Shown here: positions 1 to 29,765 of the stretch, one piece after another
Numbering within the stretch: position 1 is the stretch's first letter
How the letters are laid out: every line of letters starts with the position of its first letter
Origin: a virus
Strand: one strand, 5' to 3'
IMG/VR virus record: IMGVR_UViG_3300011116_001022
Span: 1 to 29,765 of that record
DNA length: 29,765 nt
Program-made: the position numbers and the translations under genes
The notes under the pieces: model-generated
Seen by the model: only the letters and a program-made list of their open reading frames with translations
Told to the model about the DNA's origin: nothing
The model's database searches: none

Positions 1-39
1 GCTTCGCGATACGTACTAACACGGAGAGGATGCCGAAAG

Positions 40-372
40 ATGAAGCTGCCACGTCGTAGCAAAGTAACCGGCAGGTTTTTGAAGGGTGCTGGTACACGAT
101 CCACGATGCGCCGGAATCCTATCCGCCCTAGCAACGAGTGGATTGCAGACGGCCTGTTATATCGCAGGGAAAGTGGCAAGAACCTTGCGAGCAGCATTCC
201 CAATATTCAGCGGCTTAAAGACGAAATCCGTAAACTCGAAACCCGAAGGACTGATGTACGGAGATTCGACAAAGGAACGCCGATTCAACTCCGCAAATAT
301 AAGATATTGTCCGCTCGCATTGAACAACTTACAAATCAATTGTTCGAAGCACAGAATAAGCGGTTTCGGTGA
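40..372 (+). CDS. Small basic RRNP-motif protein, paralogue of the next gene
   Basis: The product is 110 residues with no recognised family. The N-terminus is strongly basic: RSKVTGRFLK at about residues 6-15, then an MRRNP motif at about 23-28. The next gene has the same arrangement, so the two are a tandem duplication whose C-terminal parts have diverged. The rest is charged and helical (about residues 50-105) with coiled-coil character and no membrane segment. The ATG start follows GGAGAGG about 10 bases upstream. If the molecule is circular, the gene follows directly on the 36-residue protein that spans the ends. A virion or membrane-assembly role is inferred only from the RRNP motif and the late-gene context. 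Confidence 0.8.
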   Translation: MKLPRRSKVTGRFLKGAGTRSTMRRNPIRPSNEWIADGLLYRRESGKNLASSIPNIQRLKDEIRKLETRRTDVRRFDKGTPIQLRKYKILSARIEQLTNQLFEAQNKRFR

Positions 373-386
373 AAGGGGTATCAATC

Positions 387-710
387 ATGGTAATGCCAAA
401 GCGATCAAAGGTAACTGGTAGGTTTTTGAAGTCTGCCAGTCGCTCATCAAGTTTGCGACGCAATCCAACTCGACAAGCACTACAAGATCAACGGCAGGCT
501 TTGTTCGGCAAACTTTACGACCTTCACATGACAACCCAAGATAATGGATACACGCCAGTCCAAGCAGCTAAGAGACGCCGTTTGCGCCAGCAGCTTCAAA
601 GTGTTGAACGCAAAATAGGTCTTTCCAGCGGAGAAGACATGGACAATTTGTCTCGCAGCACACGCGCTGGACAGTATATTCACAAGAAGCGTTATGGCTA
701 TTTCCCCTAG
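387..710 (+). CDS. Small basic RRNP-motif protein, second copy
   Basis: The product is 107 residues and of unknown function. It begins MVMPKRSKVTGRFLK and has LRRNP at about residue 26, matching the preceding gene's N-terminus almost residue for residue. The C-terminal helical part differs. The frame also opens at a GTG at 369, but the ATG at 387 has GAAAGGGG eight bases upstream and aligns with the paralogue's start, so I chose it. The region after the motif is rich in Gln, Arg and Leu and probably alpha-helical; there is no transmembrane segment. A basic nucleic-acid-contacting or membrane-surface protein of the virion is possible but not shown. Confidence 0.8.
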   Translation: MVMPKRSKVTGRFLKSASRSSSLRRNPTRQALQDQRQALFGKLYDLHMTTQDNGYTPVQAAKRRRLRQQLQSVERKIGLSSGEDMDNLSRSTRAGQYIHKKRYGYFP

Positions 711-728
711 CCACTAAGGAGAACTACT

Positions 729-1025
729 TTGCATTATCCGGGATGCACTCGGGCGCACAGACACGGAGCCGCCGGTACTAAAGTCCGGCGCAATCCGTAC
801 AGCTTGCCGAAAGCAAAACGAGCCTACGCGAACTTGCAGCGAGCGAATGCCGCAATGGCACGGAATCTGGCTGCCTTAAAGCGCGTCGGTCAGTCACCAG
901 ACGGTGCAGCGCGAACTAAAGCAATTCAACGCTTGATCAATGAAAACGTTTCTATTGACCAGCGACAGCGCAAGTACCGCAATGATTATGAAAATTATCG
1001 CGGTGAACCAATTGGCAATTATTGA
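729..1025 (+). CDS. Small basic RRNP-motif helical protein
   Basis: The product is 98 residues, starting at a TTG with a perfect AAGGAG seven bases upstream. A short His-rich basic N-terminus leads to KVRRNP at about residues 18-23. A long Ala/Arg/Gln-rich helix follows (about 28-90), likely a coiled coil. It shares the basic-RNP layout with the two genes before it but not their RSKVTGRFLK element. No known domain is recognised. It ends four bases before the next gene's ATG, indicating one transcript. The function is unknown; co-expression with other RRNP proteins suggests a role in particle assembly. Confidence 0.75.
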   Translation: MHYPGCTRAHRHGAAGTKVRRNPYSLPKAKRAYANLQRANAAMARNLAALKRVGQSPDGAARTKAIQRLINENVSIDQRQRKYRNDYENYRGEPIGNY

Positions 1026-1027
1026 TC

Positions 1028-1354
1028 ATGGCAACAGTGGTACCTAATTGGATTCGTGCGAATGCGACGCGCGGACTCCTGTGGTACCACGCAGGGAAAG
1101 CTGGCGCAGGAGTGACGGCACAAACCATCCACGAAGCCGCCTTAATGGCTGCTGGATTTGTCAGCCAAGACAAAGCGCGTCGAATGGTCGGTTGGTTCGC
1201 ACGTCACATGGTCGATCTAGACGCGCCATCTGCCAAAGCAGGAGCGATGGGATTCCCCTCACATGGAGCCGTGGCACATGCCTTGTGGGGCGGTGGTTCA
1301 AGGACAACTTCAGTACGAGCGGCCGCATGGGCGGCTAGGCACGCAAGGAGATAG
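1028..1354 (+). CDS. Stand-alone phage structural domain with ALWGG motif
   Basis: The product is about 109 residues. The layout N-x-x-RG-x3-W, then G-K-x-G, a run of helix, VSxDKxRRM, WFARH, GFPS and ALWGG matches a small domain that I know from tailed-phage head-maturation protease or structural polyproteins, where it reads roughly ANARRGL-W...ARD-A-G...RM..FF-RH...GYPS-GRIAWALWGGD. Here it stands alone. The ATG at 1028 follows a TTG at 1022; neither has a strong Shine-Dalgarno site, so translation is probably coupled to the preceding stop at 1023-1025. It precedes a virion-type peptidase. The family assignment rests on motif memory only, and the biochemical role of the domain is not established. 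Confidence 0.65.
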   Translation: MATVVPNWIRANATRGLLWYHAGKAGAGVTAQTIHEAALMAAGFVSQDKARRMVGWFARHMVDLDAPSAKAGAMGFPSHGAVAHALWGGGSRTTSVRAAAWAARHARR

Positions 1355-1360
1355 CAACAA

Positions 1361-2011
1361 GTGGTCACTCCGGCAGCGAGTTTTCCGCTACCAGAACGAC
1401 AGCGAGTCACTGCACATTATGACGGTGCCCTAGCGACTGATCTACCGGCCGCTCTTGGAACTCCGTGGCTCGCTGTTTTCGATGGCACGACTCGTCCGTA
1501 TTTTTCGGGAACTGCCGGAAATGCGTTGTATCTGTTATCGACAGATGGCACGACAACAGCGTATTACGGTCATGGATCAGACGCACCGGATGTTCGGGTA
1601 ATCGGAGAAGTGGTTGCTGGTCAACAAATTGGCGCAGTCGGAATGACCGGCTACACAACGGGGCCGCACCTACACTTTGCCGTTACCGAAGACCGAGTTG
1701 TAACAACGGCCGGTGGAGGCACACTTGATCCGGCCCAATGGCTTGCCGACAGTGCGCCCGTAATCATTCAGCCAATTCAAGAACCAGTGCTTACGGCACC
1801 TGCACCGCCGCTGATGCTGCCGACTTTGCCACCAGCACCGCCAACCACAGCCATGCCGCCAACAACAGCCGTCCCGCCAACAACAGCCGTTCCGCCAACA
1901 ACAGCCGTCCCGCCAGTTGTGCCAGTAACTGCACCAGCAATTGAGACATCATCAGTCGCACTTGGTGTAGGCATTGGTGCACTTTTCCTGTTAGCGTTGT
2001 TAGAAGATTGA
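1361..2011 (+). CDS. Membrane-anchored M23-type peptidoglycan endopeptidase
   Basis: The product is 216 residues. Residues about 18-130 form a LytM/M23 zinc peptidase: a degenerate first ligand region (HYDG...TDLPA), LGTPW-AVFDG, YYGHGSD, and the diagnostic GPHLHFAV. A linker of four PPTTAV-type repeats follows, then a C-terminal transmembrane helix ending in LLALLED. Such enzymes cut peptide cross-links of peptidoglycan. The C-terminal anchor and late-gene position suggest a virion enzyme used during entry, distinct from the minus-strand endolysin. The GTG start has AAGGAG ten bases upstream. The first zinc ligand is displaced from the usual HxxxD spacing, so activity is likely but not certain. 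Confidence 0.85.
   Translation: MVTPAASFPLPERQRVTAHYDGALATDLPAALGTPWLAVFDGTTRPYFSGTAGNALYLLSTDGTTTAYYGHGSDAPDVRVIGEVVAGQQIGAVGMTGYTTGPHLHFAVTEDRVVTTAGGGTLDPAQWLADSAPVIIQPIQEPVLTAPAPPLMLPTLPPAPPTTAMPPTTAVPPTTAVPPTTAVPPVVPVTAPAIETSSVALGVGIGALFLLALLED
1838..1909 (+). repeat. Four 18-bp tandem repeats encoding PPTTA(V/M)
   Basis: Four consecutive 18-base units (core CCGCCAACAACAGCCGTY) encode the proline-threonine linker between the M23 domain and the membrane helix. The last three units are nearly identical and the first is diverged, indicating recent expansion by slippage. Confidence 0.9.
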
Positions 2012-2026
2012 ACACGGAGTGATACG

Positions 2027-2407
2027 TTGAATAACTCAGTACTTGTTGCCATTGCCGCTATTGGTGGCTTGTGGTGGTTCTCGAAAAGACCCAATCGTAA
2101 TCCACGACCTAAACGATACCGTCGAAACCCGTTTGACCGATACGAACAAGCCGATCAAAGCCTAACAACGATGGATAAAGATAACTATTATCATGGTGTT
2201 CTAAGCGAAAAGCTCGGTCAGTTACTAGAGATTCACGAAGACCTTGGTTACCCATACCCAGACCCTGCTGACAGAAAGAAATACGCTCCTAAGATGAAAG
2301 AACTGCAAGCAGATATTGCAGAACTGAAGACGTTGGTACGTCCCGATTGGTTCAAAAGCTCTATGAAGGATTACAACAGCGAGCTTCGATTCATCAAGGG
2401 TGATTAG
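2027..2407 (+). CDS. N-terminally anchored protein with double RNP motif
   Basis: The product is 126 residues. An N-terminal transmembrane helix (about residues 4-19, containing AIGGLWWFSK) is followed at once by RNRNP-like residues and then YRRNP, so the basic-RNP motif occurs twice within about 14 residues. The remainder is a soluble helical domain. The helix and motif closely match the gene at 29303 (MNNSV...AIGGLWWFSK.PNRNP), so the two are paralogues. The TTG start has ACGGAG seven bases upstream. It is the last gene of the plus-strand block before a strong hairpin. The predicted topology has the short N-terminus across the membrane and the basic motif at the inner face. The function is unknown. 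Confidence 0.8.
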   Translation: MNNSVLVAIAAIGGLWWFSKRPNRNPRPKRYRRNPFDRYEQADQSLTTMDKDNYYHGVLSEKLGQLLEIHEDLGYPYPDPADRKKYAPKMKELQADIAELKTLVRPDWFKSSMKDYNSELRFIKGD

Positions 2408-2430
2408 ACTAGTTCCAGACTGCAAACAAA

Positions 2431-2462
2431 AACTCCCTGCATGGAAACCCATGCAGGGAGTT
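2431..2462. terminator. Convergent terminator hairpin
   Basis: A perfect 14-bp stem (AACTCCCTGCATGG pairing with CCATGCAGGGAGTT) has a four-base loop. On the minus strand it is followed by TTTTTG, a good intrinsic terminator; on the plus strand the T-run is poor. It lies between the converging plus late block and the minus early block and probably serves both. Confidence 0.9.
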
Positions 2463-2485
2463 AGAGGGTTTGTGCGGACTGTTGA

Positions 2486-2758
2486 TTAGTTGCGTGGGAT
2501 TTGGCGCGTGTACTCGTTTATGCGATCAATGCTGCCTTGGCGGTATTCAGACTGAAGCCCAGCTTCCACAATCAATTTTCCGAACGCAGTGTGAACGCGA
2601 ACCGCTTCGGCGTACAACGAGAAGTTAACTGCAAACTCGCAAGTGTCGCCGGTATTGAGCGCGTTTAGCGCGTCGTTCATTGCCCACTCCGCGTCAAGAG
2701 CGCGGGTGACCAGATCATGCGTGCCGCCAAACAACAGATCGGACTGAATATAGTTCAT
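2486..2758 (-). CDS. Small hypothetical protein, last early gene
   Basis: The product is 90 residues, acidic and helical, with no family recognised. The frame extends further upstream, but the ATG at 2758 has AAGGGG six bases away and lies downstream of a promoter-like element at 2779-2807, so the longer form is rejected. Residues about 15-75 look like two or three amphipathic helices. It has its own promoter sharing an 18-bp block with the promoter of the gene at 7617, so the two genes may be expressed together early in infection. It ends before the convergent terminator. Confidence 0.7.
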   Translation of the reverse strand: MNYIQSDLLFGGTHDLVTRALDAEWAMNDALNALNTGDTCEFAVNFSLYAEAVRVHTAFGKLIVEAGLQSEYRQGSIDRINEYTRQIPRN

Positions 2759-2778
2759 CGGAAGCCCCTTTCCCGCCG

Positions 2779-2807
2779 ATTGTAGCACGTCTGCCATTTG
2801 ACTGCAA
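2779..2807 (-). promoter_or_regulatory. Extended -10 promoter with shared 18-bp block
   Basis: On the minus strand there is TGC-TACAAT (extended -10) with TTGCAG 17 bp upstream. Bases 2781-2798 (AATGGCAGACGTGCTACA on the minus strand) recur exactly at 7665-7682, upstream of another early gene. The element fits a sigma-70 promoter or an overlapping operator. The transcription start would be about 15 bases before the ribosome binding site of the 2758 gene. Confidence 0.65.
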
Positions 2808-2836
2808 GTCTGCCTGTCTCGGTCAGCGGCGCGGCT

Positions 2837-3097
2837 TTACGGTGCACCAATACCGATTGTGGAGCTTCGCGCAACTTCATCCACTTGTAGTCCAGCTCGT
2901 GCCATTTCCGCTCGAAGTTCAGCTTCGCTGGCTGCGACCCACATTGCAAAATGTTGGGTGCGAAGGAACAACACAAAACAGACCCAATCTTCAGCGTCCG
3001 TTGTCTCTTGCGGAGCAACGATCCAAAATCGAATAGGATGTTGTTCAACGCGTCCTATCCCATATTCCAGAGTCTGTACCAACAACCAGTCGTTCAT
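2837..3097 (-). CDS. Small hypothetical protein coupled to sigma factor
   Basis: The product is 86 residues with no family recognised. The chosen ATG at 3097 overlaps the sigma-factor stop as ATGA and has GGGAG eight to nine bases upstream. An in-frame ATG at 3115 has a weaker site and would overlap the sigma gene more. The protein has alternating hydrophobic and aromatic segments (IRFWIVAP, WVCFVLFLRT) consistent with a small alpha/beta fold, then an Ala/Glu-rich helix. Tight coupling makes a partner or modulator of the sigma factor, such as an anti-sigma function, possible, but nothing in the sequence shows this. Confidence 0.7.
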   Translation of the reverse strand: MNDWLLVQTLEYGIGRVEQHPIRFWIVAPQETTDAEDWVCFVLFLRTQHFAMWVAASEAELRAEMARAGLQVDEVARSSTIGIGAP

Positions 3098-3678
3098 AAA
3101 GGAGTCTCCCGCCATTCCGAAGTTAACTCAAGCAATCGTTGTCGTGCTCTGAACACTCGTGCTTTAACAGCACTGTGGGTCTGTCCGAGGGTTCCTGAAG
3201 CGTACAAAGTCGGGAAATCAGTATCTCCCTCCGCCAGTTCCACCAGTACTTGTCCATTGGCTATTGTGTAGGCTAGTTGTCTCGTTGCACGCCATGCCAA
3301 TCGGCTTAACACCTCTCGCTCCACCTCTTGCGGGTCAGCGTGTTCATAGTCCCGCTCGGGAAGGATCGTTTCCATGCGAACACACGTTTCATGCCGCATT
3401 TGATCCCGTATCAAGTTGTGAGCGCAAACGGTCATCCACGCCACCAGCTTGTGTGCGTTCTCAAAGCTTAGAAACTGCCATTGCTGAAACGCTCGAAGCA
3501 ACACTTTTTGGGTGATATCGTCCGCGTCTACCGTTGGCGTGAACTGCGCCCACCGATGCACGACCGCTCCTCGAACAATATGGAGACATGCGGGCAACAC
3601 ATCGTCAAACCTTGGGCGGGTACCTTGTTGTTGGCAAATCTCGTGTAAACGAGCCATTTGCGTCTCAAGATTTGTCAT
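3094..3678 (-). CDS. ECF-type RNA polymerase sigma factor
   Basis: The product is 194 residues, the usual size for an extracytoplasmic-function sigma factor. Region 2 is clear: DADDITQKVLLRAF, then LVAWMTVCAHNLIRDQMR, matching the conserved DAEDLVQ...WL..IA.N...D..R pattern that binds the -10 element and core polymerase. Region 4 shows GTLGQTHSAVKARVFRARQRLLEL, the helix-turn-helix that reads the -35 element. The ATG at 3678 overlaps the nuclease stop as ATGA; a GTG at 3723 would add 15 residues. It sits at the end of the replication operon. A virus-encoded sigma would redirect host polymerase, perhaps to late genes; the target promoters are not identifiable here. Confidence 0.85.
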   Translation of the reverse strand: MTNLETQMARLHEICQQQGTRPRFDDVLPACLHIVRGAVVHRWAQFTPTVDADDITQKVLLRAFQQWQFLSFENAHKLVAWMTVCAHNLIRDQMRHETCVRMETILPERDYEHADPQEVEREVLSRLAWRATRQLAYTIANGQVLVELAEGDTDFPTLYASGTLGQTHSAVKARVFRARQRLLELTSEWRETPL

Positions 3679-4397
3679 CGGCGCAATCGGTCGGATTGGA
3701 ATGAACTGGCGAAACTTTCCCACGGATTCACGACCTCGGTTGTACGTCCCGAACCATCGCTACCAGTGAGTTTCGCGCCAGCACCTTTTCGCTGCTTTGC
3801 CCCATATAGACGATGCGACAACGCTTCCGCAAAAAGCGTCACCCAATCAACATCCGCCAAATCCCGCACAACCGTCCACCCATCTAATGGAGTCCCTGTT
3901 AACGAAGAAAGCACGGGAACTACGTAGAAGTTTTCTTTCTCCGTAGGATACGGAGCAATGAACAATGTTTTTACACGCGACAGCAGCGAGACGAAATATC
4001 GCGACTCGTCCTCTGCGTACGGTGTTCCGAACGCTTTAACAACGATAATTATTGGCACTCCTGCACGATCCAACGCCACATATTCATCGTAACTCCATCG
4101 GTCAATACCAATTAACCAATAGTTGCGTTTTTTCAGTTTCCACATACCAGAGGGTTTTGTTTTTGCTTCTATTCCAATCACAATATTGGAAACAAACGCA
4201 AACATATCTGGTGCCAAATACTCCGCATCGTCAATCATGACAACTGGTGTTTTGTTGTTGTCAATGATATAGCCACATGTCACATTATTTTCGGCAATGC
4301 TTTTGACAAGCTCGACTATCAACGCATCATGAGTCATATTCTTGGCTTGCCAAGAATCATGACGCTTAACCAAAGCTGGTTTGCTGTTAGTACTCAT
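3675..4397 (-). CDS. PD-(D/E)XK-family nuclease, putative
   Basis: The product is 240 residues. The core APDMFAFVSNIVIGIEAKTK (about residues 62-81) followed by a GMWKLKKRNYWLIGID strand-helix segment and GVPIIIVV fits the PD-(D/E)XK fold, with D in PDM and E-x-K in IEAKTK as metal and catalytic residues. This fold includes Holliday-junction resolvases and phage exonucleases. The C-terminal 60 residues are a low-complexity basic and Gly/Ser tail. The ATG at 4397 overlaps the preceding stop as ATGA and has GAAGG upstream. Close linkage to a RecT-like annealing protein suggests a recombination exonuclease or a resolvase; the sequence does not decide which. Confidence 0.7.
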   Translation of the reverse strand: MSTNSKPALVKRHDSWQAKNMTHDALIVELVKSIAENNVTCGYIIDNNKTPVVMIDDAEYLAPDMFAFVSNIVIGIEAKTKPSGMWKLKKRNYWLIGIDRWSYDEYVALDRAGVPIIIVVKAFGTPYAEDESRYFVSLLSRVKTLFIAPYPTEKENFYVVPVLSSLTGTPLDGWTVVRDLADVDWVTLFAEALSHRLYGAKQRKGAGAKLTGSDGSGRTTEVVNPWESFASSFQSDRLRR

Positions 4398-4897
4398 TTG
4401 TGACCTTCAACGCAATGACTAAGACGCGCAGTGAGCGCGACTTCCAATGTCGCGCGTACATCCATTGTTCGTAATTCCGCGTCAATTTCGTTCGTAGTTG
4501 GATTGATAATTCCACGACTGATTAAACGTCCGCGAGCACTACCACGATCCCACACGCCTGTCTCGATTGCACGGGCCATCGGAGAGTCCGTCTTCGGATT
4601 TCTAAACGTCGCAAGGAGTCTCGATGCATCGACAATTTGTTCGGGCGTTTTCGGCTTAAGTGCTACGCACCAATCCAAAAACTCCGCAGGGGTAGGAAAC
4701 CATTTGCATTCGGCGAACACTCGATCCGAAACAACGGTCAGGAGTTCCACTGTGATCCATTCACGAGCCTGAACCACTCCCCAATATGCGCGAAGAATCG
4801 CTTCTTGATCCGTCACCGTCGTATTGCGTTGGCTTAAAACGCTCCCCCAAAGCGCGAGCAAATCCACTACGTCCGCCAGCTTCACCGCTGTACTCAC
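4394..4897 (-). CDS. Candidate replicative helicase loader
   Basis: The product is about 167 residues from the GTG at 4897, which has AAAGGG nine bases upstream. The frame opens at a TTG at 5008, giving up to 204 residues. The N-terminal half is helical; a KWFPTPAEFLDWC segment at about residues 65-77 resembles the FPTPAE motif common in G39P-like or lambda-P-like helicase loaders, which bring the host or phage helicase to the origin. Its place directly after a DnaD-like initiator supports this. The gene overlaps the DnaD-like frame by 137 to 248 bases. The similarity is short, so confidence in the function is moderate. Confidence 0.6.
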   Translation of the reverse strand: MSTAVKLADVVDLLALWGSVLSQRNTTVTDQEAILRAYWGVVQAREWITVELLTVVSDRVFAECKWFPTPAEFLDWCVALKPKTPEQIVDASRLLATFRNPKTDSPMARAIETGVWDRGSARGRLISRGIINPTTNEIDAELRTMDVRATLEVALTARLSHCVEGHK

Positions 4898-5702
4898 TGC
4901 CAAGTACCCTTTCGAGACGACTTCCGACTGCACGCATACCACCGACAGACTCAGTTCTTGTTGGTTGCCGTCCACTGGCAGCAGGTATCCCGTTGGCAAA
5001 CCATTCAAGCACGCCGCTAACGTTGCGGGGGTTATATCCCCGCAACCTCCATTGCCCGGCGCATTCGCGGAAATGCTCCAAGTCGCGAACAGAAGGGTTC
5101 GGTACCGCGTCTAGGATTGCCTGTCTCACGCTGGCTGTGGGATTAACGCCAAGGAGTTCACGAACGATTCGTATAGCGGGATTTACTTCGGAGTCCTTTG
5201 ATGCGCGTGCATTGCCAGCTTTCGCAACAATGACCGGCGGCAACGCTGTCACTTCTGGCGTCTGCGTTCCAGTCGGTGGCAGCACTGTGGCGGCACTGTG
5301 GCTCTCTGGTGCTACCACGGTTCGCGCACGGTATTCTCGCATGCGTGCCGCTTTGGATAACAATCGCACCACACCTGCGCCACTGTGTTCCGCCCAATCG
5401 TGAACCGTCTTGCCGTGTTCGCCAACGTCAATCCATCCAGCCATTACCAGAGCGTCAAACAGTTGGCCGGGTTCCCCCGGCCATTTGATCCTACGCTCAA
5501 TTTGAATTGGTGTAAATCGCGATAAGTCCCCAACATCTTGAGACTCCTTTGTCGCGTTCGCGGCAAACCACCACAACAAATGCAAGTGGCCGACCACTTG
5601 TGCGTAGGAGATTTGGAGAGCTTCGGCAACCAAATCCACCTTCCAGTGATCGGCTAACTCGGTGGCCGATTGCACGTACTTCACGTGAGTTGGCACGCTC
5701 AC
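4761..5702 (-). CDS. DnaD-like replication initiation protein
   Basis: The product is 313 residues. The N-terminal 110 residues look like the winged-helix replisome-organiser domain of phage replication proteins: LLWWFAANATKE, FTPIQIERRIKWPGEPGQLFDAL, AGWID, then a basic helix REYRARTV. A Pro/Thr/Ala linker follows and then a helical domain (about 175-235, ending NVSGVLEWFANGI) reminiscent of the DnaD C-terminal part. The last 70 residues are low-complexity. The GTG start overlaps the upstream stop as TAGTG and has GAGG upstream. The linker DNA carries two iteron-like 11-bp repeats, as in phages whose origin lies inside the initiator gene. Confidence 0.7.
   Translation of the reverse strand: MSVPTHVKYVQSATELADHWKVDLVAEALQISYAQVVGHLHLLWWFAANATKESQDVGDLSRFTPIQIERRIKWPGEPGQLFDALVMAGWIDVGEHGKTVHDWAEHSGAGVVRLLSKAARMREYRARTVVAPESHSAATVLPPTGTQTPEVTALPPVIVAKAGNARASKDSEVNPAIRIVRELLGVNPTASVRQAILDAVPNPSVRDLEHFRECAGQWRLRGYNPRNVSGVLEWFANGIPAASGRQPTRTESVGGMRAVGSRLERVLGSEYSGEAGGRSGFARALGERFKPTQYDGDGSRSDSSRILGSGSGS
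5283..5302. repeat. Two iteron-like CACTGTGGC copies inside initiator gene
   Basis: CACTGTGGC occurs at 5283-5291 and 5294-5302, 11 bp apart. This is the same core and spacing as the five iterons at 10070-10124. The pair lies in the part encoding the linker of the DnaD-like protein, a common place for phage origins. It may be a second binding site for the same protein. Confidence 0.7.
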
Positions 5703-6430
5703 TAGAACGCCTCGTCCTCTTGTTGACGAATCTTGATGCGTTCCTCCAGACGTTCCGCAGCTTCGTAAATGTCGTGATTGGTGAGCGTTCGCAATTGTCT
5801 TAATTCCTCAAGATGTTTCGCGATATCCCCACTGGCAATTTGCAAAGAGCGTGCATGGTTGCGGACTTGTCGCCAACGTAGACGCGCCTCGTCATTCGCA
5901 ATCTTTTCAGCGTCTTCCGGCGGCACCAGCTCGATTGACGGCTTAGACGGAGCTGGCGGAGTGTTCGCGCCGCTTTGGTCAAATGCAGTCGCCATTTCGC
6001 CTTCATCCAACCAACCCAACCCGCAAAGAGCAAGGGTTACACGGCGTTTCGCCTTCGTCACAGCGTGCAACCGCGCGAACGCTGCCGCCTCCGAACTGAG
6101 ACCTTTTACGGTCACTATCCCGTAATCCTCGTCAGACCTACCATCAGGCATCAGGCCGCGCACGTGAACTACAGCGCAGTCTCCGTCGATTACATTGGAA
6201 ATAACATCAATGGAGATTTGATGAAGAGCACGCAACTGATCTGCCGCTGTCCGAGTGGCATACAAAACAAGTCGACCTTTCAAATAGACGTACTCGAAAG
6301 GACGGGTAATAGGATTAAGCCCAACATAAGCGCAGGCTTCGAGGTAATACCGTGCGCGTTGTTCGTCGGTCAGGCTTGCCAATGCGACCTTACCGGCAAC
6401 CTCGTTCATGATCGAGTCATTGAGTCCCAT
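5702..6430 (-). CDS. RecT-like single-strand DNA annealing protein
   Basis: The product is 242 residues. The segment YYLEACAYVGLNPITRPFEYVYLKG resembles the conserved C..lGLNP...piy.....G start of RecT/Bet-type annealing proteins, and RLVLYATRTAADQLRAL, DGRSDEDYGIVTVKGL and VTKAKRRVTLALCGLGWLDE continue the family pattern. Such proteins coat single strands and anneal homologous DNA for recombination-dependent replication. The C-terminal third is a charged helical region. The ATG at 6430 has AGGAAGG eight bases upstream; the frame also opens at the preceding TTG, which is unlikely. It starts inside the end of the XRE gene (14-base overlap) and leads the replication operon that includes a PD-(D/E)XK nuclease. 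Confidence 0.75.
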   Translation of the reverse strand: MGLNDSIMNEVAGKVALASLTDEQRARYYLEACAYVGLNPITRPFEYVYLKGRLVLYATRTAADQLRALHQISIDVISNVIDGDCAVVHVRGLMPDGRSDEDYGIVTVKGLSSEAAAFARLHAVTKAKRRVTLALCGLGWLDEGEMATAFDQSGANTPPAPSKPSIELVPPEDAEKIANDEARLRWRQVRNHARSLQIASGDIAKHLEELRQLRTLTNHDIYEAAERLEERIKIRQQEDEAF

Positions 6431-6665
6431 CAAAATAACCTTCCTGTGGCAACAAACTAACGTTAAGCGCGGTTTCCAATGCCTTGACCGTGCTTAGGTT
6501 CGCCCTGTCGTTTCCCGCCTCGATGCGACCGATAGTCCTCCACGATACGCCAGACATGGCTTGCAGTTGCTGCTGTGACCAGCGAACCTTCAGCCGAAAC
6601 ATCCGCAGACGTTCGCCATCAATCGTTCTGGGTCGTGCCTTCATACTCTTGGTCTTGCCGTTCAT
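6417..6665 (-). CDS. XRE-family helix-turn-helix regulator
   Basis: The product is 82 residues. Residues about 20-75 are a compact Cro/C1-type domain: LKVRWSQQQLQAMSGVSWRTIGRIE is the helix-turn-helix, followed by a STVKALETALNVSLL helix pair. The basic N-terminal 15 residues probably contact DNA. The ATG start has AAGGAG five bases upstream. It is the first gene after a terminator hairpin and overlaps the start of the annealing protein gene, so it is likely the promoter-proximal regulator of the replication operon. Its operator is not identified. Confidence 0.85.
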   Translation of the reverse strand: MNGKTKSMKARPRTIDGERLRMFRLKVRWSQQQLQAMSGVSWRTIGRIEAGNDRANLSTVKALETALNVSLLPQEGYFDGTQ

Positions 6666-6685
6666 GTACGCTCCTTGAATCTAAA

Positions 6686-6716
6686 ACGGGGCCAGATGCA
6701 AAACATCTGACCCCGT
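6686..6716 (-). terminator. Intrinsic terminator of the upstream early gene
   Basis: A 13-bp stem (6686-6698 with 6704-6716, including one G-U wobble in the minus-strand RNA) encloses a five-base loop and is followed on the minus strand by TTTTAG. It separates the gene ending at 6730 from the XRE-led replication operon. Confidence 0.8.
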
Positions 6717-6729
6717 ACAACGCGACTTC

Positions 6730-7113
6730 CTACCTCGTAGGGTCGTATGCTGGCGAACCATCAAACAAGACGTTGGCACGCCATGAGCCGATACGGTTTT
6801 CTAGATCATTCATCGACTGAATAACACCAGCATCAACCAGATTGACATTCCAGCCGGTACGCCGATTGTTGACCGCAGGGGACGTATGTACCCACCTCGC
6901 AAAATAGCTCAAGCGGCCATCAACGTACACCGCTACTTGGCTGGCTTTTGCCGCTTCGTCATACGGATACACGGCGTTTAGCAAGTTCTCGATATCCCAC
7001 GGCCCTTCCACCGCGTGTTCCAAGACTTCTTCGCAAACCCTCTCGTTTGAGTCCGCAAAACGATCAACGTACCGTCTTACCAGTACCTGTACTTCGCCGC
7101 CTCTAGTGTTCAC
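6730..7113 (-). CDS. Hypothetical early protein
   Basis: The product is 127 residues from the GTG at 7113, which has an almost ideal GGGAGGG site six bases upstream. A longer frame from a GTG at 7224 has no good site and would run into the hairpin at 7223-7255, so it is less likely. The protein begins with a beta-like segment (EVQVLVRRYVDRF), then acidic helices and a WNVNLVDAGVIQSMNDLENRIGSW region. No family is recognised. It forms a single-gene unit between two hairpins and may be controlled by the 13-bp direct repeats upstream. The function is unknown. Confidence 0.7.
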   Translation of the reverse strand: MNTRGGEVQVLVRRYVDRFADSNERVCEEVLEHAVEGPWDIENLLNAVYPYDEAAKASQVAVYVDGRLSYFARWVHTSPAVNNRRTGWNVNLVDAGVIQSMNDLENRIGSWRANVLFDGSPAYDPTR

Positions 7114-7163
7114 AAGCGACCCTCCCAAAAAACTCGGTGCCATCACCGGCCAAGACAGTCTGC

Positions 7164-7275
7164 CATACGGCACACAGTCTGTCAATTGCTCCAGACGCAG
7201 CCACTTTCCAACGTCAACAAACACGAACGCCGCAGAGACTGTCTGCGGCGTTCGTCACACGGCATACGGCACACA
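7164..7275. repeat. 13-bp direct repeats flanking a hairpin
   Basis: CATACGGCACACA occurs at 7164-7176 and 7263-7275, on either side of the 7223-7255 hairpin. The first copy lies inside an imperfect inverted repeat (GACAG...CTGTC). They lie upstream of the 7113 gene and may be operator sites. Confidence 0.65.
7223..7255 (-). terminator. Strong 13-bp hairpin, probable terminator
   Basis: A perfect 13-bp inverted repeat (ACGAACGCCGCAG with CTGCGGCGTTCGT) has a seven-base loop. On the minus strand it is followed by GTTTGTTG, a weak T-tract. It lies 45 bases after the stop of the gene ending at 7300, so it probably terminates or processes that transcript. Confidence 0.7.
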
Positions 7276-7299
7276 AACCGTATTAGTCTTGCCACTTAA

Positions 7300-7617
7300 T
7301 CACGTTGCTGAATCAAGCGACCCATTACGGCGAGTAACGACCATTGCTTCGGCAGTTTTTTTGGCAGCGAGCTGGGTACCAACAAATCCCTTGATCCAGC
7401 TACTGTCGTCGGGCGCAGAAAGACTAATACCTGCGTCCCAACCAAACACCCAACGCTTGCCGCGGGTGACTTGAGCAGCTTGAAGCGGATCAGAATCCAT
7501 CACGATCAACCGAACTGGTTGGTTGGTGTCAGAGTCTTCAAATCGTTTCATCCAGAAGATTTCATCCACAAACAAACCCCCTTGCAAGGGTTTGTGTGCG
7601 CGTTCCCATTGACCCAC
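7300..7617 (-). CDS. Hypothetical early protein
   Basis: The product is 105 residues from a GTG start with AAAGGAAA about 8-10 bases upstream. The sequence is a mixed alpha/beta pattern (VRLIVMDSDP, GKRWVFGWDAGISLS, SSWIKGFVGTQLAAKK) without a recognised domain. It lies directly downstream of the extended -10 element at 7663-7682, whose 18-bp block is identical to that before the 2758 gene, and ends before the 7223-7255 hairpin. It is divergent from the lone plus-strand gene at 7768. An early host-interaction or regulatory role is possible but not shown. Confidence 0.7.
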   Translation of the reverse strand: MGQWERAHKPLQGGLFVDEIFWMKRFEDSDTNQPVRLIVMDSDPLQAAQVTRGKRWVFGWDAGISLSAPDDSSWIKGFVGTQLAAKKTAEAMVVTRRNGSLDSAT

Positions 7618-7662
7618 CGTTGCGTTTCCTTTCAGCTAAAACAGGTTCCCCTGTTGGCACCC

Positions 7663-7682
7663 AGTGTAGCACGTCTGCCATT
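7663..7682 (-). promoter_or_regulatory. Extended -10 element with shared 18-bp block
   Basis: The minus strand reads TGC-TACACT as an extended -10 within the 18-bp block AATGGCAGACGTGCTACA (7665-7682), which is identical to 2781-2798. No good -35 is present, so either the extended -10 suffices or an activator is needed. It drives the gene starting at 7617. Confidence 0.6.
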
Positions 7683-7692
7683 CAACGCACAC

Positions 7693-7722
7693 TTGACAGC
7701 ACCCTGGCTTATTTGCTACATT
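7693..7722 (+). promoter_or_regulatory. Sigma-70 promoter for the lone plus-strand gene
   Basis: TTGACA at 7693-7698 is a perfect -35. TACATT at 7717-7722 is a reasonable -10, with 18-bp spacing. It lies 45 bases before the ATG at 7768 and is divergent from, and only 10 bases away from, the minus-strand promoter block. Confidence 0.75.
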
Positions 7723-7767
7723 CTTGCAGCGGCGCACGCGCCGACTTTTGTTCAGGAGTTGTCCCTA

Positions 7768-8178
7768 ATGCGAATTATTTCGGTCATGCCACGAGCTAAC
7801 GAAGCTCTTTGCCCCCGTGTTACCGCCTCGCTCACGGCAATGAATTACGTTCGCACGCACAATCGAACGGAATGGGCGCACTCCTACATGATCGGTTCAT
7901 CAGTGTTCGGCATTGAACAAATGAACTTCTTCGTAGTTATCTCGCCAAGCGACCTGCCAGCGTTCTGCTTGAAGCTGGAGCGCAAATTGGCACGCTTGCA
8001 TAAAGGCAACCCGGATCGGTTCCGTGCTCTTTTGACGGCGGAAGTGCCGACGCTCCCCGGTTACAAGTGGTACGTTCGTAGTTTAAGCTCAACGTTCCCC
8101 GGCCAGTTCGTTTTGGCGGACGGAGAGAATTGGGCGCACGCTCAGGAGCTATATCTACTTCCCGCTCGCAACCGTTAG
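7768..8178 (+). CDS. Lone plus-strand hypothetical protein in early region
   Basis: The product is 136 residues. The frame opens far upstream, but the ATG at 7768 has CAGGAG nine bases upstream and a clear promoter before it, so the longer form is rejected. The protein shows a mixed fold (MRIISVMPR, NFFVVISPSDLPAFCLKLERKLARL, GYKWYVRSL) with no recognised family. It is the only plus-strand gene within the minus-strand block and is framed by its own promoter and a bidirectional terminator. That layout is typical of autonomous moron or regulatory genes. The function is unknown. Confidence 0.75.
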   Translation: MRIISVMPRANEALCPRVTASLTAMNYVRTHNRTEWAHSYMIGSSVFGIEQMNFFVVISPSDLPAFCLKLERKLARLHKGNPDRFRALLTAEVPTLPGYKWYVRSLSSTFPGQFVLADGENWAHAQELYLLPARNR

Positions 8179-8205
8179 ACGCATTACCGTTACCCGCTTC
8201 AAGCA

Positions 8206-8235
8206 AAAACCCCTGCCAAGTGTGGCAGGGGTTTT
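8206..8235. terminator. Bidirectional intrinsic terminator
   Basis: A 13-bp stem (AAAACCCCTGCCA with TGGCAGGGGTTTT) has a four-base loop. It is followed by T-runs on both strands and lies between the convergent genes ending at 8178 and 8255. Confidence 0.93.
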
Positions 8236-8254
8236 GTGTTTTCTGTGGTTGTGT

Positions 8255-8482
8255 TCAAGCCTTCAGTTGACGCGCAAACCATTCCATCACCGGAATGGTT
8301 ATCCAATCGTCAAACATTTCTTCAAACGGAGCGACCACCGCTCCAAATCCCAAACCATTTGCAACTCCGTCAAACGTAGCCACCAATCCAAGCAGACGAA
8401 TGATGCTGACCACAATTCTCAAAAACACCAATACAGCGAGAGTGTGTTGAATGATGTTTTGTAAACGTTTCCAGAGTCCCAT
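8255..8482 (-). CDS. Small membrane protein of the lysis cassette
   Basis: The product is 75 residues. A hydrophobic stretch at about residues 10-35 (LAVLVFLRIVVSIIRLLGLVA) is a clear transmembrane segment; a second, weaker one may lie at about 38-52. The acidic PFEEMFDDW and amphipathic C-terminus follow. The ATG comes directly after the holin-like stop (TAG then ATG), so the genes are translationally coupled. Position after endolysin and holin suggests a second holin, an antiholin or a spanin-like accessory protein, but no family is recognised. Confidence 0.65.
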   Translation of the reverse strand: MGLWKRLQNIIQHTLAVLVFLRIVVSIIRLLGLVATFDGVANGLGFGAVVAPFEEMFDDWITIPVMEWFARQLKA

Positions 8483-8701
8483 CTATGGAACACTCGAAGA
8501 CCGTGGTTTAGGTTTTTTGTCATTTGTTCCGTTTTGTCGTGTTTGAAAATATGTTCCGCCAACAGCACCAGCTAAAGCAACCAAACTTGTTTGAGCGGCT
8601 GCGTTTCCAGTAACGGCCAAATACCCAATCAAGCCCACTGTAATAACACTGATGACAGCGGCAATGTATTCACCTAACGTTGGCTCCTCATGTAATTTCA
8701 T
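8483..8701 (-). CDS. Holin-like membrane protein
   Basis: The product is 72 residues. It has a short charged N-terminus, two closely spaced hydrophobic segments (about residues 11-28, AAVISVITVGLIGYLAV, and about 33-50, AAAQTSLVALAGAVGG), then a polar, basic C-terminal tail (NDKKPKPRSS). This size and topology are typical of phage holins, which open the cytoplasmic membrane for endolysin release. It lies just downstream of the M23 endolysin on the same strand. The assignment rests on topology and context. Confidence 0.75.
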   Translation of the reverse strand: MKLHEEPTLGEYIAAVISVITVGLIGYLAVTGNAAAQTSLVALAGAVGGTYFQTRQNGTNDKKPKPRSSSVP

Positions 8702-8731
8702 GAAGTGTTATTCGCAATAGCTTTTTTGTGG

Positions 8732-9478
8732 TTACTTTGCAGATGCCGCGTTTTTCATCAACGTAGCCAGTTCTGACTGCAACGCTTCTACTTGCTCTTT
8801 CAACGCGCCGATTTCTGCAATCCACTTTGCGAGACTTTCGCTGTTTGCGTGCCACACGCTACAAGCCGCAATTAGTGACGGCACCTCGGAAGCTGGATAC
8901 GAACTATCGTCCAGTGCAGCTTGGATTGCTTTAAGTTGCGGCGACATTTCAATCTCCTCTGTCATTGGTTCTTGCGATCCGGCGGAAGCCCAGTCTGCAT
9001 ACGCTTTGCAAACGGTAATGGGATCATGCGTCAACGCTTCCACTGCGGCTTTGGGAACATTTGGTGCTCCGTACCAATACCAAGTGGGTGGTTGGCACTT
9101 GGTTACAACGGCGTGCAAATGGGGCAACGTGGTTCCCGTATGGCCGCATTGCCCAATGACATCACCTCGATTAGCGATCATTCCTAGCATGTCATGGGTA
9201 AATGACTTGGCATGAGCATAATGGATGAATGCGCCAGCGAACGGGCCATCCAGAAGCTCGTACCATGCGTGATTCCCAAATCCCTTGGTGCCACTTTGCT
9301 GATACCGAAGAACCTGCCGACCGATTGCCAACAGATTTAATCCTTCGTCTCCCCATGCTCCAACACCAGAATTAAAATCCACGCCTTCGTGATATCCATT
9401 TTGATACGAACTAAACTCCAGATACCCATATCCACCATTTTCGGGATCATTTGCAGATACTTGATCTAACAACCACAT
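8732..9478 (-). CDS. M23-family endolysin with C-terminal coiled coil
   Basis: The product is 248 residues. All M23 metallopeptidase signatures are intact: H30-x3-D34 in YHEGVDF, HYAHAK around H86-H89, GxxGHTG at 109-115, and PHLHAV with H120 and H122. It would cleave peptidoglycan cross-bridges. No signal peptide is visible, as expected for a holin-released endolysin. After the catalytic domain (about 1-150), residues 185-248 form an Ala/Glu/Leu-rich coiled coil (EIGALKEQVEALQSELATL), possibly for oligomerisation or wall targeting. The ATG follows the preceding frame's stop by three bases with AAAGG upstream. It begins the lysis cassette. Confidence 0.92.
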   Translation of the reverse strand: MWLLDQVSANDPENGGYGYLEFSSYQNGYHEGVDFNSGVGAWGDEGLNLLAIGRQVLRYQQSGTKGFGNHAWYELLDGPFAGAFIHYAHAKSFTHDMLGMIANRGDVIGQCGHTGTTLPHLHAVVTKCQPPTWYWYGAPNVPKAAVEALTHDPITVCKAYADWASAGSQEPMTEEIEMSPQLKAIQAALDDSSYPASEVPSLIAACSVWHANSESLAKWIAEIGALKEQVEALQSELATLMKNAASAK

Positions 9479-9481
9479 TGC

Positions 9482-9802
9482 TTACCAGCCTTTATAGATT
9501 TCCCAACACACAATCCAAAACCCCAATGAAACAAGGTACAGAACAAACGATGCGTAAGCACGTTGTGTAGCGCGACTTATTACGCGTCTTTTAACTTTTT
9601 TCCATTGCGCTGTGAAGTCACTACGGTTACGGGCAACGTTCGTGCCAGTTTTCGCACGTCTCCCGGTTGGAGACGGGCTAACTTGTTGGCTGATTTGTCC
9701 CGTGCCGGTCTTCTTAAGGCTTCTTGCACCTCGGACGACTCCAGCATTGCGTCCAAGTTTCTGGTCGCTAATCGGCTCGGTGAACTGCGTCCCAATTCCC
9801 AC
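9482..9802 (-). CDS. Alternate-frame membrane segment, likely -1 frameshift extension of the XRE gene
   Basis: This open frame overlaps the XRE gene and continues about 100 bases beyond it. The part after the XRE stop encodes a basic stretch, then a convincing transmembrane helix (SFVLYLVSLGFWIVCW) and ends GW, just before the endolysin. It could start independently at a GTG at 9802 (weak AGG site). More attractive is a -1 frameshift at A_AAA_AAG (9601-9595): the 0-frame codons GGA AAA AAG are exactly in register, and slipping back by one base enters this frame at Val-Lys-Arg-Arg. The product would be a membrane-anchored helix-turn-helix protein of about 141 residues. The upstream half of this frame looks non-coding. 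Confidence 0.55.
   Translation of the reverse strand: MGIGTQFTEPISDQKLGRNAGVVRGARSLKKTGTGQISQQVSPSPTGRRAKTGTNVARNRSDFTAQWKKVKRRVISRATQRAYASFVLYLVSLGFWIVCWEIYKGW
9552..9601 (-). other. Candidate programmed -1 frameshift signal
   Basis: The heptamer A_AAA_AAG spans 9601-9595 on the minus strand, in frame with the XRE gene (codons AAA and AAG). After a nine-base spacer, GCGTAA (9585-9580) can pair with TTACGC (9557-9552), a six-bp stem with a 22-base loop. The XRE stop (TAA, 9582-9580) lies 12 bases past the heptamer. Confidence 0.55.
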
Positions 9803-9906
9803 GACCTAATCGTAGCAGCACTCACGCCGACTGCAATTGCAAAGCTGTCCTGCGTCAAACGCAAGCGAGAACGAGCGCGTTTAAGTGAAGCTGGCGTGTA
9901 TGGCAC
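9580..9906 (-). CDS. XRE-family regulator next to the control region
   Basis: The product is 108 residues. The helix-turn-helix is unmistakable: RARSRLRLTQDSFAIAVG, VSAATIRSWELGRSSPS, then a helix RNLDAMLE. The layout resembles HTH-XRE proteins that bind an operator as dimers. The C-terminal half is basic and helical and ends RNGKKLKDA at a stop just after the A_AAA_AAG heptamer. The GTG start is preceded by a weak GGGA. It is the first minus-strand gene next to two palindromes at 9937-9967, so it probably represses itself and perhaps the divergent late promoter. A frameshifted longer form with a membrane anchor is likely (see 9482-9802). Confidence 0.85.
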   Translation of the reverse strand: MPYTPASLKRARSRLRLTQDSFAIAVGVSAATIRSWELGRSSPSRLATRNLDAMLESSEVQEALRRPARDKSANKLARLQPGDVRKLARTLPVTVVTSQRNGKKLKDA

Positions 9907-9936
9907 AACGAATGCTATCCCAAGTTTCTTGGTGAT

Positions 9937-9967
9937 GGCAACGCTTGCGTTGCCTGTACGAAGTACA
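9937..9967. promoter_or_regulatory. Two adjacent operator-like palindromes
   Basis: GGCAACGC-TT-GCGTTGCC (9937-9954) is a perfect 18-bp palindrome, immediately followed by TGTAC-GAA-GTACA (9955-9967). They lie 31-61 bases before the XRE start. A possible leftward -35, TTGCCA, overlaps the first, so a regulator bound here would block leftward transcription. Confidence 0.65.
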
Positions 9968-9978
9968 GTTTCTACTTC

Positions 9979-9998
9979 TTACTCTTACTCTTACTCTT
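9979..9998. repeat. TTACTC hexamer repeat
   Basis: Three perfect tandem TTACTC units, with partial units on both sides, lie between the palindromes and the iterons. The meaning is unknown; an AT-richer spacer or a binding site is possible. Confidence 0.75.
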
Positions 9999-10025
9999 AA
10001 CAATTACAGTGCTACTACGTAACGG

Positions 10026-10043
10026 CACTGTGGCACCACAGTG
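10026..10043. repeat. Inverted pair of iteron cores
   Basis: CACTGTGG and CCACAGTG form an 18-bp inverted repeat with a two-base centre. The half-site equals the core of the direct iterons at 10070-10124, so the same protein probably binds, here as a head-to-head dimer. Confidence 0.75.
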
Positions 10044-10069
10044 GAAGCACCGTAAACCGCTTTATCATC

Positions 10070-10124
10070 ACTGTGGCGTCACTGTGGCGTCACTGTGGCA
10101 TCACTGTGGCATCACTGTGGCATC
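10070..10124. repeat. Five 11-bp iterons
   Basis: Five uninterrupted direct repeats of ACTGTGGCRTC (units 10070-10080, 10081-10091, 10092-10102, 10103-10113, 10114-10124), with a degenerate sixth starting ACT. The 11-bp period places sites on one helix face. They end 50 bases before the -35 of the rightward promoter. Either origin iterons or activator/repressor sites would fit. Confidence 0.88.
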
Positions 10125-10174
10125 ACTATCGCGCCATACTCATTGGAAACAGCGCAGGTTAGCCTATAATTGCC

Positions 10175-10203
10175 TTGAAAACACGCTAAATACTGCTTAT
10201 TAT
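10175..10203 (+). promoter_or_regulatory. Strong sigma-70 promoter for the structural block
   Basis: TTGAAA (10175-10180), 17 bp, then TATTAT (10198-10203). A second -10-like TATAAT lies at 10165-10170 with a poorer -35. Transcription would start near 10210 and enter the first late gene at 10267. Confidence 0.8.
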
Positions 10204-10266
10204 GCTTAAATCTGCATCACTCACACGCGCGCGTAATTGCAGAACGTACGGAGACAGGTGAATAAA

Positions 10267-11097
10267 ATGGGGTGGGTAGAGTTTTTGTTTGGTTCCAAAC
10301 CAGACGTGGAAAGCGTTGTGACGAAACCTAAGGGTCGTTCACGGAAGAGCGTTTCTGAACGGCGGCTGTCCCGTCAACAGCAATTGGCAGACCTTCAGGA
10401 ACGCATGGCACTTGAAGAAGCACGGGCCAAGGTTCGGCAATTCCGTGCGAGGGGTAGGGCAAAGGTTTCCACGGCACAACCGCCAAGCCAACTGGCAACC
10501 GTCCGCGAAACGTTGGAGGAAGCGTTAGACCTTGCCGACTCGCTACGGGGGAACCGACGCGATGACTCGGCTGGGGCAAATCCCGACTCTCCCGGTTGGG
10601 AACGTCTCTTGAATAGTCCCGCCGGAATAAAACTGGCCGAGGCAGTTGCACCCGCTTTGGCTCCGCTGTTGGCAGGCATTTTGTCACCGGCCGCAAGTGG
10701 GTCTGATGCAGTGCAGGAGACGGTCAAACGTTCTCCGCAAGTGCGTCAATTAGCGAGAGTGCCAAACGAAGAAGAGGAAAACGTGGCTATCAATCTGATT
10801 GCAAGTGTCGTCGCTTACGCTGACCGACCACCACAACAAGCTGCTACCGCGTTGTTTGAGAACGCTCGTTCTCACGCTGTCGCCGGTAATCCAGAGTTGT
10901 TGGCACTTGTTACACAAGCTGCCAAAACTCCGCCATCATTGGTGCGGATTGTGGCGGGAAAATACCGGCAGGATCAGACGCATGGACGATTGGTTGCCAA
11001 AGTGCTTGATACGCCAAACTACCTTGAGCAGCTCCTAAGTTGTTTGCAGTCGCTGTTGATGCCACCTGAACAAACCACTACAAGCTCCACGTTTTAA
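10267..11097 (+). CDS. First late gene, coiled-coil protein of unknown function
   Basis: The product is 276 residues from the ATG at 10267, which has AGGTGA five bases upstream. In-frame TTG (10237) and GTG (10258) codons lie upstream but fit the site less well. A basic Gly/Lys segment leads into a charged coiled coil (about residues 35-75, SRQQQLADLQERMALEEARAKVRQF). Residues about 115-150 are hydrophobic (LAEAVAPALAPLLAGILSP) and could contact or cross a membrane. The C-terminal half is helical. No family is recognised. Leading the structural block suggests a capsid-associated, scaffold or internal virion protein; this is inferred from position only. Confidence 0.75.
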   Translation: MGWVEFLFGSKPDVESVVTKPKGRSRKSVSERRLSRQQQLADLQERMALEEARAKVRQFRARGRAKVSTAQPPSQLATVRETLEEALDLADSLRGNRRDDSAGANPDSPGWERLLNSPAGIKLAEAVAPALAPLLAGILSPAASGSDAVQETVKRSPQVRQLARVPNEEEENVAINLIASVVAYADRPPQQAATALFENARSHAVAGNPELLALVTQAAKTPPSLVRIVAGKYRQDQTHGRLVAKVLDTPNYLEQLLSCLQSLLMPPEQTTTSSTF

Positions 11098-11213
11098 TGA
11101 CTGATAATCTTAGAAAACAGCAGTACCAACGTTTTTGACTTGCCATAGAGTGCCTGAAGGCTTACTGTCCAGTTGTTAATCCAAGAAGTTGGATTTGTGC
11201 TGGAGGTAATTAA

Positions 11214-11738
11214 GTGGCGTTGTATCGCAGGGGACAAGTACTCGGGCTTAACGTTGGGCGTGGAGTTGCTGCCGCGTCTGGCGTGTATCTTGGCAAGAAC
11301 ATTGGTTCGCTTCTGACCTCGTTTCTTCCGGGGGTGGCCGCGATGGTTGACAACGTCCGTCCCGGACTGTCTACCGGCGCGATGGAAACAATCGGAGCTG
11401 CGCTGAACGCAGCATTTATTGCACCAATGCTTCCGATTTCCGATCAGTACAAGGGTGATTTGATCCTCGGTTCGACGGCTATTGCCGCATCCGATGTAAT
11501 TGCGTCTTTGGTTGGACAGGTCAATCTTCTTCAGGGGACTCCCAACTTCGCCAGCCGAGTCAGCTCCATGACCGGCCGCGCCGCTACCCCGATGGCAATG
11601 CCGTCGGCCCGTGCCACGCTTCCTCCGCCCTCGATGGGCGGTGGGTATTCGAACATGGCATCAGTTGGCTCTGGACAGGTCGCACAGCAGCAGATGTCAA
11701 CGTCTCAGCTGTTGGGCGTGGGAACGATGGGTTTCTAA
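11214..11738 (+). CDS. Hydrophobic virion or scaffold protein before capsid gene
   Basis: The product is 174 residues from a GTG start with GGAGG seven bases upstream. The first 110 residues are Gly/Ala/Leu-rich with several hydrophobic segments (VGRGVAAASGVYLGKNIGSLLTSFLPGVAAM, LGSTAIAASDVIASLVG), suggesting membrane insertion or a compact hydrophobic helical fold. The C-terminal 60 residues are Met/Ser/Pro-rich and flexible. No family is recognised. Its place directly before the capsid candidate fits a minor capsid, membrane-associated or scaffolding protein. The leader between 11098 and 11213 holds no other gene that I can support. Confidence 0.75.
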   Translation: MALYRRGQVLGLNVGRGVAAASGVYLGKNIGSLLTSFLPGVAAMVDNVRPGLSTGAMETIGAALNAAFIAPMLPISDQYKGDLILGSTAIAASDVIASLVGQVNLLQGTPNFASRVSSMTGRAATPMAMPSARATLPPPSMGGGYSNMASVGSGQVAQQQMSTSQLLGVGTMGF

Positions 11739-11764
11739 ACCCCGGTACTTGAAGGATTATTGAA

Positions 11765-12880
11765 GTGGCAAAGCGTCAGACTCTCCGACATCCAGTCTCG
11801 ATCACTTGGAGTGCAAACGGGTCGTTTTCGCTCGATTTGTCGAATAAGCCGCAGACCATTTGCGGCATGTGGTTGATCGTTCGTCCATCTTCCGTTAGCA
11901 CTACTGGGACTCCCGGCACTTATAACGACGGTTACGACCGTGTTATTTCGTCGATGACTCTTTCAGGAGCTGGACACACTTATTTCCAAGCTCTCGATAT
12001 GCGTACCTTCTACTACCACCAGCGACATTTCTTGCAGTGGTTGTCGCCGAAGCGGCCCGCTCCTGTCGCTGCATCACAAACCAATGTGTACGGGCCTCAG
12101 TACGCGTATTACATCCATTTCGGCGTTTCGCCTTTGGTCTTCAATGGAGCGACGGGGCGGCTTGACGAAAACCGATGGGATTTGTCCGGTGGCATCGCAC
12201 CCTCCACTGGCGGAAACCTGACCATCACCGGCAATTTCGGGGGCGCAAACGCAATCGGCAGTGCTGTGACGCTTAATGCCGCCACCATAGACGTTTATCT
12301 AGATTGTGTTCTGCCAGAAGCTGGTGACCCACTCGAAGCGTATTTGCCGCGAGCACTTCCGGCGTGGCTTCAGACTCAGCCATCTTTGGCCGGGACTACA
12401 AGCGCGTTTGGAACCTACGAAAACGTTCCGGTTGGCAGTCTTTTGCACTCGGTTACAGCAATGACGACGGCCGGTAGTGGGTCTCCTCGGAGTTCAACCG
12501 TTCTTAATTCTCTTCGGTTGCAGGACGTACTCGGGAGCAACACTGTCTTTGAATACGGACAGGGAGCGTTGGCAACAGATTCAATTGCGGCGGAAATCAT
12601 CACGCAGCAGGGAGACGTGTTCCCAGTCGCGGACGACGCTGGCGCGTCAACCATCGGCACGTTCACGCTTGGCACGCAGTCCGATTCAGGTTTGATCCAC
12701 CTTGACGTAGCGCAATATGCAGTGAGGGGTGATCCAATCTACGGCCTTGATCTCCGCCGCGTTGGTACAGGGGCGGTGCAGATTCAGTACGGCGTGCAGA
12801 CCACTTCATCTGCCGCACTCAACTTTTTCTACCGCAGGTACGATTTCAATTTGGCGCATCCGAGCAACGCCGGTAAGTAA
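11765..12880 (+). CDS. Candidate major capsid protein, double-jelly-roll type
   Basis: The product is 371 residues, rich in beta strands and with no signal or membrane segment. Two halves each show alternating hydrophobic strands: the first has SITWSANGSFSLDLS and a GNLTITGNFGGANAIGSAVTLNAATIDVYLD finish; the second runs from about residue 215 to a YGLDLRRVGTGAVQIQYG and ALNFFYRRYDF end. Length and strand pattern fit double-jelly-roll capsid proteins of tailless membrane-containing viruses (about 270-400 residues). The genome also encodes a matching type of packaging ATPase and no terminase. I recognise no specific DJR signature, so a different capsid fold remains possible. The GTG start has AAGGA upstream. 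A hairpin follows the gene. Confidence 0.6.
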   Translation: MAKRQTLRHPVSITWSANGSFSLDLSNKPQTICGMWLIVRPSSVSTTGTPGTYNDGYDRVISSMTLSGAGHTYFQALDMRTFYYHQRHFLQWLSPKRPAPVAASQTNVYGPQYAYYIHFGVSPLVFNGATGRLDENRWDLSGGIAPSTGGNLTITGNFGGANAIGSAVTLNAATIDVYLDCVLPEAGDPLEAYLPRALPAWLQTQPSLAGTTSAFGTYENVPVGSLLHSVTAMTTAGSGSPRSSTVLNSLRLQDVLGSNTVFEYGQGALATDSIAAEIITQQGDVFPVADDAGASTIGTFTLGTQSDSGLIHLDVAQYAVRGDPIYGLDLRRVGTGAVQIQYGVQTTSSAALNFFYRRYDFNLAHPSNAGK

Positions 12881-12899
12881 TCGCAACCAATCGAACAGT

Positions 12900-12930
12900 G
12901 CGGCTCATCGGCTTATGGCTGGTGAGCCGC
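12900..12930 (+). other. Hairpin after the capsid candidate gene
   Basis: GCGGCTCA (12900-12907) pairs perfectly with TGAGCCGC (12923-12930) and is followed by GTTGTATTTA. With a 15-base loop and a weak T-tract it could be a partial terminator or an mRNA stabilising stem that gives the capsid gene a higher transcript level than the spike genes. Confidence 0.5.
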
Positions 12931-12956
12931 GTTGTATTTAGGGTAGGATTGAAATT

Positions 12957-13727
12957 GTGAGTAGTTTGATTCAAACGCCACTGACCTATAAGGGACTTCC
13001 AACCCCTGCCTTTCAAGTTCCAGTTGCTCAAGCGTCGTCAAGTTCAACTATTGTTGATTTGCGTTCATATAATGCTGTCCATGTTGATGCATACATGAAT
13101 GCATCATCCGCAAGTTTCGACATCATTATTGAAGGAAGCAATTCGCAGTCTGGCGTATTTATCACAATGCCAGACCCGAATGCCGTAAAGACTGGCGTAA
13201 CTTCTAATACGACGTTTAATGTGCTTGCTGGTGCGGCGTTTGTCCGTGCACGAGTAACGAACGTTAGTGGTACGTTTGCAGTCGGTCAAGGAATCCAAAT
13301 CTATCTCACGCCATATGTGGCTGCTGGTAATACAAACGTCAATATCTCCAACGTTGCAAACCAGAACCTTTCACAAGTCAATGGGTCTGCATTTAGTCTT
13401 GGACAAGCACTCGCTTCGGCATCGCTGCCAGTCGTTGTTGCTGGCACAGGTACTGCAACAACGACGGCTATTCCAGTGGCTGTTGCAACAACCACGCTGC
13501 TTGCAGCTAATAGCGCACGACGTGGAGCGACTATCTATAACGACAGTTCTAGTCATTCGCATGTGAAGCTTGGAAGCGGAGCTACAGGATCAGATTTCAC
13601 TGTTGTCCTTCAAGCCGTCACCGTTAACGTTGGCGGGTATTACGAGGTTCCAGCCGGATATACGGGAATTGTGACGGCGTACGGCACAACCGCCGCTGGT
13701 AATTGGCGTGTGACGGAGTTGACCTAA
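12957..13727 (+). CDS. Beta-rich virion surface protein
   Basis: The product is 256 residues from a GTG start with AGGA about eight bases upstream. The N-terminal 120 residues form a beta-sandwich-like pattern (YNAVHVDAYMNASSASFDIIIEGSN, RARVTNVSG). The C-terminal 75 residues (ARRGATIYNDSSSH, VKLGSGA, GGYYEVPAGYTGIVTAYG, RVTEL) match a small beta domain common at the C-terminus of phage virion and fibre proteins. There are no transmembrane segments. As the first gene after the capsid candidate and before the long spikes it is probably a vertex, spike-base or decoration protein. Confidence 0.7.
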   Translation: MSSLIQTPLTYKGLPTPAFQVPVAQASSSSTIVDLRSYNAVHVDAYMNASSASFDIIIEGSNSQSGVFITMPDPNAVKTGVTSNTTFNVLAGAAFVRARVTNVSGTFAVGQGIQIYLTPYVAAGNTNVNISNVANQNLSQVNGSAFSLGQALASASLPVVVAGTGTATTTAIPVAVATTTLLAANSARRGATIYNDSSSHSHVKLGSGATGSDFTVVLQAVTVNVGGYYEVPAGYTGIVTAYGTTAAGNWRVTELT

Positions 13728-13728
13728 C

Positions 13729-14265
13729 ATGCCGTTAGCAAATCCTGTACGAGTAGGTCGTCAATCCACGCTGATTGCAACAGTTACCGTCTCAACAGCA
13801 GTTACATCAATTGTGTTTGCGAGTGTTCCAACCGGATACACTGATCTTTATGTTCGTTTTGACGCAATTACGAGTGATGCAAACAATCAGTATGTTCAAC
13901 TGCGATTTAATGGAGATACCGGAGCCAATTACGGAACAAAAGATTTACGTTGGGGGCCAACAAATAACAACGATGTTTACCCAACATCAACCTACATTAT
14001 TTGTGGTAGAGCCAATTCGAGCGCAATTGCTACCAGTCGTAGTTCTGGAGAAATGTATGTTTGGAATTATTTAAACACGACGTTTCATAAATGGACGCAG
14101 GGTCAACAGATAATGCCGCAAAGTCCAGCTGCTAGTGCGCCTGATGGATATTTGATTTACAGCAAATGGCACAACACTGCCGCAATTAGCACCGTTACCT
14201 ACACGATGTCTGCCGGAGACTTTGTTGCTGGTAGCGTATTTTCCTTGTACGGAGTCACTGTCTAA
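13729..14265 (+). CDS. Small spike protein with shared beta domain
   Basis: The product is 178 residues. LIATVTVSTAVTSIVFASVPTGYTDLYVRF opens a beta domain that recurs as the C-terminal 180 residues of the next protein (LIATVNVTVQYNGSINFTSIPQTYTDLLI), so the two are related by domain duplication. Similar domains occur at the ends of phage tail fibres and probably mediate trimerisation or receptor contact. The ATG follows the previous stop as TAACATG, with GGAG ten bases upstream. The stop overlaps the next start as TAATG. Confidence 0.75.
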   Translation: MPLANPVRVGRQSTLIATVTVSTAVTSIVFASVPTGYTDLYVRFDAITSDANNQYVQLRFNGDTGANYGTKDLRWGPTNNNDVYPTSTYIICGRANSSAIATSRSSGEMYVWNYLNTTFHKWTQGQQIMPQSPAASAPDGYLIYSKWHNTAAISTVTYTMSAGDFVAGSVFSLYGVTV

Positions 14266-16394
14266 TGACTGCGCCGGGACTCAACTCCTACCTCTATTCG
14301 TGGTACACGGTACGCGAGCTTGGAGCCTTAGGAAACGGCAACGATGACGACGCGCCTTCCATACAGCGGACGATGGATCGTGCATCCTCGAACGGTGGAG
14401 GTATGGTTATTGTTCCCGCGGGCACATACAGACTTGGAAGCTCCTTAAGTTGGACTGGTCTTACAAACGTTTGTGTATGGCTCAATGTTGGTGTGAGCTT
14501 TACGGGTTCGGGTTCGTTGCCATCGGCAACTGGAACCAACAATTCAATCTTTGATTTCCGTGCAGGGTCGCCAAGTGCTGGCACGTCGGTACTTGCGTCG
14601 TTGCCATTGGCATCGGATGGATTGGCAACACCAACCATTTCATTGCCAGCCGCTAACGCAATCACTCAAACAAACATCGTCACCGGCTCCGCAATTGTTG
14701 CCAGTGGATTGACGGGTACTGATCCCAATTCAACGCGATTTGTTGGGGGACGGTACAACGGCTGTCCTACTAGTGGCACATTTGTTACTGGTGATTTCGT
14801 TGTTGATTTAACTGGTAGTTTCTGGATTTGCACTCAAGGTAACTCAAGTGGTGGAGTTTGGGTGCAAGTCGCTGCCAATCAATATCCGGGGCCACCAGTA
14901 ACTGGTGTTTATGCTGCAACGCAACTATTGTCAACTGGTGGCACGACGCCGGTTATTTCGCTCGATCCTTCTGCCGCAATAGTCCAAACAAACACGATTG
15001 GTGGAACCAGCGTCCAAGCCACAGGTTTACCCGGAGCCACTGCGGGTGGTCGGTTCGTCGGCGCAACCAATAACGGCGCGCCTACTTCAGGATCGTTCCT
15101 TGCAGGTGATTTCATAATTGACAAGACAGCGGCTATTTGGATTTGCACGGAAAGCAGTTCGGTTGCAGCTCCCCAAGGCACATGGCAAATGCTGGCGGCC
15201 AGCGCGACTCCGGGCAACATTGTGACCGGAGTTCAAGCAAGTGCTCCGTTGTCATCTACTGCTGGCACAACGCCAACAATTTCTCTGCCACCAAATGGCG
15301 TGATAAATCAAACAGTTCCTATTAGTGCTTCCGCACTGGTTGCGAATGGTGTTCCCGGCGCAACTGCCGGTGCAGCATTTGTTGGCGGCACCGTAAATGG
15401 AAAGCCCACTTCCGGTACCGGGTATCAAAAGGGTGATTTCGTAATTGATCAAACAGGATCAATTTGGATTTGCACCGCAATTGCGCCAACCGGCGGCCCG
15501 CAGGGCACATGGGTGCAAATGGCGGGAAACACTGTCGTAGGTTCACCAGTCACTGGTGTTAGCGCAACGGCTCCAATCATATCGACCAGCGGAACAACGC
15601 CGACTATTTCGTGGGACAGCTCGTACGCTTTAACACAAACGGCTGTAATTACCGGCACGGCTTTGAAGCCGTCCGGTTTGACGGGCGCAACGGCAGCTAC
15701 TCGGTTTGTCGGAGGTACTGCGTCGTCCGCCCCGACATCAGGCACGTGGAGCGTTGGAGATTTTGTCGTCACACAAAACGCAAAAATATTTGTGTGCACG
15801 GTTGCCGGTACAGCACCGGCGGCAGTGTGGACTCAGCTTACTTCAGCTTCCAGCGGCGGCAGTGGTGCACTTACCCTTATTGCAACGGTAAACGTCACAG
15901 TTCAATATAACGGGTCGATCAATTTCACGAGTATTCCGCAGACGTACACAGATTTATTAATCACTGGTCGCCTGTTTGGTAATGGTACCGCTGTAGAAGA
16001 AGTCATGTTACGTGTTAACGGTGTAACAACAGGCTACCAAGGATATAACAGTAAAGTTCCGTCTACGGCAACGGCATTTACCCAGTCTCGCAACGCGACT
16101 ACCGGATGGAGGGCAATTTGCAATTGGGGAGGCAGTGGCACTACTAACGGCTGGGGACAATTTCAGGCAACAATACCTAACTACGCACGCACGGCGACGC
16201 CACATGTACAAACAATTTCGGCTACTTGGGACAATTACGGTACGAGTGCTCTTGACTCATATCGCGGTTGGTTTAATGGCTATCATGTTGCAATACCGTC
16301 TACATATAATGTGACCGATATATCAATTTTAGGAGCTACTGGTGTCACTGATTGGATGGTTGGCACGTACGTTCAATTGTGGGGTAGATCATGA
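14265..16394 (+). CDS. Modular receptor-binding spike with pectate-lyase-like cap
   Basis: The product is 709 residues. Residues about 10-105 carry the pectate-lyase-3/tailspike N-cap signature (VRELGALGNGNDDDAPSIQ, then GGGMVIVPAGTYRLGSSL). Residues 133 to about 531 are four repeats of 106-109 residues, each with RFVGGT-NG-PTSG, GDFVVDxTGSIWICT and VTGV-A..LSTxGTTPxIS. The last 180 residues are the beta domain shared with the preceding gene. The arrangement is that of an elongated trimeric adhesin or tailspike-like fibre. No catalytic depolymerase residues are evident, so binding rather than cleavage is more likely. It overlaps its neighbours as TAATG and ATGA. Confidence 0.85.
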   Translation: MTAPGLNSYLYSWYTVRELGALGNGNDDDAPSIQRTMDRASSNGGGMVIVPAGTYRLGSSLSWTGLTNVCVWLNVGVSFTGSGSLPSATGTNNSIFDFRAGSPSAGTSVLASLPLASDGLATPTISLPAANAITQTNIVTGSAIVASGLTGTDPNSTRFVGGRYNGCPTSGTFVTGDFVVDLTGSFWICTQGNSSGGVWVQVAANQYPGPPVTGVYAATQLLSTGGTTPVISLDPSAAIVQTNTIGGTSVQATGLPGATAGGRFVGATNNGAPTSGSFLAGDFIIDKTAAIWICTESSSVAAPQGTWQMLAASATPGNIVTGVQASAPLSSTAGTTPTISLPPNGVINQTVPISASALVANGVPGATAGAAFVGGTVNGKPTSGTGYQKGDFVIDQTGSIWICTAIAPTGGPQGTWVQMAGNTVVGSPVTGVSATAPIISTSGTTPTISWDSSYALTQTAVITGTALKPSGLTGATAATRFVGGTASSAPTSGTWSVGDFVVTQNAKIFVCTVAGTAPAAVWTQLTSASSGGSGALTLIATVNVTVQYNGSINFTSIPQTYTDLLITGRLFGNGTAVEEVMLRVNGVTTGYQGYNSKVPSTATAFTQSRNATTGWRAICNWGGSGTTNGWGQFQATIPNYARTATPHVQTISATWDNYGTSALDSYRGWFNGYHVAIPSTYNVTDISILGATGVTDWMVGTYVQLWGRS
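14661..15857 (+). repeat. Four in-frame modules of the spike gene
   Basis: Units begin at 14661, 14979, 15303 and 15630 (318, 324, 327 and about 228 bases; the last lacks the trailing part). Each encodes QT-x-I-x-G, a PTSGT-x-GDF block and an IWICT strand. Divergence at the DNA level shows they are not recent copies. Homologous recombination between units could change spike length. Confidence 0.8.
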
Positions 16395-16633
16395 AACTTG
16401 TTGTAAATTGTGAAACTGGCGAGCAAGTGTTTGTCCCGTTCACGGACGAAGAACGAGAGGAACACGAACAGCGTGCTAGCAATGCAATGCCAGAGAGTGA
16501 GTCTCCGCCGGTGCCGGACACCAGCGAACTGCTGGAGAGACTTGCACAACTGGAAGGACTTGTGCAGAAGCTTGCAACTGCGAAAACAACCAAGTCGAAA
16601 ACGGTAGTTGCAGCTTCTGAAGCGTCGGCATGA
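16391..16633 (+). CDS. Small acidic helical protein downstream of spike
   Basis: The product is 80 residues. MKLVVNCETGEQ with a VPFTDEEREEHEQR helix matches a small protein type often encoded just after phage fibre genes. The middle is Pro-rich and the C-terminal half a coiled coil (SELLERLAQLEGLVQKLATAK). The ATG overlaps the spike stop as ATGA. A chaperone or trimerisation role for the spike is a reasonable guess from position and coiled-coil content, but is not shown. Confidence 0.7.
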   Translation: MKLVVNCETGEQVFVPFTDEEREEHEQRASNAMPESESPPVPDTSELLERLAQLEGLVQKLATAKTTKSKTVVAASEASA

Positions 16634-17229
16634 GCAGCGATCAGTCATTCTGGGAGCCAATTACACGCACTGCCGCTGACTCTGCTGGCATTGATCCTAA
16701 CTTGTTTGTGGCATTAATTTACGTTGAAAGTAAGTTTGATCCAGAGATTATTAGTGATGCTGGCGCGGTGGGAATTGCCCAGCTAGTTCCACGTTGGCAC
16801 CCAACGGTAGATGGACGTGATCCGTACGCTTCTCTGATATATGCTGCGCGTCTGCTTAAATCCCATTTGGATGAATTCGGTTCGGAATCTTTGGCATTAG
16901 CGGCGTATAACGCCGGTGCCGGAGCTGTCTACGGAGCCGGTATGGCAATACCGGAAAATGGGGAAACTCCCCAACTGGTTCAAGCTGTGCTTGCGTACCG
17001 CGCCGGATTAGTCGGAGCAGTGTTACCCGCACCAATTGCCGCTCCGTCAACTTCGCCCCCCGATGTCACTCCAGCACCAGCACCAGCACCCGCACCCGAA
17101 CCAGTTCCCACGCCGATTGCCACAGCAATTGGCGCAGTAGTAGCTGGGGCGAAACTAGAAGCAATTGATAAACGGGTCGTGGTTGGCGTAAGTCTCCTCG
17201 CAGTTTTATTGTTACTATCGGACGACTAA
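16630..17229 (+). CDS. Membrane-anchored lytic transglycosylase (SLT domain)
   Basis: The product is 199 residues. Residues about 10-125 are an SLT/goose-lysozyme-like domain: catalytic Glu33 in YVESKFDP, then DAGAVGIAQLVP and ALAAYNAGAGAV. Such enzymes cleave the glycan strand of peptidoglycan. A Pro/Ala linker (about 130-160) leads to a C-terminal transmembrane helix ending LLLLSDD. This is the same build as the M23 protein at 1361: enzyme, proline linker, tail anchor. A virion enzyme fixed in the viral membrane and used during entry, like the transglycosylase of tectiviruses, is likely. It overlaps neighbours as ATGA and TAATG. Confidence 0.9.
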   Translation: MSSDQSFWEPITRTAADSAGIDPNLFVALIYVESKFDPEIISDAGAVGIAQLVPRWHPTVDGRDPYASLIYAARLLKSHLDEFGSESLALAAYNAGAGAVYGAGMAIPENGETPQLVQAVLAYRAGLVGAVLPAPIAAPSTSPPDVTPAPAPAPAPEPVPTPIATAIGAVVAGAKLEAIDKRVVVGVSLLAVLLLLSDD

Positions 17230-17405
17230 TGAAAAATCCGTTGGTTATTTTCGGAGTTGCGTTTGTTGCAATGGTTGTTGCGTCAAGAGTGCTCTTGAAG
17301 CCTGCATCGTCAAGCATCGTTGGCGCAGCATTGGGAAACCCGTCCGGGTCGGTTCCATTTGCAATTGGCGCAACAGCGATGGGGCCAATCGGAGGAGTCT
17401 TCTAA
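17229..17405 (+). CDS. 58-residue membrane protein
   Basis: The product is 58 residues, MKNPLVIFGVAFVAMVVASR at the start giving one clear transmembrane helix, then a Gly/Ala/Ser-rich tail ending GGVF. Start and stop overlap both neighbours (TAATG at each end), which strongly supports translation. The N-terminal KNP before the helix is reminiscent of the basic-NP motif in other small membrane proteins here, but lacks the Arg. It is probably a virion membrane protein or an anchor for the adjacent spike proteins. Confidence 0.75.
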   Translation: MKNPLVIFGVAFVAMVVASRVLLKPASSSIVGAALGNPSGSVPFAIGATAMGPIGGVF

Positions 17406-18106
17406 TGCCAAGCGTTTCGGATTGGTTTTCCGGTTGGAGAGTGATTACAGATTTCGGAGCTGATCCAACGGGAAATAGCGATTCCAGTGTTCCCCTAACG
17501 CGGGCAATTGCGTCGTTGCCAGTGGGAGGAATGATCATTGTTCCAAGTGGAACATTTCGGTTCACCGAACCAGTCGTGTGGGGAACGTCTACGAATGTGA
17601 TGGTGTGGTTTGCTGGTGGAGCTTCGCGGATTGGGGACAATAGCGCATTTACAGCGAGTGGCACGGGAAATATCATTGTCACTTGGAACGGTTCGAATGT
17701 TCCACTTACCAGTGTAAACGCTGCACAAGCATTACAGAAAACAAGCCCCAATAATATCAGCGCATACTGTGACGGCAGGAGGGCAAGTTTTGCATTGACA
17801 ACAAACCAAACGAGAAACCAACGGATTTACAATTCCATAGACTGCCAAGTAGTAATTAACGGCAGTGTTCAACAGCCATACTTGCAAGAGTCTTCGCTTC
17901 CGTGGATAAGTCCGATTGATCAAGCTGGTCAATTCAGAATGGTCGTTCGTCCAATTAACGGAGTATCACAAAGCGTTCTTGTAATGAATCGTCCACCATC
18001 ACGCGGCGCGAATGTGCAGATACAACTGCCAAATGACAACGGTACAACAAGCACGAGCGTAAGACGTTATCCATTGCCGCCACGTTTCATTGCACTGGGA
18101 GTATAA
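17405..18106 (+). CDS. Second pectate-lyase-capped spike protein
   Basis: The product is 233 residues. WRVITDFGADPTGNSDSSVPLTRAI followed by GGMIIVPSGTFRFTEP is the same pectate-lyase-like N-cap as in the 709-residue spike, but without the repeats or C-terminal beta domain. A beta-rich C-terminal half follows (VVINGSVQQPYLQESS, FRMVVRPINGVSQSV). It may pair with or replace the longer spike. The ATG shares a base with the previous stop (TAATG). No enzymatic residues are evident. Confidence 0.75.
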   Translation: MPSVSDWFSGWRVITDFGADPTGNSDSSVPLTRAIASLPVGGMIIVPSGTFRFTEPVVWGTSTNVMVWFAGGASRIGDNSAFTASGTGNIIVTWNGSNVPLTSVNAAQALQKTSPNNISAYCDGRRASFALTTNQTRNQRIYNSIDCQVVINGSVQQPYLQESSLPWISPIDQAGQFRMVVRPINGVSQSVLVMNRPPSRGANVQIQLPNDNGTTSTSVRRYPLPPRFIALGV

Positions 18107-18109
18107 AAA

Positions 18110-21100
18110 ATGGCAAAGCACGTAATTCTTGAAGCTTATACGTTCGTTCCAGCAACGTCCACCATCACCGTAATTGGAAAAGCAATTCGTGCAGAACAAT
18201 TGCTTCTTATTACAAACGTGACACAAGGCGTTGTGTTGTACAACTTCAGTGATCCAAGTTTGGGAGCAACAATTACCACTAGCTTTGCTTCAGGAACTGA
18301 GTCAACAACTATCGTTCTCACTGGGTATTCCACAACAGCGATGTTGTCGACGCACAAGCTGTCAATTCTTGTTGAGGAAACGTATCAGGAAATCGCTCCC
18401 GCAGAAACGTTTTTTGATCCGGTTGGTAAGCAGCGAGTTTCGACTCCTCAAGCTTTAATTGATACTGACTTTGAGTACGGGATACAGCCGACAAAGTGGG
18501 AATCTATCGGTTTGTTGGTAAACAGACCATCAGCGTATTACGATGCCACTTCGCCGGTCAATTCCGCGGTGACTGGTATTACGCTGAATACGATGACTTA
18601 TGCCACTGCGAATTCGCAGACCACAGTAACGCTTATTTTTTCAGCGACAGTGGCTTCACAAATTAGTGTTGGTCAACCAATCTTCGTTATTGGAAGTCTT
18701 GATCCGTCATGTGACGGATGGCAAATCGCTGATACGGTTTCCACAACAACTGTTACATACAAGCTCATTGGCACGCCTGTAGTGGCAAGTCCTGTATTGG
18801 ATTCGTTGAAAACTACGGTGTTTGCAGGGACGTTTTATACAGGAGCCGCAATACCCCTTGCTTCATCCGGGTCTCTTGTTGCATCGTCCTCAAGCGTCAT
18901 GACCGTTGCAACTGCTACCGCTCACGGTTTGACCGTTGGTGATCATGTCTTTGTAACTGGCACCTCGGGAACTACTGGCACAACGTGCAACGGGCCTTGG
19001 GTGGTCAGCTCGATTGAGAGTACAAGCCAATTCCGCATCACAACGAACGCCAGTGGAGCGGCACTTACGCCGGGAACTGCAACGCTCTCCAGTCTTTCAA
19101 CAACGCTGTATAGTCGAAATCCGGGTTACGTCACCCATCGGGCATATGATGGCGGCGTGCAATTTACCAACCAAATTGCGGCACACGGTTACACGGTAGT
19201 TCGGCAGACACGTCGGTATTTCCGTTATCAAAGTGGCAAAGGGATACAATTTTCAACCGGATCAATTTTGAAGCCTGCTTTGACGGTTGACACAATCAGT
19301 GCAGGTGGAACAACGGTTGGCAGCACAATCACTGTTACGTGCAAAACGCCACACGGTTTGAGTGCGTCTGGGTCAAGCCAGATTATTATCAGTGGCGTTA
19401 ATGAAGCTGGGTACAACGGAACGTACGTTGTTGCTACAACACCCAATATATTGCAACTGACAGTTCTAGCAACGTCAACTCTTGCTTCCACGACTGCAAC
19501 TGCAAGTGCGGTAACCGGATCGTATCAAGTAACTCCGGGCCAGTGGTACGGTTCAAAAAACCGTCTTGGAATGTTTGATTCGCAAAATGGGTTCTTTTTC
19601 GAGCATGACGGACTCAACTTGTACGCCGTCAAGCGTTCGAGCACATCACAAATCAGTGGTACTGGCGCAGTCGATATTTCGTCTAATCCCAGCCAAATCA
19701 ACGGTACTTCAACGCAATTTTCGAAGCAGCTAAGCCCCGGAGATACTATTGTAATTCGAGGGAGTACGTATCAAGTACTTCAGATATTGTCAGATACGGT
19801 CATGTTCATCAGTCCTAACTATCGTGGAGCTACCGTATCAAATGTTGCTTCCAATCTAATTATTTCGAAGACTGTTGACACAAGGTACGCGCAGTCAACG
19901 TGGAATATAGATCGCTGTGATGGAACTGGTGCCAGCGGCTTCAATGTCGATCTTACAAAGATGCAGATGTTTTATGCTGATTATTCGTGGTACGGTGCTG
20001 GGGCAATTCGCTTTGGTTTCAAGAATAATCGTGGAGAAATTGTCTACGCCCACCGTATTGTCAATAACAATGTGAACACTGAAGCGTACATGCGTTCCGG
20101 TAATCTTCCGGCGCGGTACGAAACTACCACCGTCCCACCAATTACGACGCTTGCGGCAACGCTGTCCAGCTCCGCAACGACGGGTGCGACCTTAACCGTT
20201 GCCGACGCCACGAGCTTTCCGCCAAGCGGCACGGTATTTCTTAGCACTGCGACGGGTGGTTCCGGCGGTGCGCTGGCGCAGGTGGAATATATTTCCTATT
20301 CGGCGCGTTCAGGGAACGTCCTTACCATTGCGTCCCGCAATACGATTGGCGTTACGACATCCGCTCAAACTTGGACGTATTCGGCAACCGGCCCCATTCA
20401 GGTGCAGCTACATGCACCGTCGCAAGCATCGACGGTCTCTCATTGGGGATCAAGCGTCATGATGGATGGAAGATATGACGACGACAAGTCGCTGGTGTTC
20501 AATACCGGCATGGCGGCTCCGGCAGTGTGGACGATCAATGCAACGCGCAGGCCAATAATTTCCTTGCGCGTCAGTCCTTCGGTTGATAATGGTTTTGTTG
20601 GCAGTTTGCTAGGTTCGCGGGAAATCGTGAATCGGATGCAAATGGTTCTTCGTCAAATGGACGGCTTTACAACTTCATCAACCGCGTTCAAAGTCGACCT
20701 CATATTGAATGGTGCAGTTTCATCTGGAACATGGGCAAACATTGGTGGTTCATCGCTTGCCCAATACATAATTCATTCAACCGGCACTGAGACAATTTCG
20801 GGCGGTGAAAACGTGTTTTCGTTTTTCACGAACTCTGGCGGTGTTACGCAGCAAGAACTTAATTTGGTTCGCGATTTGGGAAACAGCATCCTCGGTGGAG
20901 GAACCAGCTCGGTTTCAGTGCGCTACCCAGACGGCCCCGATGTCATGACGATGTGTGCAACGCCAGTTTCACTGGTTTATCTAAGCTCTTCTGGAAACGG
21001 AACCTTTACGCAATCGACCACGGTAACGACGTTTTCAAACTCAGTTCTTACGAACGCAATGGTTGGAGCTACAATTTACCTCGGAAGTCCCGGATCGGTA

Positions 21101-21250
21101 ACTGGTTCCGCCGGTGTGATACAAGCCGTTCAATCAGCAACCATCGCTACAGTGTCGGTTTCGCAAACGCTTACAAGTCAATCAACGTGGTTCATTTCTA
21201 ACAGTCCGTCGCTTATCGGGCGCATATCATGGACGGAGGCGCAAGCGTAA
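18110..21250 (+). CDS. 1046-residue fibre-like virion protein
   Basis: The product is 1046 residues and is the largest in the window. It is Thr/Ser/Gly/Val-rich and beta-dominated throughout. At about residues 100-135, FFDPVGKQRVSTPQALIDTDFEYG-QPTKWES matches a motif that I know from large structural proteins of marine tailed phages. Two segments resemble a repeated beta unit (MTVATATAHGLTVGDHVFVTG and ITVTCKTPHGLSASGSSQIIISG), each a PHGL-type turn typical of phage baseplate and fibre proteins. There is no membrane segment. It is probably the main spike or fibre shaft. An uninterrupted frame of over 3.1 kb and tight coupling to both neighbours make the gene certain; the exact role is not. 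Confidence 0.85.
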   Translation: MAKHVILEAYTFVPATSTITVIGKAIRAEQLLLITNVTQGVVLYNFSDPSLGATITTSFASGTESTTIVLTGYSTTAMLSTHKLSILVEETYQEIAPAETFFDPVGKQRVSTPQALIDTDFEYGIQPTKWESIGLLVNRPSAYYDATSPVNSAVTGITLNTMTYATANSQTTVTLIFSATVASQISVGQPIFVIGSLDPSCDGWQIADTVSTTTVTYKLIGTPVVASPVLDSLKTTVFAGTFYTGAAIPLASSGSLVASSSSVMTVATATAHGLTVGDHVFVTGTSGTTGTTCNGPWVVSSIESTSQFRITTNASGAALTPGTATLSSLSTTLYSRNPGYVTHRAYDGGVQFTNQIAAHGYTVVRQTRRYFRYQSGKGIQFSTGSILKPALTVDTISAGGTTVGSTITVTCKTPHGLSASGSSQIIISGVNEAGYNGTYVVATTPNILQLTVLATSTLASTTATASAVTGSYQVTPGQWYGSKNRLGMFDSQNGFFFEHDGLNLYAVKRSSTSQISGTGAVDISSNPSQINGTSTQFSKQLSPGDTIVIRGSTYQVLQILSDTVMFISPNYRGATVSNVASNLIISKTVDTRYAQSTWNIDRCDGTGASGFNVDLTKMQMFYADYSWYGAGAIRFGFKNNRGEIVYAHRIVNNNVNTEAYMRSGNLPARYETTTVPPITTLAATLSSSATTGATLTVADATSFPPSGTVFLSTATGGSGGALAQVEYISYSARSGNVLTIASRNTIGVTTSAQTWTYSATGPIQVQLHAPSQASTVSHWGSSVMMDGRYDDDKSLVFNTGMAAPAVWTINATRRPIISLRVSPSVDNGFVGSLLGSREIVNRMQMVLRQMDGFTTSSTAFKVDLILNGAVSSGTWANIGGSSLAQYIIHSTGTETISGGENVFSFFTNSGGVTQQELNLVRDLGNSILGGGTSSVSVRYPDGPDVMTMCATPVSLVYLSSSGNGTFTQSTTVTTFSNSVLTNAMVGATIYLGSPGSVTGSAGVIQAVQSATIATVSVSQTLTSQSTWFISNSPSLIGRISWTEAQA

Positions 21251-21867
21251 TGTCGCGACAGTCTGATAATTTGCCGGTTTATGTCGGTTTGGCCGGTGCA
21301 GTGTTTTTGTTCTCTCCTTGGGGGGCAACGACGCGCGACTCTATCGTTAAAGCGTTTAAGTCGGCGGTTCCCCCGGCAGCGGGAACCACTCCCCCGGCAG
21401 CGGGAACCACTCCCCCGGCAGCGGGAACCACTCCACCGGCAGCGGGAACCACTCCACCGGCAGCGGCTCCCATCAGCCGACCGGATACGCCAACGTACAA
21501 GGCTTGGCGTGCACGTCTTCCAACCACGACCTTGAACGAGCAAATCTGGGTTCAGCGATCTACCGATGGTCGTTGGGTATATGTTGCGTCTCCATCCGAG
21601 TTTGCGTCCTACGGCATACAGGCAAATATGGCGAACGTCACCGATATCCCTTGGGGTTCGCAACGGGCATTTACGGTGTTCGGCGGGAATGTGGCGTATC
21701 CCGCGTCTGAATGGGTTCGCAGCGATACGGCCACCGGCGTATTTGGTGGATATCCACAAGTACCTGCTGATATCACGCAAGCCTTGAAGGACTCATATAT
21801 GGCGGGCAAGCTGGTGCCAGTCGGCCCCGTTGGATACGCCGTTCTCAAGCAGCAGGGCGCAATTTAA
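21250..21867 (+). CDS. N-anchored protein with proline repeats
   Basis: The product is 205 residues from the ATG at 21250, which overlaps the preceding stop as TAATG and has GGAGG ten bases upstream; an ATG at 21229 would add seven residues. A transmembrane helix (about residues 9-25, LPVYVGLAGAVFLFSPWG) is followed by tandem PPAAGTT repeats (about 41-72) and a globular domain with aromatic beta strands (QIWVQRSTDGRWVYVA, AFTVFGG). The build suggests a membrane-anchored stalk that projects a domain through the capsid, perhaps attaching the preceding fibre. Confidence 0.75.
   Translation: MSRQSDNLPVYVGLAGAVFLFSPWGATTRDSIVKAFKSAVPPAAGTTPPAAGTTPPAAGTTPPAAGTTPPAAAPISRPDTPTYKAWRARLPTTTLNEQIWVQRSTDGRWVYVASPSEFASYGIQANMANVTDIPWGSQRAFTVFGGNVAYPASEWVRSDTATGVFGGYPQVPADITQALKDSYMAGKLVPVGPVGYAVLKQQGAI
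21370..21465 (+). repeat. 21-bp tandem repeats encoding PPAAGTT
   Basis: Four full 21-base units (CCCCCGGCAGCGGGAACCACT and near-identical copies) and a partial fifth encode the proline stalk. High identity suggests recent expansion and probable length variation between strains. Confidence 0.9.
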
Positions 21868-23202
21868 GTGGCAACGTCGGACGCTGTCGCAATCGGAGCT
21901 TTGGCACTTCTGTGGTTGTCGCTTAGGAAGCCAGCCAGCACTGCCAGTCCTAATGGCACCGATCCAAATGCGCCGACTTTGCCGCCGCCAATTGGTTCAA
22001 ACTGGTACGGCCAAAGGCCATATACCGACATTTCACCGCCCAATGCAACAAATCCAATTGCTCCGGTTGTGCCTGTAGTTCCGCCCGTTGTGCCGGTCGT
22101 GCCGGTCGTGCCGGTCGTGCCGGTCGTGCCACCCACTCCGCCTGTGACACCTCCAATAACGCAGCCGCCATTTCCCGGCGAAACCACGCCAATTTATCCT
22201 CCTCCCCCTGATTATGGCGGTGGATACAATCCGTTCGTACCGTCGCCAAATCCTATTTACGACGGCCCCGGAATGCTCCCCCCGGACTCACCGATATACA
22301 TTCCGCCAAACGTTACTCCGTACGTTCCGCCGGAAGTTCCGCCATACGTTCCTCCGACTGCTTCACCAATCTACACTCCTCCGACCGATCCGGGATATGG
22401 CCCGCCCTACACCGATCCCGTTTACGACGGCCCCGGAATGCTTCCGCCGGTGGCACCTACGTCACCGCCAGACGTTCCGCCATACGTTCCGCCGGGATAC
22501 GAAGACCCTCCGTACGGTGAGCCGCCTTACGTTGAGCCTGTAAATCCCACGCCAACGCCGGAATATCCGCCCTACATTGAACCGTACGTGCCACCGTCAC
22601 CAAGTACCCCGGCTCCACCGCCTCCGGTTGATTATGGCGGTGGATACAATCCATATGTTCCCCCGTCGCCGTCGCCTGTGTACGACGGCCCCGGCATGTT
22701 GCCGCCACCCGCGGAAACATATACGCCTCCAGAAGTTTCACCGTCGCCTGTGTACGACGGCCCCGGCATGTTGCCGCCACCCGTGGAAGCGTATATCCCT
22801 CCCTATGTCGCGCCGCCGATTGATTTGTGGCAGCCGCCAACTGGCGTGTACGACGGAACAACGGTGCCAATTCTGCCGCCGCCGGTGTACGTATATGAGC
22901 CGCCCCCGGAATATGTTCCCCCGGTTGATTATGGCGGTGGATACAATCCATTTGTTCCCCCAGCACCCGTCTACGAGCCGCCGCCCGCACCCGTTTACGA
23001 GCCGCCCCCATATACGCCGCCGAACTATCAGCAGCCGTACGAGCCGCCGCCCGCACCCGTCTACGAGCCGCCGCCCGCACCCGTGTACGAGCCGCCGCCC
23101 GCACCCGTCTACGAGCCGCCGCCATACGAGCCGCCCGCATACGAGCCACCCGCATACGAGCCGCCAAGCTGGGACTCTTTCTGGGGAGGATGGGGATGGT
23201 AG
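21868..23202 (+). CDS. Proline-rich membrane-anchored stalk protein
   Basis: The product is 444 residues. A GTG start directly follows the previous stop. After an N-terminal hydrophobic helix (about residues 5-18, AVAIGALALLWLSLRK) almost the whole chain is Pro/Tyr/Val-rich. Recurring elements include VYDGPGMLPP (five forms), DYGGGYNP(F/Y)VP (four forms) and VYEPPPAP near the end. It closes with an aromatic SWDSFWGGWGW. No globular domain is visible. Such polyproline chains are extended and stiff, fitting a stalk that crosses the capsid or wall, with aromatic residues for adhesion. No family is recognised. Confidence 0.8.
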   Translation: MATSDAVAIGALALLWLSLRKPASTASPNGTDPNAPTLPPPIGSNWYGQRPYTDISPPNATNPIAPVVPVVPPVVPVVPVVPVVPVVPPTPPVTPPITQPPFPGETTPIYPPPPDYGGGYNPFVPSPNPIYDGPGMLPPDSPIYIPPNVTPYVPPEVPPYVPPTASPIYTPPTDPGYGPPYTDPVYDGPGMLPPVAPTSPPDVPPYVPPGYEDPPYGEPPYVEPVNPTPTPEYPPYIEPYVPPSPSTPAPPPPVDYGGGYNPYVPPSPSPVYDGPGMLPPPAETYTPPEVSPSPVYDGPGMLPPPVEAYIPPYVAPPIDLWQPPTGVYDGTTVPILPPPVYVYEPPPEYVPPVDYGGGYNPFVPPAPVYEPPPAPVYEPPPYTPPNYQQPYEPPPAPVYEPPPAPVYEPPPAPVYEPPPYEPPAYEPPAYEPPSWDSFWGGWGW

Positions 23203-23235
23203 CTCTATTGCCTGAAGCTGTTTTGGAGTTGCAGA

Positions 23236-23475
23236 ATGAATCTTGATGCTCAGCTCTTGCGCGAAATACTGTCGGCACATCCGCAGGCAGAAGCAATTGA
23301 CCCGAAAACCGGACAGGTATTTTTTGGTTCCCAGCGGATGGGAAACTATTACGTACCGGGCCATTCAACGCGGAATAACCATTACGGCCAGAATCCTGCA
23401 ACTGCGCCCGGAGGAGTGCCGGTCGAACGCACAATAAAACGATGGCAATGTGGTTTGCCATCAATTGGAGTGTAA
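23236..23475 (+). CDS. Small hypothetical protein
   Basis: The product is 79 residues from an ATG with GGAG about eight bases upstream. A helical N-terminus (DAQLLREILSAHP) is followed by a Gly/Asn/Tyr-rich middle (GNYYVPGHSTRNN) and a basic segment near the end. There is no membrane helix and no known family. It is encoded between the stalk gene and a small membrane protein gene, so a soluble virion or assembly factor is possible. Confidence 0.65.
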   Translation: MNLDAQLLREILSAHPQAEAIDPKTGQVFFGSQRMGNYYVPGHSTRNNHYGQNPATAPGGVPVERTIKRWQCGLPSIGV

Positions 23476-23479
23476 AACC

Positions 23480-23713
23480 GTGCCGTGGGAACAAGTGGCT
23501 ACTGGAACATCATTCACCACACGACCAAACTTGCCGGAGCTTGACCCAAGCAGCAGGTATAAAATGGTTATTGACTTAACCCCTAATGCGCCAGACTGGG
23601 TATTTGACTCATTCATTTCTACAATTAGTGGGCTTCTGTGGCCTTTTCCAATTGTTGCCAGCGTGTTTAGGGAAAACTCGTCAATCGTCATTGAATGGGT
23701 AGCCAAGACCTAA
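23480..23713 (+). CDS. Small membrane protein
   Basis: The product is 77 residues from a GTG at 23480 with GGAG ten bases upstream; an upstream in-frame ATG would overlap the previous gene by 26 bases and lacks a site. A polar N-terminal half is followed by a hydrophobic stretch (about residues 47-66, STISGLLWPFPIVASVF) and a short charged end. The stop overlaps the next start as TAATG. No family is recognised. Confidence 0.65.
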   Translation: MPWEQVATGTSFTTRPNLPELDPSSRYKMVIDLTPNAPDWVFDSFISTISGLLWPFPIVASVFRENSSIVIEWVAKT

Positions 23714-23976
23714 TGCCAGTATTTGCAATTCCAGCTTTGGTGTGGACTCTCCTTGGAAGTGTTGTTCTTCTGGGTTTGGGAGTTTATTTTCTTAAATACA
23801 CTTTGTATGTCGACAAACCAGCAATGATTGGTTCTGGTGTATTGCCAGCTCCTGTGCCCGGAACCGCTACTGATCCTTCCGGCGGACTCACTTTGCCCGG
23901 CGTCGGCACCCTTGGCAGTGGAGCACTGCTAATTGGAGTTGGCGCAATCGTTTTATTGTTTTTGTTGGAGGATTAA
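23713..23976 (+). CDS. Two-helix membrane protein with LLED C-terminus
   Basis: The product is 87 residues. It has an N-terminal transmembrane helix (about residues 6-28), a polar loop with Pro/Gly (GVLPAPVPGTATDPSGG), and a C-terminal helix ending IVLLFLLED. The final hydrophobic helix with an acidic pair at the very end is shared with the M23 (LLALLED) and SLT (LLLLSDD) proteins, suggesting a common membrane-sorting or insertion end. The ATG shares a base with the previous stop; an upstream ATG at 23695 is less likely. The function is unknown. Confidence 0.75.
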   Translation: MPVFAIPALVWTLLGSVVLLGLGVYFLKYTLYVDKPAMIGSGVLPAPVPGTATDPSGGLTLPGVGTLGSGALLIGVGAIVLLFLLED

Positions 23977-23977
23977 C

Positions 23978-24466
23978 ATGGCTTATCGTATGCGTCGCAA
24001 TCCGGGCGGAACTTCGGCAATTACGGGACGGAATATTGCGATTGTAATTGGAGCGTACGCCGTCTACAAAGCAGCACAAGGCGGAGCGTTGGGACTGCCA
24101 GCGCAATCACTAACCAACGCTCTTGGTGAAGCTGGCAACGCCATTTCTCGTGGCACAGCGGAAACCATTGACATTTTTTACAAGCGTGCTCCCGTGCCAG
24201 TAACTACGCCAAGTGGCACGCCCCCCGCGGCTGTTGGAACGGGCGCAGGAACAGTGACCGGAGCAAACAGGCTTAATCCCCCGGTTCCGGGAACCGCAGT
24301 TGACCTTGGTGCTTACGATCCGTCCGCCGGAGGATTTGCGTGGGACGGACAAAACGTCTTCACAATTGCGGAGCACATGATTATTGGCACCGCCCAAACT
24401 GCCGTCGAAGCGGCAGCAGCGGCGAAATTGTGGTACGCCAATAACGGGCGGTATTTGGTGTCATGA
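23978..24466 (+). CDS. RRNP-motif membrane protein with shared C-terminal domain
   Basis: The product is 162 residues from an ATG with GGAGG six bases upstream. MAYRMRRNPGG at the N-terminus precedes a transmembrane helix (about residues 18-34, NIAIVIGAYAVYKAAQGG). A Pro/Gly/Thr linker (about 70-105) leads to a C-terminal domain (VDLGAYDP...WDGQNVF...GTAQTAVEAAAAAKLWYA) that is clearly repeated in the protein at 24777. The basic motif here lies before the helix, not after it. It is a probable virion membrane protein with an exposed domain. Confidence 0.8.
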   Translation: MAYRMRRNPGGTSAITGRNIAIVIGAYAVYKAAQGGALGLPAQSLTNALGEAGNAISRGTAETIDIFYKRAPVPVTTPSGTPPAAVGTGAGTVTGANRLNPPVPGTAVDLGAYDPSAGGFAWDGQNVFTIAEHMIIGTAQTAVEAAAAAKLWYANNGRYLVS

Positions 24467-24780
24467 GGAAGCGAAGACGTTCACCAATTGATCCAGATAT
24501 AGAGTGGTTGACTGGAATCCTTCGCCGGAATCCGACGACCCAACACGCTGAAATGGCTGTAAGCCAACTTGTATCGCGGCATGGTGCCGATCATGTACAT
24601 CGGCTCCTTGCAATTGAATACGAACGCGCAGACGGATCAAGATGGCGACATGAAGCCGGAGATCGCGGCGACGGAGTCGCTCGTGAAACGCGTCCGGAAT
24701 GGCTGGTGGTTGAGCCGGGAGAGTCGCCGCAACTCACTGGCCCGATGAAGTGGCAAGACGGTAGGGGACTCGTGGGATGA
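24463..24780 (+). CDS. Soluble RRNP-motif protein
   Basis: The product is 105 residues. The N-terminus is very basic (MRKRRRSPIDPD), ILRRNP is at about residues 18-23, and a helical segment (AEMAVSQLVSRHGADHVHRLLAIEYERAD) follows, then a charged Gly/Glu/Pro-rich tail. There is no membrane helix. Start and stop overlap both neighbours as ATGA. The function is unknown; it could be a nucleic-acid- or ATPase-contacting partner because of the basic N-terminus. Confidence 0.75.
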   Translation: MRKRRRSPIDPDIEWLTGILRRNPTTQHAEMAVSQLVSRHGADHVHRLLAIEYERADGSRWRHEAGDRGDGVARETRPEWLVVEPGESPQLTGPMKWQDGRGLVG

Positions 24781-25109
24781 AAATCGCATCAGTCGTCGCA
24801 GTCGGAATTGGATTAGTTGCGTATACGGCGTACGCCGCATCAAAGAAAACTCCAGCTCCAGCAGCCCCCGGAGCACCCGCAGCACCCGGAACTACAACGC
24901 CACCAGTCGTTGTCCCTTGGGTAGACCTTGGTACGACAATGCCACGGTTTCCCGGAGTGTTTTGGAATCCCAACAACGGACAGGTAATCAATGTTGAGGG
25001 AGGGACTCTTCTTGCGTCTGGAGCGTTTCCGACTGGCACCGCGCGCACAGCCGCTGAAGCTGTCACCGTTGCACGAGTCTTCTTCTACGGCGTAACTCCA
25101 AGCGACTGA
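24777..25109 (+). CDS. N-anchored protein sharing a domain with 23978 gene
   Basis: The product is 110 residues. An N-terminal transmembrane helix (MKIASVVAVGIGLVAYTAYA) is followed by an Ala/Pro linker (about residues 25-45) and a domain starting WVDLG, with FWNPNNGQVINV and GTARTAAEAVTVARVFFYG. This aligns along its length with the C-terminal domain of the 23978 protein, so the two are paralogues. It lacks the RNP motif but has SKKTP after the helix. ATGA overlap with the previous gene. It is probably exposed on the inner or outer face of the viral membrane. Confidence 0.78.
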   Translation: MKIASVVAVGIGLVAYTAYAASKKTPAPAAPGAPAAPGTTTPPVVVPWVDLGTTMPRFPGVFWNPNNGQVINVEGGTLLASGAFPTGTARTAAEAVTVARVFFYGVTPSD

Positions 25110-25121
25110 GGATATTTGAAC

Positions 25122-25430
25122 GTGCCTGCAACTTGGAAGCAATTTTCAACGTCCGTATTGCGATCACTGCCAGTTGATGCCACGTTTACGGATCGACAGC
25201 GTGCACTAAAAGCAGCCGGTAAGTTGTGGCGCGGTGAAGTCTCCTTGAAACGCAATCCACAGAACTCGGAAATTGCGGAGTGGAAACGCAGTAGCGTTGA
25301 TCCCGAAGACGGCGAATTAGTTAACTACAAACGAACACAAGTCGACCCATTTGTGGTGTATGGCCTGTATGGTTTAGCGGCCGCCGGTTTGTATTTGCTT
25401 TGGAAACAACGAGAGATATCGTACGAATGA
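25122..25430 (+). CDS. KRNP-motif protein with C-terminal helix
   Basis: The product is 102 residues from a GTG with GAGGAT eight bases upstream; a TTG at 25116 is too near the site. The N-terminal part (ATFTDRQRALKAAGKLWRGEVSLKRNP, motif at about residues 41-44) is basic and helical. The middle is polar and the C-terminus carries a transmembrane helix (about 77-95, VVYGLYGLAAAGLYLLWK). Here the RNP motif is far from the membrane helix, so the motif is not simply part of a helix boundary. ATGA overlap with the next gene. The function is unknown. Confidence 0.75.
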   Translation: MPATWKQFSTSVLRSLPVDATFTDRQRALKAAGKLWRGEVSLKRNPQNSEIAEWKRSSVDPEDGELVNYKRTQVDPFVVYGLYGLAAAGLYLLWKQREISYE

Positions 25431-25594
25431 ATGCCATAAAACGATATTTTCCAAAAGTATCACGTAAAAAAGTTGTTCCGTATGCGATTGGCGTTGGCAT
25501 GTTGTGGGCGTTGATGAAACCGAAACGATTTCCACGGTTCAGAACTGCCAGTCCAGATATTGCGGTGTACGACGCAGTGGGGAAACAAGTCTGA
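25427..25594 (+). CDS. 55-residue membrane protein
   Basis: The product is 55 residues: a basic N-terminus (MNAIKRYFPKVSRKK), one transmembrane helix (VVPYAIGVGMLWALM), a basic segment KPKRFPRFR, then a short polar tail. Both ends overlap neighbouring genes (ATGA, TGATG), which fixes the start and supports translation. The KRFPRF segment occupies the place of the RNP motif of its neighbours but lacks NP. It is a probable small virion membrane protein. Confidence 0.72.
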   Translation: MNAIKRYFPKVSRKKVVPYAIGVGMLWALMKPKRFPRFRTASPDIAVYDAVGKQV

Positions 25595-25887
25595 TGGCTA
25601 AGAGACGACGCTACAAGCGAAATCCGCTTGACGCCAAACATCCGCTGCTTTGGGCGGGTGCAGCCGCAGTGGCGTACTGGGTATACAAACGAGCAAATAG
25701 GACAATCTCTTCTGGCCCGATGGCGCAATACACAACGCCTCGAACCGACCTTGGAAGTGCTCCCATCGCTCCGACTCCACCGGCTTACATGGTCGCCAAC
25801 GCGCAGCGGGCAAGAACTCCGGGATATATTGGGATTCCGTACGGTGCCCCAACGTGGAACGGCACCTCGTGGGAACAGGCAGTCTGA
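25594..25887 (+). CDS. KRNP-motif membrane protein before the ATPase
   Basis: The product is 97 residues. MAKRRRYKRNPLDAKHP precedes a transmembrane helix (about residues 18-31, LLWAGAAAVAYWVYK). A Pro/Ala/Thr-rich tail with a short GYIGIPYGAPTWNGTSWE end follows. The start overlaps the previous stop as TGATG, and the stop overlaps the ATPase start in the same way. Immediate coupling to the packaging ATPase makes a membrane partner at the packaging vertex plausible, as in tectiviruses where small membrane proteins mount the ATPase; this is inference from order alone. Confidence 0.78.
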   Translation: MAKRRRYKRNPLDAKHPLLWAGAAAVAYWVYKRANRTISSGPMAQYTTPRTDLGSAPIAPTPPAYMVANAQRARTPGYIGIPYGAPTWNGTSWEQAV

Positions 25888-26894
25888 TGATTGGCGGCGT
25901 TGGCGGATTGGCGAAATTGGTTGCAGCGGCGAAGATGGCTCCCGGAGTGCTCGCCGCAACGTCTGGAGACGTAAACACGGCTGATAGGTTAATCCGTGAG
26001 CTGGGGCCACAAGCGGCATCCATCGTCCTTGGTGCGGAGGGAGCATCGCTGTTTAATAGCGCGTTGCAATTCGCCGACGCCAAAGGATGGACGGTGCAGC
26101 GAGATTTGGATTTACAAGCGGGTGTGACTGCGTATCACGCCGGTTGCACCGCATGTGCCCAGTGGTACAACGCTGCCGGGGAGCGTCGAGTCGTCCGGGA
26201 TATTGTCGGATTGGACGGCGGCTTGGTGTTTGTGCTGGGAGTCCGGAAATCAGGAAAGACAGCATTGGCGGCGCGGCTTTGTGAGCTTTGGGAGCGTAAG
26301 ACCTACGCTTGGGGAATCTCACAGGACAAACTTCCCGATGGCTGGAATGAACTGCGCGTTCCGGTGGATTTGAAACCGATCCGTACCAAGCGCAAATCGG
26401 TCGTTCAGGTGATTGACGTTGATGAAGAGTTTGAAGACGATGAACCTGATGACCTTGACTCCCGTCCACGAGATTGGTTAGAGAACGCGCTGCCGCAGCG
26501 CAGCGCACTTATCGTGGATGATGCTGGCATTGTGCTTGATTCAGCGTCGTCGGGCGGAGGAGCCGTCAAAGCATTCAAACATTTGGTGCAGATTATTCGT
26601 CACTTGAATATTAATGCAGTCGTAAACGTGCAGTACGCTGCTGCCGTTACCAAATATTCGTTGGATGCCGATGCCATTTTTTTGAAACCTCCGCCAATGA
26701 TGTATCAATCAATTGAGCGGCCAGAGGTTATACCGTTCATCGAAGAAGCATTGCCGATGTGGAATGGTCTTACTGAACAGCAAAAGAAAAACCACGCTTG
26801 GGTAATATCTTCTGAATATCGCGGGCCAGTTCACATTCAGTTACCAACATTCTGGACTGATTCGCTGTCATATAACAAGCGTCGTGGTAACTAA
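25887..26894 (+). CDS. FtsK/HerA/A32-like genome packaging ATPase
   Basis: The product is 335 residues. Walker A is G118-VRKSG-K124-T125 after a hydrophobic strand (GGLVFVLG). Walker B is SALIVDDAG, and the following FKHLVQIIRHLNINAVVNVQYA and DADAIFLKPP fit the sensor and Arg-region pattern of viral packaging ATPases of the HerA/FtsK superfamily that move DNA into preformed capsids. The N-terminal 110 residues form a helical, partly hydrophobic domain with a HxxCxxC-like stretch (YHAGCTACAQW), possibly for membrane or metal binding. The ATG shares a base with the previous stop (TGATG). It is the hallmark protein supporting a tailless virus. Confidence 0.82.
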   Translation: MIGGVGGLAKLVAAAKMAPGVLAATSGDVNTADRLIRELGPQAASIVLGAEGASLFNSALQFADAKGWTVQRDLDLQAGVTAYHAGCTACAQWYNAAGERRVVRDIVGLDGGLVFVLGVRKSGKTALAARLCELWERKTYAWGISQDKLPDGWNELRVPVDLKPIRTKRKSVVQVIDVDEEFEDDEPDDLDSRPRDWLENALPQRSALIVDDAGIVLDSASSGGGAVKAFKHLVQIIRHLNINAVVNVQYAAAVTKYSLDADAIFLKPPPMMYQSIERPEVIPFIEEALPMWNGLTEQQKKNHAWVISSEYRGPVHIQLPTFWTDSLSYNKRRGN

Positions 26895-26896
26895 CA

Positions 26897-27379
26897 GTGA
26901 CTACTAGAAGCGAAACACAGCTTGCAGCATGGGTGCTACTTAGTATTTCTCAGACTGCAAATGTGTATGGGCAAATGGGTTCTAATCTAGCTCAGATTCG
27001 CACCAGTAGTCAAACACGCGAACAATGCGAAATACATCGACTCTCATACAAACCAGCAGCATCAATTGCCCTTTTGCAAGCCGCGGCACTGTCAGCAATT
27101 GCCGGTAGTCCGCTTCCGCTTCTCGCTTGTGCCACCACTATTTCCGTTCTAATAAACATCTATGAACATCAGATGCCAACGGAATACCGTAAAGAGCCAA
27201 TTAGTGCTTTGCTTGGTAGAAGCTCGCTGAAAACAGACTCGGCACAACTTGGATTAAGCCGACCGTATCAATCCGTTGTCAGTCCGTTTCTTCCAGTGCA
27301 ACGGTTACCGGGGCCACCGCCCATGAATCCTCGTATGTCAATACAATTTGCTGCAAAAACAAAGTCGGAACTGTTTTGA
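26897..27379 (+). CDS. Membrane protein downstream of the ATPase
   Basis: The product is 160 residues from a GTG two bases after the ATPase stop, without a strong ribosome site, so probably coupled. A polar helical N-terminus (about residues 1-50) is followed by a long hydrophobic region (about 54-92, IALLQAAALSAIAGSPLPLLACATTISVLINIY) that can hold one or two membrane helices. The C-terminal part is polar and ends PPPMNPRMS...KSELF. No family is recognised. It may be part of the packaging vertex. Confidence 0.75.
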   Translation: MTTRSETQLAAWVLLSISQTANVYGQMGSNLAQIRTSSQTREQCEIHRLSYKPAASIALLQAAALSAIAGSPLPLLACATTISVLINIYEHQMPTEYRKEPISALLGRSSLKTDSAQLGLSRPYQSVVSPFLPVQRLPGPPPMNPRMSIQFAAKTKSELF

Positions 27380-27380
27380 T

Positions 27381-27938
27381 ATGAACTTTGCTGGAGCTTT
27401 AGTACTTGGTGCAGGATTATGGTGGTTAAGCGGCAAGACTAGTTCAACGCAAGTTGGAGTAAAGCGCAATCCTGCTGCGTCTCCAGAAGAAATTGAAAAT
27501 CGCAAACGAGAGTTAGCGGTATTTGATGAACGATTGGCGCAACAACGCCGCCGGTTGGCGAACGAACGAAGTGCCATTGACTCTCGCAACATTGCGAGGT
27601 ATGGACGACGCTTGTTGATCGTTGAGAGTACACCGGAATTGTTAGCGGCACAGGATGCGATCAAACGGCTCGAAGTGGCACGCCGAAACGCCTTCAATGG
27701 CTTATCACTAGCTTTGCAACGTAATCCAGTCCAATCACTTGACAAGCTTGAAGCAAAGACTCGAAAACTGGCAATGGACGCGCGAGGGCCATCAGCCAGT
27801 GTCGCGTCAAAGGCAGCATATCGACGGTCGCTTGATCAGTTGATGGCAGCTCGAATTGATGCTGGCGTGCAGCGCACCTTGTTTGACATCGAACCTGCAA
27901 ACAACACTCAACGGGCTTTACCGGGACTTTTCGAATGA
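27381..27938 (+). CDS. N-anchored coiled-coil protein with KRNP motif
   Basis: The product is 185 residues. The N-terminal transmembrane helix (ALVLGAGLWWLSGK) is followed by KRNP at about residues 30-33, then a long charged coiled coil. A second QRNP at about residue 114 is followed by another helical unit (LDKLEAKTRKLAMDARG) like that after the first motif, so the protein may be an internal duplication of the anchor-motif-helix plan without the second anchor. The ATG at 27381 is chosen because the upstream frame overlaps the previous gene and the short form aligns with paralogues. Confidence 0.78.
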   Translation: MNFAGALVLGAGLWWLSGKTSSTQVGVKRNPAASPEEIENRKRELAVFDERLAQQRRRLANERSAIDSRNIARYGRRLLIVESTPELLAAQDAIKRLEVARRNAFNGLSLALQRNPVQSLDKLEAKTRKLAMDARGPSASVASKAAYRRSLDQLMAARIDAGVQRTLFDIEPANNTQRALPGLFE

Positions 27939-28963
27939 ATCCGCTCGGAGTGATCGCACTGGGTGGAGCTTTGTGGTGGTTGTCGCGGATCGGACGTAAT
28001 CCGTACGACCCAGACGCACCCATAATTGGTGGAATTGACGGTCGCTCCAGTGCTGCGATGCGTAGACTGGCAAACATGGCCGGATATACGCGATCCGTTC
28101 AAGCTGCTGCCCGAAAAGACGCTGAAGCAAAAGCAGCAGCGGCAGCGGCTGAAGTGGATGAACGAGAGCGATACAGTCCGGTGGTTGTTCCCAAAACTGT
28201 CTACAAAAAGCATGATTTCTTCATGAGACCTAATGGCGACGGATCGTTCACCCGCGTGCCAATGCGAGGTTCACGACGGCCGCAAGAAGACGGTTCTTCA
28301 CGCTACGGATTGGGGGAGCGATACCAAACCACTCAAACGCGCGAGTTTGCAGCCAGAATTGCACAAGTGCGGACGGAAGCGAACGCGCTACGCTCCGAGG
28401 AACGCCGAGTCAAAGCAGCAGCCAAGGAGCTTGGTGATACTGCACGGCGCACCTACCTTGACACCATTGAATACACCGTCAAGGAGTTGGGCGGTTCACG
28501 CGATAAAGTGGCGGCATTTTTGCCACCCGACAAACGCAAATGGATAACCCAAGAAGTCGATCAGCCGGGAACATACGTTGGTGAAGATGAAGACGGTTTC
28601 CCAGTCTTCAGCGGTTCCGAGAAACGGGTATACCGTAAACGACCAGTGACGTTTGATCCTCGCACTGGCACGCCAGTGGGACTCCACTCTGGTGAGTGGG
28701 GCAAAGCACTGGCCGAATACCTGCGAGTGCAAGAACGCAAGTGGACTAAACAACATGATCAATCGTTGATGCAACGCGATCAATACAAGCGAGAAGAATC
28801 AACGTACTATTTGGACGTTCTCAAGAACTTCGAAGCAGTACAACAACGCGCCAAATCTGCCGCTGCTGCTGAAGAAAAGATACTTCGTGATTTGGCAAAG
28901 CGAAGACAAGAGTTAGACGATCAAGCTCAAGCATTGGAACAACAAAGGTTAAAAGCCAAATGA
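27935..28963 (+). CDS. Large N-anchored coiled-coil protein with GRNP motif
   Basis: The product is 342 residues. MNPLGVIALGGALWWLSR is a transmembrane helix followed by IGRNP (about residues 20-24). The remainder is soluble: Ala-rich helix (about 55-75), a central beta-containing part (VVVPKTVYKKHDFFMRP, GFPVFSGSEKRVYRKRPVTFDP) and a C-terminal coiled coil (about 280-342, AKRRQELDDQAQALEQQRLK). It is the largest member of the anchored-RNP set. ATGA overlaps at both ends. It might be an internal virion protein linking membrane and genome or capsid; no family is recognised. Confidence 0.78.
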   Translation: MNPLGVIALGGALWWLSRIGRNPYDPDAPIIGGIDGRSSAAMRRLANMAGYTRSVQAAARKDAEAKAAAAAAEVDERERYSPVVVPKTVYKKHDFFMRPNGDGSFTRVPMRGSRRPQEDGSSRYGLGERYQTTQTREFAARIAQVRTEANALRSEERRVKAAAKELGDTARRTYLDTIEYTVKELGGSRDKVAAFLPPDKRKWITQEVDQPGTYVGEDEDGFPVFSGSEKRVYRKRPVTFDPRTGTPVGLHSGEWGKALAEYLRVQERKWTKQHDQSLMQRDQYKREESTYYLDVLKNFEAVQQRAKSAAAAEEKILRDLAKRRQELDDQAQALEQQRLKAK

Positions 28964-29280
28964 ATAACAATGTACTTGTCGTTGCGGCCGCTATTGGCGG
29001 AGCGTACTGGTTAATGCGTCGGAAGAAGCGGAATCCTATGTCGCCAGAAGCACGGCTTCGACGCGAAGAACAAAAGATTGCATCCGTACGGCGCAAATAC
29101 GGCTACAGCAGTCCGACTGACTTGATGAATCTCGCAAAATCTACCGTTGCCGGAAGAGCGCGTCTCAGAAGAAGTTATGGTAGAAGTGCATACGAACCGA
29201 TCCGGGGACAAACAGTGTTTCTCAAATCCAGCCAGATTAAAGAAAACGCTGCGCCAGTCCCACCTCGCAGACGTAAATAG
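28960..29280 (+). CDS. N-anchored basic protein with KKRNP motif
   Basis: The product is 106 residues. MNNNVLVVAAAIGGAYWLMRRKKRNP is a membrane helix directly joined to the basic motif (about residues 20-26). A basic helical domain (about 30-80) and a Pro/Arg-rich end (PVPPRRRK) follow. The N-terminus is closely similar to those at 2027, 29303 and 29674. ATGA overlap with the previous gene. The very basic soluble part could touch nucleic acid; the function is otherwise unknown. Confidence 0.78.
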   Translation: MNNNVLVVAAAIGGAYWLMRRKKRNPMSPEARLRREEQKIASVRRKYGYSSPTDLMNLAKSTVAGRARLRRSYGRSAYEPIRGQTVFLKSSQIKENAAPVPPRRRK

Positions 29281-29302
29281 TTGCCGTCAAGGACAGACAT
29301 AC

Positions 29303-29611
29303 ATGAATAACTCGGTTTTCTTCATGGTTGCAGCTATTGGTGGATTGTGGTGGTTTAGCAAAACTCCAAATCGTAATCCAGTTCGCAAGCCGCAAGGTTC
29401 ACCTGAACAACAATTAGAGAAAGCCAAGCGCGATTTGGCAATGGTACGAAAGCGTCTTGATGCATACGAAGAGATTGCTAATTCGAAACCAACGGAACGA
29501 GAACGAATGGCGGCAATGGGATTTCTCAGAAGCAGTCAGCTTTACGGTGCAGCAGCGACTCGTGAATACAATCTGAAGCGGCTTATCGGTCGCCTGTCAA
29601 TGCTTGTATAA
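29303..29611 (+). CDS. N-anchored coiled-coil protein with NRNP motif
   Basis: The product is 102 residues from an ATG with AAGGA about ten bases upstream; a longer upstream frame is a shadow of the previous gene. The N-terminus (MNNSVFFMVAAIGGLWWFSK.PNRNP) is nearly identical to that of the 2027 protein, so the two are recent paralogues. After the motif, a charged coiled coil (about 35-75, PEQQLEKAKRDLAMVRKRLDAY) and a second helical region follow. Confidence 0.8.
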   Translation: MNNSVFFMVAAIGGLWWFSKTPNRNPVRKPQGSPEQQLEKAKRDLAMVRKRLDAYEEIANSKPTERERMAAMGFLRSSQLYGAAATREYNLKRLIGRLSMLV

Positions 29612-29673
29612 AAGCAGCATTATAATGGCAACTACATCACAATTGCGCGAAGATAAAGGTTTAAGTAACGGAA

Positions 29674-29765
29674 ATGATTGACAACAAACTGCTACTGGCC
29701 GCTGTTGCTATTGGTGGAGCATATTTGCTCACGCGCAAGCGGCGCAATCCTTCCAAGCTAGACAT
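29674..29765 (+). CDS. Short N-anchored RRNP protein, runs off the window
   Basis: Thirty codons are visible: a membrane helix with AVAIGGAYLLTRK directly followed by RRNPSKLD. The N-terminal layout matches the other anchored RNP proteins. The frame is open at the window end. If the ends join, it continues as five more codons plus Met across the junction and stops at 17-19, giving 36 residues and ending 20 bases before the gene at 40. The ribosome site is weak (AACGGAA close to the ATG). Confidence 0.7.
   Translation, partial: MIDNKLLLAAVAIGGAYLLTRKRRNPSKLD

Follow-up and report, generated by a model that had tools for sequence, protein, structure and literature searches.

We interpret the window, a 29,765-bp stretch comprising the whole of IMG/VR record IMGVR_UViG_3300011116_001022, as nearly all of the circular dsDNA genome of an icosahedral bacterial virus that lacks a tail and has a double-jelly-roll (DJR) shell around a membrane vesicle; we give this reading a probability of roughly two in three. 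The window and its relatives probably represent a new lineage, at family rank, of membrane-containing phages without tails. What is directly observed is a gene order common to five genomes, circular-type end repeats in three of the relatives, a packaging-type ATPase, no matches to tailed-phage head or packaging genes in these genomes, and an operon in which spikes, a transglycosylase and small membrane proteins occur together. For most bacterial DJR viruses known to date, genome sizes are about 9-15 kb.

The record is linear and its genes are truncated at both ends, and we therefore regard it as near-complete but not closed. Four IMG/VR relatives (G001-G004; 23.3-31.3 kb) have the same gene order as the window and show that the lineage is real. 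Direct end repeats of 123-127 bp in three of them indicate that those genomes are probably circular and complete, whereas inverted terminal repeats were absent from all five records. The end-repeat relatives, at 23.3-31.3 kb, also show that the size of about 30 kb emphasized in the first-pass annotation is real, although large tailless prokaryotic viruses have precedents (see below). Scanning viral contigs with the capsid protein, capsid fragments, ATPase and leader peptide returned nothing beyond the same four relatives, and scans of genome collections found neither a host nor a provirus. The ATPase had no match in phage or plasmid collections and the capsid candidate none in the phage collection, consistent with the suggestion that the lineage is undescribed. 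An integrase is encoded in each of the four relatives, which makes a temperate lifestyle probable for the lineage; no integrase match was obtained in the window itself. The sigma-70 protein and the enzymes acting on peptidoglycan suggest that the host is a bacterium. Nearly all of the genes that the first-pass annotation listed exist (Table 1).

Table 1. Features of the window, in order of position.
Feature	Position	Strand	Evidence and remarks
Remaining RNP-leader cluster	1..2407	+	ORFs 40, 369, 729, 2027; plus conserved ORF 1022-1354 and M23 gene
M23 endopeptidase, proline-rich linker, C-terminal TM	1361..2011	+	PF01551 8.9e-14; all relatives
ECF-like sigma factor	3094..3723	-	PF04542 (sigma-70 region 2) 5.9e-7
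Replication initiation protein (Rep)	4761..5702	-	phrog_9474 8e-24; homologues in G002, G003
243-aa ORF, possible single-strand annealing/recombination protein	5702..6433	-	45% over 54% to Campylobacter phage hypothetical proteins
Second M23-like peptidase	8732..9478	-	PF01551 2e-4, under curated cut-off; phrog_7767 3.8e-6
HTH regulator	9580..9906	-	PF13560 5.3e-7, PF01381 2.3e-6; all relatives
11-bp direct repeat array, 5.6 copies	10066..10127	.	Between HTH gene and late operon; TRF score 110
First gene of late operon, 286 aa	10237..11097	+	About 51-58% in all relatives
174-aa hydrophobic protein, immediately 5' of capsid gene	11214..11738	+	TM segment; 68-72% in all relatives
Candidate major capsid protein (MCP), 371 aa	11765..12880	+	No TM, beta-rich, N-terminal half jelly-roll-like
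256-aa protein, 3' of capsid gene	12957..13727	+	50-55% in all relatives
178-aa protein	13729..14265	+	49% in G002; weak phrog_3639 minor tail protein, 0.017
709-aa tailspike-like spike	14265..16394	+	PF12708 1.3e-6; phrog_2234 1.2e-8
Lytic transglycosylase (SLT), C-terminal TM	16630..17229	+	PF01464 1.9e-19
Second tailspike-like protein, 233 aa	17405..18106	+	PF12708 9e-7; 42% in G002
1046-aa fibre / virion protein	18110..21250	+	phrog_5838 1.2e-247
Main RNP-leader region	23978..29765	+	ORFs 23978, 24463, 25116, 25504, 27348, 27935, 28960, 29147
P9/A32-like packaging ATPase	25854..26894	+	Walker A/B, downstream Q, profile match

The 371-residue ORF that had been singled out as a beta-rich capsid candidate is present, and strands predominate in its predicted secondary structure. 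At 78-82% identity across the four relatives it tops all genes in conservation, which fits expectation for a major capsid protein, and its start, MAKRQTLRHP, is kept in all four. Detectable sequence relatives are confined to the five-genome group: searches of Pfam, PHROG, NCBIfam and PDB sequences gave no match, and hhalign comparisons of its profile with the capsid proteins of PRD1, PM2, STIV, FLiP, P23-77, SNJ1 and SSIP-1 did not exceed shuffles (for PM2 P2, a score of 15.5, where shuffles averaged 13.9 and reached 17.8). The AlphaFold (AF2) model was poor (pLDDT 37, pTM 0.44); the N-terminal half of this low-confidence model resembles a jelly roll, and the best Foldseek matches were mostly DJR capsid proteins in both PDB and BFVD, all with E-values of at least 0.001. 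Modelled alone, the C-terminal half had a pLDDT of 32 and yielded no fold, and aligning the two halves with each other as an internal repeat gave a signal not above shuffles. VIA-align Z scores of 6-7 for the N-terminal half were set aside as proof of a DJR, being equalled by unrelated beta-sandwiches (cohesins, TssK, integrins). The first half and the DJR top matches suggest the proposed double jelly roll without settling it: a second jelly roll was not demonstrated and no E-value was significant. On this modelling we consider it likely, though unproven, that the 371-aa protein is a DJR shell protein.

If only the N-terminal half adopts a jelly roll, as in the model, the 371-aa protein could instead be a large one-jelly-roll capsid protein with an extra domain, paired with a smaller capsid protein in a tailless membrane phage of Helvetiavirae type. 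P23-77 is circular, and SSIP-1 is large and circular, with two capsid protein types reported. We regard this arrangement as unlikely. No second beta-rich protein of equal conservation adjoins the 371-aa gene: the upstream 174-aa neighbour is a hydrophobic TM protein, and the downstream 256-aa neighbour is 50-55% conserved versus about 80% for the capsid candidate. The best Foldseek matches, moreover, are mostly DJR proteins.

A capsid candidate lacking sequence relatives, with a weak structural signal and VIA-align scores that unrelated beta-sandwiches also reach, could alternatively form a shell whose fold lies outside the jelly-roll lineages, in a tailless virus or capsid-bearing plasmid that recruited a P-loop ATPase independently. 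We consider this quite improbable, as DJR capsid proteins lead the matches in two independent structure libraries, the operon content (spikes, SLT, TM proteins) is like that of tailless membrane phages, and the ATPase aligns by profile with those that package DNA in jelly-roll viruses. The ATPase, predicted at first pass to be of HerA/A32 type, has a Walker A motif (GVRKSGKT), a Walker B motif (ALIVDDAG) and then a conserved Q; it is conserved at 70-76% in the relatives, and alignment with them places its start probably nearer 25890. Its profile aligned with the P9-type packaging ATPases of PRD1, PM2, P23-77 and SNJ1 at scores of 38-39 over 127-128 columns, spanning Walker A to the downstream Q, with shuffles as the only controls (maximum 23.3); the original assignment is upheld by this match. 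A PDB sequence search with the same profile gave chance-level matches only (bromodomains).

The tailspike-like caps noted at first pass were recovered as PF12708 matches to the N-termini of two proteins. The larger, 709-aa spike is 53% conserved over its full length in G002, and its N-terminus is found in all relatives. Residues 185-255 of the 256-aa protein match Caudoviricetes contigs at 42%, so that its C-terminal ~70 aa are common to tailed-phage contigs; we infer that this protein is a candidate vertex or spike base, and that the 178-aa protein may be spike-associated. Over 90% of its length, the 1046-aa fibre has about 40% identity to virion structural proteins of Synechococcus phages (cyanomyoviruses); it is 77% conserved in G002 and absent from G001, G003 and G004. 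The fibre is thus present as described, but by these comparisons it is a swappable module, common to T4-like cyanophages and found in one of four relatives. Such spikes and fibre would suit a tailed phage, or a satellite of one, whose head and packaging genes have diverged strongly, a reading that is very improbable and largely refuted by the negative results for HK97 capsid, portal and TerL models (PF05065, PF04860, PF03354, PF04466), which had no match in the five genomes (three bearing circular-type ends) although they did match in the controls, and by PHROG scans of large ORFs, which assigned no head-tail connector, tape measure or baseplate to a core gene. The earlier statement that tailed-phage packaging genes are missing therefore extends to the four relatives.

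Among the remaining genes, the SLT transglycosylase is a candidate entry enzyme whose family profile matches PRD1 P7 (3.3e-9), and the second M23-like peptidase is a candidate for a role in lysis. The virus's own replication-initiation gene and sigma factor were both confirmed, the latter with many sigma-factor models matching under their cut-offs (best 8.2e-9). The recombination genes were not confirmed: the 243-aa ORF had no Pfam or NCBIfam match and a PHROG match no better than chance, and the related phage proteins carry hypothetical annotations. When the main ORFs of the window and the large ORFs of the relatives were scanned against PHROG, no polymerase was found, and Rep or primase/helicase appeared instead. 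The 11-bp repeat array is a candidate operator or origin; G002 and G003 have 11-bp arrays of different sequence at the equivalent site.

Separately, and beyond the first-pass annotation, we observed that late proteins have exchangeable N-terminal leaders ending in Arg-Asn-Pro (RNP). Of the 34 plus-strand ORFs, 11 have the RNP triplet close to the N-terminus, versus an expectation of 0.36, and the same leaders are found on protein bodies without mutual similarity. Many late proteins bear N-terminal TM leaders. The ATPase and ORF 26897 lie inside the main RNP-leader region, and the 174-aa protein starts with an RNP leader in G002 and G003. A broader proposal, which we advance only tentatively, is that these are new order- or family-level DJR phages with large circular genomes, and that the exchangeable RNP leaders on roughly a dozen of their late proteins serve as a shared virion-targeting or processing signal. 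To our knowledge, such a signal is undescribed in tailless phages.

For a DJR-shelled membrane phage, the 371-aa protein would build the shell around the membrane vesicle, the ATPase would fill this shell with DNA, host binding would fall to spikes and fibre located at the vertices, and the SLT and M23 enzymes would breach the cell wall. The HTH protein, next to the 11-bp repeats, probably controls the two divergent gene blocks, the sigma factor may steer transcription of phage genes, and the RNP-leader proteins are probably on the inner membrane, touching DNA.

The lineage has features in common with several known groups of viruses. SSIP-1, a tailless membrane phage with circular dsDNA of 43,788 bp and genes annotated as a sigma factor, an integrase and a structural ATPase, is a size precedent for a large circular tailless phage; it resembles the window in its large circular genome, sigma factor, structural ATPase and HTH regulator (1.9e-9), and the four relatives in its integrase, but capsid and ATPase sequence similarity is not detectable. 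SSIP-1 and the 30-kb tailless prokaryotic virus HHIV-2 are large precedents, but with single or doubtful single jelly rolls. PRD1 (Tectiviridae), the model as a tailless spike-bearing membrane phage, has a P9-type ATPase profile and the transglycosylase homologue P7 in common with the window; it differs in its unrelated capsid sequence and its linear 14.9-kb genome with terminal protein and protein-primed DNA polymerase, neither of which was found in the window, and tectiviral genomes have inverted terminal repeats, unlike those here. PM2 (Corticoviridae, Vinavirales) likewise has circular dsDNA, a P9-type ATPase and genes for spike and membrane proteins after that for the capsid, but is 10 kb, uses another Rep family and lacks detectable capsid sequence similarity. 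P23-77 and SNJ1 (Helvetiavirae) have circular dsDNA and a packaging ATPase in profile match, but two single-jelly-roll capsid proteins without capsid sequence similarity and genomes of 16-17 kb. The P9/A32-type FtsK-HerA packaging ATPase is as in Bamfordvirae, whereas the HK97 capsid, portal and large terminase of Caudoviricetes are unmatched here; with the Synechococcus T4-like phages (Kyanoviridae), tailed myoviruses of 187-200 kb, the fibre is the only gene in common.

If correct, our reading adds a circular lineage of 23-31 kb that widens the known range of tailless phages, one whose capsid protein has no relative detectable by sequence, whose replication modules are swappable and whose fibre also occurs in T4-like cyanophages. 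Scans relying on known hallmark genes would miss this lineage, and such viruses may therefore be undercounted. It would also show exchange between tailed and tailless phages of a part that likely binds the host, and the RNP leaders make virion-protein sorting testable.

The ORFs listed by the first-pass annotation are present in the window, a complete IMG/VR record of 29,765 bp (G000) that lacks terminal repeats and has one gene cut at each end, and they fall into a minus-strand and a plus-strand block. Searching IMG/VR with the capsid candidate identified four relatives at 78-82% identity (G001, 25,235 bp; G002, 31,306 bp; G003, 26,897 bp; G004, 23,288 bp). Scans of the viral collection returned the same four and no others, and scans of bacterial and archaeal genome collections found none. 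Gene order near the capsid gene and the ATPase is common to the window and its relatives. Three relatives have identical ends (123 bp in G001 and G002, 127 bp in G004), consistent with circular genomes closed at the assembler k-mer length, and the gene order of these end-repeat relatives suggests that the window's ends also join. As G001 and G004 are near each other (about 93-95% DNA identity), the group comprises four distinct lineages. GC content over whole records is 51.8% in the window and 59-63% in the relatives, a gap that may reflect different hosts.

Models for portal (PF04860), HK97 capsid (PF05065) and large terminase (PF03354 and PF04466) were positive in controls and had no match in any of the five genomes. 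The refuting condition named by the first-pass annotation, terminase and portal genes next to the window, thus turned out to favour a tailless reading.

The start of the ATPase ORF is better placed at 25890. The ATPase profile aligned with one built from the PRD1, PM2, P23-77, SNJ1 and SSIP-1 ATPases (E 9.5e-5) across Walker A, Walker B and a downstream Q, scoring 38.6 in a repeat run and 38.1 without SSIP-1; the best of 60 column shuffles scored 23.3, and reversed profiles gave 10-15. When single sequences were compared, packaging ATPases (17-28) separated weakly from T7 control proteins (up to 23.6); it is therefore the profile-to-profile match that supports a predicted P9/A32-like packaging ATPase.

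The 371-residue capsid candidate is the family's most conserved protein and has no transmembrane segment; it matched nothing in Pfam, PHROGs, NCBIfam or PDB sequences. An AlphaFold2 model from five close sequences had low confidence (pLDDT 37, pTM 0.44); its N-terminal half was beta-rich. In a Foldseek search of the PDB, the best ten rows were all double jelly roll (DJR) capsid entries, from Singapore grouper iridovirus, PBCV-1 and Melbournevirus (E 0.08-0.26), a count inflated because many rows are chains of one entry. The independent BFVD search placed seven named DJR capsid proteins in its best 23 rows (best E 4.6e-3, probability 0.89; STIV at rank 23), with no named HK97 capsid protein among the matches listed. 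Neither database gave a match with E below 0.001. VIA-align returned Z 6-7 across roughly the first 230 residues, a level that unrelated beta-sandwiches equal; the C-terminal half modelled alone gave no fold (pLDDT 32), the capsid profile scored no higher than shuffles against known capsid proteins, and comparing the two halves gave no repeat signal. Given the weak model, non-significant matches and null profile tests, a jelly roll is suggested in the first half, and we infer a second from the protein's size, position and company.

Two window proteins begin with a pectate-lyase-like motif (PF12708) typical of tailspikes. The 1046-residue fibre has a match to phrog_5838, and over 90% of its length it shares about 40% identity with virion structural proteins from many Synechococcus T4-like phages; its homologue in Synechococcus phage ACG-2014h adjoins other virion structural genes. 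Because among the relatives only G002 carries it (77% identity; absent from G001, G003 and G004, hence two of five genomes), the fibre is a swappable module. The lytic transglycosylase (SLT) profile matches PRD1 P7 (3.3e-9). A 444-residue proline-rich protein bears several tandem repeat types, including PPAPVYEP and VYDGPGMLPP after hydrophobic segments, and no homologue was detected in the four relatives.

Many late proteins carry N-terminal leaders ending in Arg-Asn-Pro (RNP). RNP occurs within the first 60 residues of 11 of 34 plus-strand versus 0 of 15 minus-strand window ORFs, where shuffling predicts 0.36, an approximately 30-fold enrichment. Each relative has 7-12 such ORFs; PRD1, PM2, P23-77 and FLiP have none, SSIP-1 four, SNJ1 three, and STIV and T7 one each. 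The leaders include at least three recurrent types: a transmembrane leader (GGALWWLSRxNRNP), a basic one (KRSKVTGRFLK...RRNP) and MHYPGCxRAHxHGAAG...RRNP. Among 162 similar leader pairs (z above 5, 40 shuffles each), the bodies lacked detectable similarity in 138; this number is an upper bound on leader exchange, since z came from 40 shuffles and the 138 include genuine orthologues whose bodies are short or evolve fast. In 8 of 12 window proteins the body after RNP is clearly positive in net charge (+4 to +14). The leaders likely serve in anchoring or sorting internal virion proteins.

Coordinates of features in the window and its relatives (G001-G004)
Feature	Genome	Position	Strand
Minus-strand block: sigma factor, Rep, possible nuclease and annealing protein, HTH regulator, M23-like peptidase	window	~2486 to 9906	-
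Plus-strand block: capsid candidate, spikes, cell-wall enzymes, membrane proteins, ATPase	window	10237 round to ~2407 if ends join	+
Capsid candidate	window	11765-12880	+
SLT transglycosylase	window	16630-17229	+
1046-residue fibre	window	18110-21250	
Proline-rich protein	window	21868-23202	
ATPase ORF	window	25854-26894	+
RNP-leader late ORFs	window	40, 369, 729, 2027, 23978, 24463, 25116, 25504, 27348, 27935, 28960, 29147	
11-bp direct repeat arrays	window; G002; G003	10066-10127; 30431-30480; 9252-9283	
Rep initiator	window; G002; G003	4761-5702; 26191-27114; 720-1805	
Primase/helicase, 783 residues	G001; G004	8139-10493; 6108-8459	
Integrase	G001; G002; G003; G004	15184-15930; 22086-22880; 5270-6109; 720-1469	
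PAPS reductase	G003 (L015)	2723-3526	

PHROG scans of the relatives' large ORFs identified an integrase in G002, G003 and G004, with a homologous ORF in G001. The window yielded no integrase match; the gene may be absent or may lie in the unsequenced gap. Other genes identified by the scans were a primase/helicase in G004, whose counterpart ORF in G001 is 96% identical, and DNA methyltransferases in both G002 and G003. G003 also has a RusA-type resolvase and a PAPS reductase, the latter also annotated in the tailless phages P23-77 and SSIP-1. The replication module is swapped between members, Rep for primase/helicase. The 11-bp arrays differ in sequence but occupy the same intergenic position, with the HTH gene on one side and the late operon on the other; in G004 no array was reported in the vicinity of the HTH gene. 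They are candidate operators or replication origins.

Sigma-70 and the peptidoglycan enzymes argue for a bacterial host, and past gene identity we infer every step of the life cycle. Spikes and fibre would bind the host, SLT and M23 enzymes would open the wall, and circular DNA would enter, to be replicated via Rep (window, G002, G003) or primase-helicase (G001, G004), with optional integration by the relatives' integrase. Late expression would precede capsid assembly around a membrane vesicle, ATPase-driven packaging and lysis.

Metagenomic prokaryotic DJR virus-like genomes span about 10-15 kb (PMC5894146), and Jorvik has 8,762 bp (PMC10589892). The novelty in genome size first proposed therefore holds in part: it would be unusual for a DJR member, but size alone has precedent among tailless prokaryotic viruses, since a table of studied DJR-lineage viruses (PMC6260650) gives 44 kb for the circular genome of SSIP-1, marked 'single jelly roll?', and 30 kb for the linear genome of HHIV-2, a virus with a single jelly roll. 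Assignment of the lineage to the DJR viruses is likely, if unproven, and the window and its relatives probably constitute a new family-level group.

Follow-up and report, generated by a model that had tools for sequence, protein, structure and literature searches.

A short RNP motif as the apparent joint between N-terminal leaders and exchangeable bodies in proteins of a tailless-looking phage

The stretch of DNA analyzed here, which we call the window, is an IMG/VR virus record of 29,765 bases. It is very probably a complete circle, since an ORF closes over the join, related genomes carry end repeats, and the corresponding run of genes is unbroken in a relative. Specifically, ORF 29674 (ORFs are named by their first base) crosses from the window end to its start, reading RKRRNPSKLDMLRDTY and then a stop; end repeats of 123-127 bp are found in the relatives G001, G002, and G004; and the right-end and left-end genes of the window form a single continuous run in G002. 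On a circular genome, the genes whose products carry the short N-terminal tag described below therefore make up one plus-strand cluster, running from 23713 to 29765 and then from 1 to 2407 (Table 1). A preliminary description of this DNA gave coordinates for only part of this cluster, which wraps past the window end.

The window ORFs include a P-loop ATPase, an SLT transglycosylase, and an M23 peptidase, the latter two with C-terminal anchors. Profile searches found no match to the terminase (PF03237), portal (PF04860), or S78 prohead protease (PF04586) expected of Caudoviricetes in any of five genomes, these being the window and four IMG/VR relatives (G001-G004). Since these matches are missing while the ATPase, transglycosylase, and peptidase are present, the virus looks like a tailless membrane-type phage, apparently of a previously undescribed lineage. 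The same four relatives were found with the capsid candidate and with the ATPase, at 72-82% identity (77-82% for the capsid candidate). Membership of Varidnaviria, as in double or single jelly-roll, membrane-containing phages, would call for a jelly-roll major capsid protein and a P9/A32-type packaging ATPase. We consider 25854..26894 to be likely the packaging ATPase, with its true start probably near 25887; its Walker A motif aligns to the P23-77 and PM2 P9 ATPases, but only weakly. For the capsid candidate, profile searches of the PDB returned nothing credible and hhalign detected no similarity to the capsid proteins of PM2, P23-77, and FLiP. Structure predictions for the two proteins were unusable, with pLDDT values of 36-37 (36 for the AF2 model of the capsid candidate).

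Table 1. Coordinates of the tagged proteins, their untagged neighbors, and the capsid candidate with its adjoining gene in the window.
Coordinates	Strand	Product	Leader and tag	RNP codons
40..372	+	Tagged protein, 110 aa	Leader PRRSKVTGRFLK without helix, RRNP	112-120
387..710	+	Tagged protein, 107 aa	Leader PKRSKVTGRFLK, RRNP	459-467
729..1025	+	Tagged protein, 98 aa, TTG start	Leader HYPGCTRAHRHGAAG, RRNP	789-797
1022..1354	+	Untagged protein, related proteins in 4/4 relatives		
1361..2011	+	Untagged M23 peptidase, C-terminal membrane anchor, end LLED		
2027..2407	+	Tagged protein, 126 aa	Membrane leader AAIGGLWWFSKRPN-RNP (NRNP), then second tag, RRNP	2096-2104, 2123-2131
11214..11738	+	Small membrane protein adjoining capsid candidate	Window copy without tag	
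11765..12880	+	Candidate major capsid protein, 371 aa, untagged		
23978..24466	+	Tagged membrane protein, 162 aa	MAYRMRRNP ahead of helix	23996-24004
24463..24780	+	Tagged soluble protein, 105 aa	LRRNP	24526-24534
25122..25430	+	Tagged protein, 102 aa, GTG start	KRNP in variable linker before C-terminal helix	25251-25259
25594..25887	+	Tagged membrane protein, 97 aa	MAKRRRYKRNP ahead of helix	25618-25626
25854..26894	+	Untagged P-loop ATPase	Walker A LGVRKSGKT, Walker B LIVDDAG	
27381..27938	+	Tagged protein, 185 aa	Membrane leader, KRNP; internal QRNP at module boundary	27465-27473, 27720-27728
27935..28963	+	Tagged protein, 342 aa	Membrane leader GGALWWLSRIGRNP, GRNP	27995-28003
28960..29280	+	Tagged protein, 106 aa	Membrane leader GGAYWLMRRKKRNP, KRNP	29029-29037
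29303..29611	+	Tagged protein, 102 aa	Membrane leader AAIGGLWWFSKTPNRNP, NRNP	29372-29380
29674..29765	+	Tagged protein, 36 aa if closed over join (stop in window bases 1-19)	Membrane leader, RKRRNP	29743-29751

The preliminary description had listed 13 ORFs sharing a tag written as [KRG]RNP, and all 13 exist with the tag where it was placed. Two copies had been assigned to both 2027 and 27381, which is correct for 2027, whereas the second copy in 27381 is a QRNP at residue 113, far from the N-terminus. The residue before RNP varies: across the five genomes it is R in 33 cases, N in 6, K in 4, A in 4, E in 3, and other residues in 9, so that E, S, Y, F, H, and A are among those seen at this position. 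Since this residue is usually R yet not fixed, we take the invariant core to be RNP alone rather than [KRG]RNP. Tagged proteins are 36-668 aa long and mostly small, many of the bodies behind the tag are basic, and none of the tagged bodies compared with Pfam, PHROG, and NCBIfam could be given a function.

The tag is far more frequent than composition predicts. RNP lies in the first 60 residues of 13 of the 20 cluster proteins, compared to 0 of the 28 proteins elsewhere in the window, and composition-preserving shuffling of these 60 residues gave a mean of 0.33 tagged proteins, with a maximum of 5 in 20,000 trials. The untagged members of the cluster are 23713, 24777, 25427, 26897, the ATPase, 1022, and the M23 peptidase. 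RNP is the commonest tripeptide, and each of the five other orders of its residues is found in 0-2 proteins. One membrane leader is common to six of the tagged proteins, so there are approximately seven independent N-terminal families; after this correction the excess still holds, as 7 of 14 families at ~0.0165 each gives ~1e-9 (arithmetic from the shuffle data).

We found the tag to be retained in the relatives, with 12 tagged proteins in G002, 11 in G001, 10 in G003, and 8 in G004, where shuffling of those proteins predicts 0.1-0.3. In the 23978 family, RNP is present in 5/5 orthologues with unalignable flanks, the starts being MAYRMRRNP, MNYRPYKTRRNP, MYYRNP, and MRRNP. In the 25122 family, it is again present in 5/5 orthologues, at shifting positions within a linker that is unalignable in both length and sequence. 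LRRNP is invariant in the 5/5 orthologues of 24463, and the tag is kept in 4/4 orthologues of 27935. The 11214 family is less uniform, beginning with RRNP in G002 and G003 and with GHNP in G001 and G004, and the window copy reads YRRG and has lost the tag. Judged from these alignments, RNP behaves as expected for a short linear motif that is selected at the protein level. Together, the enrichment above chance and the conservation in four relatives support the original proposal that one tag on unrelated proteins suggests a signal; neither a chance-level frequency nor a lack of conservation in homologous genomes, the findings that would have spoken against it, was observed.

Comparisons of leaders and bodies indicate that RNP is the junction of two parts, a leader at the N-terminus and a body that can be exchanged. 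Among protein pairs that share a leader, similarity stops right after the P in 41 of 53, and among pairs that share a body it starts right before the R in 3 of 3; since the pairs are non-independent and were registered on RNP for alignment, these counts describe the sharpness of the joint and not a probability. For example, G001_6694, with an HYPGC leader (HYPGCKRAHKHGAAG...RRNP), and G002_20244, with a membrane leader ending in KQRNP, are 88% identical from RNP on and 13% identical before it. G001_7104 and G002_20244, on the other hand, are identical over the last 15 leader residues and have bodies with 4% identity. The body of the 387..710 protein likewise sits behind a membrane leader in G001 (G001_7104). 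Internal RNPs coincide with module boundaries in 27381, G002_15788, and G004_22804.

The same edges are visible in the DNA. Within the window, the leader DNA of 2027 and 29303 matches up to the last RNP base (2104/29380), and a G001/G002 alignment stops at the last RNP base (G001 8558/G002 16650). An alignment of G001 and G004 starts one base ahead of the Arg codon (G001 7573/G004 23070) and continues at 93% over 830 bp. Here a whole segment differs between the two genomes, with its right edge exactly at RNP (7574 in G001, 23071 in G004); at its left edge, the leader DNA alignment extends 41 bases past the start of the Arg codon, and protein similarity ends at RNP. Breakpoints on RNP codons could mean that these codons are a DNA-level recombination joint or a residue of leader duplication with no protein role, and codon use lends this some support: Asn is encoded by AAT in 39 and AAC in 20 RNPs (13 and 1 in the window), compared to 112 and 170 in the same proteins, and Arg by CGC in 34, CGT in 13, CGG in 7, AGG in 3, and CGA in 2. 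However, beyond this mild over-use of AAT and CGC the wobble positions vary, Pro uses all four codons, the frame is constant, and RNP is kept in orthologues with unalignable flanks, which argues for selection on the protein. We therefore consider an account without a protein role quite unlikely and dropped a DNA-only motif on the basis of the wobble variation; a DNA role may coexist with protein-level selection.

The leaders closed by RNP comprise a membrane helix, an HYPGC type, and a KRSKVTGRFLK type. It had been stated that the tag mostly follows an N-terminal helix with a GG-x-W-W/Y pattern directly; this applies to 6 of the 13 proteins (2027, 27381, 27935, 28960, 29303, and 29674) and not to the rest, and among the six, 29674 has GGAYL without W. 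The accompanying statement that the tag precedes the helix in 23978 and 25594 is accurate, and in 25122 it lies ahead of a C-terminal helix. In every membrane leader called, K/R residues are absent ahead of the helix, and 1-8 of them follow it. According to the positive-inside rule, the K/R-rich flank of a membrane helix is cytosolic, and RNP in these leaders is therefore predicted to face the cytosol. The side bearing RNP is also the richer in K/R in most proteins of the pre-helix class (23978 and 25594 types). RNP is off the K/R-rich side in 6 of 20 helix calls, namely in the 25122 family, in a single 11214-family member, and in a protein of 72 aa with a doubtful helix call. Where the helix is clear, the tag is thus mostly predicted to be on the cytosolic membrane face. 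In PRD1 and PM2 virions, the cytosolic leaflet is turned toward the capsid, and the tag would face the capsid shell if virions form here as they do in PRD1 or PM2. The preliminary description lacked three points, namely the exchange exactly at RNP, the circular cluster, and the probable location of the tag on one membrane face.

The position of RNP directly after a short helix in the membrane leaders, flanked by basic residues, would also fit a biophysical element in which basic stop-transfer residues are followed by an Asn-Pro helix cap without any specific partner. However, RNP occurs equally in leaders that have no helix, before helices, and in linkers far from a helix, and the three residues are nearly invariant with their permutations unused. 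Since RNP is present without a helix, we dropped the pure helix-cap reading as very unlikely. A basic tag that binds the viral genome or a membrane phospholipid rather than a protein partner seems similarly improbable: the Arg-rich context and the many basic bodies are consistent with it, but so varied a preceding residue is not, and charge alone leaves the fixed Asn-Pro unexplained.

We tentatively favor a reading in which xRNP is a linear motif that, with its leader, docks on one assembly partner and so brings swappable bodies into the virion. RNP either closes the N-terminal leader or is found close to a membrane helix, in both cases on the predicted cytosolic side, where leader and RNP may be recognized by one partner on that face, such as the capsid shell, the packaging ATPase, or another assembly factor. 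Binding to this partner would bring any attached body into the virion, and bodies could then be swapped as cassettes, as is thought to occur behind the capsid-targeting sequence of T4-like phages. Observations that speak against this reading are the untagged proteins of the cluster, the lost tag in the window copy of the 11214 family, and the helix calls with RNP off the K/R-rich side. In T4, internal proteins are targeted to the head by short N-terminal propeptides that are then removed, and these propeptides have been suggested to be an evolutionary device for packaging varied proteins (PMC9026906). The T4 proteins with capsid targeting sequences (IPI, IPII, IPIII, and Alt) resemble the present ones in that a short N-terminal element is shared by divergent small, often basic phage proteins. 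On the other hand, T4 is tailed and has 10-19-residue propeptides and the protease gp21, whereas the genomes studied here have several unrelated leader types, including membrane helices, a different core motif, and no recognizable cognate prohead protease of the S78/gp21 kind.

The main rival to docking is that RNP marks a proteolytic maturation site: the leader would deliver or anchor a precursor, and cleavage by a protease at RNP or beside it would free the body, comparable to the processing of T4 internal proteins by gp21. Such cleavage would account for the free exchange of bodies and for their joining unrelated leaders exactly at RNP, and the RNPs at internal module boundaries are also in keeping with it. 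The untagged gene 1022..1354, in the middle of the tagged cluster, encodes as a standalone protein a domain that tailed phages carry N-terminal to the S78 prohead protease, a relationship that points toward cleavage with uncertain weight. However, PF04586 itself has no match in the five genomes, though a diverged protease could escape the profile, and the only protease recognized in the ORFs searched is the peptidoglycan-type M23. Furthermore, the LRRNP of 24463 is inside a conserved domain-like region, the residues adjoining RNP vary, and only a few residues would come off 23978 and 25594. On balance, we regard cleavage as rather unlikely.

In CdiA (VENN) and Rhs proteins (PxxxxDPxGL), homology begins or ends on the codons of a short motif and cassettes are exchanged motif to motif (PMC3150448). 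The proteins studied here share this abrupt divergence exactly at a short peptide together with cassette exchange. They differ in that CdiA and Rhs cassettes are C-terminal toxins with immunity genes, carried on very large secreted bacterial proteins, whereas the motif here is RNP, on mostly small phage proteins. Searches of the bodies against Pfam, PHROG, and NCBIfam gave no toxin match above cut-off, and there was no sign of toxin/immunity pairs. Since a defining feature of each system was not found here, we assign the RNP system to neither T4 capsid targeting nor CdiA/Rhs; by analogy, it may work like T4 targeting and the CdiA VENN junction combined. A broader version of docking, a general code in which one tripeptide on unrelated leaders is read by a single virion component and a dozen cargoes are swapped RNP to RNP and possibly delivered into the host, is conceivable but doubtful. 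If docking is correct, a compact portable signal would load proteins into a phage without a known isolate, and a peptide motif would double as a crossover point of protein evolution. Questions open to testing would then include the choice of virion proteins by membrane-type tailless phages and the diversification of cargo that host defenses may encounter.

We scanned the leader patterns across 2.9 million viral contigs and found no other tagged virus; within the collections and patterns scanned, the tag marks one virus group. Profile scans with alignments of the capsid candidate, the ATPase, and 24463 recovered only the same four relatives. Among 50,697 phage records, tblastn with the capsid candidate, the ATPase, 24463, 27935, and the leader gave no matches or matches by chance. 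The ATPase found nothing when used as a provirus probe in GTDB genomes. The membrane-leader pattern had 26 single matches there, none a convincing N-terminal tagged leader, and one MAG matched it twice through the same short ORF fragment, with a stop inside the pattern. Contig L070, which matched the KRSKVTGRFLK pattern, is a tailed-phage fragment with an endonuclease-like ORF ending in the motif at the contig edge; as it has no further match, we did not count it among the relatives. A literature search returned no paper describing an RRNP or RNP tag in phages. An N-terminal RNP tag cluster was likewise not found in the genomes of the membrane-containing tailless phages PM2, Jorvik, PRD1, P23-77, and FLiP, which resemble the window in their compact genomes, many small and often membrane proteins, spike-like genes, and lytic transglycosylase, with the weak Walker A resemblance of the ATPase to those of P23-77 and PM2; the PM2 and Jorvik genomes are approximately three times smaller. 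The RNP cluster would also offer a handle on this virus group in metagenomic data in which searches with capsid and ATPase sequences come back empty.

Directly after the RNP tag, the Arg-Asn-Pro joint between N-terminal leader and exchangeable body, we found a conserved stretch of 30-50 residues common to the larger tagged proteins. This stretch reads GAGFRDKSGKFHPIRNSxxYQPSLLDEP, with DWITTGGKHRPLRSGDGRAGDPTPYDD as the version in G003 (one of four related virus genomes, G001 to G004), and beyond it the C-termini diverge. This succession is a second level of module exchange. An RDxxGRF stretch in larger tagged bodies resembles the leader KRSKVTGRFLK, as does RSPVTGRFLKG, which lies C-terminally in an endonuclease-like ORF of an unrelated tailed-phage contig (L070).

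Protein ends also recur. In several small bodies the final residues resemble one another (xKKRxGxxP or KRYGKYP) and may form a second signal, at the C-terminus. In both peptidoglycan hydrolases and one small protein, the chain closes with a membrane helix and, behind it, a handful of residues that are acidic for the most part (LLED, LLSDD, ADED, LLDE, VLSED and LLGD across genomes), and these ends form a mirror-image pattern. Beside the capsid candidate, a small membrane protein (11214-11738) shows decay of the tag, its site reading RRNP in G002 and G003, GHNP in G001 and G004, and YRRG in the window.

Features and their locations
Feature	Window	Elsewhere	Remarks
Post-RNP stretch, larger tagged proteins		G001_3880, G001_8496, G002_17628; G003_21813, G003_24906, G003_26244	
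KRSKVTGRFLK leader and likeness	40-90, 387-437	L070:7-39	
xKKRxGxxP/KRYGKYP-like end, small bodies	387, 28960	G001_7104, G001_6694, G002_20244	
C-terminal helix, acidic end	1361-2011, 16630-17229, 23713-23976	relatives	
Standalone domain copy	1022-1354	tailed-phage loci L064:2629-4083, L065:2453-4963	roughly 90 residues
Sigma-70 region 2-like protein	3094-3723		minus strand, within minus-strand gene block; E 5.9e-7

Proteins related to the standalone domain are present in all four relatives. Tailed phages carry this domain N-terminal to an S78 prohead protease, as in Pontimonas phage phiPsal1, or as part of a protease-capsid fusion, as in Synechococcus phage S-CBS3. The Sigma-70 region 2-like protein is possibly a viral transcription factor.
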